Of a DNA stretch of 64,000 nt, positions 1-64,000 are shown one piece after another. The translations under genes were made by a program, and so were the position numbers. Below the pieces are notes generated by a model. The model searched no databases. It saw only the letters and a list, made by a program, of their open reading frames with translations, and was not told the origin of the DNA. The stretch lies in assembly GCA_008330645.1 (NCBI GenBank), contig VLTN01000038.1:124001-188000 (forward strand), in the 5' to 3' direction. The number at the start of each line of letters is the position of its first letter. Position 1 is the first letter of the stretch. The DNA comes from Cafeteria roenbergensis (lineage: Eukaryota > Sar > Bigyra > Bicosoecida > Cafeteriaceae).

Positions 1-268
1 CTGCGTTCGTGCCACTCGCCGCTATGCGGCAAAATCCGCAAACCCAGTGTTTGCGCGCGTGTGATCGCTCAGACACACCGCTCCAGTCAGCGCCAGTCAC
101 AAGACCATCAGCTGGTGTGTGTGTCGAGCAGGGCTCAGTTTGCGGAATTGAGAGCAGAGCGGTGCAGCCAGGGGGGGGGGGCACTCCCCTACCCGCCCCT
201 CATCCCTGCTGGCGAAACCGCCAGCCCCTGCGCGCAAGCACACACGCGTTCACACTGCTAGCCTCGCT

Positions 269-3200
269 TCACAGCATGGCAGCGACCCTGGCCGCGTCGG
301 CCGGAGGCAGAGCCAATCCTTCCTTCGAGGCCAGGACGCGGAGCGCCTTGGCACGGTCCTGCACCTGACCGCTCCGCCCGCCGGACGACGAGGCTGCAGA
401 GCTGGCGTGCAGAGCCCATGCGACGTTGACGAGCAGAGCCGAAAAGCACGGCCGCACCAGCGGGTGCGCCTCCGCAAAGGACCGCCACTCCTCGGTTGAG
501 TCAAGGCCGGACGAAGTGGCTCTGCTGAGCGACGGAAGGATCGGGTCGTCCCCTGGGGGAGCATGGAACGCCAGTTCAACGGCTCTTTCGTACTGCTCCC
601 GCCCCACAGCGTCGACGACGTCCATGATACGAAGCAGCAGGCTGAGCGACGCCCGGCTCTGCCCGAAAGTCGCTCCGTAGGAGTCTCTCTCTCGCGTCAT
701 CGAAGTCCTCAGAGCGGCTGCTGCAGCGCTGGTGGCCGAGTCGGGCGGCAGAGCCACGGTGTTGACGAGAAGAGCAGCTCTGCCTCTAAGGGACTCCCGG
801 TGGGGCTGGTTGGGCCGCAGCAGTGACGCCAGCGACGACATCAGCAGCTCTGCCGCCGACGTCACAGAGTGACCCCGAGCGTGAAGGTCCACCGCCCTGT
901 CCACGAAACCGCGCGAAGTGCAATCGTGACCGGCGTCGCGGAGGCATGAGCAGAGCTCTCGCCACGCCTGCCCGTGGAGGACGCCACTCTCCACAAGATA
1001 CGGCGGCGAAACCGGGAGGAAGGATCCAGCGAGGCGGCGGGCAGAGGATCCTGCCACGCCTCCGGCGTCGCTCCCTGCCGACGTCAGCGAGCGGCCCCAC
1101 CCTGACAGGACGCTGATGGACGACTGAACGAGAGACGCGGCGTCGCTCCCGTCTCCGCCTTGGGAACCTCGCACGACGTCACCGGCCAGCGCGTCAGCTG
1201 ACACCTGCGCCGCCGACAGCATCGCACTCAGCAGACTGCGGCGGGACGGCGCATCCCTCGCGTGGACCAACATGCAGGGCAGAGCCGCACCGCACCTCGC
1301 CAGCTCTGCCAGGTCAGGGTGGTCTGCGGCAGAGCCCTGCCACCTAGGATCCTTCCCGGCAGAGCCCGCCGTGCTGCGTCCGGCTCCCGAGGGCGAGGTC
1401 AGCGGGATGCAGAGCCGCTGTGCTAGGTAGGCGGCCACCAGCCGACGGATGCAGAGCGAGTCACTGGTGTCGACGTCGCCTCGGCACGACGCGTCTTCCT
1501 GCAGAGCCATGTGGAAGGAGCCGACCCCTCCGGTAGAGCCATGTGGCCTGGCGGTTTCGGCGCCGCATTTGCTCCGGCGGACGAGTAGAGCCCCCGCTGC
1601 GTAGCGAGCGCCGCCGTCGGCGGCTCCGCCAGAGGACGCGGAGGGCCCCGAAGCGGACGTCGCTCCGCCAGTCACCGCCGTGTCAGCGCGCAGCATCAGT
1701 GCCGGGTCAGCCGTCCTGATGAGTCCAGCGTTGTAGAGCACCATTGCAATGTGCACCGCATCCTCTGCGTGCGAAACCGCGTTGAGTCGCTTTCCGTGCA
1801 GAGCCAGCACCGAAACCGCCCACTCGTATCGCTGCAGCAGAAGCAGCGTCGTGGCGAAAAAGTACGCGTCATCGTCGATCGTCTCCCCGGTAGAGCTCGA
1901 CATGCCGCCAACGTTGCCATCGACGTCGTCGTTGTCGTCGTCGTCCTCGAAATCGTCCTCCCAAACCTGGAACGTGTGGATATTTGCGGCGGTAAGCATT
2001 CGCAGGTCACACTCCACAACGACGGAGGGATCGCGCGAAACCGCGGCAGCAAGTGCTTTGGTTGCCGACACCGTCAGCAGCCGCCACAGCTCGTCGGAGC
2101 CCCGCGCAAACGGATCCACATCCGACCCACTTCGTGCGGTTTCACCGGCACCGCCCGACCCGTAGACGTCGGTGGCGTAGCCCCCTGCACCAGCACCAGC
2201 ACCAGCGCCGGCGCCGCCAGCACCGAGCTGGTAGCCGATGTGCGCCTGGGCGGTTTCGTCGTACTCGTCGTCCTCGTCCTCCGGGCCCCACTCCCACGTG
2301 GGCCTCACGGCTCCCAGCAGCCCCAGCACCGCCAGCCTGAAGGGGCAGTGGCTGTTCCGGCGCCTCCCGGCCGGAGCAGAGGCGTCGGCCTCCGCCGCGT
2401 GGCACATGCGCCGGGCAGCCGCAACCGCGCTGACGTCATCGGGGCTGGGCATGGACAGAGCGTACGTCGACGCGTGTCCGACTGCCAGACACGCCGAGGC
2501 CAGCTGCCTGGCAGAGCCGGCCACGGCGGCAGAGCCGGTCAGCCCTGCCGGCAGAGCGTCGCCTCGGCCGAAGCGGCCGCCGCGGCGGGCGTCTGCCAGT
2601 CGCTCCTGCTCGTGGGCATATTCCTGGAAAGTTCTCGCAGCGGTCAGCCAGCTGCCAGTGCGCATCAGGTAGAACACCGTTGGCCAGAGCAGCGGTTCGG
2701 CCGACGTCATCCGCGCGAAACCGCCCGACGCGGGCGCTGCGGCTGCTGTCCGCGCGTCGGTTGGCGGCGGCGTCTCGGCAGAGCTGTCGGCGTCGGACGC
2801 GTCGGCAGCCTGCTGCGAAGTGGGCGGGCCCCGGGGAAACCAGCTTCGCTCCATTGCAGCGACGAAGTGACGAACTTGCTCGTCCTTGGCAGAGCTGGCG
2901 CGACCACCCGACGCGAAACCGCTACTCCCGTCGACGTCCACCTGGAGCAGCGAAACCGCAACCCGGGTCGAGGCAAGGTCTGCCAGGAAGCGCACTCCTG
3001 CCACGAGAAGGCGTCTCTCAATTGCCAATCGCCGAGAGGAAGGATCGACGTCGGCCGACCATGACGATGCCCTCTCAGAGCTGGATCCCGCCGTCGAGGC
3101 CGTCGGCAGAGCTGCGTCGGCGTCCACCCCTCGCTCAAGATACGCGTCGTCGTCCGAAGACCACCACTCCGCAACCTCCTCGCCAGACTTTGGCAGGGGA

Positions 3201-4901
3201 AGGTTTGCCACGGCTCTGCCATCCGGCTCTGCCGGGACGTCGAACTGGCCGGTGAGCGATCGCAGAGCCATCGTGACGGCGTCCCAGGGGCCCATCAGCT
3301 TCTCCTGAGTCTGTTGCTGGCGGGACGGGTCAGAGGCCGCCGCCTCAGCGGCCGCTGCTGCAGCGTCTGCCGCGGCTTGCTGGGATGCCGACACGCCGCC
3401 CCTGGAAGGGCCATAGCCGTGGCCGTAGCCGTGCCGGCCGAACGATTCGCCGGCGGCACCTGCGCCAGCGGACGTGTTGAGCGCCGCTGCGGCCGCCGCT
3501 GCCGCCGCCTGCTTGGCTGACTGCGCGATGACAAGCCGCACTGCAACCCGCGGCAGCGACTCCGAGTGAGCGTCAGACGCCGCCGCAGCGGCAGCGGCAG
3601 CGGCAGCCGCAGCGGCTGAGGAGTCGTCGGCGTTACCCAGCAGACCCATGCCGCCCAACGACGCGCCAGTTGCAGTTGCAGTTGATGCATCAGGACGGAG
3701 CAGGGCTGCGAGCAGCCCTGTGATGGGGTGGGGAGGCGGGGTGAGCCCGTCACCGCCGCGTGCGAATGCGCCGATTGCGCGCACGAACGCCATCGTGACC
3801 GGGCCCTGACCTCCAGCGAAACTCCGCTCAATCAGGGGGGGCCCTCCTCCCGCAAGGGGCCTCCGCAGGCCCGAGGTCGCAATGATGGCGCCGGCATCAG
3901 AGGCGCCATGGCCCTCGTCGACGTCGTCGGCGTCTTGTTCCACCGACGCGGTGAACACGCCCAGTGCCTGCGAAACAGCAGACAGCAGTGACTCGAAGCA
4001 TCAGCGAGGAGACGCATCACCAGAGGCAGCTGCGATGGCAATTCCAACTGAGACACGACCATCGCCTGTATTCCACAACAACTGTACTTGTAGCCGTGTC
4101 AGTATACAAACGACTATCGATATCCGTATCAAAATCGGAATCAATATCGGTCGTTGATGCAACCGTATGATCGGCCCCAGAGCAGCCCCGCCGCCGCCCC
4201 AGCGCAGCCCCGCCCCGCCCCGCCCCGCCCCGCCCCGCGCGCACACACACGGGTCCGACACCAGTCACGACCCAGTCACACGCCAGTCTCACCGCCCTCA
4301 GGTCGTGCGCCGCTGTGTCGAGGTCCGCGTCGTGAAGCGCATCGATGGCCGCCTCGTACTCTGCGTGGGCGGTTACGCGGGCCTCAGTGACCGCGGCGCG
4401 GATGACGTCATTGTATGCCGACTCCATCATGGCGTCCACGTCGCCGTTGCTGGGAAGCGCCGAGTCCGGGCCGACGCCGTCGATGCCAGTGGCGCCACCG
4501 CCGGCGGCTCCGCCGGAGGTGCTGCCTCCGTGCATGGAAACGTCTTCGGCGTCCGCGGCCACGATGTTGTGAGCGACGTTGAGAGACTGCTGCAGCGTCT
4601 CCAAGCGGTTTCGCAAGAGTCGCTGTCTGCGGGCACTTGCCATGGCGGGGGTGGTGGGGGTGGGGAATGGTGGGGGGGGGGTGCAGCCTCGGCTAGGTCT
4701 GGGGCTGCGGATGCGGGCTGTGCGAGCCACGGCGCAGCGACGGCGCTGCAGTGGGCGCCACGAGTGTGGCAGGGGAACTCACGCCCGAGTGGCGCTGTGC
4801 GCGTCGTGGGTGGCGTCGGTGCCGATGCGGTCGGCCTCAAACACGCGCTGTGCTTCGACCCGCTGCGGTGTCGAGGGACGGGACCGCGGCACGATGGGCA
4901 T
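269..4901 (-). CDS. NUP93: NUP93/Nic96-type nucleoporin, three exons
   Basis: Scaffold nucleoporin of the inner ring of the nuclear pore. Proposed exons are 4901-4783, 4626-4293 and 3967-269 (1383 aa), joined by introns of 156 and 325 bp (GTGAGT...CCGCAG and GTGAGA...TCGCAG; phases 2 and 0). Family signals, in order: an N-terminal stretch reading EADRIGTDATHDAH, where NUP93 has its Gly-Leu/Ile-Asp helix; LLWPTVFYLMRTGSWLTAAR, matching the human WALIYYCMRCGDLLAAS segment; DDAYFFATTLLLLQRYEWAV plus AVHIAMVLYNAGLI, matching the FLTAQFEAAVAFL and VHVALVLFELKLL helices; and SLLLRIMDVVDAV near the C-terminus. Human NUP93 is 819 aa. The excess is Ala-, Gly- and Ser-rich inserts, including a poly-Ala block near 3590. 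The 5' end is uncertain: an acceptor-like CCGCAG at 4869-4864 could mean a further upstream exon, and an in-exon ATG at 4643 is an alternative start. Divergent from the gene at 5675. Confidence 0.85.
4202..4238. repeat. CCCCG pentanucleotide tract in NUP93 intron 2
   Basis: A short run of CCCCG/CCCGC units, followed by a CA dinucleotide run (about 4240-4249), lies inside the last NUP93 intron. It is simple sequence of no evident function. Confidence 0.7.
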
Positions 4902-5674
4902 AGGCTTGTGATGGACGCGCAGGGCGGAAACGGCGCGGTGCAAGAACGGCATTCGCCCGCGAGGGTTGGGCAACGCGCAGGAATGCGGCACCGACGCTGC
5001 GGCGGCAAGCGCGGCTCCGAGCTCGGGCAGGCGGCGCTGCTGGCCCCAGAGCCGCGGCACGCGCCAAAGCGAGGCTTCGGGTTCCAACAGTGCAGCCAGA
5101 GCCAGCGGCAGGAAGGGCAGCTCGGGGGCAGCAGGGCGGCCTGGACCAAAGTGCAGCGGAGGCAGCACAAGCCGCCGCCGTCGCCCCGCCTTCGCCGCCC
5201 AAGGGACCCCAACCGTCTGGATTTGCCAAGCAACTCAGCTGCGCCACCAGCCACCTTCGCAACCGTGGGCACAGCGGCCAGCGCGCGCGCAACAAAGGCG
5301 GCATTGGCAGCGGAGCAAGGGCGGCACCGCCGGCGCCGTTTACGCTCGCTGCGCCCTCACAGGAGCTCTGAGGCGGTCCCGCGTGTGCGGGTCCGCCCTG
5401 GCGCGGGCGGCCAGGTTCCGCAGGATGTCTGCCATGACCCTTGGGGAGAGGGGCCGGCCCGGCGGTCTCGGCTCGCGGCGTCCCGGTGGGCGCAGGCTGC
5501 TCGCGCCGGCGACGGGATTGCTGCGCTCTGCCCCTCCCTCGCTGGCTCTGCCCGCGCAGTATTGCTGGCACAAATATTCGCGCGCGCGGCTCTGCCAGCC
5601 AATTGCGCGCGGCGGGACGGACTCGCGAACCGGTCGCAACGGCGGGCACTGCCTTCGGCGCCTGGTTGGCCGGG
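4902..5674. other. Intergenic region between divergent genes
   Basis: This very GC-rich region separates NUP93 (minus) from the unknown gene at 5675 (plus). It should hold both promoters and perhaps unrecognised 5' exons of either gene. I see no TATA box, RNA gene or convincing coding exon in it. Open frames run through it on both strands, but in this base composition that carries little weight. Confidence 0.4.
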
Positions 5675-7775
5675 ATGCGCGCCTTCCGGCAGCAGTCCGC
5701 CCCGGAAGAAGGCCAAGTTCGGCCCTCCCCTCGCCCCTCGCCCAGCGAAGGGGGCCGGGAGAGCGACCCGGGCCGCGCGCGCCAGGCGCGAAGCCTTGCA
5801 ACGGCGGTTCAATTGGCGCGTGACCCAACTGGGGAGTTCGAGCCAGCTGTCTACGCATCGCCCCCGAGACGCAAGCGCCCGCGCGACGCTGCTGACAGCG
5901 ATCGCGCCGATGCCACTCCGGAGCCAACCGACCCGGGGCCGGGGCGCGCTGTTCGGATGCGCACCTCAACCGGCGGCAGCAGCGCCAGCGGCCACCGCAC
6001 GGACGAGCCGCAACGCAGCCCAGCGCCCGCCAGCGCCGGCGCAGCGTTCCCGCGTGGCAGATCCGACTCGGCCGCGGCGGGCACTGCACGGGCGCAGCCA
6101 GCAACAGCCTCCAACAGCCAGCTCCGGGCATTTGCCCCGGCCGCCGCATCCGCATCCTCCGGCTCCGATATTGAGACTTCAGTGAATATTGGACCGTCCT
6201 CTGCCGCCCGAGCGTCGCCCGCATCGCCCCTTCCTTGCACATCTGCAGGGCCGGCCGCGGCGCCGCCAACCGCCCTCGCTGCCGCCACTGCTGCTGCCGC
6301 CACTGCTGCTGCCGCCACTGCTGCCGCCACTGCGCCCTCGGCCGCCGGCGCTCCTTCCCATGCGGCGTCAGCTGATCGCTCTCACGCCGCCCCCGCCAGC
6401 GTCATTGGCACCGGCAGCCCGTCCCGCCAGGCTGCAGCCGCAGCAATCCTCCGGGGATCTTGCCCCAGCCCAAGCCCGCCAGCTCTGCCAAAGGACGTGA
6501 AACCGCTGAGCTACGGCGGCTCTGCAGCCCCGACAGAGGACAGACCCTCAACCCCACCGTCCATTCCTGCCATCGAAACTGCAACTGCAACTGCAACTTC
6601 GGCTGCGGCTGCGGGGGCTGCGAAGGGCGGCGCCGGCGGAGAGTCGAGCGACAAGGCTGCCCCATCCAACGCCACCTCGTTCGGCAGAGCCACTACGCCC
6701 AGCCATCGCATCGCCGGGCACCGGCATGCGGCCGCTGGATCCGAGTCTCCCACTTCGCGTCGCTCTGCAGCGGCTCTGCTACTTCCGCCGCCGACGTCCA
6801 TCGGCACGGTAGAGCGCGAGGCCTCCTCAGCGCTCGCCAGCGCCGCGAGGACTGCGAGGCGACTGGCGGCTGACCAGGGGGTGATGGTACCGGCTCTCTC
6901 CGGCCCCGAGGCGACAGCGGCAGAGCTGTCGGTGTGGCGCGCTGCGCGGCAAGCGTCGGCCACAGCAGCGGCTGCGAGCCGCATTGAGAGACGCCGGGCT
7001 GAGGGGCCGTGGATGGGAGGTGATGGGGCGCTGACGGGGTCGGGACGCACGCCGCGCAATCGGTCGAACAGCTCCCGCCGCAGCGACAATGCCTCAATCG
7101 GATCTGCCTCTTGCGAAGTGGACGATTGGAAGGCGGGCGGGCGCAGCTTGCGGCTGATGCGCAAGCGACTGGCGAGTGAGGGGCAGGTGACCCGCCACGC
7201 CCTCAGGGCTGATGGCCGCGTATCCGCAGCTTCGTCAACTGCCCCGCACGGCCGGTCGTCAGAGGACGGGTCTGCGCGCGCAGGCGCGTCGCGGCAGAGC
7301 CACGAGCAGCACGGGGTCTCTCCGGTCGGGAGCGACACCGAGCGACTCCGCTCCGAGGCCATGCGACGTGCGTCTGACGGAGTCATCGCGTCGGCAGAGC
7401 TACTTCGCTGCAGGCACGAGGCTCTGCTCTGCTCCGGCCTGCCGTCGTCGGTGAACCAGCACACCGCCAGCGAGTGGGAAGGGGCCCTGTCAGCGGCCCA
7501 TCAGGGGGCCCCTGGACTATCCCGGTACATGGGAAAGAGCCGGTTCAAGCTGCTGCAGCGCCAGCTCAACGGCTGCCACGCATCGGGCACGCTTGTGGCG
7601 TCCCTCTTCAGCCCAATGTTTGCGGCGAGGGAAAGATATGTCGTCGCGCATGCGCCCAGATACGCCGACCGCCGTGCCGCAGCGATTGCCTCCATGATGC
7701 TGGGCGCGGCGCCGGCCCAGCAGCTGATTGCGCACCACATGGCTGCTCGGTCGAGCATCGCCCAACAGCCGAATT

Positions 7776-7777
<2 letters not shown>
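5675..7777 (+). CDS. Unknown Ser/Ala-rich, largely disordered protein
   Basis: I do not recognise this 700-residue protein. The frame is open from 5441, and I chose the first in-frame ATG (5675), so the N-terminus is uncertain. An upstream exon is possible. The first half is low complexity: a basic PPRRKRPR patch near residue 65 that could be a nuclear localisation signal, then Ala/Thr runs. Helical-looking segments follow around residues 390-450, and a more ordered C-terminus (SRYMGKSRFKLLQRQL, then AARERYVVAHAPRYADRRAA). High GC at third positions and many copies of the GGCAGAGCC and GCGAAACCGC words, as in neighbouring real genes, support coding. The TAG stop directly abuts 20 in-frame CAG triplets. 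Function unknown. Confidence 0.6.

Positions 7778-7837
<60 letters not shown>
7778..7837 (+). repeat. (CAG)20 microsatellite directly after a stop codon
   Basis: Twenty perfect CAG triplets begin at the base after the TAG stop (7775-7777) of the upstream gene, in the same reading frame. The frame stays open past the repeat to about 7904. Confidence 0.97.
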
Positions 7838-7839
<2 letters not shown>

Positions 7840-8529
7840 GTCCCACAACCAACCCGCTTCCGCCAGCGGTTCAGGCGTCAGCTGTTTTCGAGCGCACGGT
7901 TGAGAAATATCCAGCTGGTGAGCGCTGGCTTGGTGTGGCCATCGAGTGGTGGCCTGCCCGATGAATTGCGTTGCGACTTTGCTGCGGCCTGCCTCGCGCA
8001 ATCGTGATTCAGCCTGGGCTCAGATAGCATTGCTGCGCGCCGCTGCCCGCGCGCCAGAGGGCCGCTGCTGCGCCGAACAGCGTTGCCAGCAGCTGTCGCC
8101 CGTGCACACCCCACCTTTGCGCAACTGGTGGCTTGCTCTGGCGTTTGTGGCGTCGCAGACAGCTCTGTTTAACGTTGGGCACGCGGGTCGAGCGCTCCCA
8201 AAACCCACTCACTCACAACAGACCTCGCAAGCAGGCAGCTCACAGTGCCAGCATACGCACGAAGCCAGCTCCCTGCCTGAGCCGACGGCACCCCGCCCGG
8301 GCGCTAGGCATGCCGGCTGCGGCGACAAAGCGCCTGGCTGCGTGTTTGCACCGCGCAGGCAAGCCCTCGGCGTTCGATCACACAGACGATCGCTCGAAAT
8401 GACCCCGGCAAAGAGCTGCCAGGCGCAGCAGCAAGGAGCTGGAGAGGCGCAGCAGCAAGGCCGCTGCTGGACAACAGCGGCATCCCAGATGCTCTCTGCA
8501 AGCGTTTTTTTTTTCGCGCAATCAGCGAG
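7838..8529. other. Intergenic region between convergent genes
   Basis: This holds the 3' flanks of the gene ending at 7777 (plus) and of the kinesin ending at 8530 (minus). A T9 run lies near 8505-8513. No gene, RNA or repeat is recognisable, and there is no canonical AATAAA signal. Confidence 0.5.
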
Positions 8530-11500
8530 TCACTGCAGGTCCGACGTGTCGCCCAGCACGGACGAGTCTCGTGAGAGCGCCGGCATCGCCCGCCAGCTCG
8601 AAAGCCCCAAGTGCGAGTCTTCCGCGCCGCCGTAATCGTGGTCCGTCGTTTGACGCGTTTCGCTGAGGCTGAGCGACGCGGGGGTGTCTGGCGGGGCCAT
8701 CGACACCGGGGCGGGCACTCTTGCGGCAGCAGCCTCCGAGCGGGCGGCCGTGCTTCTGGCGGCAGCGGCAACGCGCTGCCGGTCGCGTTGGGCCGACACA
8801 CGGCCCGGCTTGCGTGTCACGCCCGCAGAGTCATCGCTCCGGCGCGGCGCAGCTGCCACGCCCTGCGAGCCCGCAGCAGCCGACACGGGGACAACACCAA
8901 CACCAACAGCACTGGCACCGGCTCTGGCACCGGCTCCAGCACCAGCAGCCGAGGGCAGAGCCCTCAGCGGGCGGGCGCTGTAGCTGCCGACGTCTCTACC
9001 TCCAGATGGGCGCTGGCCACTCCCGGCGGGGGGCTGTGCTGCCCCGCCGCCGGCAGAGACCCCGGCGGCGCCATCGGTACCTCCACGCCCCGCGCCGCCA
9101 CGGCCGCCGCCGCTGCTGGCATTGACGCTGCCGCTGGTGCTAGCGCTGGCGCTGGTGCTGACGGCGGAGGCTGAAGGGCTTGAGGCGCGAACAACGCCTT
9201 GCAGCCGCCCCCCGTCGTCAGCTGATAGCGTTCGACGGGTGTCCCGTCCCTCGCTGGCTGCAGAGCTGGCGTCACCGCCGCGCGACCCCATCGTTGACCA
9301 GCTCAGCGGATACGACGGCGGGCCGCCGACACCGCCGCCGACGAAGCTGCCACCGACACCGCCACCGCCACTGCCGCCCACGAAACTGCCACCGACACCG
9401 CCGCCGCCACCGCCGCCGACGTCTGATAGCCTGGCGCCGCCATCGCCGCCGCGGCCTCCGCTAGCCGCGGCTCTGCCACTTCGCACTTCCATTCTATCCA
9501 GCAGGTATTGGAAGGCCGTCACCCACACTGCTCGCGCCTCCGCTGCCGCCGCCGCTGCGGCCGCCGCTGCCGCTGCCGCCTCCCGAGGTCCGGGCGATCG
9601 ACGAACGTGGATCTGCAAATCCAAAGTCATCTGGGTTGACACGATCGAGAAGCAAGCCTGATGGGGAGCTGACCGGCCGGATCCTTCCAGCAGAGCCGGC
9701 GTTTGCTTTCCTAGCACCACTGCCGTGATCGTCGCCGTGGAAATGCCCCCTATATGCTCTGCAGAGGCGGGGTTTCGCCAGAACAGCGTGGTCAAGTCCT
9801 CGGAGCACCAGATACACTGCGGCACGGGCTCGCTGACCGCCGCCGCTGCGCCGGACCCGCCGCCGAAACCGCCGCCGAAACCGTCGGACTCGCCTCCGGC
9901 GTGCGCGTCGGCGGATGCCGCGCCAAAGTGACCGCTGGATCGATCCCGACGGGCTCTGCTGGCAGAGCTGGCGCCAGGCGAAGACAGTGACGACACGGGC
10001 TCAACAAAGCCGCCAGCGGGTTCGCAGTACCCGGACCGCGGCGAACCCGCCATCGAACTGCTCCGGCCGGCTCTGCCGGCAGTGCGCTCACTTCGCGCGT
10101 CGCTCGTTCTCCGCACTGGCTCTGCTGAGCGTCTCGCCACCGGGCCGCTGTGTCGGAGAAACACTGCTCCGTGAGTCAGCAACCCCCGGAGCGCCAGCGC
10201 GGAGATTGGCACGGGTGACGTCAACGGACTGGTCCGAGGTGAAACCGCCGAGCTTGACGCGCTGGAAGGATCCGGGACACTGCTGAGTGGCTCGGAATCG
10301 GCTCGACTGCTTGACTCGCGAGTGACCGCGTGCCTGCCGCCGAGGTCAGACCCGCCGTCGAGACGGTGGTGGTGGATACCACCATCATGCGACGCGACTT
10401 GAACTTCTGGTCGCGGGGTCTGACCCTGCCTGCCCGCTCGATCGGAGAAACGATCTGCCGAAACCGGACCGCCGCTGGCTCCAGCGCCCGCCACGCCTCC
10501 CGGCTCTGCCGACGTCGCCGCTTCGGATGACACTCCGCCGAGCGACACCTTGACCACGGTGGGTTCGACTAGCGCCTGACCACTGGATGACCGAGCAGTG
10601 ACTCCCTGCTGATGCCGGCTGATAGCACCCCCTGCCTCCGCCCTTCCCTTGGCACTGCGCGAAACCGCTCCTCTCCGCCCAGGCTCTGCCCTGCGGCTTC
10701 TCACTTCGTCTCCTTTTTCCTGCGTTGGCGGGGGCGGTGCCGGCAGAGCCGGCATCGGGGAGTCACTGGGGCGCTCGCTGCTCCCGGCAGCTGCCGCCAG
10801 CGCGCGAAGCCTGGGGTTGATGGCCGACGCGTGACGCTGCCGAGAGCCAGCGCCGCTGGATACGCCCGCACCGGGCTCTGCAGGCGCTGCCTCCGCCGCC
10901 ACCGCCTCCGCAGCCGCCGCCGCCCCCTCAGCCGCCTCGCCGCGGACGAGCGACGGCTGGATGTCTGGAGCGCCGCGCCCTGTGGCTGCGGGGCGGCGGC
11001 CAGCGGTTTCGCCACCAGAGTGAGGACCTTGCCCCAGGTTGGGGTTTCGCGAGATGGGCCATGCCTGCGGCGGGGGTTGCTGCGCGTGCGGAGTATCGGC
11101 TGGCATCACCAGCCCGTCATAGCCATCGGAGGGAGTCTCTGAACCCGGCTCGGCTGCTGACGTCGAGGCAGTGGCAAGCTTCGGCCGGCTTCGCGGCGAG
11201 AGCTCGCCGTCCCTGGCCTGCGAGTCGTGTCTCGTCCGTGGCCCAGCGGTGAAACGTTGTGCCGATGGGCCAGTCGAACGAGTCACAGCACCGCTGGGCA
11301 CAGGGGCCTTTGTGGCAGCGGCTGTGGCAGCGGCTGTGGCAGCGGCTGTGGCAGCGGCTGTGGCAGCGGCTGTGGCAGCGGCTGTGGCGGCCGATGACGA
11401 ATGCTGTGTTCCAGCCCCGGCCTGGCCGGCCAGTCGCGGGGTCTTTGGAGCGACGTTCATCGCTCGTTCCAGGGCACCGTCACGAAGAGTCGCCTCAAGC

Positions 11501-14500
11501 AGAGCCGCGGTTGCGCTGTCGTCCCCGTCCTCGTCATACCCGAACTCCGCACCAGCATCAAAATGACGGTCGTCGTGACGGTCGTCGTGACGGTCGTCGT
11601 GACGGTCGCCAGCAGCACCAGGCTGGGCAGAGCCGCTTGTAGCTCCTGGAGACAGCGGCTGCGCCGCCTGGCCATGACGACGGCTCTGCCGATGACGACG
11701 GCTCTGCCTCTCCAAGTGGCTCTGCCCAAAGGGTGGTAGCATGGCCTCTGGAGCAACGCCGCCGCTGTCCCCACTTCCCGGAAACGGCCGCGGCTGCATC
11801 TGGAAGGGAAGCTGCGGAGTGACCACAGGCACGCTGTCCGGAGACAGAAACCTCCGCGAAACCGCTGAAGCGACCCCTCTCCCTTGCCCTCCGGCCATGC
11901 CTGGCTCACCTGCGGCCGGCCCAGTCGTCGGGCCCGATGACGGCCCCGTGACACGCTCGTGATGTTGAGGTGACTGGTCAGGAGTGACAAACGCGCTGGG
12001 TGGCCGCTCGCCAGCCTGGGCACGGAGGCGTTCGGGGTCGCTGCCGGACCCACTGCTCGCATGCCTGGTGGCCTCGTCAGGGCGGGACGCCGCTGGCAGA
12101 GCCGCTTCTGGCAGAGCCGCTGCTGGGCCGACCACGGGCTCTGACGTGGCGGCGTCCGGCGCCGGCGGCTGCGAAACGCCTGCTGCCGATGTTGGTCCAT
12201 GCCCAACCGCCCGTCTTGGTGCTGATGCGCCCGGTCCAGTGACCAGTGCTGTAGTTGCAGTTGCAGCTGCAGTTGCAGCAGCTGCCCGCTGCTCGGCCGC
12301 GGACCATCGAGCAAGGGCGTCTCTCAAAACGTCTCTCATCGTGGCCAAGCAACGTTGGGCCTCAGTCATCGACTGCACCCTAAGCCACCCGCTGGGCAGT
12401 CCGTCGCTGCCGCTCCCGGGCGATGGGGCCCCGGAGTCGCTGAGCGACTCTGCGTCGCTCGCATGCGTAGCTGTCACAGCGTCCGTGGCGGCTCTGGGGA
12501 GTCTAGGGTGAGACCGTGACCGGCCGCTGACTGCCCTCTGACTGTCAATCGGCACGATTTGGCCGCTGGCTTGCTGTGATATCGCCCCCCCACCGGCTTG
12601 GTCAGCCGCTGACCGTCGGCGACGTCGGCGGGACGGACCGGCAACTCCGTGCGAAGCTGAAGCTGCAGCTTCATTTGCAGTCGCAGTTGCAGTTGCAGTT
12701 GCAGTTGCAGCCAACAGGTCCCCGTCCCGGACCCTGACAGGGGCCCTCTGCCTGCCATCGGCAGGGTCGCGCGAGGCCGTGGGCCCCGAGCCGGCTTGGC
12801 GCGCGGAGATGCGCGATCGACCAACACTTGCCGGACGCCGCGGCACGCCAGCTCTGCCGGCAGAGCCAGTAGAGCCATCGGACTGGTAGCCGCTCCGGCG
12901 CCCGGCCCCGGCTCTGCCGCGGTCTCGCCCCAGCGCAACACTCCTCGCTCGCGTTCGCGACGGCTCTGCCCTGATCGATCGTCTGTCCGGGCCTCTGCCG
13001 CCGGACGGCGCGCCAGCACCTCCACCCGCGGCTGCAGCCCCGGCGGCCGGCGCCGCGCTGGCCCGGCTGTCGTGGTCGGGGCTGACTGACTGGCTCTGCC
13101 GGCCCCTACTTCGTCCTTGGGCTCTGCTGGATCCTTCCTGAGCGTTGTTGTCCGCTTCGATGATGCGTCGCGTGACTGCTGTCCCATGCAGAGCCAGGGA
13201 CCTGTCCCATCTCATCGGGATGGCACCCTTGATGGGAGCGGTTTCGGCAGCATCCGCGTCTCTCACAAACGGTTGCTGAAGATACTCTGTCAGCGCCCTG
13301 TCGCAGGCATCCTGCTCTGCCGGCAAGAGTGGTCGGGGCGCCAGAAGACGCGACACGATGCGTTGGCGACTTAGGTCCGACGCCTCAATGCGCGCCCGCA
13401 GCGTCGCTCGCTGTCTCTCGAGCCGAGCGACTACGGCGCCAACGTCCCGTTGCTCGTTCACGATGGCGTCTGTCGAGAGCATGCCACAGCGCTGCACGAA
13501 CCGGCACGTTGACAGTGTCTCGTCAGCGTTGCTCGGTTCCGCGTTGAGCGCTGCAACGAAGACGGTCTTGCAGTTGCCGCCAAGGCTGTCTCTGAGCACC
13601 GAGGTGATGACGCTGTTGCGATAGGGAACGTGGATTCTTGCGGCGGCAGCAGCGGCAGCAGCGGCGGCGGCGTTGGCAGCGTTGGCGGCGGCAGAGGCGG
13701 AGGCGGAGGAGGAGGCGGCGTGCTGGGACGCCGGCAGAGCCGATGCGGCCGGCAGAGCCGATGCGGCCGGCAGAGCCAATGCCGGACGATTGACTCCGAT
13801 CCCGCCGCCCGCCGCGTCGGCTGCGCTTGCACCGGCTCTCGCGCTGGCTCTACTCTTAGCGTACAACGCTAGGATGACCTTTTCAAGATAGTGCAGGCTC
13901 AGGTTGATGTAGCGACCCTCCCGACGCGTAACCGCCTCGTAGGCCGCCGAGCTGCCAGCAGAAGCGACAACGCTGGCAGAGCCGCCGCCAGCAGCACTGC
14001 TGGCAGAGCCGCCGCCGCCGCCGCCGCCGCCGCTGCCGCCGCTCGGCGCCAGGCTCAGGTGCGACGCTGGGCTGGCCGGCCGCCTCGGCTCCGACGGCCC
14101 GCCGGCAGAGCCACCACCGCCGGCCCCAGCCTTCCCTGCGGCCGATGACGTTGTTGGCACCGTTTTGTGAACTCGCTCGGATCCGGCGAGGTCGACTAGG
14201 TGGAGCTTGGACGATCGCACGACGTCGGAGTCGAGACGGCGCTGTTCGAGCGTGAGGGTGAACACGCAGTGGCTGCGCGACGATGCCCTGTTCATGGGGG
14301 TTTCCGCCGTCATGCGGTGGGCGTTTCCGAGGAACAAAAGGTGCAGTGCGTCGTCCTCTGCCCTGGCCTCATAGACGCGCAAGCCGCGAAGGTTGAGGCG
14401 GCCAGAGCGGTCCTCGCGCATCTCAACCTTGGGCCATTTCTCGATGGGAAGGTGCGCGTGGTCGGGGCAGAGCAGGTCGTACACCGACTCGTTGTACACT

Positions 14501-15317
14501 TCGAGATATGACACGAAAACGGAAAATGCGCTCTCGGCCGAGTGTCGCTCGATGTGCGCGAACACGTCGGAGAGGGCCCGCGGGATGATGCCGCGGTCGG
14601 CAAAGCGAGTTCCCCCGGTCACAGTGAAGGTCTTGCCAGAGCCAGTCTGCCCGTAGGCGAACAGGGTGGCGTTGTACCCGGCGACGAAGCTGTCGACCAC
14701 GGGCGCGGCGCAGTGCTTGTACACGTGCGCCTGGGACTTGTTTGGCCCAAACACCCTGTCGTACGCGAAGCGGTGCGCCCGTTGATGGTTGTCCGGCGCG
14801 CCACTGTCGTGGTCGAGCGCTCGCCGGCCGGGCAGGCTGACCTCGAGGCCTCGCGGCACGCGCCGACGAACGCCGCTCTCGTCATCGTCCTCCGTGGACA
14901 CTGCGGGCGCTCCGGTGGCGCGGGAAGATGCGCAGTCGCGGAAGGGCGTGCATACGCATGCAGGCTGCGGGCAGGCGCACTTGTGCGGCACGCCTGCGCG
15001 GCCTCGGTCAGGCGGCCGGTCGGCGAACGGGCGGCAGCAGCGACGGCGTCTGGCCAGGCCTTCGCCGGCGACCACGCGGAGCCTCGCCAGCTGCGCTGCA
15101 TGCGCAGCGAGCGAGCCTTGCTGCTGGGAGAGGGATGAACAAACACTGGTCCCCCAACCGGGCGCAAGGTCTGCGAGGCAACGCTGGCGGTCGCGAGCTG
15201 CTCGGTGGGACGCAGGACAGCGGAAGGCGGCTCACCCACCACGCGCACCGGCGACTCTATGTCGGGGTTGCGCACTGGCCGCAGCCGGGCATAGACCTGG
15301 CACCGGAAGCGCACCAT
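8530..15317 (-). CDS. KIF6: KIF6-like kinesin-9 with C-terminal PH domain
   Basis: A plus-end-directed microtubule motor of the kinesin-9 family, whose members act in the flagellum. Exons are 15317-15236 (starting MVRFRCQVYARLRP, the first motor strand) and 14900-8530, with a 335-bp phase-1 intron (GTGAGC...CCGCAG), giving about 2150 aa. Motor landmarks: P-loop FAYGQTGSGKT; switch I NRASSRSH; switch II LHLVDLAGSERV; and the kinesin-9 hallmarks INLSLHYLEKVI, PYRNSVITSVLRDSLGGNC and LLFLGNAHRMTAETPMN, all close to human KIF6. Two Ala/Gly-rich inserts of roughly 80-110 residues interrupt the motor, after DLAGSE and before the PYRNS segment. A KIF6/9-like neck follows. About 1200 disordered Ser/Ala/Arg residues then lead to a PH-like domain at about residues 1725-1830 (LTTLFWRNP, ITAVVLGKQTP, CFSIVS, WVTAFQYLLD). 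Human KIF6 is 814 aa and has no PH domain. Confidence 0.9.
11314..11391. repeat. 12-bp tandem repeat in kinesin tail
   Basis: Six or more copies of GCGGCTGTGGCA in tandem encode an (Ala-Ala-Ala-Thr)n run in the disordered tail of the kinesin. It is part of the coding exon. Confidence 0.85.
11566..11610. repeat. 12-bp tandem repeat (Asp-Asp-Arg-His) in kinesin tail
   Basis: Three to four tandem copies of a GTCGTCGTGACG unit encode a repeated Asp-Asp-Arg-His motif on the minus strand, within the kinesin exon. Confidence 0.8.
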
Positions 15318-15717
15318 GCGGCGCCCCGAGTGCGGTGCAGTGCCGGCAGGTTCCCGGCCGCTGTCGTTCAGAGTCAAAATGCTGCCTGGCCCCGACTCGG
15401 CCTCGTATTCGGAGGAGCTGCGGCAGCCAGTTCTTGATTTGCCAGCGTTTCTCTTCGCGCGCGTGGGTGCGTGCCCGCATGTGTGCGTGAGAGACAAAGG
15501 GCGGCGAGGTACCCGGCGACATGCGTGGCTTGTATGCTGCCTGACGGGACGGGGCCCGTGGGCAGGGGAGCGCGCCGCGAAAGCGCCGCGGCGCGCCACC
15601 CAGATCACCACCAGACCCATCGCGCGCGCAACGCCAACTCGTCGCTGCAACAAGTCGCTGCCGCGCGGCGCTGCAACACTGCAAGCAAAATCGCCACTGT
15701 CCGCTGAACGGCCGCGC
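15318..15717. other. Intergenic: kinesin 5' flank and carboxypeptidase 3' flank
   Basis: Both neighbours are on the minus strand, so this should contain the kinesin promoter and 5' UTR and the 3' flank of the carboxypeptidase gene. I see no further gene or recognisable promoter element. Confidence 0.4.
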
Positions 15718-17392
15718 TCACGGCCCGCCCGCCGCGATGATCTGCTGGTGGATCTTGAACATGGTGTCGGGCATGCCCCCGATGGACGGCGCGCCCGGCG
15801 CCATGTGGCCGGACCGGGTCAGGTAGTACATTGAGAGGATTCCGTGAGTCTTGGCAAAGGCCCCCGTGTTCATGTCGCCGGGGCGCGGGTAGATGGGAGT
15901 CTTCTGGGTCTGGTAAAAGCTTTGCATGCCGGACCAGGTGAGGTTCTTCATCCACAGCTCAGTGCCGGGCGTGCAGCAGATGAGGTCGAGAGCGCCCTGG
16001 TACACGTTCACGCGGATCTTTCCGCTCTTGAGCAGCGCGTCAACGACGGGCGTGACATCCTTCATGAACTCGACGCCAAGCGTCTCGAAAACGGCGCCCG
16101 ACTGCCCGCCCCAGGTCACGTTGGCCGGGATGACGAAGCCGCTCTTGTTGTTCAGCTTGGCCCGGATCGGCCCGTTCATCAGCTGGTCGAGAGACTCCGC
16201 GTGGTAGGCCGCCAGCTGCCGCCGCGCAAGGGGGTTCTCCATCGCGCGCGCGATGCGGCTGTAGCGCCCCGCGCGGTCGTGCTCGGGCGGGGTGGCCTCG
16301 TTCCCGGACACGTGGTGCCAGATGGAGAAGTACCAGTCGACGTCGTCGGCGGTTTCGCCAATCGCGTTCTCCAGGTTGCCCCACTGGTTGGTGGCGTCCT
16401 GCCAGCGGCCCTGCTTCACGGCCGACGAAACCGCGTCCACGACGGGCTGCAGAGCCGCCTCGTCGCGGCTGTCGAGCACGGAGAGCTGGCGAAGGTACGG
16501 GACCCACGTGTCGGTGTAGGCCACGCCGCTGACCCACGAGTCGCCCAGAGCGATGCCCTTGAGGTTGGCTTCGAACTTTCCCGCCGCCACGGCGTCGAGC
16601 ACCGCCGTGGCGTAGGCGGGCACCATGTGGCCGCCGAAGGACTCGCAGAACATGAACATGGGGCGCTTGGACAGGGAGTCGTATTTGCCCAGGACGTCCT
16701 GCAATACCGCGGCATAGTCAGAGGCCAACTCTGCGTTAGTTGTGGTCAGAAGGGACGGGTGGTCCACGTAGCTGAAGCCGCTGCCCACGGGGTTGTCGAT
16801 GAACAGCAGCGCGCCCGACGTCTTGGTCCAGCTGGTGTTGCGGGGCATGCCAGAGACGTCGACCGGGCCGACTTCCAGGAAGTTTCCAAAGCCGGTGGAG
16901 GAGGCCCCGGGGCCGCCCTGCTGCCACAGCACGAGCGGGGCATTGGGGTCTGACGCCTGGTCGCCGCGGTAGATCCACCAAAACACGTGCGCGCCGGGGC
17001 GGACGGTCGTGTAGCCCCAGTCCTGCGCAGGCAAACCGCACAGCGAGGCAAGCAACAGGAGCGTGGCCGGTGCGCCGCAGATATATATATCAGGGAAGGA
17101 AAATATGCAGATTCGCTTGCCCAGTTGCGGCGGCGGCGGCGCAAGTGCAGTGCGGCCTGATCCCGAGGACAGCCGACTCCGACGCGATGGCCGTCACTCG
17201 GCCTGGCGCGGGACGGCCGCGCGAGCGAGGGCCCGCCGCTCCCATCGCAACCGGCGGCGCGGCGTCGACGGGTGGCGACGCGCGAGCGGTCCGGAGCCGC
17301 GAACGCATGCGGCCGAAGCTCACCTCGGCGGGCAGGGGGATGGCCCCCACCGCAGAAACGGCGCAAGCCAGAAGGGCTGCGACTGCGAGCAT
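15718..17392 (-). CDS. SCPEP1: Secreted serine carboxypeptidase (S10, SCPEP1-like)
   Basis: Removes C-terminal residues from peptides in the secretory or lysosomal pathway. Exon 1 (17392-17324) encodes a clean signal peptide (MLAVAALLACAVSAVGA). Exon 2 (17022-15718) carries the whole mature enzyme. The intron is 301 bp, phase 0 (GTGAGC...GCGCAG). The product is 457 aa, normal for the family. Motifs: DWGYTTVRPGAHVFWW at the mature start; oxyanion-hole segment LWQQGGPGASSTGFGNFLEVGP, here GGPGASS; nucleophile in CESFGGH (about Ser151); catalytic Asp in GALDLICC (about 369); His in RSGHMAP (about 429). The WGY start and STGFGNF segment point to the retinoid-inducible (SCPEP1) branch rather than yeast CPY. 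It is transcribed divergently from the TRMO gene 228 bp away. Confidence 0.93.
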
Positions 17393-17620
17393 CACTGGTC
17401 CAGGCGGCTCGCGAGCCGCTGCGGAGTGGGCGCGCCACGACGCCACTGTTCCCGCTTTGTTGAAGGAAGCCGCGACACATTATTGCAGCCCGCGCAAGCA
17501 TTCCCGCGACAGCTCTGCACCGTCCGCGCTTTTGCGGCACCCAAGCGCTGCGCCGGCGGCCAGGAGCCGTATCACCCGCGCCGCAGCTGGCCGGGCCTGT
17601 GGGGCGGCTCGTGCGGAGCA

Positions 17621-19546
17621 ATGTCCGGACCCGGGTGGGTTCGCGACGCCGCGATGGTGTGCGCGGGCGCGATGATTGCAGGGACCGCGTTTGCAGCTGC
17701 AGCGACGCTTGCGCCTCCCGCGGCGAGCAGCGACGCCAGCAGCGGGCCGAGCGCGCCGAACGGGCGCGGGGCCACTGGGTCGACTGGGCCCCAGGCGCCT
17801 CCTGACCTTGCTCCGGGTGCAAGTGCTGCCGCCGGCGCCAACGAGGACGAAGCCGGCAGCGGAGCAGCCTGTGCTGCTGCTGATGATGATGATGCTGCTG
17901 CTGAGAATGGTGCTAAGCGCGAGACGCCTCTGGAGCGCATGACCCGGCTCCGCGCAGAGGAGGCCAGGGGGCGCATCCGGGCCGAGAGACGCGCCAGGGA
18001 GCTGCTCAACCAGGCGGCAGCCGGCGAGGGCCTCGGCGCCGGCGCCGGCGGCTCTGCAGGAGGCAGCGGCGGCCGTGGCAGCGGCGGCCGTGGCAACGGC
18101 GGCCGTGGCGGCGCCGGCGCCGCCACGGCCGGCGGGACGGTTGTGCGGCCCGTGGCCACAATGCTGAGCCCGCTGCCTCGACGCTGGGGCACTCCGCGGC
18201 AGGGTCTGCTCTGCCCGGCTCTGCGCGGTCTCGTCGTGTTCAACCGCGACACGCCCGCGGACGCCCTGCGCGGCATCACCGAGATGTCGCACTGCTGGCT
18301 CGTGTGGCGGTTTCACCAGAACACCAACGCCGCTCGACGCAAGCCCGGCCGCGGCCTCGGCGTCCAGTCTCTCGTTATGCCGCCGGGGTTGCTCGGCGAG
18401 CAGCGCGGAGTTTTTGCGACCCGAACTCCGCACAGACCCAACGCCCTCGGCCTGAGCCTCGTTCTCGTCGAGGGCGTTTGCACCGTCGACGTCGTTCAGC
18501 TCGCCGACGGATCGCTCGACCTCCCATCCAACGCGCCGCAAACCGCGGACCCGCGAAACCGCGCCAAGGAAGCCTCTGCGGGGAGTCCGTCCGGGAGCGA
18601 AGTGCCCGGCTCTGCATCCACCTCGGCGTCCGCGCCGACGTCGGAAGGATCCATGGCGCCGACGTCGGAAGGATCCATGGCGCCGACGTCGGAAGGATCC
18701 AAGGCGCCTCGGCGACCCAAGCCGTTTCGAGCCGTTGCGCTGGTCGTCCGGGGCTCAGACCTCATTCACGGAACGCCAGTGCTCGACGTGAAACCGTACC
18801 TGGGGGCAGGGCTCGATGGACCAACACCCGAGGACGAAGCAACCGTCTCGGCAACTGCAGCAGCAACAGATGCTCATACGGCAACTGCAATTGCAACTGC
18901 AACTGCAGGGACTGCGGAGTCTCTGCCCCGGCCTTCGCCGGCTAGTGCAACCGCTGGCGCTGCAGCAGCCGCAGCGGCCACTCTTCCTGTCACCCCGGCA
19001 GAGTCTGCCACGTCATCGGGCGTCCGCATCCCGCACTGGGTGGCAGCGGGCAGAGGCCGCCGTCTCGCCGTGGAGTTCACCCCGCAGGCCGACGCGGAGC
19101 TGGCAGAGCTGGTCAGGTCACCCGCCTCCGCGTCAGCTGACAGGTCGGCCGTCCACCCACGCTGGATCGCGCGCGCAGACTCGGGCCTCGCCGGGTCCTT
19201 GGCCCCGCCTGCAGCGTCCGGCAGAGCTGGATCCTTCCACCAAAGCGCAGAGCTGCTCCGGGCCGCGATCGTCCAAGTCTTGTCTCTGGACATGCGCGGG
19301 GTGCGCATGGGCCGAGGCGCCGGGTGGGTCGGCAGAGCCGCCTCCGGAAGAGGCTCTGCCAAGGAACGAAGTGACAGAGCTCTGCCGGAGCCTGCGGCGC
19401 CGCAGTCGGCTGTGAAGGAGTCGGAGCTGGACATCGACGGCGTGCGGGTGCAAGTGTCGTTTGATGACGATGCCGCGACGGTGCGCGTGACCGGGGCGGC
19501 GCTGGCGCCCGTTTTGACGGGCACGGGTGGGGGCAAGGCCCTGTAG
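17621..19546 (+). CDS. TRMO: TRMO-type tRNA (adenine-37 N6) methyltransferase
   Basis: TrmO enzymes use SAM to methylate t6A37 of certain tRNAs. Single exon, 641 aa; the ATG at 17621 is preferred because a hydrophobic N-terminal stretch (about residues 9-32) follows directly. A basic, coiled-coil-like RMTRLRAEEARGRIRAERRA segment comes next. The catalytic domain shows RRWGTPRQGL, ALRGITEMSHCWLVWRFHQN, GVFATRTPHRPNALGLSLV (about residues 263-281) and DLIHGTPVLDVKPYL (about 379-393), all close to human and bacterial TrmO. The C-terminal RLAVEFTPQADAELAEL segment is also family-typical. Disordered inserts split the domain, one carrying a 24-bp tandem repeat. The N-terminal hydrophobic segment suggests membrane anchoring or organelle targeting, but the sequence cannot decide which. 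Confidence 0.9.
   Translation: MSGPGWVRDAAMVCAGAMIAGTAFAAAATLAPPAASSDASSGPSAPNGRGATGSTGPQAPPDLAPGASAAAGANEDEAGSGAACAAADDDDAAAENGAKRETPLERMTRLRAEEARGRIRAERRARELLNQAAAGEGLGAGAGGSAGGSGGRGSGGRGNGGRGGAGAATAGGTVVRPVATMLSPLPRRWGTPRQGLLCPALRGLVVFNRDTPADALRGITEMSHCWLVWRFHQNTNAARRKPGRGLGVQSLVMPPGLLGEQRGVFATRTPHRPNALGLSLVLVEGVCTVDVVQLADGSLDLPSNAPQTADPRNRAKEASAGSPSGSEVPGSASTSASAPTSEGSMAPTSEGSMAPTSEGSKAPRRPKPFRAVALVVRGSDLIHGTPVLDVKPYLGAGLDGPTPEDEATVSATAAATDAHTATAIATATAGTAESLPRPSPASATAGAAAAAAATLPVTPAESATSSGVRIPHWVAAGRGRRLAVEFTPQADAELAELVRSPASASADRSAVHPRWIARADSGLAGSLAPPAASGRAGSFHQSAELLRAAIVQVLSLDMRGVRMGRGAGWVGRAASGRGSAKERSDRALPEPAAPQSAVKESELDIDGVRVQVSFDDDAATVRVTGAALAPVLTGTGGGKAL
18633..18708. repeat. 24-bp tandem repeat within TRMO
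   Basis: Three near-perfect copies of a 24-bp unit (core GCGCCGACGTCGGAAGGATC) encode repeated Ala-Pro-Thr-Ser-Glu-Gly-Ser-Met/Lys in a disordered insert. The unit contains the GGAAGGATCC word found elsewhere in the window. Confidence 0.9.
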
Positions 19547-19891
19547 CCCTGCGATGGAGGTGCGCTTTTTCGCCTGAGGCTCCCACACCTGATTTGAGCG
19601 GTGTATCAGTCATGTCATAGTTCGCTCGACTATGACCGGCCTCGCGAAAATCAGCAGCAGAACCGCGCGTGTCAGCGCAGCAACAAGTCGCGGCGCGTTG
19701 CGGTGGTAATGGTATGCCGCGCTCTGGAGGGCACACAATGGCGGCATGGCGAGAGCGCGGGGCCCACTGCCATGGAGCACGCGAACGACAGGGCCGCCGG
19801 AATAGGAATACGAATGCAAAGATTCAGCTGCATCGCAAAAGGCTCGTGCGTTGCCTGTCCACTCGCCCCACGTCCCAACTCGCGCAAAGGC
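19547..19891. other. Intergenic region between TRMO and LZIC
   Basis: Both neighbours are on the plus strand. The region should hold the 3' flank of TRMO and the promoter and 5' UTR of LZIC. No other feature is recognisable. Confidence 0.4.
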
Positions 19892-21348
19892 ATGGCCTCC
19901 CACGGGCAGGATGAGACTGCGCGGCTGAAGGCAAACCTTGATGACCAGCTGCAGCGCCTGCTGACGCAGCTTGATGTGAGCGCGGGGTGCTCGCCTCAAC
20001 TTGCGAGGCATCGTGCGCATTCCCGCCGCTCATGCGTGCACCCTCCACGGCACTGGCCCGCCCTTGTGCCTGCAGGACCTTGAGGAGCTCCGCGAGGAGC
20101 TCGAGGATGACGAGTACGAGGAGGTGCGCGTCGACACGCTGGAGCAGCTTGAGGAGCTGCAGGTGCAAATGGACAATTTCTCCAAGGGCAACGCCACGCT
20201 CGTGTCGCAGCTGGGCGCCATGCGCCTGGCGATCGAGGTGAGAAGAGGGCTGCCCGATGCTGACTTAGGCGGGTGGCGCGGCTGCTGGCCACGCTGCACG
20301 GTCGGCGATGGTCTGACCCTCAACGCGGCGAGCAGCGCGCAACACCGCCACCGCCACCGCCACCGCGAGTGCCACCCCCACCGCATGCACTATCGAGCGT
20401 CGAGCCGACCCCCCGTCTTTCAACCCCCAATCCGCGCCCAATCCGCGTCCGATCCGGCTCGCTGCCCGCCCTCCCGCCCAACCACCCCAGCCACTCCAAC
20501 CCGCCCGTCGATCGCAGGCCACCATCAAGAGCGAGGCGCGCACCCCCGAGATCATTCGCATGTTCGCCGCGAAGCAGGCGCCCTCCCTGCGCCAGCGGTT
20601 TCGCGACCTCAAGGAGGGTGCCAAGCTGGGGCGAGTCAGCGAGCGGGCCTTCCAGGGCCAGGCCACTGAGATTTGCATGGCCCTACGCAAGCTCGGCGAG
20701 GACGTGAGGCTTAGGGTTCAGCTGACCTGCGCCGCGGGCTGCCGGTCTGTCCCCGGCGGGCGGGCTGGCTGGGAGCGAGGGAATGGGCCCCTGCTCGTCG
20801 ACGGCGGTGCTGCTGCTGCTGCCAGTGCTGCTGCTGTTGCTGCCAGTGCTGCTGCTGCCAGTGCTGCTGCTGCCAGTGCTGCTGCTGCCAGTGCTGCTGC
20901 TGCCAGTGCTGCTGCTGCCAGTGCTGCTGCTGCCAGTGCTGCTGCTGCCAGTGCTGTTGCTGCCAGTGCTGCTGCTGCCAGTGCTGCGGCTGCCAGTGCT
21001 GCTGCTGCTGCCAGTGCTGCTGCTGCTGCCAGTGCTGCTGCTGTGCTGCTGCTGCTGCCAGTGCTGCTGCTGCTGCCAGTGCTGCTGCTGCTGCCAGTGC
21101 TGCTGCTGCCAGTGCTGCTGCTGCCAGTGCTGCTGCTGCTGCCAGTGCTGCTGCTGCCAGTGTGTTCCGTTCATGCTTCGTGTCTGGCTGCTTGTGCGCA
21201 GCTGACGGAGGAGGAGGCTGCGGTGCTGAGAGCGCACGATTCGACGGCCGGCCGCTTCACAGAGGCCAGCGCGGAGGTGGGTGAGGCGATCATGGGAGTG
21301 GCCAGCGCGCAGGTTGCAGCTGCCGCGACGTCGAGCCACACGGCCTGA
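19892..21348 (+). CDS. LZIC: LZIC (leucine zipper and ICAT domain) homologue, four exons
   Basis: A small conserved protein with a leucine-zipper N-terminus and an ICAT-like (CTNNBIP1) C-terminal domain. Exons are 19892-19975, 20076-20237, 20518-20703 and 21202-21348, all phase 0, giving 192 aa against about 190 in human. Introns (100, 280 and 498 bp) begin GTGAGC, GTGAGA and GTGAGG and end TGCAG, CGCAG and CGCAG. Conserved blocks: MASHGQDETARLKANLDDQL against human [79 protein letters not shown] followed by LTEEEAAVL. The ICAT region suggests beta-catenin/armadillo binding in animals; the role in a protist is unknown. Unlike its neighbours it has no length inflation. Confidence 0.95.
20806..21172. 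repeat. 12-bp minisatellite in LZIC intron 3
   Basis: About 28 tandem copies of GCTGCTGCCAGT and close variants (some with an extra GCT, one region reduced to pure GCT) fill three quarters of the last LZIC intron. Confidence 0.95.
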
Positions 21349-21805
21349 CCCGGTTGTGCGGCAGAACCAGACTTCCCGGCTGTGTTGTTTTCGGCACGGC
21401 CGGGTGGTTATTCCCCCCCCCACCCGGCCCGCGCTGCTGAGCGGAATCGCGACGGTCTCAAGGCCGGCTGCGGAAGCGATGCTGCGCGGCGGGCTGTTGC
21501 GGAGGCGGCCAGCGGGGCCGGGTGTTGCTTCAGTGCGTGGGTGCGTGGCAAGCTTGGTGCAACAGAGTTGATGCAAACTTGTTGCGGTAACCCGGCTGTT
21601 TGCCGTCCACGCCCCCAGCAGGGCCGCCAATGGGGCGCATAGGCCGATACAAAAATGAGGGCGTTCGCGTAAACCCTGGGCGCAGCCTGCGTTGCCGCGC
21701 TCTCCGAGGCTCACGGCGCTCGCGCTCTGCGTGCACGCCTGCCACGTCATCCGCGGCCAAGGTTGAACTGCAGCCCGACCTGCACTCGCAGCACGGCAAC
21801 GCGCC
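21349..21805. other. Intergenic region between LZIC and aquaporin
   Basis: This contains a C10 run near 21413-21422 and otherwise unremarkable GC-rich sequence. It should hold the LZIC 3' flank and the aquaporin promoter. No gene is recognised. Confidence 0.4.
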
Positions 21806-24024
21806 ATGTCCGGGCCCGAGAGCCGCGAGTGGAAGAACGCCACGCTGCTCCAGGTGAGGCGCACCCGGATGGGAACCGCCAGCAGCATGCTTGCAGCGGA
21901 GGGGCGCGCGCGGTGGCTGGCGCCTGTGACGGGAGCTGCTCTGGCCCGAACCCCTGCAAATCGGCGCCGCTGCTTGCGACCTCCCCCAGCCCCCCCCCCG
22001 CTGGCGCTGTGCGCAGAGCCTGGCTGCGGAGTTCCTCGGGACCCTCTTTCTCGTCCTCACGGTGGTGCTTTCCGGTGGCGATGCCGTGAACCAATACATC
22101 GCCATTGGCTTCGTTCTCGTGAGCACGTCGCTGACGCGAGGGCCAATCCACGGCAGCAGACCGCCCCACGTCCCCGCCTCGCCGCTGTAAATGATGTTTG
22201 CATGATGCCGTTCGCTGGCGCGGAATGCGGCTGCGCAGGAACCGCGGGGGCGAGCTGCGAGCCCGCGCCGCGACAGAATGTCCCCGCCCGTTGAGCAGGC
22301 TGCTGCCGCTCTTCCCAGCTCCCGCCCGCCGCTCTGTGCCCTCCGGCGCGCGCCGTTTCCCCCGCTCGGGCTTCCCGCAGATGGTCCAGGTTTACGCCTT
22401 TGGGCACATCAGTGGCGCGCACTTCAATCCCGCCGTCACGGCCACGTTTGGACTGCTCCGCAAGCTGCCGCCGGTCACGGCTCTGCTGTACATCGCCGTG
22501 CAGGTGCTCGGGGGCCTGACCGGCGCGCTTGTGGCATACGCCGTTGCAGGGCCCGAGGACATCGTGCCCTTCACCCCGCTGCCCTCGCTCGCGGACCCGG
22601 TTCTGTCGGCGTTCTTTGCGGAATACGCTTATTCGACCGCGCTTTGCGTGGTTGTCGCGAGCGTGGCCACTGCCCACGCCGACGACCCCAACTCGCACTA
22701 CGCGCTCAGCATCGGCTTCACGCTGCTCTCGGCCGTGAGCGCAGTGGGCCCCGTCAGCGGGGCGGTGATCAACCCGGCAGTGGGCTCGGCCGTGGACCTC
22801 GTTTCCACCAGCGCAGAGGGGCACCCCAAGTTCACGTGGGTGTACTGGGCGGCGCCTCTGCTGGGGTCCTGCACGGCAGCGGCCCTCTACGGCTCGCTGT
22901 CGTGGCTCCGCGCCTCAGAGGCCGAGGTTGCGGCGCAGGCCACCTCACCCACCGCCAGCGACAGCACCAGCCTGGCGTATGATCTGCCGGCGCGAGTGGT
23001 CATCTTCGAGTTCGTCGGAACATTCTTCCTCACGCTCACGGCGGGCCTGGGCGCGCAGCCGCTTGCCGTGGGGGCAATCCTGACGGCGTTCATCTTCGCG
23101 TCCGCGGGCTTTTGCGGCGGCGACTTCAACCCCGCGGTGACGCTGGGTGCACTGCTTCGGTACTCAGTCACGCGCGCCGAGCTCTGGAAGAGCGTCGTGG
23201 TTATGCTCTCCCAGACGGCGGCAGGCGTGCTGGCGGGGTTCTCGGCATTCGCCATCGCTGGAGACGTCGGCTGGCCGCACCCCGACGGCGCCAACGGCGA
23301 CTACGGGGCCTTCGTATACGAGATGATGTGGACGGGGCTGCTCGTCACGGTGGTGCTCAACACCACCACGCCCGTGTTCGCGGGGGCGTCGCAGCACGTC
23401 GGCGAGCTCTACCGTGCGCGCGGCTCAACGCACGGCATTGCCATTGGCATGACGGTCGCCGTGGGTATCATCGGCGCAGGCAAACACGGCTCCGGGTCCG
23501 GGGGCGTGTTCAACCCGGCCGTGGGCACGGGGCTCTCCATCGCGGCCCTGGCACGTGAGCACGACAGCGCGTCGGCGCTGTGGGTGTACTGGCTTGCGCC
23601 GCTCGCCGGCGCGGTGGCCGCTGCGGGCGTGTTCAAGCTGCTGCACATGGGAAACACCGCCGACGACGACGGGGACATCGTCGGCGGAGCCTCGGCCGGC
23701 GGGGGGGCGGGTGGCGAGAGAGGCGCTGACTCGCTGAGTGGCGGGTACGTTCCGGCAACGACCGCGCCAGCGGCCGCCCGAGGCGCCGCCTTGGCTGGCG
23801 CTGCTGCTGCTGGTGCTACTGCCGGTGCCGCCGGGTCCTCGGCAACCACGCCGCTGCTGATGATCACGGGCGGCGAGCTGGGACCGCAGTTTGTGGCTGC
23901 GGGCAGCGTCAACTCGTCGCCCGCAGACAGCGTGGGGTCCGGACCAGGCGCCGCTGCGGGCGCGGGTCGGCTTCAATGGAAGGCTACCGGTGGCGACGAG
24001 GTGGCGAGCTACCTATCAGCGTAG
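21806..24024 (+). CDS. Tandem (double) aquaporin/MIP channel with four NPA motifs
   Basis: A membrane channel of the major intrinsic protein family, in which two complete MIP units are fused. Exons are 21806-21853, 22017-22118 and 22381-24024 (597 aa); introns of 163 and 262 bp are phase 0 (GTGAGG...GCGCAG, GTGAGC...CCGCAG). Exon 2 supplies the first membrane helix (AEFLGTLFLVLTVVL). Unit 1 carries GAHFNPAVT (about residues 66-68) and AVINPAVG (181-183). Unit 2 begins VIFEFVGTFFLTLTAGL and carries DFNPAVT (300-302) and VFNPAVG (428-430). About twelve TM segments are expected. In both units the second NPA is followed by Val instead of the near-invariant Arg of the aromatic/arginine filter, so water or glycerol selectivity cannot be assumed. 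A cytosolic-looking Ala/Gly-rich tail of about 130 residues ends the protein. Confidence 0.93.
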
Positions 24025-24721
24025 CCAGTGGAATCTGGGGCTGATGGACGGGACGAGGGAAGCGGGCTGCACAACGCGCGCTCTTGCATTTGCCATCGCG
24101 GACTGGGCGTGTCGGCCGTTTGCAAGCCACGCCAGACGCAGCCAGTGTCCCTGCCACAGATCCGGCGCCAGCAGCTCGACGGCGGCGGCTTGCAAGTGGG
24201 GAGGGGGCGGAGGTGCAGTGGGGATTGGTCTGCGGGCTTGGAACTTGCGTGAGAGTGTGCCTGTGCGTCGAGGGTTTTGACGGGTCGCAGCGCTCGTACT
24301 GAACGCGCGACGAGGGTGGTGCGGTCTTTGTGAATGAACTATGATCCGTGTTTGGCGTCGCGCGTCGACACAGGGCCGCAGGTGCCGCGTCGCACGGCAC
24401 ACGCAACGTCGCAGCAAGGCAACCCAATGCCATGCGGCCTGCCACGGAGTCGCCGTCGTAGACCGCGGCAGGATGCAAGCCGGGGACCCAGAGCCAGCCC
24501 CTCTCCCATTCGGGGCAAGCTCGATTGCGGGCCCGGGCACGGCCTGCTGGCGCGATCCGGGTGGGGCTGCGACCAGCATGGCCGGCAGAGCCGCCGAACC
24601 TCCTGCCGCCATCGAGACAGCAACAGCCAGCGGCACTGCAGCCACGAGGGTGCACCCTCAGCGTCCACCAGCGAGTGCCCCCCGTCACCGCCCGAACGAG
24701 GGATTCTGGTGCTATTGCGCA
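24025..24721. other. Intergenic region between aquaporin and acyl-CoA synthetase
   Basis: Plus-strand genes flank this stretch, which should contain the promoter and 5' UTR of the synthetase. No conserved coding exon or RNA gene is visible on either strand. Confidence 0.4.
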
Positions 24722-27700
24722 ATGGGAAACGCAACGTCCACAGAAGCGCGGCCGGTAAGCTTCAAGCGCGCGCGTGGGGGTGTTGCTCGCGCGGGTGTTC
24801 CGCCGAACTGGCCTCTCGAGGCGGCGATCGGGCGGCAACCACGCCGCGCCGCCCCACTGCCCGCAAGCCCGTCCTGCGGAATTCCCCCCTTTCGACCTCA
24901 GGATGTTGGTGCGCGTGCCATGGAGGGGACGGAGGACCTGTCTCGCGGAAGCGGGCCCGTTTGGCGGCACCACTCGGCCCACGCTGGCCTCAAGAAGGCC
25001 GCCCACGACGGCGTCGGGACCGTGTTTGAAGCTTTTGAGTGAGGATTATCCGGCGCAGAGCACGCCCGTGCTCACAGGTCCAGCCTCCCGCGCCGGAGTG
25101 GCGCCGAGCGCCGGCGCGCTAAAAGCGCAAAGGCGCCATCGCGCCGGCCTGACTGGCGCGCCGTCCCCCGACGCCCCCGCCCCGCGCTTGCGGCACCGCG
25201 TGGCTGGCACGGGCCCCGCCAGTGCCGCAGCCTATGTTGGCACGAGCCCGCTCCTCTGTGACGCCGCGGCGTGGCGCATCGGCGCGGGCACAGCGCGCTG
25301 ACTCGTTCCCGCGCTTGCGTCCCCGACCACGCCAAGCATGCCTTTGGGGGCCCGGCGCTCCGTCGTTCGCCCCAAAGATGGGCCAAGAGCCATCGCCGCC
25401 CCCTTTGCTTCCCCCCTGCCCCCCCAAGCGCCCCCCTCCCCGGCGCAAATGTCGACCCTTGGGCACTCCTCACTCTGCCCGCTGTGTGTCGCTGCCGTGT
25501 CCTGCGCGCGCCGAACCGCCCGGTCGCAGGCAGGGCGTGCGCATCGCCGCTGACCGCCCCTTCCTGGGCACCCGCGACCGCCTCCCAGCAGCCGAAGACG
25601 ACGCAGCCGACGCAGCGCCCAAGTTCGGCGACTACGCCTGGACAACCTACGCAGAGGCCAAGGAGATGAGAGACGCCATCGCGACGGCTCTCGTGGCGCG
25701 AGACATGTCTTGCGTTGTTGAAGACCCCGACATGCCCCCGGCGGTCTGGGACTTTTCCAAGAATGCGCTGGCAGAGCACATTGCGGCAGAGCCGATGTGG
25801 ATCCCAGAGGAAACGCTGTCGGACCTAGGCGCGGCCGCCCCTGCAGCCGCCACGGCAGCCAAGTCGGCCGCCGCCGCCGCCGCCACGGGGGCAGCCACTG
25901 CCTCGGCCGCGCCCGCGTCGTACCTGGATGTCGCATCCGGCGCCGCCGCAGCGGACGGCTCTGCCGCGGCGGTTGGCGGGGCCTCCTCCTCTGCCGGCCC
26001 GTCCGCGTCCCCGGGAACGTCCCCCGGCGTGCGGTTTCGCGCCGTTGCGTCCATCTCCAAGAACCGCGCGGAGCTGATCCTGCTGAACCACGCGTGCTAT
26101 CGGCAGGCGTGGGCCATGGTGCCGCTGTACGACACGCTGGGCCCAGACGCAATGCTCCACATCCTCGGACTCACGGGGACGCGCACCGTGTTCGCGGCCG
26201 GCGAGGACGCTCCCAAGGTCATCGCCGCCAAGGAAGCTGCCGTAGCCCGCTCTGCCGGCTCTGCCGGCTCTGCCGGCGCTGAGGCAGCGGCTGCAAGCTC
26301 GGGCGGCGGCCCCGCCGGCTCCGGCCACGACCACGTCAGCGAGGTGAGCGACGCGGACGCAGCCCGCTGCGCGGAGTCTCTCACCACCATCGTGTCATTC
26401 GACCCGCTCTCGGATGACGTGGTGGCCCGTGCGTCGGCGGTTCGTATTTCCGTGCTGTTCTGGACCGACATCCTGGCGGAGGGCAGAGCCGCCGTGAAGG
26501 CGGCAGCGCCCGTGATGGCCACGCCTGCCAAGCCTTGGGACGTGGAGTGCGTCTGCTTCACGTCGGGCACCACGGGCGTTCCCAAGGGCGTGGTTCTCAC
26601 GCACGGCGCGGTGGTCGCTGCCGCCGCCGGGCCGGAGACGCTCGGGCTCAAGGGCGAGATGACGGTGGACGACGTCTACCTGTCGTATCTTCCCTACGCG
26701 CACCTCTTCGGGCGCGTTCTGCACTGCGCGCTCATCGCAAACGGCGTGCAAATCGGGTTTTACTCGGGCGATGCCCGCCGCATCGTAGACGACCTAACCC
26801 GCCTGCGCCCCACCCTCTTCCCCTCGGTGCCGAGGCTGTTCAACCGTATCAAGGATCGCCTCCTGTCCCAGGCAGCCGCCGCGGGCACTGTCAAGTCCGC
26901 TGCCTTCGCCGCGGGCCTCTCTGCCAAGCTCGCCAACCTGCGCGCGGACGGAACCATCTCGCACTCGTTCTGGGACTGGCTGGTGTTCGACGCTGTGAAA
27001 CCGCGCGTGGGCCTCGACAGAGTCAGGTGAGCGCGGGCGACGGATTGCGCGTGCTGCTGATGCGCTGCACGCGTCAGCTTTCCCAGAGAGCAGCGCCTGG
27101 GTGCCTAGGCCAGGGGCGCTGCCGCTGCTCACCGCCCGCCGGCTGCTTGCTGCGATTGTTGTCCGTCCTTCTCTGATGCGCGGCTTGCTCTGCGCGCGCC
27201 GCTGAGCCTGCGCGTGTTTTGGTGGGAAGGGGGGGGGGGGGGAATGGTGTATCGCCGGCCCGCACTGCTCCCTCTGCGATGCGACGTGCCAGTTACGCCG
27301 CTTGCACCTGCTGACAGCCCGCCCCCCACCCCCCCGAGCGGTCCCATTTTTCCCGTTTCTTTTGCGGCGCGCGGTTGCAGGTACATGCTCACCGGCTCGG
27401 CGCCCATGGCCGGGGAAACGCTTGAGACCCTCCGGGCGGTGTTTGGCGTGCCCGTGCTCGAGGGCTACGGCCAGACCGAGGACGCTGGCGCCGCCTTCAT
27501 GACCAGCACGGACGACCAGGCCACCACGGGCCACGTGGGCACGTGCTTCCCGTCCGTTGAGGCCAAGCTGGTCTCGGTCCCGGCGCTTGACATGAGGGTG
27601 AGCGACACTTCTCACAACGGCATGCCCTGCCGCGGCAGGGGCGAGGTGTGGATGCGCGGGCCCGTGCTGTTCAGAGGGTACCTGCGCCAGCCCGCCAAGA

Positions 27701-28230
27701 CGCGGGAGACTCTCACGCCGGACGGCTGGCTTCGCACTGGCGATGTGGGCATGTGGGACTCCGAGGGCAGGCTGCGCATCATCGGCAGGGCCAAGCAGCA
27801 GTTCAAGCTGCAGCAGGGCGAGTACGTGGCCCCCGAAAAGGTGGAGGGTGTCTACTGCAACGCCCCGCTCGTCCAGCAGTGCTTCCTGTACGGCGACAGC
27901 CTCAAGAGCCACTGCGTCGCCGTGGTGGTGCCGGACCACGAGGCCGTCCTCGCGTGGGCAAAGGCAAAGGGCCTGCGCGGCGAAACCGCGGAGGACGTGA
28001 TGCGCGACCACAAGGAGGCCCTCCGCTCGGAGCTCGGCGCCCAGATGAAGGCTGCCGGCAAGGAGGCCGGCATCAAGGGCTTCGAGCGCGCTGCAGCGTT
28101 CCGCGTGGAGCCGGTGCCCTGGGACGTTGACAACGGCATGCTCACACCGACGTTCAAGCTCAAGCGCCCCATTGCCGAGCGCAAGTACAAGGACATTTGC
28201 ACCGAGATGTACAAGGAGCTGGGTGAGTGA
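24722..28230 (+). CDS. Long-chain acyl-CoA synthetase (ACSL type), four exons
   Basis: Activates long-chain fatty acids to acyl-CoA through an acyl-AMP intermediate. Exons are 24722-24754, 24902-25038, 25530-27026 and 27381-28230 (about 838 aa); introns are 147, 491 and 354 bp. The tiny first exon, MGNATSTEARP, fits an N-myristoylation consensus (Gly2, Ser6). Exon 2 has the ACSL-type N-terminal segment (GPVWRHHS, then GVGTVFEAFE), joined across a phase-2 intron to QGVRIAADRPFLGTR. Key motifs: AMP/P-loop CFTSGTTGVPKGVVLTHGAV (about 398-417); YLSYLPYAHLFGR; YMLTGSAPMA; GYGQTEDAG (about 585); DGWLRTGDVGMWDSEGRLRI; and a C-terminal KYKDICTEMYKELGE. Two Ala/Gly-rich inserts in exon 3 explain the extra length over the usual 660-720 aa. 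The first donor, GTAAGC, is the only non-GTGAG donor found. A GTGAGT at the end could instead mark another intron. Confidence 0.92.
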
Positions 28231-28468
28231 GTGCGCTTGCCTAGCTCTGGCCAGAGTAGTTCTGTCTGAGTGGAGGTGGGCCGCGGCCTGCTAGGCATCA
28301 GATTGCCGCACCGTCATGCGAATGATGTCAACCCAAGAAGAGTCACACGTGGCAAGCTGCTCCGGGGGTGGCACAGGGGATCAAGAGGGGGTGCCGCACG
28401 CTTGGCTTTGGGAGGGAAGGCGCAACGGACGCTGCAGCCCTCGGGAACGCTTTTCGTGCTTAACTCGC

Positions 28469-31400
28469 TCACACCTCAGCAGAGGGAATGGTCGCCCCCG
28501 CCTGGCTTGCCAGTCCGTCGGGGCCGTGGGCAGCCGCGCCCGGCCCGTGGCCAGTTTGCTGCTGAATGCTGGCGTCCTCTCTCGCGTTCGCTCTGGCAAA
28601 CGGGCCACGGCTGCGCCTCCTTGCGGCCGACAGCCTGTTGGAAAGCCAGAGTGCACCGCCTAGCAGAAGAGCTCCACCTGCCACCGATGCCACAACGACA
28701 AACGGAGGCGACTCGCCCAAGCCAGACTGCGCATCGAGGCCGCCGCTTGTGCCGCTATTGCCGGTTGGTCCCTGCCCTGGGCTTGGTGATGAGGAAGCGC
28801 TTGCAGATGGAGTTGATGATGCCGTCACAGATGTCGACGGAGAGGCCGTCAGCGTGGGCGACGGAGAGGCCGTCAGCGTGGGCGACGGAGAGGCTGTCAG
28901 CGTGGGCGACGGAGCGGCCGATGATGATGGCGACGGAGAGGCTGTCAGCGTGGGCGATGGAGAGGCCGTCAGCGTGGGCGACGGAGAGGCCGTCAGCGTG
29001 GGCGACGGAGAGGCCGTCAGCGTGGGCGACGGCGAGGCCGATGAGGATGACGATGGAGAGGCCGATGATGATGACGACGGAGAGGCCGATGATGATGACG
29101 ACGGAGAGGCCGATGAGGATGACGACGGCGAGGCCGATGATGATGACGACGGCGAGGCCGATGATGATGATGACGGCGAGGCCGATGAGGATGACGACGG
29201 CGAGGCCGATGATGATGACGACGGAGAGGCCGATGATGATGACGACGGCGAGGCCGATGAGGATGACGACGGAGAGGCCGATGATGATGACGACGGAGAG
29301 GCCGATGATGATGACGACGGAGAGGCCGTCAGCGTGGGCGACGGAGAGGCCGTCAGCGTGGGCGACGGCGAGGCCGATGAGGATGACGATGGAGAGGCCG
29401 ATGATGATGACGACGGAGAGGCCGATGATGATGACGACGGAGAGGCCGATGATGATGACGACGGAGAGGCCGTCAGCGTGGGCGACGGAGAGGCCGTCAG
29501 CGTGGGCGATGGAGAGGCCGACGGTGATGACGACGGTGAAGGTGTTTCAGTCGCGGTCGCTGTCGGTGAAGCTGATACGGATGCTGTTGGCGATGGCGTG
29601 AGAGACGATGATGGCGTTGCAGTTGCTGAGGCCGACGCTGAAGGAGTTCCCGAAGGCGTGGTGCTCGAAGACGGTGTGGCGGAGGGCGACGAGAGGGTAA
29701 CACCAGACAGTTCGTGACCAACTGGTGCGCTTGGCAAGTCAACGCTGAGGACAAGCATGCCATCGAAAGCAATCATGTGAGCGATACCTGCCACACCAGT
29801 GACAAAATCCGGAGCGCCAGCCCGTGTTGCTCCGTGTTCCTCAAGAATAAATAGTCGGGATTGCACGGCTTCTTCATTTGCCCGAAAAACCAGTGCACCT
29901 TGGTATGGCGTGAGTAGGTCGAACTGGCTCAGTCCAGGAATGTCAAGCAGTTCCAGCGTGTCAGAAGCAGGGGTCAACTTGAATATGCTCACATAGTAGC
30001 TGCCCCCTCCCCATTGCGTTGGATACAAAGCCTGGGCGAGCAGAAACAGCGCATCACCCATTGCAGCCAGATGGCTCGGGTTGGATGACATAGCACCACT
30101 ACGAATGTCCTTGACCAGCTCGATTCCAGCGGTTGGTGAAAATTTGTACAATTCGTTCCCGACTGAGCTGCTGACCGATGCTGTATAGTAGAGAGTACCG
30201 TTGAGCCCCGTGATGTATCTTGGCTTCGGCCCTTGGGAGCTATCACTGGCGATTTCATGCTCGACTGCACCACCCTCTGGAGTGAAGCTCCACAGCTGAA
30301 AACGTTCACTTGCGCCTTTTGCGGAAAAGTACAACACGCCATCCATGACACAAAACTCGGCTGGGTTGGAACCCCTGGAACTGCCTGGATTTATGTCTGC
30401 CAGCAAGCCGAATTGTTCAGTTTGCGGGTCGAACTTGGCCATCTCAATACTGTAGGAGGGGACGACAGTGCCAAGAATGACGGAGCCATTGTAGCTGCCT
30501 ATGCCCGTGATGTACGCCTCGCCAGTGGGATAGCTCAACGTCGAGGCGAGTTGTGCCCCGTGTTCAGCCGAATACCTCCACAGCTTTTCTTTGTGGACTC
30601 CGTCATCTGCGGCAAAGTAGACATCACCGTCGTGAATCGTGAAGAACCTGGGCAAAGACTCGAGTGGCGTAGCACACACATCCATCACAAGTTCGATGGC
30701 GTTTCCCGTCGACGACAGCCGGTACAGCTCCCAGCCCAATGCGTCAGTGTGGCGTGACATGTAGAGCTCCCCCTCGAGCTGCGCCATTGTGCCGAGGTCC
30801 GCGCCGTCCGGTCCAGTCACCAGTTCCGCGACGAGAACGGCTGACTTGCCATCGAGGCGAAACAACTCCGTCCCAGTGGCCGGCGTTGTCGCTCCGAAGA
30901 ACAGTGAGCCGTTGAAAACGGCCAAGCCACGAGGGTCGGAGCTGCCGGAGCCTGGGACGATGTCGACTGCCAAAGTTACCGATGATCCGTCGAAAGCCCA
31001 AAGCTCCCTTCCAGTGTCCCAGTCACCGAAAGCGCTCATGTACAAGGTGTCATTGAAAACGGTCAAGTGCGAAGGCGAGGAGCTGCAGGACACCGAGGCA
31101 CAGATGTCGGCCACCATTGTCACGTCCGTTCCGTCGAAGGCGAAGAGTTCGGCTCCCACCAAAATATCGTCGCTTGTTGCCTGCATGTAGAGCTTGCCCC
31201 TGAACTCTGTCAAATACTTCGGATCGCCCCCTCGGTAGTCCACGGAATTGAATTCGTGCACGAGCGAGATTTCGTCGGATGCAGTGGCCTTGAAGAGCTC
31301 TGGCCCTTCTTTGTTAGACCGCCTGGCGTTGAAGTACATGGCGTCACCAAAGACAGTCAGGTGCCTCGGAAACGAATCCGTATAGCCAGGAACCAAGTCG

Positions 31401-31795
31401 CTGACCAGGGTGAAGCCTTCCTCACTCGAGTCCAAGTACGCTAGCTCCATGCCTAGTTGAGGGTGGTAAGCGGAAAAGTACACTTTGCTGTTGAACTCGC
31501 ACACATATGCTTCTTGGCTTTCGAAAGACGAACTCATCGTCGTTGTCAGATCCCTCATGCCAGAAGTGGGATGGAAAGCTCGCAGCTCAACGTTGGCAGC
31601 CCCGTAAGGTCCGTCGCACTTGTTCGCGCCGAAGACAAGCTCGCCGTTGATGTTGAACAGCATCTGCACCTGGCCATCACCGCCGAGAGGGTTGATGTCC
31701 GCGAGAAGGGAAGGCTCAGACCCGCTTGCCGACGACAACGCGAGCGCAGAGAAGCCAAGCAGCGCCGTCAGCAGGCTTGACGGAGACATTGCCAT
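28469..31795 (-). CDS. Surface protein: ELW-repeat ectodomain, mucin-like stalk, TM segment
   Basis: A single-pass type I membrane protein of 1108 aa with no intron. The ATG at 31795 is chosen because a signal peptide follows (MAMSPSSLLTALLGFSALAL). Residues about 25-690 are a series of degenerate beta-propeller-like repeats of the ELWxxDGT type (GRELWAFDGSSVTL, GAELFAFDGTDVTM, GTELFRLDGKSAVL, with intervening HLTVFNDTLYMSA strands). A Ser/Pro/Thr stalk of about 300 residues follows, encoded by 24-bp tandem repeats. Then come one TM helix (VVVASVAGGALLLGGALWL) and a cytosolic tail of about 55 residues starting with RRR. ELW repeats are known mainly from secreted or surface proteins of bacteria and some protists; ligand binding or adhesion is inferred. 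The 29.7-31.7 kb part is near 50% GC and lacks the window's exonic words, unlike all neighbours, so a foreign or recently acquired origin is possible. Confidence 0.85.
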   Translation of the reverse strand: MAMSPSSLLTALLGFSALALSSASGSEPSLLADINPLGGDGQVQMLFNINGELVFGANKCDGPYGAANVELRAFHPTSGMRDLTTTMSSSFESQEAYVCEFNSKVYFSAYHPQLGMELAYLDSSEEGFTLVSDLVPGYTDSFPRHLTVFGDAMYFNARRSNKEGPELFKATASDEISLVHEFNSVDYRGGDPKYLTEFRGKLYMQATSDDILVGAELFAFDGTDVTMVADICASVSCSSSPSHLTVFNDTLYMSAFGDWDTGRELWAFDGSSVTLAVDIVPGSGSSDPRGLAVFNGSLFFGATTPATGTELFRLDGKSAVLVAELVTGPDGADLGTMAQLEGELYMSRHTDALGWELYRLSSTGNAIELVMDVCATPLESLPRFFTIHDGDVYFAADDGVHKEKLWRYSAEHGAQLASTLSYPTGEAYITGIGSYNGSVILGTVVPSYSIEMAKFDPQTEQFGLLADINPGSSRGSNPAEFCVMDGVLYFSAKGASERFQLWSFTPEGGAVEHEIASDSSQGPKPRYITGLNGTLYYTASVSSSVGNELYKFSPTAGIELVKDIRSGAMSSNPSHLAAMGDALFLLAQALYPTQWGGGSYYVSIFKLTPASDTLELLDIPGLSQFDLLTPYQGALVFRANEEAVQSRLFILEEHGATRAGAPDFVTGVAGIAHMIAFDGMLVLSVDLPSAPVGHELSGVTLSSPSATPSSSTTPSGTPSASASATATPSSSLTPSPTASVSASPTATATETPSPSSSPSASPSPTLTASPSPTLTASPSSSSSASPSSSSSASPSSSSSASPSSSSSASPSPTLTASPSPTLTASPSSSSSASPSSSSSASPSSSSSASPSSSSSASPSSSSSASPSSSSSASPSSSSSASPSSSSSASPSSSSSASPSSSSSASPSSSSSASPSSSSSASPSPTLTASPSPTLTASPSPTLTASPSPTLTASPSPSSSAAPSPTLTASPSPTLTASPSPTLTASPSTSVTASSTPSASASSSPSPGQGPTGNSGTSGGLDAQSGLGESPPFVVVASVAGGALLLGGALWLSNRLSAARRRSRGPFARANAREDASIQQQTGHGPGAAAHGPDGLASQAGATIPSAEV
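28830..29530. repeat. 24-bp coding minisatellite (stalk of surface protein)
   Basis: About 29 tandem 24-bp units of two interspersed kinds. One (plus strand GAGGCCGTCAGCGTGGGCGA) encodes Ser-Pro-Thr-Leu-Thr-Ala-Ser-Pro; the other (GCCGATGATGATGACGACGG) encodes Ala-Ser-Pro-Ser-Ser-Ser-Ser-Ser. Unit length is a multiple of three, so gain or loss of units keeps the frame. Interspersion of the two kinds suggests repeated unequal exchange. Confidence 0.95.
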
Positions 31796-32882
31796 GCTCA
31801 GCCGAAAAACCCCGGCTGCGCTGTGCGGAGAGCGGGATTGGCGGAGTAGGCGGCGCTGGACTCGAGGGCTCTTCGGGACGCAGGGATCATGGCTGCGGCG
31901 CGTCGAGTCGGCTGCTTGCGCCAAGAACCACGCTCTTCAGCTGCTCCTCACGAGTGATCAGCAACGCGAATTGCCCGCAGTCGGAGCGCCGGCTCCGGAG
32001 GGCGGCTTTGACGGACGAGAGTGCTGGCTGACACGTTTGCTGCGCGAGGTTATAACCAGGCCTCTGCCCGGCCGTTGAGCCGGGGCGACGCTACTCCACC
32101 AAGCCGCTGCTGCGCCAAAACCTCGCATCAAGTCTTGAGGCCGAGCGATGCAGTGCGGCGGTGAAGAGTCTCAGCGTAGCCTGCATCTAGGCGACGGGCC
32201 TGGTGGCTTGGGCGCCCGGGTGGCCATGAGCTTGACGCAGCAAGAGTTTCGTGTGGTCGCGTGCCACCGGCCGAACTTTCCGCGGGCGGCTCCAGGTTCG
32301 AGGAATCTGCGGCTGCCGCGGGCAGGTGCCGCGCCAGGGCCCGACATGCCGCCTGGTCAGGCTAGGAGTCCGCAAACCAACGGAGTGGCTGCGAGGGAAC
32401 ATATTACGCAGTGCCAGAGGGCGCTTTCTCGGAATCAAGGTGCATTTGCGTGCATCCCAAAAACAGAGCGCATTTCCGCTCAGCCCCCCAAAAGCTGTCA
32501 ATCGCTTCGCTCCCAGAGTGGGGTGCACAGCCCCACCCCTCCCCAAAACACCTCCGTCTGCGAACACAGCTACGCCGTGCGCTCGACCCGAGCACAGCTG
32601 AGCACTCACTTGCGGAAACTGGGCGATTGCGAAAGCCTCTGCTTGCGTGCGTGTCGTGTTTGCGCAGCCTCAAAGTGATGCCCCCGCCCCGTCGTTGGCG
32701 GCGTTCGTCGCCAAGTGCAGCCCCCGCTCTCTAACCGCGTGGTTCCCACACATTGTGGAACAACAAAACCTCGGCACTGCGCCCGCTCAAACCTGGAGCA
32801 AGCAAATTCCCTGCGTTGAGAGCCCGGGCGGGAGGCGTGGTGGGCGCTTCTGGGCCAGGAAGGCAACGGTGTGACTCGGCTC
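31796..32882. other. About 1.1-kb region without a recognised gene
   Basis: This lies between the divergent surface-protein gene (minus) and the small gene at 32883 (plus). Several open frames cross it, but none has conserved motifs or splice sites I could connect. It should contain both promoters. Confidence 0.4.
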
Positions 32883-33257
32883 ATGCCGGCAGTGTCCAAC
32901 CCGGCCTTGATGACGGGAGGCTACGCACAGGTGGGGCTGGCGGCGATGCTGAGCAAGGGCTGCAAGGCCGGGGGCATGGGTCTGCCTGGCGTGGCGCAGT
33001 TCCGCTACGAAGCGGCGGCAGGCTTCATCGAGGCCGTCCGGGACATGCGGAAAGGGCGGTTCGAGATGGCACCACCGCCGGAGGAGGCCCTCGACGGGGC
33101 CGGCACTGGTGGAAGCGGAGGCGAAGCGGCGTCGGCGGGTGGTGGCGGAGCGGGGCCAGCCAACGCCGGAGGGGCAGAAGTGGAGGCTGGACCGGGTGCG
33201 AGTGCTGGGGGAGCGGGTGTGGTTCCGTGGGTGGACCGATGTACCATGCTCTGCTGA
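32883..33257 (+). CDS. Small unknown protein
   Basis: An open frame of 124 aa from the ATG at 32883. It has strong third-position GC and an ordered-looking first half (ALMTGGYAQVGLAAMLSKGC, then RYEAAAGFIEAVRDMRKGRF), followed by a Gly/Ala-rich segment and a short ending VDRCTMLC. I do not recognise it. It could be a complete small gene or an exon of a larger one. An acceptor-like CCGGCAG just after the ATG leaves the start uncertain. Confidence 0.4.
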   Translation: MPAVSNPALMTGGYAQVGLAAMLSKGCKAGGMGLPGVAQFRYEAAAGFIEAVRDMRKGRFEMAPPPEEALDGAGTGGSGGEAASAGGGGAGPANAGGAEVEAGPGASAGGAGVVPWVDRCTMLC

Positions 33258-34103
33258 CCTGAGTGGAGGTTGAGAGGCCGCATGCTGGTGAAGGACCGGT
33301 GTTGACCTAAATGGCTCAAGTTCGGCGCGGCGGGGACCACACGGGGTCGCCCAAGGGACGGGAGGGAGGGTCAAACGACCGAGTCGAGCACACACACGCC
33401 ACTCGGGGCGCGTGCGTGCGGCGGGTACGGGTGCGGCCGGTGAGCCCCACGCGGGCTCGAACCGGTGTGCCCGCCCAGAGGGCGAGCTTGCGAGCGGGTC
33501 GGATGGCCCGCGCTTGCCGTGGGGCAGAGCGGGCCGGGGGTTGTCTCGGTGTCAGAGGGCGGCGGCCGCTCAACTTGAGGGGACAGCAGCACAAGATAAT
33601 ATCACAAAGAGGAGTGCCATCGGAGCTCGAGCCCACGAGAGCTCCCCGGCCGAACCTCGAACAGACTTGCGCGCGTTCCACGTGTGGTGCGTAGACTGCC
33701 GTGGGAAGCAGGGTCAGTGGTTCAAGCGAATGGCTTTTCAGCGCAGGTTCGCGTCACGTGCGTTGGCCGACACTCTCTCTCTCTCTCTCACGCACACACA
33801 CGAGCGCGGCACACACTTGGAAAGCGCGGGCTGCGCAGGATTTCACGAACACATTCGTGACGTGCTCTTTGGGACCAGGGCCTCGTCGCGGCTGCACCAG
33901 CCGCGATCGGGAGTGCACGCTTGCGGGGCACTTGCTATTCCCGGTCGGCCGAAGACCCCTTCCTCAATCCCCAGTCTTTGCTTTCCGACAGCGGACACAG
34001 TACCCGGTGGCCAGCAATCCCCTCCGCTCCCCCCCCCGCTTCCTCCGGCCAAATGACGCTCACAGCCAATAACCAGCCCGCTCGCTCGCTCTTTCTCAAA
34101 CAG
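33258..34103. other. Intergenic region between convergent genes, with simple repeats
   Basis: This contains a CT run followed by a CA run at about 33772-33802. No gene is recognised. A tRNA-like B-box match near 33446-33456 was considered and rejected. Confidence 0.45.
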
Positions 34104-37100
34104 CTAGTACAGGTCGAGATCGTCGTCCTCGTCGTCCTCGCCGCCATCTTCCGCCCGGATGAACTCGCTGTCCTCCCAACCAAGCTCACCGCTCGCATCA
34201 GCGTGACCGACGCCGCCAGCACCAACAGCGGCGGAACTTGCAACGCCGGCAGAGCCAGCAGCTGAGACGTCCTCCCCGCGCGCATCCGCCACACCCTGCC
34301 GCCCAGCGCCGTGGCCGCCAGGCCGGCGCGCGCCTGCTTGCAGCGACTTGCTTGATACCGACGCATCTGCGCTGGCGTTGCTCTGCTGACCAGCTCTGCC
34401 CAGCTGGCACGCGGGCTCGGCCTCTGCGCTCTGGACCCCCGTGTCAGCGGTCGTCGGGGTCATGGCCCCCGCGGTGCGCGAGTGACCGCGCCCCAAGTCG
34501 GCGTCTGACCCCGGCCGAGACACCAGTGACTCCATATCGGATGCCAGACCCTGAACTCCCGCTGATTGGTCTCGGGCCCGGAGGTCGTATCCCCGAGCGA
34601 CTCTGGAGTCGCTCACGGCGCCGCTTGCTCGAGTGACCCCTGCGCCCGCACCAGCGCCTGCGATAGCACCAGCACCACTGACGGCATCTCCAGCAGAGCC
34701 GTCCTCAGCCGCGCGGAGCTTCGACCACTCCAGGAGCGACGTCCCAACAAACTCCGCACGGTGATACGTTCCGCCGCCGAAAGTCGCAGCGGGAACCTTG
34801 CCGCCGTGCGACCCAACCACGGGCAGAGCCATTCCGGGCAGCCTGGCAGAGCCGGGACGGCCTCGCATGCTGGCCGACACGGGGCGCTGACGCCTTGCCG
34901 ACGTCGGCCGCGAGCTGGCTCTGCCATCCTCGGCCCTGGCTCTGCCGAAACGAGACGTCAGGTTTTCAAACGGGTCGTCAATCGCACTCGCGCGTTGCCC
35001 AGAGGCGCCACGCGGGAGGGAGGCACCGCGGCCACCGGCCCTGTCGTTGGAACCCGCGCCTGTGCGAGACTTGCTGGCCGAGCCGCTAGTTGCGGTTGCA
35101 GTTGCAGTTGCAGCTGCGTGTGCGGAAACTCCCGACGAGGTGCCTGCCAGCCGCGTGCCGCGTTGAGCGTTCTCCGCCGAAGCAGCTCTACCGGATGCAG
35201 TTGCAGTTGAGGGCCTGGAGGGATTGGGTAGGGATACCCCGATGTGTCGGCCACCCATGGAGCCTGCGGTGTCGCCAGCGTGCGCTCGCGCGTCGCCGTC
35301 ACGACGGCTGGTGGCGAGTCGGGAGTCGCTCGCGACCGCTCCAGCGTCGCTCACTCCATCCAGGACCTCGTCACCCTCCGCCTCCGCCTCCGCCTCCGCG
35401 TCTGCGTCCTTCACGCCACCACATCCTGCGGTTTCGCCGGTGTCGACGTCCTCAAAGCCCTCATCGCCGTACGCGTCATCGCCTTGCAGATGCCCGGCCA
35501 CGCCAGCGCCAGCAGCGGCAGCAGCGGCAGCAGCGGCAGCAGCGGCAGCAGCGGCAGCAGCAGCGGCACTGCCACCAGCGATGTCAAATTCGTTGTCGTA
35601 GTCATCGACCACGTCATCCTCCTCCGCCACATCCCTTCCAAACTCCGCCTCGAACTCCGCATCAAAGTCCGCACGTGCCCTGGCCGACGAAAACACCTTA
35701 CCACTCTGGGCAGCCGCCGAAACCGCACCTCCAGTATGACTTGGCTGGGTGTCCGTGAAACCACCGGAACCGGCATATGCAAGACCTGGGGAGGTCGGAA
35801 TGGGGTCGCTTGGCGAATCTATTTGGCCGTCACCGCCACCGTCAGCCGTTTCTTCGGTGGCACCGCCAGAGCGGATGCCATGGTCGCCTTGTCCGGCAGG
35901 GGCCCTGTCGGAGTCACTGGCGTAGTCACTGCCGCTGCCACTCGATGACCGGCTTAAAGCGATTGGACCGTCGTCACTTTCGATGCGGGGCCGCGGGGAG
36001 TCTTGCTCGCCATCGCCCGCGTGTCCCGGGCCAGTCGCACCCGCATCACCGCCAGCGTGTGCGCCAGCCATGCTGCCTCTGCCGTCTTTTTGCCCCGCGG
36101 CCGAGGCGACCGGGTCTGCGTGGTCTGACCCCGCGCTGTCCCCGGACCGAGCGACGCTTGGCCGGGAGTCCACCGGGCAGTCGTCGTCGTCGCCGTCGCC
36201 AACGCCATCGTCAACGCCATCGCCGCCGTCGTCGTCATGGTTCCCCGACGCCCTGCGGTTTCGCGTGGCCAGCGCACGCCTGGCGGCTTCCATGACGTCC
36301 ACCGTTGATGCCGTTGAAGCCTGACGTTCCATTGACAGGTCCCCCCCCGCGAAACCGTCCGCCTCTTGCGCCGACGTCCTTGCGGCCCTAGGCGACCGCC
36401 CGACACCGGAAAAGTCACCGCTCCGGACACTTCTCCTGCCGAAACCGCTGTCGGAGTATCCGCCCGGCGACGCCAGCAGCGACCCGGTGGATCCAATCAG
36501 CGCAGCATCAGAGGACTCCAGAGGTTTCAGCAGAGCCGCCGCCTTGCTGATTGCGGCGGTAGCTCGCGGGCTGGTCCCTGCAGGCACCACTTCACTTCTC
36601 CCAGAAACCGACGGCTGCGACGAGTCGCGTGCGGCTGGCGGCTCTGCCGGACGGAAGTCGTCGTCATGCGACGATGGCGGACGCTGGCGCTGACTAGCAC
36701 TTGATGGGCGGACGACTGCTTGCCGCCGGTCTTCAGACTTATGATCGGCCGCCGCAGCGTCAAGCTCCGGGTTGGCGAAACCGCAGCTGCGAGCATTTGC
36801 CTCATCTCCTCTGGCACGAAGCCGCTGCCGGTCCGATGGCGACACCGGGGCCGAAAACCCCGCCTGCCCTCGATGCGCGGTCGTTGTAGTTGCAGTTGCA
36901 GTTGCAGTTGCAGCTCGTCCGGAACGTTCCCTCCGAGGCGACGAGTCAGCTGATCTCACGAGCCGCTCAGCGGCGCCCCTTGCAGTCGCGCGCACACCGC
37001 CGCGCCACTCGACGTCGGCAGCAGCGCCGGCTGTGGCGCCGGCTGTGGCGCCGGCTGTCGAGTCGGCGCGCCCATCAGCGCGAGTGGCGCGCTGCGAGCT

Positions 37101-38567
37101 GTCGCCGTCTGACCCAGGCCCTTCCTCCATACCAGTGACCCCGCCGTGAAACCGCAGCACTTGCCCGGGTCGCGCTGGGTGTTCCTCGCGGCTGAGGACG
37201 CTGGCATCCACATCGTGGCGCGGTTGCAGTTGCAGTTGCGGCTTAGGTTGCGGCTGTGGATGTTGCTGGCCCCTGGGGGTGGAGTGAGACTGTCCGCGGG
37301 AACGGCTCACGGCCCCATCGCCGCGGCGTCGGGAGCGAGTCACGCGTGGCGACCGCACGCCCGGCTTTGACTCTGCGCGAAACCGTGCGCTGACGGGTCG
37401 AGCTTGCCGCCGCGACGGCGACGGACCCCGGATGCCCGCTCCCTGATGTCGACGAGTTGCAGTTGCAGTTGAAGGCCGCGGTTTCGTGGCCCCAAGTTTC
37501 TGTCGGAGCGCCGAGTTGGACCGGGGTCTGACAGCGCCACACTTTGCCAGGCAGGCGGCCTCATGTTTCGCTGTGGCGATGAGGACGTCGACTCGACGCA
37601 ACGCTGCCGCAACCGGGGCACTCGTGAAACCGCTCGAAGTGTGCCTGCTGGACGATCCGCGCACCGCCGCGGACTGGGGTCGCTGACGGCGCTCCCTCGC
37701 AACGGCTTCGCGCACCGTCCGACCAACATCCGGCAGAGCCACGACCCCGCCTGCTTGGACACCGGTAGAGCCGGCTGGGGAAACGTCCGCGCCAGCAGCG
37801 GCCGTGGCGAAGCTTCCTTCGTCGTGACCGTCGCGACGACGACGCAGCGGCAGGGCTGAGGACGGCCTTGATGCCGAAGTGATGTCCCGGTGACGCTCCG
37901 CGGACCCCACCGTGACCCCAATGTGGGCCCCCGTTCCGGAAAGGGGAAGGATCTGCCGCGCAGCGCCGTCACGCTGGGGAGCTGTCGGACGTCGACCGGC
38001 GGCTGACGTCAGCTGACGGTCCGGCCCCGCAGAGCCTGCGCCGTGCGCCGCCTGGCGGGGGAGTCGCTGCTCCTGCGGGAGGGCCTGGCCGCGGTTTCGC
38101 GACGCGGCAGGGCGTGGCCGGGGTTCCGCAGCGCCGATGCCTGCTGCGGCATCGGTGGGCGGCGTGCCGGCAGAGCCGGGTGCTGACGATCGACCATCGC
38201 GCCGGGGCTGCTGCAGTCGGCGCTGCTGCAGGTGCTGGTGCCGCTGCTGGCGGCGCTGCGTGCGCTGCTGCTGGCTGACGAGCGCTCGAACCTGGTCTAG
38301 CAGAGCCAAATTGTCGGCAATGGCCGCGCGCGTGCCGGGCGGAGCCAAGCCAACGCCGTGGCCGCTGGAGGCACCAGCGCCAGCGCCAGCGCCAGCGCCA
38401 GCGCCAGCACCACCAAGCGTAGCAACGTGACCCCTTGGCATAAATGCTGGACCCGTTGCCGCTGGCGGCGGCCCCGCCGAGCCAGCGCCGAGCGGATCAT
38501 CGGGCCGGTGTTTCGAGAATGGCGACCCGGCCCGACGAGCGGCAGGACGGGCATGGGCTGCGCGCAT
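34104..38567 (-). CDS. Large disordered protein with acidic tail, unknown function
   Basis: A single open exon of 1487 aa from the ATG at 38567; upstream exons cannot be excluded. It is almost entirely Ser/Ala/Arg/Asp-rich low complexity. Short more ordered stretches are IADNLALLDQVRALVSQQQ near residue 75, FDAEFEAEFGRDVAEEDDVV near residue 950, YHRAEFVGTSLLEWSKLR near residue 1270 and a tail ELGWEDSEFIRAEDG followed by an acidic run ending DLDLY. It carries some of the densest GGCAGAGCC, GCGAAACCGC and (GCAACT)n words in the window. The tail ending in acidic residues plus Tyr resembles tubulin or EB1 tails only superficially. Function unknown. It is divergent from the RIIAD1-like gene. Confidence 0.65.
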   Translation of the reverse strand: MRAAHARPAARRAGSPFSKHRPDDPLGAGSAGPPPAATGPAFMPRGHVATLGGAGAGAGAGAGAGASSGHGVGLAPPGTRAAIADNLALLDQVRALVSQQQRTQRRQQRHQHLQQRRLQQPRRDGRSSAPGSAGTPPTDAAAGIGAAEPRPRPAASRNRGQALPQEQRLPRQAAHGAGSAGPDRQLTSAAGRRPTAPQRDGAARQILPLSGTGAHIGVTVGSAERHRDITSASRPSSALPLRRRRDGHDEGSFATAAAGADVSPAGSTGVQAGGVVALPDVGRTVREAVARERRQRPQSAAVRGSSSRHTSSGFTSAPVAAALRRVDVLIATAKHEAACLAKCGAVRPRSNSALRQKLGATKPRPSTATATRRHQGAGIRGPSPSRRQARPVSARFRAESKPGVRSPRVTRSRRRGDGAVSRSRGQSHSTPRGQQHPQPQPKPQLQLQPRHDVDASVLSREEHPARPGQVLRFHGGVTGMEEGPGSDGDSSQRATRADGRADSTAGATAGATAGAAADVEWRGGVRATARGAAERLVRSADSSPRRERSGRAATATATATTTTAHRGQAGFSAPVSPSDRQRLRARGDEANARSCGFANPELDAAAADHKSEDRRQAVVRPSSASQRQRPPSSHDDDFRPAEPPAARDSSQPSVSGRSEVVPAGTSPRATAAISKAAALLKPLESSDAALIGSTGSLLASPGGYSDSGFGRRSVRSGDFSGVGRSPRAARTSAQEADGFAGGDLSMERQASTASTVDVMEAARRALATRNRRASGNHDDDGGDGVDDGVGDGDDDDCPVDSRPSVARSGDSAGSDHADPVASAAGQKDGRGSMAGAHAGGDAGATGPGHAGDGEQDSPRPRIESDDGPIALSRSSSGSGSDYASDSDRAPAGQGDHGIRSGGATEETADGGGDGQIDSPSDPIPTSPGLAYAGSGGFTDTQPSHTGGAVSAAAQSGKVFSSARARADFDAEFEAEFGRDVAEEDDVVDDYDNEFDIAGGSAAAAAAAAAAAAAAAAAAAGAGVAGHLQGDDAYGDEGFEDVDTGETAGCGGVKDADAEAEAEAEGDEVLDGVSDAGAVASDSRLATSRRDGDARAHAGDTAGSMGGRHIGVSLPNPSRPSTATASGRAASAENAQRGTRLAGTSSGVSAHAAATATATATSGSASKSRTGAGSNDRAGGRGASLPRGASGQRASAIDDPFENLTSRFGRARAEDGRASSRPTSARRQRPVSASMRGRPGSARLPGMALPVVGSHGGKVPAATFGGGTYHRAEFVGTSLLEWSKLRAAEDGSAGDAVSGAGAIAGAGAGAGVTRASGAVSDSRVARGYDLRARDQSAGVQGLASDMESLVSRPGSDADLGRGHSRTAGAMTPTTADTGVQSAEAEPACQLGRAGQQSNASADASVSSKSLQAGARRPGGHGAGRQGVADARGEDVSAAGSAGVASSAAVGAGGVGHADASGELGWEDSEFIRAEDGGEDDEDDDLDLY
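35511..35571. repeat. GCA/GGCAGC triplet-rich tract (poly-Ala)
   Basis: A run of AGCGGC/AGCAGC units encodes about 20 consecutive alanines on the minus strand, within the large disordered protein. Confidence 0.85.
38365..38409. repeat. CAGCGC hexamer tract (Ala-Gly)
   Basis: Seven tandem CAGCGC-like hexamers encode an (Ala-Gly)n run near the N-terminus of the large disordered protein. Confidence 0.8.
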
Positions 38568-39003
38568 GCTGCGCCAGTGGCTCCCCGGAGGTGTGGCCAC
38601 GGTGCTGGGCGGGGAGCGGGTGAGACTGTCCGGGAGGGTGGTGCTCGCGGCGGGCGTTCAACTGACGCTGGCGAGCCAGCAGCCGTCAGCCCGAGCGGCA
38701 GGCGAGGCGCCGGCGGCCCAGCAAGAAAGCAGGTCGAGGGCCTACGACTGGCTGGTGCTCGCCGTGCAGCACCGCGAGGTCGCCTCTGAGGTGCGCGGCG
38801 GTTCGGGTCGGTGCGGGCAGATGGCTGGCCAGCGACCCCCAGTGCGGCTCTGCCGGTCGCAACGGCTGGCACACCCACGCCCGCCCGCCTGCACAGCCGT
38901 ACGGGGGCCGCTGACGGGGCCGATTTCCGGCCTGCCAGCTCGGCGGATCCCGCACCCGTCTCTGCATCTTGCCGCTCCGCGATCTTGCGGGACTTTGGCT
39001 GAT
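38568..39003. promoter_or_regulatory. Shared 5' region of two divergent genes
   Basis: A 436-bp interval separates the start of the large disordered gene (minus) from that of the RIIAD1-like gene (plus). It most likely contains both promoters. No defined element is visible. Confidence 0.35.
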
Positions 39004-39765
39004 ATGGAGGCTCGAGACTCGGTCCTGAGCGCGGGCCAGCAGGCCGCGCTTGACACCAAGAAGGTGAGCGGAGCTGCCCCACGAGGCCCGGGGCTCTGGG
39101 CAGCGTGTGTCGTCCCCGTAGGTGCTGCAGTGCCTCCGGCGGCACGCGAACCTGGCGCGAGTCTGCGAGACTCGCGACGAGGGGAGTCGGCTCGACTCTG
39201 CCCCCGGCGCCTTGGCGACTGTGGGCCGGCCTCAGGGCGGGGCGCAATGAAAGCGGGGTTGAGTCGCGCGGCAGTGATGCGCGCGTCGCGGTGTGACGCT
39301 GTTGCCTTGCTGCGGCCGTCGCTGGGCCGGCTGCTGGCGCAATCGGCAAGTCCTCCCTGCCTCCGAGGTCATTGCTGCCTCGCGCTGGTTCCAAGCGAGA
39401 CAGAGGTGTGCGCGTTGACGCAGTCTCGGCCAATGGCTCCATGCCAGCCGAGTAGTGGCCTCATGGCGCGGTGGGGCTCGCCCCTGCATCAGCACAATCG
39501 TCGTCGCAGCTGCCGATGCATGCGGCGCCCAACCTCGCAATCTGACCCAGTGGCTGGCATTCCCAAATTCGCACGTGGTCTGCCGCAGGTGGAGCTGGCA
39601 GCCGCGGACGAGCGGTACCTCCGCGAGCACCCAGAGGTGAAGGCGATGGTGAGCGCGTTCACAAAGCACTGCCTGCAAAGCCGGCCCGACAGCGTGCGTG
39701 AGGCGGCTGTGGCTTTCTTCAAGGACGAGGCGTCTGTCAGGGCCGCAGTGGCCAGTAGCAAGTGA
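39004..39765 (+). CDS. RIIAD1: RIIAD1-like RIIa docking/dimerisation protein, two exons
   Basis: A 78-aa protein consisting of an RIIa (PKA regulatory-subunit type) docking/dimerisation domain. Exon 1 is 39004-39063 (MEARDSVLSAGQQAALDTKK) and exon 2 is 39589-39765; the 525-bp intron is phase 0 (GTGAGC...CCGCAG). The domain reads ERYLREHPEVKAMVSAFTKH then RPDSVREAAVAFFKD. It aligns with human RIIAD1 NEKYLRTHKEVEWLISGFF and RPDNILEFAADYFTD. Such domains bind amphipathic helices of AKAP-type anchors and are common in axonemal radial spokes. The gene is convergent with CFAP91, itself a spoke-base protein. Confidence 0.88.
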   Translation: MEARDSVLSAGQQAALDTKKVSGAAPRGPGLWAACVVPVGAAVPPAAREPGASLRDSRRGESARLCPRRLGDCGPASGRGAMKAGLSRAAVMRASRCDAVALLRPSLGRLLAQSASPPCLRGHCCLALVPSETEVCALTQSRPMAPCQPSSGLMARWGSPLHQHNRRRSCRCMRRPTSQSDPVAGIPKFARGLPQVELAAADERYLREHPEVKAMVSAFTKHCLQSRPDSVREAAVAFFKDEASVRAAVASSK

Positions 39766-40440
39766 CCCGCAGACTGCTCTGTGGCGCGTGGGCGGGGCGG
39801 GAAAAGCCCCAGGCTCGCCCAGACGCACGGCACACTGACGCGCTCCCCGGACGCGTCGCATCGCTTTGCGCGTTTGCGTGCGTGCGTGTGTGTGTGTGTG
39901 CGTGCTTAGCGACACGGGACTGGGCCGCAGCGCTGCGAGTGTGCGCGCCCTGGATGCGTATGTGTTTGTGTGCATGTTTTGCGTCAATTCGCACGCGCAG
40001 CTGGCACTGCTGCGCACGACGGCCGAAATCCACACCGGACGCTTCGCATGAGCCAGCTTGCTGCCGTTGCATCACTCGCAGCGAGCGCTTGAGACAGGCA
40101 GGCATCACGCTCGCGCCCGCGCCGCGACTTGCACCTGCCAGCGAGCTTGCTGCAACTTTTTGCAGAGTGGCCTCGCGAGCGCGCTGACCGAACGCACCGC
40201 GCTGAGTTCATGGCGTGTTTCCACAGAGCGCGTCCACTTTGCAGTGTGGGCCGCAGCCGCTCGAGCCACGAGCGTTTCCCGGACGCAAGCACGGGCAAAG
40301 GTCTCATCACGCACTGAGCTGGCCTTTGAGCCATCAGAGCCATGGCCGTTTGCGCTTTTTGGTTGGTTCCCACGCAGCTCGCGGCAGCATGCGCGGCAAC
40401 ACGCAGCGAGTTCGGCAGGGGCAATGCAATCACCAACGAA
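39766..40440. other. Intergenic region between convergent genes
   Basis: This holds the 3' flanks of the RIIAD1-like gene and CFAP91. A (GT)n/GTGC run lies at about 39873-39905. Nothing else is recognised. Confidence 0.45.
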
Positions 40441-43400
40441 TCACTCGGCAGCCTGCCGTTGCGTGGCCGACTCCGGCCTGGGACTGACGCCCGCGTCTTG
40501 CAACGCGCCTCTGGCAGCCTCTTCGAACCGGCTCTCTTCCGCCGCAGCATCGGCGGAACTCTGCTCCGTGCTCGCCGCATCAGCCGCAGCGCGGACGACG
40601 TCAGCGGCCACGTCAGCGGCGGAGGCCGCGTCGGCAGCGGCTCCCGAGGTCTCAGCGGCGCCCGACGCCGCCGCTGGCGGCTCAGAGCCGCGCCTGCCGC
40701 TTGCGGGGCCACTGTCAGCACCGCCGGCACCGCCGGGTGCAGAGCCAGTTGCAGAGCCGGATGCAGAGCCACGAACCTCCTGCTCCGCAAGCTCTGCCGC
40801 CATGTCCGCCATCGCTTCGTCGATCGTCTCCCGAACGAGCGACGCCGCCCCCGCCTCGTGCACCCTGCCCAGCTGGCGCCACACCATGGCCTGTTTGGCC
40901 CGCACGCTCTCCTCCGCCTGTCGCCTCCCGCCCTCCTCCGCCTCGCGACGACGTCTCTCAGTTGCAGCTCTGCCGGCGATTCGAGCGATGCGGCGTTTCT
41001 GCTCCGTTCTGACCAGCTCCTTGGCCAAAAAGTCCAACGTTGCGGAGCCGGCATCACCAGCCAGTCTCGCGAGAGTCGCGTCCTCGTCACGCTGCAAGCG
41101 TCGAGCGGCGTCAGCTGCCTCCTCCTCCTCCTCGACCCTGCGTCGCTCTGCCTGCCGCAGGAGGTCGAGACGAATCTCGCGGATCAGTGCCATGCGGCGA
41201 GATTTTCCGTCCGTCAGCTGATTCTGCACCGTGCGCCCGCGGAGGAGTCTCTGGACGAGCAACACGGCCTGCTCCAGCTCCGCCTCCGCAGCGGTTTCGT
41301 CCTCGGCCGAGAAGTTTGGCGTTGACGGGCGCACGCTCGTGGCCTTGGCACAGCGCCAGGCAGGCACCCGCAGCGGGTCAACAGACGATCGACCAAGAGC
41401 GCCCTTGACTGCGGCAGCAGTGACGTTGGCAGAGCTGGGTGCTGCGCTGGCCATCAGCTGGCCAGGGGCTGCAGAGCCACCGCCCGCACCAGCAGCTGCA
41501 GTGCCGGCCGCAGAGGGCCCACCGGCGGCGCCAGCAGTTGCAGTTGCAGTTGCACCTGCGGCGCCTGCAATTGCACCAGACGGAACCAGCAGAGAGCCGG
41601 TGAGAGCTGCGAGCGCTGCGGCTTTAGGGCCCGTGTCGCCCACGCGCGTTGAACGGAGCAGGTCTTGCACACGCTCCAGCTCTGCCGCCAGAGCTGCGTC
41701 GGCCTTTCTTGCTGCCGGTCCAGGGGCAGTGGAAGTGACCCCAGCGCGCTTCTGGCCACCGGTTGCAGTTGCGCCAGTGACGTCGCCCGGTTCGGGTCGC
41801 TTGATGGTGGTGGTCAGCGCACCACGTGGCAGAACCGTGTCCAGAGCGTTCAGGGCTGCGGCGCCTCGAACAGACACAGAGGCCTGGTCAATGCTGAATC
41901 GCGCGCCAGTCGCCAGCCTATCAGCCTGGGCCCCATCGCGACGTCGGGGGGCGAACACCCGAGAGCCGGTGTCCGTGTAGTCGGCGACAATGTCCCGACC
42001 GGATCGCTTCGTTGCACGACGTGTCACAGACTTGGTCGCAGTTGCAGTTGCAGTTGCAGTTGAAGAGGCGGCGCTCGCGTTGCCAATGCCTGCAGTTTGA
42101 GCGACTGCTGTCACTGACGTTCCGGCGACAGCGTCGGCCTTACGCTCCGCCGCCTCGCGCTCTCTGGCCAGCTTGCGGAGTGTCTGCTGTCTCTTCTTGT
42201 TGATGGTTGCCAGAGCGGCATCTTTTTCCTCCGTCAGCTGTCTCCTGAGCGACTCCACCCGAGCGTCGCTCTGAAACTCCCGGCGTCGCTCACGCTCCTC
42301 CAAGGCCTCCGCGACGGCACCAACACGCCCGTCGTTCGCACCGTCCAGCTCTGCCTCACGAAACCGCCAGTCCTCAAGCTCCTTCTGCTGCATGAGGGCT
42401 TTGCGAGTGGCGAAACCGACCTCGTCAGTCATGGGCGGCAGAGCCGCCTCCAGCTCCTTACGCGCACGGAGTCGCTGAATCAGAGCAACTTCGGCGTCGC
42501 TCGCCGGCAGAGCCGATCCTTCCGGTGCGCCGAAGCGCAGGTGCGCGATGGCGAGGACCTCGGGCTCCTGCTTGGCCGAGGCCGAGACGGTGTAGGGTGC
42601 CGAGAAGGGGTCTGTCTGGGCCTCGCCGTCGCGATAGAGCGTCTGCACGCCAACGGTGCGGGCGGGAACGAGTGAGGATCCGTCGGCCGTCGCGACGGCC
42701 GTGGGGGTGGGTTCCGCGGACACCAGGTGAGAGTCGAGGGCGGTTTCGGCGCCCGAGTGGGCCTCCCGGACGGCGCGACGCGTCTCGGCCGCAGTGAGCG
42801 GGGCGGGCTCGCGCTGCATGGGGGCCTCAGATTTGTCCAGAACTCTGCGAGTCGGCATAGTCATGAGTTGGAGCAGCATAGTTCGAGTCTTAGACAGGGC
42901 CACCACCACTACTACTACAACAACCATCACAGCGCTGATTGCTCAGGTCTCAGGCAGGGGCCTGTCGACGCGACCGCCGTTGCCACCAAGCAAGCCGAAC
43001 AGCGCCCGCCACACCGTACGGGGCGCCGTGTGGCCACCGGGCCTGTTTGCTTGCCCGCTCACGCGCTCACGCGAGCGCATGGGCCTGCCGGCTGACCAGC
43101 CCGGCAGAGCTACCAGGCAGAGCTACCAGGCAGAGCTGATATGCAGAGCCGGCGATCGCATCGACTCACACTGTCTGTCCCGACGGCGTCGGCCCCGGCG
43201 TGAAGTACTTGTGGCGGAACGCTCCGGTAACGGATGTGGCCGCCTCTGCGTTGCGGAGGGTCACTGCCATCGGCTCGGCGGAACGTTCCGCCGCCGAGGC
43301 AGGGTCCGCCATCGCCTGCTGCTCGACGTGGGCGGGCAGGTCACCCTTGCGCGGCAGGCGGTAGCCCGCGCGGGGGAATCTTCGGATCTCGCTGAACATG

Positions 43401-44069
43401 TTGCGTGCGTCCGGGAGGCGCTCCTGCGAGGCGTTTCAGGGGCGTTTCAAGGGCGTTTTGGCGCGCGTTGGGGAGGGGTAAGGGGGGCGTGGCGCGTTGG
43501 GGGCGTTGTACGTTGGGAAGGGGGGGGGGGCGGCCGTGGCTGCTTTGAGCAATTCTGCTTGTCTGAGCCTCGTTGCAAACTGGTCCCTCAATAACTATGG
43601 CACGATGGCCTATTCCGTAGTCGAGGCTGGCCAGTTCGGCAGTGGCGCCGACCGTGCCGGGCCAAGCAGCACCGAACGGCGCAGGTGCGCAGCCACTGCG
43701 GTGACGCTTCTGCAGCATAGCTCGTCGCAAACGTTCCCACCCCCAGCAGCGCTCACCACGCCCCTGAACATCGCGGCCTCCTGCGCCTGGGCTGCCGCCC
43801 TGTTCGATCCGGCGGTGAAGGTCGGGTCTGCGTGCAGAAGGCGGGCACACCCGGGAAACAGTCGCAAACGCCGCGGGAAAGGCGCATGCGCGCGGGGGGC
43901 ACGAGCATCGGGCCGGGGCGAGGCGTGGAGCGGGCGGGCGCGTGGGCTGCCGCGGCAGCAACGGATGGGCCGAGCTCGGAGGCCGGCCCAACGCCGCGCC
44001 GTCCTCCGCAAGGCCCTCACCATAGAGATGGTCATACCTCCGCGTCTCCTGCACCGTCCGCGTGGCCAT
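40441..44069 (-). CDS. CFAP91: CFAP91 (MAATS1), radial-spoke base protein, four exons
   Basis: A component of the calmodulin- and spoke-associated complex at the base of axonemal radial spokes. Exons are 44069-44021, 43827-43757, 43423-43170 and 42844-40441 (925 aa; human 767). Introns are 193, 333 and 325 bp (donors GTGAGG, GTGAGC, GTGAGT; acceptors all CGCAG), phases 1, 0 and 2. Matches to human, in order: RRYDHLY+DPTFTAGS against RAYDFLYDPLFIVSS; ARNMFSEIRRFPRAGY against FKTMFSNLIHYPRYSL; VTGAFRHKYF against VTGKNRYKYF; VGVQTLYRDGEAQTDPF; LRARKELEAALPPM; DFLAKELVRTEQKRRIARI and RRQAEESVR in the C-terminal coiled coil. An IQ-like segment, AVLLVQRLLRGRTVQNQL, matches human IYLQKLLRGRVVQNMM. 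Extra length is Ala-rich linker in exon 4. The start ATG is the first in frame. Confidence 0.95.
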
Positions 44070-44439
44070 GGCAGGCCGCGCAAGCCCGGGCGGGCGCGAG
44101 TGGCTGCCGGAGTCGTTTACACGCGCGCAGGCCAGCACCCGGCCAGCTCTGCCGCCGCGCGCACTTGCGCAGCCCGCGCAACCACGCCCGCAGGCGCGCT
44201 GCTGGGCTGTGCGCTCCGCCTCCTTGCGCCCCACTTGGCGCAGCATCCGCCTTAGTGCATGGTGGTGAGGCCAGAACCGTCGATTGCGCGACTGCGCCCG
44301 CCCACAACGCAAGGGGCACGGGAACCGGCGGTGCGTGTGCGATTGGTGCGCGTGAGGCTCGCCGCTGGGCGGCGTTGTTCGGCGTTCCAGCAAGGGCAAC
44401 CACACCCGCTGCGCGGGCACGGCGTTCGTCCCGGGCGCG
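44070..44439. other. Intergenic: CFAP91 5' flank and TFIIS-like 3' flank
   Basis: Both neighbours are on the minus strand. This 370-bp stretch should contain the CFAP91 promoter. No other feature is visible. Confidence 0.4.
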
Positions 44440-46497
44440 CTACGCCTCGTCTGTCCAGGTGAGCCCGCAAGCCTCGCAAACGCACCGTCGCCGCGTGCCA
44501 TCGCCGCCTGTGCCCCCGCCGCCCCAGATCTCCGCCTTTCGGATGTCCCGCTGCGACGAAACGTCCTTGGCGAGCACGTTGTTGCTTCCGCACGACGGGC
44601 ACGGCATGCCGGCGCGCGTGGCGTCGCTCATGGGGTCAAACGGCACTGCGGCCGCTGCGCGCATTGCCTCGCGCTCTTGCCGTACGACGGCAGACGCTAG
44701 CTGGTCGACCGGCATGCCAGCCAGCTCCGCGGCGCTCAGCGTGCCCGCTAGTAGCGCCTGTCGAAGCGACGCCCCGTCCGCTCTCCGTAGCGCCGCCACC
44801 GTTGCGATCACACGCGGGCCGTAGTCCCGGCCCAATCCGGGGCCGGCGCCGCCGGCAGCGTCACTGGCAGCGCCGCCGGCAGCGTCACTGGCAGCGCCGC
44901 CGGCAGCGTCACTGGCAGCGCCACCGGCAGCGCCGCCGACAGCGTCACCCTCCTGCTCGGCCGGCCGCGGGCGCTTCGACGGGCGGCCGCTGTCACTGCA
45001 TTGAGCATCCCCGCCGCCGCCGCCACCGCCACCGCCAGCACCGTGGGATTCTGCAGCCGGCGCGGCGTCAGACCCGCTGCAGGCATCGAACAGGGCTTGC
45101 TCAATCGCAACCCCCAGCGAAACCGCTCGATCAGCGTCAAAGCCTCTGCCGCCGCCACCACCGCCACCTCCACTGTCACCACCGTCGGCTCTGCCGGTGG
45201 ATCCTACCCCGCTGCCGACGTCAACCTCCTGCAGCAGAGCCGCAGCAAGACGACGCGAAACCGCGTCCCTTCCAGCAGAGCCTGTTGCCAGCGGTCCAAG
45301 CTCAACGTCCTCATGCGAAACCGCACGAAGTGCCGAGAGCGACGCTGCCTGCAATCGCGCGTGTTCACCGCGAGCCGCGGTCCGGGCGGCAGCCGCCTCC
45401 GCCTCGGCCTGACTGGCTGCCTCCTCCCTGGCCGCCGCTGCGGCCGCTGCTGCTGCGGCGGCGGCCGCTACTGCTGCTGCAGCGGCGGCGGAAGCGCGTG
45501 CCTCCTGCGCAGCCCAGCGCATAAGGGGCGTGGCCCCAGCCGCAGCAGCGGCAGCGGCAGCGGCAGCGGCAGCGGCGGCTGAGGTGTGGCCAGTCCTGGC
45601 CTGAGCCCGCTGTCGTTTCGCCGCCCGGCGCGCTGCCAGCGTGCGCGCCAGCTGACCCAGCGCCCCCGCCACAACGAGCGACCCTCGGCGCGAAACCGCG
45701 CGATCGGATGTGCCTGCAGCGGACGGGACGCGCCGGGAGGGACCACCATCTGGCAGAGCCGCCCATGAAACCGCGGCCCTTGCCCCAGCAGACAGGCTGA
45801 CGGGGGCGCGAGCTGCCGCCGTCTGAGGCGACGGCACGACCAGTGCCGACGCGGCGGCGGGGGCGGCGGGGGCGGCAGCGGCGCGGGCGGCAGCGGCAGC
45901 TGCATCAGCGGCGGGGCCGCGGCCGGACGGCGCCTGCGCGGGGCTGGCGCTGGGGACGCGTCTGGCACGAGACGACGCCGAGTCTGCCGTGGCCGCTCCC
46001 GTCGCCGGCGGTGGCGAGGCCGGTGGCGGCGCCTGCGTTGAGCGCAGCTGCGAGGCTGGCGACTGCTCTGCTTGGTCGATCGCCTCCAATTCGGCCTGAA
46101 TCTCGCGGGCTAGCGTCCGCCGCAACTGCGCGTGGCGGAAGAGGACAAGCCACGGAGAGTGGGAAGGGGGGGTGCTGGGGGCGGAATTCAGGCAGCGGCC
46201 TGCTGAAGCACTCGCAACGCTTTCCAAATGCAGTCAGCAGCACAAGAACACAAGGCCGGCGCCACGGCTCACGGCCTCGACGACGCGCGCCTGCCTGTTG
46301 AAGACCTGGCGGTTCAGAACCTTCCACTCGCTGCGGGAGCCGGCCGCCTTGGAGGAGTTGGCGTGGATGAGGCAGAGAGCAAACGCGTTCCACCGAATCG
46401 CGGCCGGCTGAGCCTTGCACTGGTCGCACAGCCGCGACGAGCCGCTCGGAGGGCCCACACGGCGAGGCTCCCTGAAGCGGGGCTGGCCACGCTGCAT
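44440..46497 (-). CDS. TFIIS-like protein with divergent zinc ribbon, two exons
   Basis: Related to transcript-cleavage factor TFIIS of RNA polymerase II. Exon 1 is 46497-46273 and exon 2 is 46125-44440 (636 aa); the intron is 147 bp, phase 0 (GTGAGC...GCGCAG). Exon 1 has a possible zinc site, CDQC...CLIH (C-x2-C-x14-C-x2-H). Exon 2 opens with a helical segment and then about 380 Ala-rich residues. The C-terminus carries a TFIIS central domain (YGPRVIATVAALRRADGASL, LLAGTLSAAELAGMPVDQLA) and a CPSC...CEAC zinc ribbon. The ribbon lacks the RSADEPMT acidic hairpin, whose Asp-Glu pair drives RNA cleavage in TFIIS, so catalytic stimulation is doubtful. Human TFIIS is about 300 aa. A link to TCEANC-like paralogues is possible. 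It is divergent from VPS25, 235 bp away. Confidence 0.75.
44848..44943. repeat. 24-bp tandem repeat in TFIIS-like gene
   Basis: About four tandem copies of a 24-bp unit (GCCGCCGGCAGCGTCACTGG) encode repeated Gly-Gly-Ala-Ala-Ser-Asp-Ala-Ala on the minus strand, just before the central domain. Confidence 0.9.
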
Positions 46498-46732
46498 TGC
46501 CGCCCCGGCCCCCGGCCTCCGCAGGCGCCAGTGTGGTGCATTGCGGGCGCCTCCCTCGGCTCTGCTTGCAGCAATTCACGCAGCCCGACCGAGCCGCTCC
46601 CAGCAGCATCCACGCTCCACTCTCGCCCGCCCGCGCTTCACAGGGCAAGCGCGCGTGCGCAGTGCGTTTCTGCTCCTGTGTCCTGAGCCCCTCCCCCGCT
46701 GGTTGCCCGACCCGCCTTCGCGGTCAGTGTGC
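46498..46732. promoter_or_regulatory. Bidirectional promoter interval, TFIIS-like / VPS25
   Basis: Only 235 bp separates the two divergent start codons, so the promoters must overlap or be shared. No TATA-like element is visible. Confidence 0.4.
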
Positions 46733-48012
46733 ATGGCCGCTCCCGCCGCCGAGCGGCTGCCGGCAATCTATCAGTTCCCCCCGTTTTTCACGTGAGCAAG
46801 GACGCGGCCGGTCGTCAGCGCAGGCCCCATGGCATTCTGCTGGCAAGCTACCACTGCTGTGACCCCGCCGTGGGTGCAGCGTGGCTGGTGGAGGTCTGCG
46901 GGCGATTTCGCGCTGGTGCCAGAGTGTTTCTTCTGCCCGACAAGCGCCGCTTGCACGCACGCGGGCCGAGATCCCGTCCGCTGTCGCGCTCCGAGCAGCG
47001 GGCTTAGCAGCCCTGGGCCTACTGTCTTGCGCGCCGGCCGTCAGGGCGCTGCGCCCCGTGCAAGGCTTCAGGGCCCACCCGCCCGCCCGCTCCCACCCGC
47101 CCGCTGCGTATTGTCCGGAACCTGCGCGCCCCGGTTTGCCACCCGTGCCCTATGGGACTCTGGGCCAAGGGCGCGCTGGCCTTTGCTCCGCCGCGAGTGC
47201 CGCTGCGGGCATGTGAATTGCAACCGCTGTGGCTGACTTGGCTGTCGGTGGTGGTTGCTCCCGGCGTCATGCGCCGCTGCCGCAGGCTCCAGACGAACGA
47301 TGCCCTCCGGGCCAAGCAGCTGGGCGAGTGGCGCAACATCATCGTCCAGTGGCACGAGGCACGAAAGGAGGCGACAATGCATGTTGCAGACTGGCCCCTG
47401 TGGGAGAACAAGGACATTGGCCGGCGAATGAGCGCGGAGGGCATTGCTGCCGTGATGCGCTTCGTCAAGGAGGGCGGGAACTGCGAGTGGGTTGACGCCG
47501 CGAAAACCACCGCTCGTATCTTTTACAAGACGCCGAGCCAGTGGGCGGCAGCGGTGCACGAATACGTGGACGGGGCGGGCCTGGCAGGCACCATGTGCAT
47601 CGTGTACGACCTCATCAGCGGCGACACAACCACAGACGCACGTGAGCCCCGGGGGATGAGGTTGCCAGCGCTATGCGGTGCTGTCCTATTGAAGCGATTG
47701 TGGGCGCTGCTGGCAGGCGACAGTGCAGTCGTTGCCGCGGCGGTGCCGGCTGGCGACGGGGGGGCGAACGGGCCCCAGCCCGCGCCGTTTCGGCCCTGCC
47801 TCGCACTTGTGTTGGCCGGCGCGCGGCCGGAATGTTCAAGCCCGCTCGTTGGCGCGTGCACTCGACCCGTTGAGCTGGCCGCAGCGTTTTACGGCTTGGA
47901 CGCGGCAACGATGATTCGCGCTCTGGACGTGCTCGAAGCCGAGGGAAAAGCCGAGGTCTTCCGGCAAGAGGCTCTGGATGAGACGGGCGTCAAGTTCAAG
48001 CCTCGCTCGTGA
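46733..48012 (+). CDS. VPS25: VPS25, ESCRT-II subunit, three exons
   Basis: A subunit of ESCRT-II, which sorts ubiquitinated cargo into multivesicular endosomes; VPS25 binds VPS20/CHMP6 of ESCRT-III. Exons are 46733-46791, 47286-47641 and 47885-48012 (180 aa; human 176). Introns are 494 and 243 bp (both GTGAGC...CCGCAG), phases 2 and 1. Exon 1 ends with the family motif YQFPPFFT, which joins LQTNDALRAKQLGEWRNII (human FPPFFTLQPNVDTRQKQLAAW). Then PLWENKDIGRRMSAEGI, NCEWVDAAKTTARIFYKTP and the second winged helix FYGLDAATMIRALDVLEAEGKAEVF. The C-terminus GVKFKPRS retains the human GVKF ending. It is compact, without the inserts seen in neighbouring genes. Confidence 0.95.
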
Positions 48013-48619
48013 ACGTTGGGTGTTGCTGACGTTCCAGGCGCCTCTGCAAGCCCGCCTGGCTCGCGCTCACCAATGGCCCCGCGCGCTTTTGACTCAACAT
48101 CAAGCCAGCGCGTGGCTGCGAAAAGAGCCGCCACAGCTGGGGGGCTGGCTGCCTGAGAGATTTGCAACGCACGCCACAGCCCCGAGCATACGAGCAAGCA
48201 CCAGCAAATGCGCACGAAAAACGCCGGGAATGCCCCAGAAAAGCCCTTTGGGCCGGCCCCCTTGACTTTGCGCCAGGGCGAAGGACACCAAGTGCCACGC
48301 GAGTTTCGCCTCTTCCCATCGCGCAGCGTGAATCTGCCCTCGCGAGCGCGGCTCCTTGCGCTCCTGCGCGGCAGCCTGGCGCTGCCCCCGTACCTGCCTA
48401 GAGATGCAAGTCGACTCGCAATGGCGGCGGATCACGGAATCTCGCGCCCGATGGCGCGACTGGGGCGACGGCGGCGCCGGGCAGAGCCCCGGTCCGTGAC
48501 GAGCTTCCACGTCACGATGTACGCACGCGCACATCGCGGCCGGCCCTAGGAGTCGTGCCAGCCCATCGCCCTGCGGCCTGCAGTGTCCCGCTCGCGACCC
48601 ACCCTCACCTGGTGCTGGA
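48013..48619. other. Intergenic region between VPS25 and the YdcZ-type gene
   Basis: Plus-strand genes flank it. It should contain the promoter of the transporter gene and perhaps an unseen first exon, because an acceptor-like TGCAG lies at 48642-48646 within the assigned start region. Nothing else is recognised. Confidence 0.4.
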
Positions 48620-49816
48620 ATGTCGTCCCACTCTGTCTTGGTGCAGGCCACAGCCGCGCTGCTGGCAGCCTTCGCGGGCGCCGCTGCAACAACGGCCGCC
48701 GGGCTTGACGGCGCCCTCGCCCGCGAGAGCCTGGCCGGTGTAGGAATCTACGGAGCATTTGCCGACTTCGTTGGGGCGGTGGTGGCCTCCGGGATCATCG
48801 CTGGGCTGGTAGCGCTTTGGCAGCGCGCCAACAAGCAGCAGCCAGCAGAGGCCAGTGCCGCCGAAGTCCCCTCGTCAGACGACGAGCCCCAGCAGTCCGG
48901 CCCGCTGTGGCAGTACTGCGGCGGCGTGTGCGGGGCGATTTACGTGTCGTGCGCCGTGCTCGGCTCGCCCCTCGGCGGCTTCTCTGTGCTGTTTGCCGCG
49001 GCCGTGGCAGGGCAGCTCGTTGTTGGCGCAATTCTCGACTGCTTCTTCGCCGTGGGCGGCGCCCAGTCGCGCATCGACACTTGGAAGATCGGCGCACTTG
49101 CCGTCACCGTGCTGGGCGCGATCCTCAGCGCCGTGGGCGCCCTGCTGTCCGACGACGGCACGATCACCGCCGCAAACGCAGCCATCGGGGCCGTCCTCGG
49201 CCTCGTCGCAGGCACCGCCGTTGCGCTCCAAACTGTCGCAAACACGCGCCTGGCCGAGCGCCTGAACTCGTCTGCGACGGTAACCTTCTTCTCCATCAGC
49301 CTTGGCTTCGTCATCACTCTCATCGTCTGCATCATCGTCACGTTTGCGACGGAGGGTGGTGCAGCCGCCACCGTGGAGCAGATTGACGCGTCGCGCTCCA
49401 GCCCCGCCCTCTGGCTCGGCGGCATCGGCTCCGTGTGCGCCGTGTCGGCAGGAGCCACGCTTCCCCCCTTCGTCGGCGTCGCGGGCTTCAGCGTCGCGCT
49501 GGTCGCGGGTCAGCTCGCGACCAGCCTCGGCCTCGACGCGGGCGGCGTTCTTGGCGGATCGGGCAGCGTGGACGCCTGGCGCATCGTTGGTGCCGTCATC
49601 GTTTTCGTCGGCGCGGCCTGCGCGCAGACCTCAAACCCATTCGCGGGCAATGCCGCGGCCAGTGGTGTGCAGTCCGACCCCAAGCGCGATGGCGGCATCC
49701 CCGGCCACGACGTGATCGATTTTGCGCCGGCCAGCGACTCCTCTGACATTGTGCTCGCCAGCGCATCGTCGCCTGCGTCCGGCAAGAATCAGGGCCCCGT
49801 TGCGGCGGAGCCATAG
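48620..49816 (+). CDS. Duplicated YdcZ-family (DMT) membrane transporter
   Basis: A multi-pass membrane protein of 398 aa made of two YdcZ/DUF606-like units of the drug/metabolite transporter superfamily. Unit 1 spans about residues 1-150 (GVGIYGAFADFVGAVVASGI, then LWQYCGGVCGAIYVSCAVLG, LGGFSVLFAAAVAGQLVVGA). Unit 2 spans about 160-345 (GAVLGLVAGTAVALQTVANT, SSATVTFFSISLGFVITLIV, LWLGGIGSVCAVSAGATLPP, GVAGFSVALVAGQLATSLGL). About ten TM helices are expected. Bacterial YdcZ proteins are usually single units of about 150 aa. The cytosolic tail is polar. No intron is seen and the exonic words are nearly absent. Substrate unknown; bacterial ancestry is plausible but not shown by composition. The start could move if an upstream exon joins at 48647. 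Confidence 0.78.
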   Translation: MSSHSVLVQATAALLAAFAGAAATTAAGLDGALARESLAGVGIYGAFADFVGAVVASGIIAGLVALWQRANKQQPAEASAAEVPSSDDEPQQSGPLWQYCGGVCGAIYVSCAVLGSPLGGFSVLFAAAVAGQLVVGAILDCFFAVGGAQSRIDTWKIGALAVTVLGAILSAVGALLSDDGTITAANAAIGAVLGLVAGTAVALQTVANTRLAERLNSSATVTFFSISLGFVITLIVCIIVTFATEGGAAATVEQIDASRSSPALWLGGIGSVCAVSAGATLPPFVGVAGFSVALVAGQLATSLGLDAGGVLGGSGSVDAWRIVGAVIVFVGAACAQTSNPFAGNAAASGVQSDPKRDGGIPGHDVIDFAPASDSSDIVLASASSPASGKNQGPVAAEP

Positions 49817-50266
49817 ATTGGCTGCATTTGGGGGGCAGTGTCCTTGCCCAACCGTGTGTGCCCCGGTGCGGGTCCCTGCTGCATGACATGGTCTCTTTCC
49901 AACTGTGTGCGTGTCTTGAACCCTGGCGTCGCGCGCACCCGTGTGATTTGGTGTGTCTTTGCGATGCCAAAACGCTCGCGACGGTGAAGCACAATCCATT
50001 CAGCGGTTCAATAAGGAAGCCGCGGTCACACGAAGCAGATTGTCATGGCTGGTCTGCAAGTGAGAACGCGAACGGTGTGTGAGCTCGACAGCGCGGGAGG
50101 GCGGTGCAGCGCAACGCAAGCTTGGGGGCGGCGGCATGGCAGCGCCTGTTGCAAGCGCCGCAAACCGCCGCACTGGCGCGCGAGCCATGATGACATCGTG
50201 TTTGCGGTCGAGGCGCAGCGTCAGTCAGCCCGTGACATCGTGTTTGCGGTCGAGGCGCTGCGTCAG
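49817..50266. other. Intergenic region between convergent genes
   Basis: This holds the 3' flanks of the YdcZ-type gene and VPS41, including a 42-bp tandem repeat listed separately. No gene is recognised. Confidence 0.45.
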
Positions 50267-50283
50267 TCAGCCCGTGACATCGT
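50189..50283. repeat. 42-bp tandem repeat at the VPS41 3' end
   Basis: Two full 42-bp units (50189-50230 and 50231-50272, starting TGTTTGCGGTCGAGGCGC after a GTGACATC or GATGACATC lead) and the start of a third. The VPS41 stop codon (50269-50267) lies inside the second unit. Confidence 0.9.
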
Positions 50284-53200
50284 TTCGGCACACAACCACC
50301 AGCGCTCGCGCGCGGCTTCCGCCGCCACCCGTCGACCCGACGCCCGTCATCACCGAGGCCGACCCGGCGCCCCCGCCAACGCCACCCCCACCGAACACGC
50401 TTGAGCTCATGCTGTCGGCTCTGCCGCGGCGGTGTCCCTGCGTGCCCCCCCCCCACTCTGACACCGACCCTCTGCGCGATCGCCTCTCGCCGAAGCCGCT
50501 CATGGAGCTGTCGGCCCTGCTCCGGCCCCCGCCCGACCACCCCGCGCCTCCGCTTGCACCGGCAGCGGCTCTGCCCCGGCGGTTTCGCCTGGAATACTGG
50601 CGATGCGCGTCCCTTGAGAAGCAAACCACGATCGGAGCACACTTTGACGAAGCAGCTCTGCCTGCAGAGCCCATACGGGCGCTGGACATGACGGACATTG
50701 CATCGGCGGCACCTCCCCCCACGCCGCCGCCAGCACGGCCGTCGTGATCCAGCCCTCCGCCCGGCGTCGCCGGCTGCTGATGCAGAGCGAGGTGCGGCAA
50801 CGCAGCCGCCGCCCGAGCAACGTCAAACGCCACTCCGGGAACGCCCTCCGGCGGTTTCACCACCTCTGTGGCCAGTGCCATCATGGCCCTGCTTCGAACC
50901 GCAACGGCTCTCGCAGCCCTGCTCGCTGACGCGGCAAGGCGCCGATTGCCGCTGCGCCGGCGTCCTTCACCGCCGGCAGAGCCACTTTCACTACCGGAGT
51001 CGCTCGCACCGGCAGAGCCGGACTCCAGCCCAGTGTCCAAGTCGTCAACGACGTCGACGTCGACGTCGACGTCGCTCTCCCCCGAGGCAGCGGCACCGCC
51101 AGCCGGCAGAGCCCCGAAGTGGGCACCCGGCTCTGCCCTCCCCGACATGGCGGCCTCTGCCCGCGGAGTCACTCGCCGAACGGTGGCGGCCAGCGCATCA
51201 AGCGCGGGGCCCCTGCGAATCACCCGCTGGTCAGTCGCCACCCAGCCCGGGACCCATGGGGACGGCAGCCCCCGGATCGACGGGAGCCATGCTGGGCGCG
51301 TCGCTGCTGGGAGCAACGGCCCGGCGGGGCCCCCCGACAGGGCCCCCCCTCCTCGCGTGGTCGCTGCCGCGTGCACGCTTCCGCGTGATGCCGCAGTGAT
51401 GCCAAAGTCGTCTGGCAGAGCTCTCGATCCTTCCCCGACAACCGGCTCTCCGGTCACTTCGTCCTTGGCGGACGCGGAGACCAACACCCCCGCCTCAGCG
51501 GCGCGAACGAACCGGTCGAATAGCGCGGCGGTATCTGCGCCGAGGATTCCCCGGGCGTCCGTCGCGCGGTTTCGCAGGGCCGTCTCTTGCTTGATCAGCC
51601 CGACGAGCGATGGGCCGAGCCGGCCAAGCCGCATGTCCTCCGGAAGGGTCTCGATAAGGCGACCGAGCTCTGCGTCAAGCGTGGACGATGCGCCGGCTCT
51701 CTGGAGGAGTTGCTCCGTCAGCTCTGCCGACGTCGAGCATCGATCCACGAGTCGCCTCCAGAGCTCTGCATTCCCAGTGACCTCGACCAGCGAAACCGCT
51801 GCGCCAACGTCGCACAGGTGAACGAGCAACTCCTCCAGGGCCTCGTCGAAGCGGCCCAAGCTCGCAAGCCAGGCAGACGACGCCGTGACGGCACCTCGCT
51901 CGGCGGCGCTGCGGAGGGCGTCGATGGCCCGCGAATCACTGCGGCCAAGAGCGGTCGTACCGGCAGCACCGGCAGCACCGGCAGCACCGGCAGCACCGGC
52001 AGCACCAGCACCACCACCACCAGCACCAGCACCACCAGCACCAGCAGCACCACCAGCAGCACCACCAACAGCGCGCGACTGTTGCGCGGCCGCTGCCGAC
52101 GGAGCGGCCATCAGCCAAGCATCAAGATCGCCCTCGTCCAGCGCCTCCAGGACTGACGCAACTGCAGCCAGCCCGAGCAGCGGCTGGCTCGACGTTGCGG
52201 CACGCGAAACCGCGGGAAGTGAGGCCGTGTCCAGCCACGTTGCGAGGAGCACGTGGGCGTCGTGGACCGTGATCCTGGTTGGCCGGTCCTGATGCTCCGC
52301 TGATGGTCCCGTGATGGAAGCATCGACCCCTAGCTCCAGGCCGCACGGCGCAGAGCCCAGAGAGTGGTACACGCGCGGTTTCACGTCTGCAAGGCGGCTG
52401 AGACACCGCATGCAAGTGATCGCTGCGCTGACCCGTGGCCAGGACCGCGACTGACCCACGAGCGACCAGCGTCGCTCAGCAGAGCTCATTGGCACGGCCG
52501 ACGCGGATGGAAGGGTCGGAGCGGCTTCGCGGGCGCGGCCAGTGTGAGCCTCCAGCGATGGTTCCGAGTCGTCACTGTCCAAGGCCAGCCTGACTGGCGG
52601 GAGACACATGACTGACTCCGGGGTGACAGGTCCCTCTGCGTCCGTGACGGGGTGAAACTCGCCGCTGGGGCCCTCCCACGCGAAGCCGCGCGAAGCGAGC
52701 AACAGCGCCCGAATCACCGGAAGGATCCGTGACGCCCTCGTGCCGGCTCTGTCCACGGCCAGCCTCACAGCTCTGCCGGGGTGCAGCTCTGCCAGCCGTG
52801 CGATGAAGCAGGGGAGGTCAGCGACGATCTCGTGCTCTGAGGCGAGGGCAAACGCTGTCGATTGCACCATCGCGATGGCGTCTGACGTCTGTCGCGGGGT
52901 CAGACCCTGCAGCCGTTGCCCATCAACCTGCCCCGAGTTTGCGCCGCTGCCGCCCACAGTGGCAGTACCAGCAGCAGCACCGCCAACGCCACCGCCACCG
53001 CCACCGCCAACGCCGCCACCACCGCCACCAACAGCGACAGCGACATCAGTGGCCCCGTCTGAGCTTGCAGAGCTTCTCCCATGAAGTGGGTCACGGCTCT
53101 GCCGGATAAGCTCTGCCGTGCGGAGAACAACGTTGAGCGCTGCCACAGCGTCACCCATGCCTGCCAAGACGGCCGCCAGTGCGGAGCGGATGCGGAGTAG

Positions 53201-56200
53201 CTGCAGAGCCGTTGGCGGCGTTGCTGCGTCTTGGGGCCCTTCGCCGGCGGCGACAGCTCCCGAGCCGGCATCCGTGTCTGCGTCGGCTGCGGTTTCGGCG
53301 CCGCCCACGCCACGCTCGCCAGCAGCAACGGCCAAGACTGACGCAGCGTCGCTCAGCCGATACAGCGGCTCCAAAACGGCTCCACCGGCTGAGCCACCCT
53401 CCTTGAGTGACTTGTCGGAGTCACTCGCCTTGCCACTCTTTCCGGGGACGGTCATGAGCACAGCATCCATCACTTCGCCATCGTCGCCATCGGGTTCGGC
53501 CCCTGCCGCATCAGCAGCCGGTGGTGAGCCTTGTTCAGAGCGGGACGAAGTGCCACCGGCAGAGCCCCATACCACAACAGCTCTGCTCAGTGCGTCCCAC
53601 GCACTTCGCTGCACTAGCGCCCTGAGAACTGCCCCGTACACCGAGGGCTCAGGGCAGAGCCCAGAGAAGTGCGTTGGCAGAGCCGCTGCAAGCGCCTCAA
53701 CGCCGGCTTTGCCGGAGGGGCCGTCCGCGATGACGCGGGCCCAGTGTGACCAGCTCGCGATTGCTTCCTGACACACGCTTGACTCGCTACCTGTCAGACG
53801 CGACAGGGCCCCTGGCAGGGCCCACGCGAGAAACCTCACTGCTGCGACCGGCCCGTCAGCTGACAGCACAGACTGCGTTTGGCGATCGACCAAGGAGCGG
53901 TACTCCGGCCCCGAGAGTCGGGGTGACGCAACCGCGCGGTTTCGCGCAGCGACAGCAGCTCTGCCAGAAAGGTCGAGCTCTGCCTGCCACAGGAGCAGCA
54001 GTTGCGCTGCGTCGCTTGACGACACAGTCGCGATGGGGTCAGACCCCGCCGCTGTAGAGGCGGCGGAAACGCCTGTCTCTCCCGGGCCCGCGGCAACGGA
54101 ACTCGGAACTCTAACGGCTTCAAGTGCTGAAGCTGAAGCTGAAGCTGAAGTTGAAGTTGAAGTTGCAGAGCGTGAAGACAATGCGGAGCTCAGCGACTGC
54201 ACGCAGTCACGCGCCAGTCTGTACCTGGTCATGGCGGCGTCAAAATCCAATCGCTCCTGTGCCGCTGAAACGGCCAAACCACGTGCCAGCTCCACCGCCT
54301 CCGTCAGCCGTCCGGCTCTGCCGGCCACCCACTTCACGTGGTCGACCGGTGAGAACGGCACCAGCACCCTTGCGCCTGCCGGCGAAGATACGACCAACCA
54401 CGGGAGACCATCACTCCCGGGCGAGAGGCGCCTGGCGTCGCAAGAGAGCCGGTACCCGCTGGGGACCTCCGGGGAACCGCTGCTGCCGCCGGCAGCGGGA
54501 GCTCTGCACGGCAGAGCCACTTCCTCACACCAAAGCTCCTCGGGAGTCGCTTCTCGGGAGAGGATGTGGAGCTGGGGCCAGGCGGTTTCACCGGTGGAGT
54601 CAGAGCCTCGCGGGTCAGCGGCGGTGGCGTCGGTGGTCAGCACGGCCACGAGAGTCGGGCCGTACGGGGCCACCCCAACGATGCGTCTGCCCTCCAGCAC
54701 GACCCGGCAGAGCCGCGAAACAGCGCGGGGTGGGGCTGGGCGCTGGGCAGCCGCCGGCCTGGGGGCCTCCGTGGTCGGTTGGGCAGGCAGGGCCAGGGCT
54801 GGCGCCGCCGACGTCGGGTCGGCGCAATGTTTCCCCGACTGCTGTGGAGGGGCCGTAGGGCTGAGGCTGCCCACCAGCGGTTTCACTGGAGATGCAGTTC
54901 CGTCCGAAGTTGCCCGGCTCTGCCTGCCACTCTTGCAGTCTTGTGACTGGCTCGTGATGGTGTACAGCGACAGGGTGCTGCTCCACCCGACAATGAGGCA
55001 GCTGTCACCGTCCAACGCAATCGATGGGGTCGCTGGCCCAGCACTGGTAGTGCCATCAGGAGGGTACACGACGTGGATCTTGCGGTGACCCGCGAGTGAC
55101 TCCCCCCTTCCGTCGGCGAAACCGCTTTGCAAGGCCCCGCCCCGATGTGGCGTCTCCGCCGCATGCGGTGGGAATCCACCCGTCGCCGCAGCGTGACCTG
55201 AACGTGATGCAGGCGATGATTGACCCGCGATGGGGTCCCTGTCATGCCCGACTCCGCCGTCAATCATGCTTCCATCAGCTGACTTTACCGTCTCCATTGT
55301 GCTTGCACTGCTGGCTCGTTCCATCACCGGCCAATCAGGCCCGCCTGCTGAGTGACTCCGCAACGTCTCCATCGAAGTGGCTCTGCCGTCCCCGGACAGC
55401 AAGTAGAGCTCCACCTGCTCTGTGAATGCCGCAGCAATGAGAGACGCGGAGTCACTCCAGACGACGTCGACCAACCGCCCGTACCGCGTGCTGTTGAGCC
55501 GAATAGGCGGCCAGGACGCCGCCGCAGCCGCACCAGCAGCAGCCGAACCTGCAACAGCCGACGCCGCCCCCGGAAGCGTTCCGATTGCCGCAGCAGCTGC
55601 CGCCGCCGCCGCTGCAGCTGTGGCCATTCTGCCAGTCGTCGACGACGTCGCAGCTGACGCTGACTGCTCGCTGGCACCGCCTAGACCGGAGACGAAGTGG
55701 GTGGCAGAGCTCGAAGTGAAGTGTCGCCCGGATGACGCCGACACCTGCATGCGCGCCGATTTGGAGGGGTCCGCGGTTTCGGCCGACTTGGCTCTGCCGG
55801 CTCTGCCGACCACACGAAGTGCTCGGCCCGCCGCGCAGTCGTCCGTTTGACCCCATGACATCCGAGAGACGCGGCGTCGCTCAGCTGCAGTTCCTCCGGC
55901 AGAAACCGTTGGTCGTGAAGGCATCAACGTCAGCCACTCTCCGTCGATCGCAGTCACCACAGCGTGGCGCAGCTGACGCGGGTGCGACTCGGGAGCGGTT
56001 TCACCAAAGTCACTCGAGTGGCGGTCGCCGAACGGAAGCGGCGTAGCGATGTCAGACTCAACTGATGACGCGCCTGTGACACCTCTCTGATGGGCTCCTG
56101 ATGGCTTGAGGGGGGACGGTGCGCCGGCCCTGGCCAAGCCGGCAGCTCCAGCCGCAACCACGGAAGCAGCTCCGGGCTGACCTGTCTCTGACTGGCCAGC

Positions 56201-57374
56201 GACTCCCTCAGACGCGACTCGTTCGCCGCCTGCGCGCTCCGACGTCCCAGCGGTTTCACCGCTGTCGGCGCCGTCGGATGCGCCGCGCAGTCTCAGTGGC
56301 CCGTCGCCAAGACGGCCAGCCGTGGCTGAAGGCGACGCTGATGTTGAGGTGACCGCCCTGCCGTGACGGGGGCCGTGCAGCTGTGGCTTCGGCCTGGGAG
56401 CATCCAGGTCCGGGCCAAAGTCGGGGTGCAGCGCCACTGCAACCACGGGGGCCCTGATGCGGAGGGGGGGCGGAGGCGGACACGACCCGGACAGGGAGTT
56501 GACCCGCGTGATGCCGGCGAGACTGCCTGAGACAACGGTGTCGCCGTCGTCGGCTACGACCAGACTGGTGACTGGCGCGCCCTCGTGCAGGCCCCGAGCG
56601 ACGACGCGTCGCTCGCCGCTCCACGAGTATGCCCCCACCGAGCCGTCCTGAAACCCCGCCACCTGCGAGAGCTCGCTTGCAAAGACACAGACGCGCGCGC
56701 AGCCTGAAGGTAGAGGGGCGGCTCGGCCTCCGGAATATTTGGCACCGTGCAAGCATGTCGACCACACGCTCAAGGCGTGTGGCGGGCTTGCGCCCGCGCG
56801 GGCGCGAGGGAACGCCGTCAGAAGGGGGCTAGGGCGGTGACGCCCGCGGGTGAGGGGCTGGCCCAGGGCACTGGCCAGCTGCGCGCGCCGCTGTCTGGGC
56901 CGTTGCGGCGCGGCTTGGGGCGGGAGGGGCCACTGAACGCTGCGCGCGGCGGCGCGGTGCAACGCTGAGGCCCAAGGGAGCCCCCACCCTCCCCGGCCAT
57001 GGAATAAAGCACGGCTTGGGCACCGGTGCAAAGCCAAAGGGGAGAGGGAGCGCGCGAAAGACACAGGCTGGGGTGCGGATTTCGCTGGAAGCCGAGCCAT
57101 CTGGCGCTGCACGCCACCACGGGACCGCTTCAAGCTGCGCACGGGCCGTGCCGCGCATGAATGGGCGCAGGAAGGCTCTCACGATGAGGCTTGGGTGGAT
57201 GGCGATGCTACAGAGGCCGCTAGCGGCGGAGTCGGCAGCGAACTGCCCGCCGACGGCGTGCTGGTTGAACATCGGCTCGTCCTCATCGTCGTCCGGTGGC
57301 AGTGGTGCCACCGCGACGAGCGGGGATTCCGCCGAGGCGGGTGGCACTTGCGGTCCTACGGGGACGGCGGCCAT
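50267..57374 (-). CDS. VPS41: VPS41 homologue, greatly enlarged, two exons
   Basis: A HOPS tethering-complex subunit for fusion with lysosomes or vacuoles. Exon 1 is 57374-57183 (64 aa) and exon 2 is 56662-50267; the 520-bp intron is phase 0 (GTGAGA...TCGCAG). The product is 2195 aa (human 854). Exon 1 has the typical acidic start (PPDDDEDEP) and ends GLCSIAIHPSLI, joining VAGFQDGSVGAYSW. This matches human ASCMTVHDKFLALGTHYGKVYLLD. Propeller matches: PPLRIRAPVVAVALHPDFG, GDSCLIVGWSSTLSLYTI. SPVDHVKWVAGRAGRLTEAV aligns with human DHIDWLLEKKKYEEAL. The C-terminal clathrin-repeat segment ASLGRFDEALEELLVHLCDV then NAELWRRLVDRCS aligns with human MGNSRSALKMIMEELHDV and DGELWEDLILYS. I find no C-terminal RING-H2 cysteine/histidine set; about 450 disordered residues end the protein instead. 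Long Ser/Ala inserts separate the blocks. Confidence 0.9.
51958..52070. repeat. GCACCG/CACCAG tandem tract (Gly-Ala) in VPS41
   Basis: A run of GGCAGCACC and ACCACCAGC units encodes a Gly/Ala-rich spacer on the minus strand, between helical blocks of VPS41. Confidence 0.85.
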
Positions 57375-57652
57375 TCCGGCCTGTGCGCGGGGGACGAGGC
57401 GTGGACGGTCGATTCGTCGGCGGCGACAATGCGACGGCTCTGCCGACTTGCCCAGAGTTGGCTGCGCCTGCCGACTATGCGCCCTATTCGCTCCGCGACT
57501 ACCTCGAGACCGGTCCCGAGCGAGTTCGCGAGCGGCTCTGCGGAAAGGCAGCGTGGCTGGCGATTGCGGCGCCTGTGTGGCAGGCTCAAAGGCAGCAATG
57601 GCACTGGCGCCTCGGGAGTGCACAGCTCCGGGCGCGCAACGGTGCCGCGAGC
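57375..57652. promoter_or_regulatory. Bidirectional promoter interval, VPS41 / armadillo protein
   Basis: These 278 bp lie between the divergent start codons. The plus-strand frame is open throughout, so the armadillo protein could start earlier than annotated. No defined promoter element is visible. Confidence 0.35.
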
Positions 57653-60600
57653 ATGGCCGACCCCGGCCCGGCTTTGCCGGCGACGGGCGTCGAGATCGCC
57701 GGCGTGTTGCGGCTGATGCGGCTGGCGGACGACGACGCCGTGGAGAGCGGCTGCGCAGCCCTGGAAGCCACCGTTGACGAGCTGGTCCCGGGCCACCAGG
57801 ACGCCAGAGGAGAGGTCCTTGCTTTGGGCGGCATGGCCGACCTGGCGAGGTGCTTGGGGTCCCCGCGGGAGCGCACGCGGCTGCTGAGTGCGCGGGCAAG
57901 CTGGAGTCTGACCTCCGACGCCGCAGCCGCGGAGGCGCTCGCCGAGCACGACCACGCGCTCGCAAGCCTCGGCCGCATGCTGGTGTCCTCACTCGCGGAC
58001 GAGGTGGCCCACGCGGGGTCCGTCGTGGCAAACCTGGCGGCGCTGCGGCCGTGCGCCCACCGTATCTCGAAGCAACCTGTCGTGATGGACGCGTTGGTGG
58101 CAGCGGCCGGCCATGCGGACCCCATCGCCTCGGACGCAGCCCTGGCTGCCCTGGAGAACCTCGCTGCCGCGCCACAGAGTGCGCTTCCCGCGTGCAAGGC
58201 CGGCGCTGGGGCGTTGTGCCTGTCCGCGACTTGCGGCTCGCCCATGGCGCAGCGGCTGAAACTGGCGGCGCTGATGGCTGTGCATCCGGTCTGCATCCCG
58301 CACCTGCTTGCGGCAGGCTGCCTGCGGTCCGCCGCTGCGGTGCTCTCGTCGCGGGACCAAGGCGATGCGGGCATCGCATCGCTGGGCCTGGTGCGCGCGC
58401 TGACGGACGGCTGGTCGCGGGTTCACCACGACGCGAGGGCCGCAGTTGCCGCCGATGGCCTCGTGACGGCGATTGTCCCCTACCTCCTGCACGCCACGGA
58501 CCAGGGCAAGGCTGCCGCTGCCACGGCCCTGTGGCGCTGCTGCCGCTCACGGCCGGACAGCCAGCTGGCTGCCATAGACGCCGGGGCGGCGCCGCCTCTT
58601 GTCGCAATGCTGGGACTGCCGGCCAGAGGGCTTGCCGCCCGCGCATCCGGTGCAATCGCGGTCCTGGCGTCTACTCTGGGGCACGAAAAGTGCTTTGCCG
58701 ACGCAAATGCCACACCCAAGCTGCTTGAACTGCTGCGGGCTCGGGCCGCCCTTCTCGCTCCGGGTCCGGCCTCAGGCGGAGCTGCAGCGGGCGGCGCCGT
58801 GACAGCCCGATCGCGTGACCGAGTGCCGACCGAGGTCGGGAACACCGGGCCGGCCGGCCTGCCCAAGCTCTCGCGGACTCGGCAGGCGTTTCGATCGTTC
58901 CGCGTGGCTTACGCGAGCCAGCCGCGCACAGCCAGCGCACTGGTCGCCCACGACGGCGAAACTCCGGCCCGGCGCGCCTCAGTCGTGGTGCCCAAGTCGC
59001 TGCGTCCTGAAGGCAGCGAATCGTCGTTGCTGGACTTCGATGACTCCAGCTCGAGGCCACGGTCAGTGTCCGCCTTCGAGGTGCGACGCCCGCCTTCCGG
59101 GTCCTCAAACACCGATTCTGCCGACCTGGATGGCGAGTGGCTTGTCGTCACATCGGAGGTTGCGTTGGCGGCGCTCTGGAGCTTGTCCGCAAGCGACAAA
59201 ATTGCGAGGCACCTTGCGACGGAAACCGACGCACCCTTGCTCCTGGGTCGCATCGTTGTCGCCGGGGAGAGCATCGAGGCAGAGCGTGCTGCAGGGTCGC
59301 TCAGCAACATCAGCCAGCGCCTCAGCGAGGCGCCCCAACACGTGGCCCTGGCCGTGGCGGCCGACTGCCAGGCCGCCCTCGAGAGGTGGCCCGTCACATC
59401 GGCCCCTGGCTCGCACCTCCTCTGCGCGCTCTCAGCCCTTGCGGGGGACGCAGGTGCCGCCGAGTCCGTCGCCAGCGCGGCCGTCTCCGAGGCCTCCGTC
59501 AAGGCTGCCTGCGAGGCGTGCACGGCAGGCGGCCGGGCGAGCCCCGGGCAGGGCGCAAGCACCTCTTCTGTGCGAGTGGCGGCACAAACGCTGCTCTCAC
59601 AAGCGGGGGCCTCGGGGCGCGAGTTCGCAGCGCTCAAGCACCTGGGGCTGACCACAGCGGACGTTGCGGAGGCAGCCGCGGTGGGACCGGCATCGGCGAG
59701 CGCCCGCCTCAACGCCTCCAGGGAGGCGCAGCGACCGGCCGTGCCGCCGCTGGATGTGGGGTCGGACAGCGACTCGGTGGCATCGATCCACTCGCTCCGC
59801 AGCGCATCCGCGTCCCGCATTCCATTCAGGAGCGGCCCCGAGCACGTACGGCCACGGGGCGCGTCTGCAAGGCGGTTCGTCGCTGCGGTATCCGGCCGAG
59901 CACAGACGCCCACGCCGGGCCGTGAAGCCGGGCACGTTCGCCGATCGAGCGGCAACGGACGGCTCAACAGCGGCTCGCCGCGGGGCGCGAGCCCCGGCCC
60001 GGACCGGGGCCCTGCTCAGGGCATTGGCGGCCTTCGAACCGTCCCAGCGCGCGTGTCCTCTGCCATCGTGCGGCGGTTCATATGGAAGCAGGAGCCGCTC
60101 CCGACGTCGAGCATATCCTTCCACGGCATGGCGGCCCTGCAATCGCAGGCAGCGCAAGCCGACTTGCCGCCCCTGGACCCGTCAGACTCCACCCGCTCTG
60201 GAGGAGATCGGTCATCGTGGACCGACCAACCTGGCGGGGCAGAGCACCATCACTCTGCGTCCAGCGAGTGGTCGAGCAACTCTGGCCAGCAGCTGGCCAG
60301 AGCAGCCGCCCCCGCCTCGCCGCTGCTCCCCGACCAAACAGGCGGGCCGCTGGGGCGGGGGTCGACCGGGCGCCCTGCCCCAGCGGAGCTTGGCCGGCCG
60401 CTCTCGGGGGCGGACCAGCTCGCCCCGCTCCCCGCAGCGGCAAAGCCGCGCGCTGGTGAGAAGGGGGGGCAGGAGGCGAACGAGTGGTGCGCGGAGGAAG
60501 AGAAGGCGGTCCCGTGTGCGGGCCCCGGCGGGACCGACGGGCCCAGCCGCCCGGCGCGCCGAGCGGGCAAGCGGGGCGTGCAGGCCTCGAACATTCCGGG

Positions 60601-60799
60601 AACTGGCGGGTCTGACGGCGCCGCAGCTGTGCAGGCACCCGACAGCCCCCAGCACTCCGGCCACCGTGCGGCGCAGCCAGTCGCCGCCACTGTCGCCCGG
60701 GCCCAGCCGGGCTGGCCGGCAGACGAGCCGGTCTTGCGGCTCTCAGACCTGGCGCCGACGTCTAGACAGCGATGCTGCGAGGTGTCTTGGTTCTGCTAG
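57653..60799 (+). CDS. Armadillo/HEAT-repeat protein
   Basis: A single exon of 1048 aa from the ATG at 57653, chosen because repeats begin right after it; the frame is open upstream to 57296. Residues about 10-390 are a helical solenoid of armadillo-type repeats (ALEATVDELV, GGMADLARCLGSPRERTRLL, SVVANLAALRPCAHRISKQP, DAALAALENLAAAPQSAL, ATALWRCC, GAAPPLVAMLGLPARGLAAR). The solenoid resumes at about 500-680 (EVALAALWSLSASDKIARHL, AAGSLSNISQRLSEAPQHVA). The rest, especially the last 300 residues, is disordered and Pro/Gly/Ser-rich. Armadillo arrays bind extended peptides; the partner is unknown. It is not close enough to importin alpha, beta-catenin or an E3 family member to name. Exonic words are sparse compared with VPS41 next door. 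Confidence 0.75.
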   Translation: MADPGPALPATGVEIAGVLRLMRLADDDAVESGCAALEATVDELVPGHQDARGEVLALGGMADLARCLGSPRERTRLLSARASWSLTSDAAAAEALAEHDHALASLGRMLVSSLADEVAHAGSVVANLAALRPCAHRISKQPVVMDALVAAAGHADPIASDAALAALENLAAAPQSALPACKAGAGALCLSATCGSPMAQRLKLAALMAVHPVCIPHLLAAGCLRSAAAVLSSRDQGDAGIASLGLVRALTDGWSRVHHDARAAVAADGLVTAIVPYLLHATDQGKAAAATALWRCCRSRPDSQLAAIDAGAAPPLVAMLGLPARGLAARASGAIAVLASTLGHEKCFADANATPKLLELLRARAALLAPGPASGGAAAGGAVTARSRDRVPTEVGNTGPAGLPKLSRTRQAFRSFRVAYASQPRTASALVAHDGETPARRASVVVPKSLRPEGSESSLLDFDDSSSRPRSVSAFEVRRPPSGSSNTDSADLDGEWLVVTSEVALAALWSLSASDKIARHLATETDAPLLLGRIVVAGESIEAERAAGSLSNISQRLSEAPQHVALAVAADCQAALERWPVTSAPGSHLLCALSALAGDAGAAESVASAAVSEASVKAACEACTAGGRASPGQGASTSSVRVAAQTLLSQAGASGREFAALKHLGLTTADVAEAAAVGPASASARLNASREAQRPAVPPLDVGSDSDSVASIHSLRSASASRIPFRSGPEHVRPRGASARRFVAAVSGRAQTPTPGREAGHVRRSSGNGRLNSGSPRGASPGPDRGPAQGIGGLRTVPARVSSAIVRRFIWKQEPLPTSSISFHGMAALQSQAAQADLPPLDPSDSTRSGGDRSSWTDQPGGAEHHHSASSEWSSNSGQQLARAAAPASPLLPDQTGGPLGRGSTGRPAPAELGRPLSGADQLAPLPAAAKPRAGEKGGQEANEWCAEEEKAVPCAGPGGTDGPSRPARRAGKRGVQASNIPGTGGSDGAAAVQAPDSPQHSGHRAAQPVAATVARAQPGWPADEPVLRLSDLAPTSRQRCCEVSWFC

Positions 60800-61622
60800 C
60801 CGCGCGTCCCGGGCTCGGTGCTGTTTGGGAGCCAAGCGCGCGTGGGGAGGGGCGGGGCATCCAAATCGGGCTGTGGCTCCAATGTTTGTTGAGGTGTTTT
60901 CTCGTTGTTCCTCGTGCATGTCGTCACCAGAGTTGCTTGTCGCAGAGTGCGTGGTGAGTGTTATGAATCCTGTGGTATCGGTGGTTTTGAGGGGTGCCGG
61001 CCCGAGGTAGCTGTGTAGGTTGGCGCCGGCAGACGCGTGAGTGGCAGGAAGGACTCGATTGGAGGGAGAGTCCAACAGCACGGCGGGCAGAGCCAGAGCG
61101 GCTCTGCCCGAGGGCTGGGAGAGGTGGGAAACGAATTCACGCGCGCACGCACAGACAGGAGGGCGACGCGGTCGCCTGTTGCGTTGGGTGGAGCGTACGC
61201 ACCCGTTGCTGGGAGCCGAGAAGGCGGCGAGCGAGTGCTCGGTGAGGGAGTCCTCAAGTGTGTCGGTTCAGGGCGCAGGCCATGTGGCCCTTTTCCCTGG
61301 GCAGAGTCATCGGGCGGCAGAGCCGCCTGAGCCTCGCCCAAGCGGTACGCACCTGCCCCGTAGGTTCAACCAAACGACCCTCCGGTCATAATATATTTTT
61401 TGCTTTAATCAGTGTTGCTGTGGCGGTAATCTGACGGCCTGCCGTGCAGGGTTGCGCCACGTCGGCGGCACATCGCTGGTGCCTGCGGCAAAGCAAAGCG
61501 TGTGTTCTGTGAGTGGCCAGACAGAAGCGCGCACCTGGCTCTCCGAGCTGCCCGGCCAGCAGCAGGCACCATCACAATTCCCAACGTTCCACATGCAGGC
61601 ACGCTCTTGGCGCCGACATGGT
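60800..61622. other. Intergenic region between convergent genes
   Basis: It holds two word-based hairpins (61085-61109 and about 61314-61328) and an AT-rich patch (about 61386-61411, TAATATATTTTTTGCTTTAA) that stands out in this GC-rich DNA and could be a 3'-end or polyadenylation region for either gene. No gene is recognised. Confidence 0.5.
61085..61109. other. Perfect inverted repeat (10-bp stem, 5-base loop)
   Basis: GGGCAGAGCC and its exact complement GGCTCTGCCC flank the loop AGAGC. The stem is the commonest dispersed word of the window. It lies 3' of both convergent genes, so it could fold in either transcript. Confidence 0.9.
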
Positions 61623-64000
61623 TCACCAGTCGTCATCATCCCACTCAATATCAGCACCGTCAAAGGCGGAAGCTGGCTCTGGCGACGGCGGGCCGCTGGC
61701 AGGCGCAGCCGCACCTGTGCTGCCTCCGTACGCGCCAGCGCCGGCAACTGGGGCGATTGCAGTGGGGCGCTGAGGCGACGAGGCAGCGCTGCCGAGGGAT
61801 ATGCCCCCCGGCCTGACCCTATGTGCGGGGCGCAGTTCCGGGGAGGGCGGCTCGGCAGTGTTGCCCGTGGGAGCCTCAGCGTCTCCCGCAATGACTCCCA
61901 GCACATCGTCGGGACGCGACGCCATCGGCCTGCGACCCGCGTGCGGGGCAATCGCACGCGGCACGCCAGCGGCTGCGGCTGCCGGCCGATGCGGCGGCCT
62001 GGCGGAAGAGAGCGACGCCAGAACGTTCCCGCAGGTTGTGAAGAGCGCAGCAAGCGTGCCCGGAGGCCCGGTGGCAAGCTTGTAAACGAAAGCACCAGCC
62101 ACCAGCAGCATCACGGCCAGCAAAACAGTGCCAGACGAGACGGACGAGTCATCGTCAAGACGCCCGCGCGACGAGGGCCTGAACTTGGGAACGCTGGACC
62201 GAGGGCTCGCGGTGGGGCGTGGCCCGCTGACGCTGGAGTCACCGCGCGGTTTGGGCTCAGAGGCACCAGGGTCCCCATCGCCGCCACCTGTCAATGGCGG
62301 GGTGTCAGGAGCGGTGTCGCCATCTGGGCCGCCACGGGGTCTGGGTTCCCTTGTTGTCGACCGACCCGCCATTGCCGGCGTCCTCCGACGGCGGGGTCTG
62401 GGTTCCCTTGTTGTCGACCGACCCGCCATTGCCGGCGTCCTCCGACGGCGGGGTCTTGGTCCCCTTCTCGCCGACCGACCCGCTAGCGCCGGGGTTCTCC
62501 GACGGCGGGGTCTTGGTTCCCTTGTTGTCGACCGACCCGCCATTGCCGGCGTCCTCCGACGGCGGGGTCTTGGTTCCCTTGTTGTCGACCGACCCGCCAT
62601 TGCCGGCGTCCTCCGACGGCGGGGTCTTGGTTCCCTTGTCGCCAACCGACCCGCTAGCGCCGGGGTTCTCCGACGGCGGGGTCTTGGTTCCCTTGTTGTC
62701 GACCGACCCGCCATTGCCGGCGTCCTCCGACGGCGGGGTCTTGGTTCCCTTGTTGTCGACCGACCCGCCATTGCCGGCGTCCTCCGACGGCGGGGTCTTG
62801 GTTCCCTTGTCGCCGACCGACCCGCCATTGCCGGCGTCCTCCGACGGCGGGGTCTTGGTTCCCTTGTCGCCAACCGACCCGCCATTGCCGGCGTCCTCCG
62901 ACGGCGGGGTCTTGGTTCCCTTGTTGTCGACCGACCCGCCATTGCCGGCGTCCTCCGACGGCGGGGTCTTGGTTCCCTTCTCGCCGACCGACCCGCCATT
63001 GCCGGCGTCCTCCGACGGCGGGGTCTGGGTTCCCTTGCTGTCGACCGACCCGCCATTGCCGGCGTCCTCCGACGGCGGGGTCTTGGTTCCCTTGTTGTCG
63101 ACCGACCCGCCATTGCCGGCGTCCTCCGACGGCGGGGTCTTGGTTCCCTTGTCGCCGACCGACCCGCCATTGCCGGCGTCCTCGACGGCGGGGTGTTGGT
63201 TCCCTTGTGGTCGACCGACCCGCCATTGCCGGCGTCCTCCGACGGCGGGGTCTGGGTTCCCTTGTTGTCGACCGACCCGCCATTGCCGGCGTCCTCCGAC
63301 GGCGGGGTCTGGGTTCCCTTGTCGCCGACCGACCCGCCATTGCCGGCGTCCTCCGACGGCGGGGTCTTGGTCCCCTTCTCGCCGACCGACCCGCTAGCGC
63401 CGGGGTTCTCCGACGGCGGGGTCTTGGTTCCCTTGTTGTCGACCGACCCGCCATTGCCCGGCGTCCTCCGACGGCGGGGTCTTGGTTCCCTTGTTGTCGA
63501 CCGACCCGCCATTGCCGGCGTCCTCCGACGGGCGGGTCTTGGTTCCCTTCTCGCCGACCGACCCGCCATTGCCGGCGTCCTCCGACGGCGGGGTCTGGGT
63601 TCCCTTGCTGTCGACCGACCCGCCATTGCCGGCGTCCTCCGACGGCGGGGTCTTGGTTCCCTTGTTGTCGACCGACCCGCCATTGCCGGCGTCCTCCGAC
63701 GGCGGGGTCTTGGTTCCCTTGTCGCCGACCGACCCGCCATTGCCGGCGTCCTCCGACGGCGGGGTCTGGGTTCCCTTGTTGTCGACCGACCCGCCATTGC
63801 CGGCGTCCTCCGACGGCGGGGTCTTGGTTCCCTTGTTGTCGACCGACCCGCCATTGCCGGCGTCCTCCGACGGCGGGGTCTTGGTTCCCTTGTCGCCGAC
63901 CGACCCGCCATTGCCGGCGTCCTCCGACGGCGGGGTCTGGGTTCCCTTGTTGTCGACCGACCCGCCATTGCCGGCGTCCTCCGACGGCGGGGTCTTGGTT
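61623..64000 (-). CDS. Membrane protein built on a 57-bp repeat array (5' partial)
   Basis: The 3' part of a gene whose start lies beyond 64000. The unique C-terminal region (about 62330-61623) has a Pro/Ser-rich segment, one TM helix (TVLLAVMLLVAGAFVYKL), an Ala/Pro-rich tail and an acidic end (DIEWDDDDW). Upstream is an array of 57-bp units, so each unit adds 19 residues. In the frame continuous with the TM segment most units read as an Arg-rich repeat (MAGRSTTREPRPRRRRTPA). Between about 63460 and 63185 single-base length differences put the array in another register, reading DNKGTKTPPSEDAGNGGSV, which has better third-position GC. The native register is therefore uncertain. No family is recognised. 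Confidence 0.6.
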   Translation of the reverse strand, partial: PRPRRRRTPAMAGRSTTREPRPRRRRTPAMAGRSATREPRPRRRRTPAMAGRSTTREPRPRRRRTPAMAGRSTTREPRPRRRRTPAMAGRSATREPRPRRRRTPAMAGRSTTREPRPRRRRTPAMAGRSTAREPRPRRRRTPAMAGRSARREPRPARRRTPAMAGRSTTREPRPRRRRTPGNGGSVDNKGTKTPPSENPGASGSVGEKGTKTPPSEDAGNGGSVGDKGTQTPPSEDAGNGGSVDNKGTQTPPSEDAGNGGSVDHKGTNTPPSRTPAMAGRSATREPRPRRRRTPAMAGRSTTREPRPRRRRTPAMAGRSTAREPRPRRRRTPAMAGRSARREPRPRRRRTPAMAGRSTTREPRPRRRRTPAMAGRLATREPRPRRRRTPAMAGRSATREPRPRRRRTPAMAGRSTTREPRPRRRRTPAMAGRSTTREPRPRRRRTPALAGRLATREPRPRRRRTPAMAGRSTTREPRPRRRRTPAMAGRSTTREPRPRRRRTPALAGRSARRGPRPRRRRTPAMAGRSTTREPRPRRRRTPAMAGRSTTREPRPRGGPDGDTAPDTPPLTGGGDGDPGASEPKPRGDSSVSGPRPTASPRSSVPKFRPSSRGRLDDDSSVSSGTVLLAVMLLVAGAFVYKLATGPPGTLAALFTTCGNVLASLSSARPPHRPAAAAAGVPRAIAPHAGRRPMASRPDDVLGVIAGDAEAPTGNTAEPPSPELRPAHRVRPGGISLGSAASSPQRPTAIAPVAGAGAYGGSTGAAAPASGPPSPEPASAFDGADIEWDDDDW
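62334..64000. repeat. 57-bp coding minisatellite, at least 29 copies
   Basis: Tandem 57-bp units containing GTCCTCCGACGGCGGGGTCT and GACCCGCCATTGCCGGC, 90-100% identical, run off the window. A variant unit (CTAGCGCCGGGGTTCTCC) recurs at about 62491, 62653 and 63393. Indels of one base occur near 63181, 63458 and 63530. All three minus-strand frames are free of stops through most of the array. Confidence 0.97.

Follow-up and report, generated by a model that had tools for sequence, protein, structure and literature searches.

In the GC-rich, 36.3 Mb nuclear genome of Cafeteria roenbergensis, short DNA words recur far above expectation in a class of genes that clusters regionally, and five of the six core words (A to F) are nearly confined to coding DNA. 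Word A is the flanked GCAGAGC word and word B the flanked GAAACCGC word. The best explanation, which we advance tentatively and would put somewhat below an even chance, is that each of the exact words in this gene class is read as double-stranded DNA by one or more sequence-specific proteins and is held there by weak selection. The words had been noticed in a contiguous stretch of 64,000 nucleotides (hereafter the window), and on the whole that observation is confirmed and proves stronger than had been stated. As to its interpretation, the notion of a signal beyond protein selection, made of short words in long coding exons, holds up; the signal is, however, a property of one gene class and of particular regions rather than of every long exon.

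Excess over protein and codon usage

Our own gene model assigns 44,781 bp of the window to coding DNA, for which the main null consisted of 100 shuffles that hold the protein and the codon usage fixed. Against it, GCAGAGC occurs 163 times versus 29.1 expected (sd 5.3, maximum 42), GGCAGAGCC 71 times versus 4.3, GAAACCGC 56 versus 4.5, GCGAAACCGC 27 versus 1.0, GTCAGCTGAC 4 versus 0.3 and GGGTCTGACC 4 versus 0.2, while GGAAGGATCC is found 10 times versus 0.1 under the same-protein shuffle, three of the ten copies lying inside one 24-bp tandem repeat. Since the excess holds with protein and codon usage fixed, selection on the protein is, as originally argued, an unlikely explanation. The large exon of NUP93, for which counting by eye had given about 25 and about 10 cores, contains 27 GCAGAGC and 10 GAAACCGC cores along with 4 copies of GGAAGGATC, 5 of GAGCGACG and 5 of CGAAGTG; words cover 12% of the NUP93 coding sequence and about a tenth of that of some genes.

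Under a second null that also keeps the codon-junction dinucleotides, applied to 17 rich coding stretches from six loci, word A stands at 281 versus 28.6 and word B at 105 versus 8.7, and the enrichment persists after masking of tandem repeats. The window and a single further locus were the main sources of the vocabulary, with AACTGCAAC left out of the core words because 35 of its 42 copies fall within a Thr-Ala hexamer repeat. Replication was sought in four further loci, picked because each holds two of the words: 11 of 12 words replicate there, the exception being AGTGACTCC (1 versus 0.3), and exact words in the rich genes of these loci are 5- to 31-fold over expectation.

Pfam domains, with one low-complexity insert left out, contain 28 words versus 4.0 expected (7.0-fold; 14 of the 28 in NUP93), or 32 versus 4.9 if the insert is kept, and the sequence outside them 146 versus 21.3 (6.9-fold). 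Eight word cores lie within the conserved domain of CFAP91 and two within the Pfam motor matches of the kinesin. That conserved domains are enriched like the remainder indicates that the words arose via substitution and not insertion. An origin as pieces of a longer repeat or as inserts was rejected on this equality inside and outside domains and on the enrichment after tandem masking. It is likewise very improbable that the words are a neutral by-product of codon or dinucleotide bias, tandem repeats, mobile-element insertion or assembly artefact. Some copies do lie in tandem repeats, such as those at 43103-43142 and 18632-18708 (the latter a 24-bp repeat with three of the four GGAAGGATC copies of the TRMO-like gene), but the excess survives both nulls and the masking, one-mismatch forms of nearly equal composition are not enriched, and words sit inside conserved domains without insertion.

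Coding confinement and regional clustering

Within the window, rich genes have poor ones as neighbours (Table 1). Those originally listed as dense (NUP93, the kinesin, TRMO, CFAP91, the TFIIS-like gene and the long exons beginning at 5829, 34107 and 50270) are rich by count, and those listed as sparse (the surface-protein, VPS25, YdcZ-type and armadillo genes) are poor, short genes saying little in this respect. The acyl-CoA synthetase exon, absent from the earlier dense list, is rich too. The name VPS41, given to the exon that begins at 50270, is unsupported, as neither Pfam nor PDB sequence searches returned a match for it. The proposed link with exon length is borne out insofar as the words lie in long coding exons, but neither the surface gene nor the armadillo exon, 3.4 kb in length, carries the signal. 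The composite of GAAACCGC and CGAAGTG, one nucleotide apart, occurs 13 times genome-wide versus 0 for a reversed control.

Table 1. Word-rich and contrasting features of the window, with positions counted from its first nucleotide
Feature	Position	Strand	Sequence match	Words
NUP93/Nic96 large exon	272..4000	-	Pfam PF04097, E 2.3e-13	
Four different words abutting	512..542	-		GATCCTTCC, CGTCGCTC, GCAGAGC, CACTTCG
Uncharacterised long exon, rich	5829..7774	+	no Pfam match	10 GCAGAGC, 1 GAAACCGC cores; words 13 vs 1.3
Kinesin, rich	8533..15231	-	Pfam PF00225, E 1.3e-86	35 GCAGAGC, 6 GAAACCGC cores
TRMO-like gene, rich	17554..19543	+	Pfam PF01980, E 4.9e-28	
Acyl-CoA synthetase (AMP-binding) exon, rich	25533..27027	+	Pfam PF00501	words 8 vs 0.7
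Gene earlier called surface protein, contrast	28469..31936	-		0 GCAGAGC, 0 GAAACCGC cores in 3.5 kb
Uncharacterised long exon, rich	34107..38411	-	no Pfam match	14 GCAGAGC, 9 GAAACCGC cores
Composite GAAACCGC-N-CGAAGTG	37626..37641	+		further copies 905-920, 2128-2143, 45317-45332
CFAP91, rich	40444..42828	-	Pfam PF14738, E 2.2e-38	12 GCAGAGC, 3 GAAACCGC cores
TFIIS-like gene, rich	44443..46146	-	Pfam PF07500, E 9.3e-7	5 GCAGAGC, 5 GAAACCGC cores
YdcZ-type transporter, contrast	48614..49813	+	Pfam PF04657	0 counted words, only 0.2 expected (short)
Long exon, rich	50270..56677	-		37 GCAGAGC, 14 GAAACCGC cores; words 66 vs 6.5
Armadillo-repeat gene, long-exon contrast	57400..60796	+	PDB sequence matches to armadillo proteins	words 1 vs 1.2

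A first-pass non-coding class of 12.9 kb held 18 A, 9 B, 4 D and 8 E words; it was flawed in that the gene model had missed open-frame parts, chiefly a 6.5-kb frame in one locus (L030), and the class was then redrawn without stretches that extend a coding call in frame. The resulting strict non-coding DNA of the rich loci (20.7 kb) has 2 B words (versus 0.5), 1 E and no C, D or F, so that C to F are at or below chance, and 21 A words versus 4.3, four of these in one 13-bp tandem array. Intron-like sequence in the rich loci comes to 979 bp with one word, and with an intron sample of this size the restriction to coding DNA may really be one to transcribed DNA.

This distribution bears on molecular drive, a process proposed for bacterial DNA uptake sequences, whereby the words would promote their own spread by skewing gene conversion, or DNA uptake and recombination, and would pile up where the protein tolerates them. 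Several features would suit such a process, namely the occurrence in both orientations and all frames, the origin by substitution, a putative scaled strength of about 1-4 and the enrichment of word A outside coding DNA. We nevertheless judge it rather unlikely: drive should also work in non-coding DNA, where C to F show no excess and B reaches the two copies given above; drive on uptake sequences yields a graded enrichment of mismatched forms, according to PMC1939737, of which the two main words have none; and the GC3 of rich genes outside the words is lower (0.726 versus 0.822), the opposite of what strong GC-biased conversion would produce. The original suggestion of a recombination or gene-conversion motif is similarly weakened by the near-absence of most words from the non-coding DNA of the same loci. 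Low GC3 was rejected as the cause of the words, 14 low-GC3 genes outside the rich regions having 9 A words versus 4.6 and 1 B word versus 0.5.

The density of the window is not genome-wide: only one (L020) of 20 other 10-kb loci chosen blind to the words is comparable, and a set of 23 unselected loci of 10 kb contains one that is rich. When 80 coding stretches of at least 600 bp are ranked, the top 11 are in excess, about 6- to 10-fold, and all belong to the window or L020. Nine of the 14 copies of GGAAGGATCC on contig C12 fall within 74-165 kb, and contigs C1-C20 have 86 of its 293 copies versus 126.7 expected; the 20 largest contigs also have fewer cases of the B-A pair pattern than expected (14 of 67 versus 29.0). 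Such clustering and scarcity might reflect the history of a genome compartment, the rich regions deriving from a hybridising lineage or from an older genome state with a general vocabulary. This we regard as quite improbable, given that rich and poor genes adjoin, that it shifts the question to another genome, and that the main words lack one-mismatch decay forms, which argues for current maintenance.

Gene function was also rejected as the cause, sampled rich and poor genes showing no visible split in their Pfam annotation; most rich genes beyond the window have no Pfam match. Word discovery run separately on 21 loci recovered the vocabulary or its GCAGAGC word in the window, L016, L019, L020, L021 and L025 and otherwise gave low-count or repeat-like words, and the idea of other, region-specific vocabularies was dropped.

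Orientation, exactness and the recognised form

The original claim of both orientations and every reading frame is upheld, with GCAGAGC, GGCAGAGCC and GAAACCGC above expectation in all six frame/orientation classes. In the first set, word A occurs 64 times versus 5.4 in sense and 91 versus 7.0 in antisense, and word B 29 versus 1.4 and 32 versus 1.3; the corresponding counts in the replication loci are 57 versus 5.2 and 69 versus 6.1 for A, and 14 versus 0.9 and 30 versus 2.0 for B. The per-gene split of word A fits random orientation (χ-squared 17.7, 16 df, p=0.34). Flank preferences are identical whichever gene strand bears the word; for instance, a pyrimidine lies 5' of GAAACCGC in all 43 sense copies and in 64 of the 66 antisense ones. 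This mirroring of the flanks on both gene strands points to double-stranded DNA as the recognised form.

These symmetries weaken the splicing or export role that had been envisaged. A signal in the mature mRNA could act by suppressing or enhancing splicing in long exons, by export, or through pairing of word and anti-word in cis or in trans, and would accord with the near-limitation of most words to coding DNA and with the very long exons of rich genes. However, the equal enrichment of the orientations, the mirrored flanks and the random orientation of word A per gene, with no sign of a forced cis balance, make it unlikely in our estimation, although pairing in trans between different mRNAs is conceivable. 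Local hairpins were rejected, as word/anti-word pairs of A number at most three cases each in the 40 most frequent classes of word pairs at a fixed offset. Word pairs 10-30 bp apart are in excess (84 versus 47), and word distances show neither a phase near 10 bp nor any helical or nucleosomal spacing. The earlier proposal of Argonaute small-RNA targets is weakened by a Piwi search with no match in the assembly, which is possibly incomplete, and with a control that matched in 1 of 14 genomes; a kinesin positive control gave 88 matches in this genome.

The words are also exact. In the replication loci, GCAGAGC is 6.6-fold enriched versus 0.80-fold for all its one-mismatch forms, and GAAACCGC 12.4-fold versus 0.85-fold; mild one-mismatch enrichment is seen for GGAAGGATC (1.80-fold) and GAGCGACG (1.28-fold). 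Genome-wide, GCGAAACCGC occurs 2499 times and its three position-4 variants together 764 times. GCAGAGC and YGAAACCGC are non-palindromic, TCAGCTGA is palindromic and CGACGTC contains GACGTC. To our eye, exact and partly degenerate words resemble methyltransferase sites, and the adenines of GCAGAGC, GAAACCGC and GAGCGACG are confined to one strand, both of which would suit targets of a DNA modification enzyme, comparable to HIP1 with its link to cyanobacterial DNA methyltransferases. We consider this improbable: a C5 DNA methylase has no match in the assembly, the control matching in 10 of 14 genomes. The modification role suggested earlier is weakened to that extent, for C5 methylation; the MT-A70 search matched in no control genome and is hence uninformative on adenine methylation.

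Among the candidate roles, then, a DNA-level protein target is favoured. Each word would be recognised as double-stranded DNA by one DNA-binding protein, or a few, with sequence specificity, and weak selection, with a scaled strength per word of about 1 to 4 (the ln of observed over expected), would keep the words in place. Our best guess is that this serves chromatin, keeping the long gene bodies of one genome compartment transcriptionally proper, which might be achieved either through licensing that averts silencing or through suppression of cryptic initiation. Several observations run against this reading, among them the enrichment of word A in the non-coding DNA of rich loci, the mild one-mismatch enrichment of GGAAGGATC and GAGCGACG, the lack of nucleosomal or helical spacing, and some long exons of the region that have no words.

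It is conceivable, if doubtful, that the words amount to a second, sequence-exact code of several DNA words superimposed on the protein code in a defined class of genes; they would be read double-stranded, kept at synonymous sites and used to flag these gene bodies to the machinery of transcription or chromatin. To our knowledge, no known mechanism accounts for such a vocabulary. The usual explanations offered for synonymous sites are codon choice tied to expression, base composition or splicing. Should the vocabulary be common to all strains, it would represent a previously unknown DNA-reading system in a eukaryote and would allow genes to be sorted into two classes from sequence alone. The vocabulary is also a warning against treating dN/dS and codon usage in genes of this kind as neutral yardsticks.

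Comparison with known systems

Each of the nearest known systems, namely HIP1, DNA uptake sequences, PATCs and exonic splicing enhancers, departs from the vocabulary in a feature that was examined. Exonic splicing enhancers bind splicing activators on RNA and are hence expected to be strand-specific, and PATCs, as their name conveys, have A/T clusters in helical phase. The words differ from exonic splicing enhancers, a topic of PMC7275064, in being equally enriched in both orientations. HIP1 and the alternate HIPs are described in PMC4390886 as cyanobacterial palindromes tied to methyltransferases, and the propagation of HIP1 by nucleotide substitutions figures there in the title of a cited paper. 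Like these HIPs, the vocabulary comprises short GC-rich words, on an octamer scale, far over expectation; unlike those prokaryotic elements, it consists of several mostly non-palindromic words, in a eukaryote, and mostly in the coding DNA of one gene class.

For the uptake sequences of Neisseriaceae and Pasteurellaceae, PMC1939737 gives a length of 9-10 bp, no orientation bias, a proposed origin by point mutation, an over-expected frequency in non-coding DNA and graded mismatched forms. The words resemble them in length, in the lack of orientation bias relative to genes and in an origin by base substitution; in contrast to uptake sequences so described, the main words are ungraded and B to F are not common in non-coding DNA, word A being the exception. 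That eukaryotic genomes contain over-represented words is nothing new in itself, and the same paper tabulates over-represented oligonucleotides with graded mismatched forms for C. elegans, Drosophila and human. We found no paper that pairs GGCAGAGCC with GCGAAACCGC, and none of the titles listed deals with a vocabulary of this kind in any protist, Cafeteria included, which does not in itself prove that the vocabulary is unpublished. The PATCs of C. elegans are, according to PMC7725773, A/T clusters in non-coding DNA, employed within introns, and are able to guard against silencing where chromatin is repressive; like these, the words are a DNA feature of particular genes, and unlike them, they are exact, GC-rich and exonic, with no helical phase.

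Word excess in coding DNA

The window's coding DNA (44,781 bp) contains GCAGAGC 163 times against 29.1 expected (sd 5.3), GGCAGAGCC 71 times against 4.3, GAAACCGC 56 against 4.5 and GGAAGGATCC 10 against 0.1, under shuffles that preserve every protein and the codon usage gene by gene. The first three cores exceed these shuffles in all six classes of frame and orientation, bearing out the original prediction of words far above chance in both orientations and every frame; since the excess survives with protein and codon usage fixed, its view that protein selection is an unlikely cause also holds. Coding DNA was called by a simple seven-state gene model, which is crude and works from sequence alone. 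The coding DNA of 20 other 10-kb loci (141,417 bp) contains GCAGAGC 125 times (62.6 expected), GGCAGAGCC 34 times (7.8) and GAAACCGC 17 times (4.8); in raw counts one locus, L020, contributes 19 of 52 and 9 of 17 copies of the latter two. Across the 36,303,456 bases (167 contigs) counted, with each pattern read backwards as control, we found 2364 copies of GGCAGAGCCGC against 175, 2499 of GCGAAACCGC against 249 and 293 of GGAAGGATCC against 6. The published genome of strain BVI of the bicosoecid stramenopile Cafeteria burkhardae (previously C. roenbergensis) has 70.1% GC, according to the consulted part of its description (PMC6972860).

With tandem repeats masked, an iterative search of 11 word-dense ('rich') stretches of coding DNA from the window and L020, together with flank analysis, to which one stretch of locus L011 was added in one of two passes, yielded words A-G and K and a few weaker ones. 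A stricter shuffle also preserved the dinucleotides at codon junctions (see table); the rich set was chosen partly on A and B density, so that these two are fairly judged from the genome-wide counts, the window and the loci drawn without selection. The excess replicated for 11 of 12 words in six open frames of four held-out 10-kb loci from other regions, each picked for a B-A word pair and hence slightly biased towards A and B; each of the 11 counts was reached in 0 of 200 shuffles, and word J failed to replicate. Word H is mostly repeat, 35 of its 42 copies lying inside a Thr-Ala hexamer repeat. Words can abut, and the composite GAAACCGC-N-CGAAGTG has 13 genome copies against 0 for its reversed control.

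Words and their counts, with expectations in brackets (third-order Markov for non-coding DNA, shuffles otherwise); patterns of A-G and K as given by discovery and flank analysis, those of H-J as counted in the held-out test
Word	Pattern	Rich stretches, junction-preserving (17; 64,467 bp)	Held-out coding (29,799 bp)	Six rich loci: coding (78,363 bp)	In-frame extensions (14,981 bp)	Strict non-coding (20,656 bp)	First-pass non-coding (12,872 bp)
A	[AGT]GCAGAGC[CT]	281 (28.6)	126 (11.3)	274	19	21 (4.3)	18
B	[ACG][CT]GAAACCGC	105 (8.7)	44 (2.9)	103	10	2 (0.5)	9
C	GGAAGGATC[CG]	21 (0.8)	5 (0.2)	19	2	0 (0.1)	1
D	GAGCGACG, with variants, e.g. GAGAGACGC	56 (11.5)	22 (4.2)	54	4	0 (1.7)	4
E	CGAAGTG	44 (15.1)	16 (5.0)	37	8	1 (2.5)	8
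F	TCAGCTGA	20 (3.6)	10 (1.3)	19	2	0 (0.5)	2
G	CGACGTC		58 (15.3)				
H	AACTGCAAC		16 (0.4)				
I	GAGAGACGC		3 (0.6)				
J	AGTGACTCC		1 (0.3)				
K	ACCGGCTCT		11 (0.9)				
	CCATCA		40 (19.3)				

Words in coding and non-coding DNA, and gene class

The split into coding, extension and strict non-coding DNA (UTRs pooled with the rest) was drawn after the plain model had placed words in supposedly non-coding open-frame pieces. Outside coding DNA in these loci, word A occurs in part and B-F hardly. Intron-like sequence in rich loci amounts to 979 bp and holds one word.

Genes split into two classes by word content. Among 23 loci drawn without regard to words one (L020) is rich, and none of three unselected loci on smaller contigs (L033-L035) is; genes of word-poor loci show a mild excess of A (49 against 19.9) and B (5 against 1.9). 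Extrapolation from the window's density of B puts the window-like share of the genome at roughly 15%. Word clusters are regional, and the 20 largest contigs carry 14 of 67 B-A pairs against 29.0 expected (p=0.0002, optimistic as hits cluster), a deficit hinting that the word-rich compartment assembles less well. Outside the words, GC3 is 0.726 in rich genes and 0.822 in others; low GC3 alone brings no words. Tandem repeats take up 6.9% of the sequence in rich loci, compared with 3.9% in the other loci. The gene labelled 'surface protein', predicted to be sparse in words, has lower GC and zero GCAGAGC or GAAACCGC cores.

Exactness, strand symmetry and candidate mechanisms

In pooled rich coding DNA the exact cores are enriched 6.6-fold (GCAGAGC), 12.4-fold (GAAACCGC), 8.7-fold (TCAGCTGA), 31.5-fold (GGAAGGATC) and 5.1-fold (GAGCGACG), and all their one-mismatch forms 0.80-, 0.85-, 1.00-, 1.80- and 1.28-fold, some near-forms of C and D thus existing. 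The three variants of GCGAAACCGC altered at position 4 add up to 764 copies in the genome; their reversed counterparts number 1746 and the exact word 2499. As decaying relics would leave one-mismatch forms, A and B look maintained at present. Base substitution, rather than insertion, gave rise to the words. Over seven stretches of window coding sequence with Pfam matches, A-F cores are enriched 7.0-fold within Pfam-matched domains (28 against 4.0 in 3,330 bp, leaving out one low-complexity insert; 32 against 4.9 with it) and 6.9-fold outside them (146 against 21.3 in 16,911 bp); 14 of the 28 lie in NUP93, 8 in CFAP91 and 2 in kinesin motor matches, one of these in the stretch SYLEVYN.

Fold enrichment is similar on the two gene strands (A 12x/13x, B 21x/25x), a pyrimidine directly precedes GAAACCGC in 43/43 sense and 64/66 antisense copies, and GCAGAGC flanks are mirrored between orientations. 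Because the flanks are mirrored and the words exact, we favour recognition of duplex DNA. The orientation of A among genes is chance-like (χ-squared 17.7, 16 df, p=0.34), and balanced cis pairing within mRNA is therefore not indicated. That most words scarcely occur outside coding DNA tells against a simple conversion or uptake drive and weakens the recombination-type motif proposed originally. Searches of the assembly, which may be incomplete, gave no match to Piwi or a C5 DNA methylase (88 for the kinesin positive control), making less likely both the Argonaute version of the proposed small-RNA targets and, among DNA modifications, 5-methylcytosine; this protist may lack Argonaute RNAi and 5-methylcytosine.

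Returning to duplex recognition, we tentatively posit that the words are weakly selected sites for DNA-binding proteins, which, within a particular genome compartment, would act on the bodies of long genes. Their scaled strength, ln(observed/expected), runs from about 1.2 (E) to 4 (C), which suits weak selection. Our guess, by analogy with PATCs as described in part of PMC7725773, is that such sites might license long gene bodies against silencing or block cryptic initiation. Distances between words showed neither helical nor nucleosomal periodicity. We know of no precedent for an exact, strand-symmetric multi-word vocabulary nearly limited to the coding DNA of a single gene class, and in that sense call the pattern categorically new. 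The words miss at least one tested defining feature of splicing enhancers and, as portrayed in the consulted parts of the sources, of HIP1 (PMC4390886), uptake sequences (PMC1939737) and PATCs (PMC7725773). Over-represented oligonucleotides with graded mismatched forms are already known in eukaryotes (tables of PMC1939737).

Repeats and local features

ACTGCA hexamer repeats, encoding Thr-Ala runs, are frequent in rich genes; further features are tabulated below.

Coordinates of words, repeats and genes
Feature	Position	Observation
Abutting words	window 512-542	Four end to end
Word cluster	contig C12, 74-165 kb	
ACTGCA repeat	window 36883-36913	Also elsewhere
Adenylosuccinate lyase gene	locus L030, 8183-9748	Few words; adjoins a word-rich 6.5-kb reading frame
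24-bp tandem array	window 28830-29536	29 copies; Ser/Pro-rich stretch of 'surface protein' gene
42-bp repeat	window 50191-50283	2.2 near-identical copies; 3' end of long reverse-strand gene (50270..56677)
57-bp tandem array	window 62335-64000	29 copies, 93% match; reaches window end
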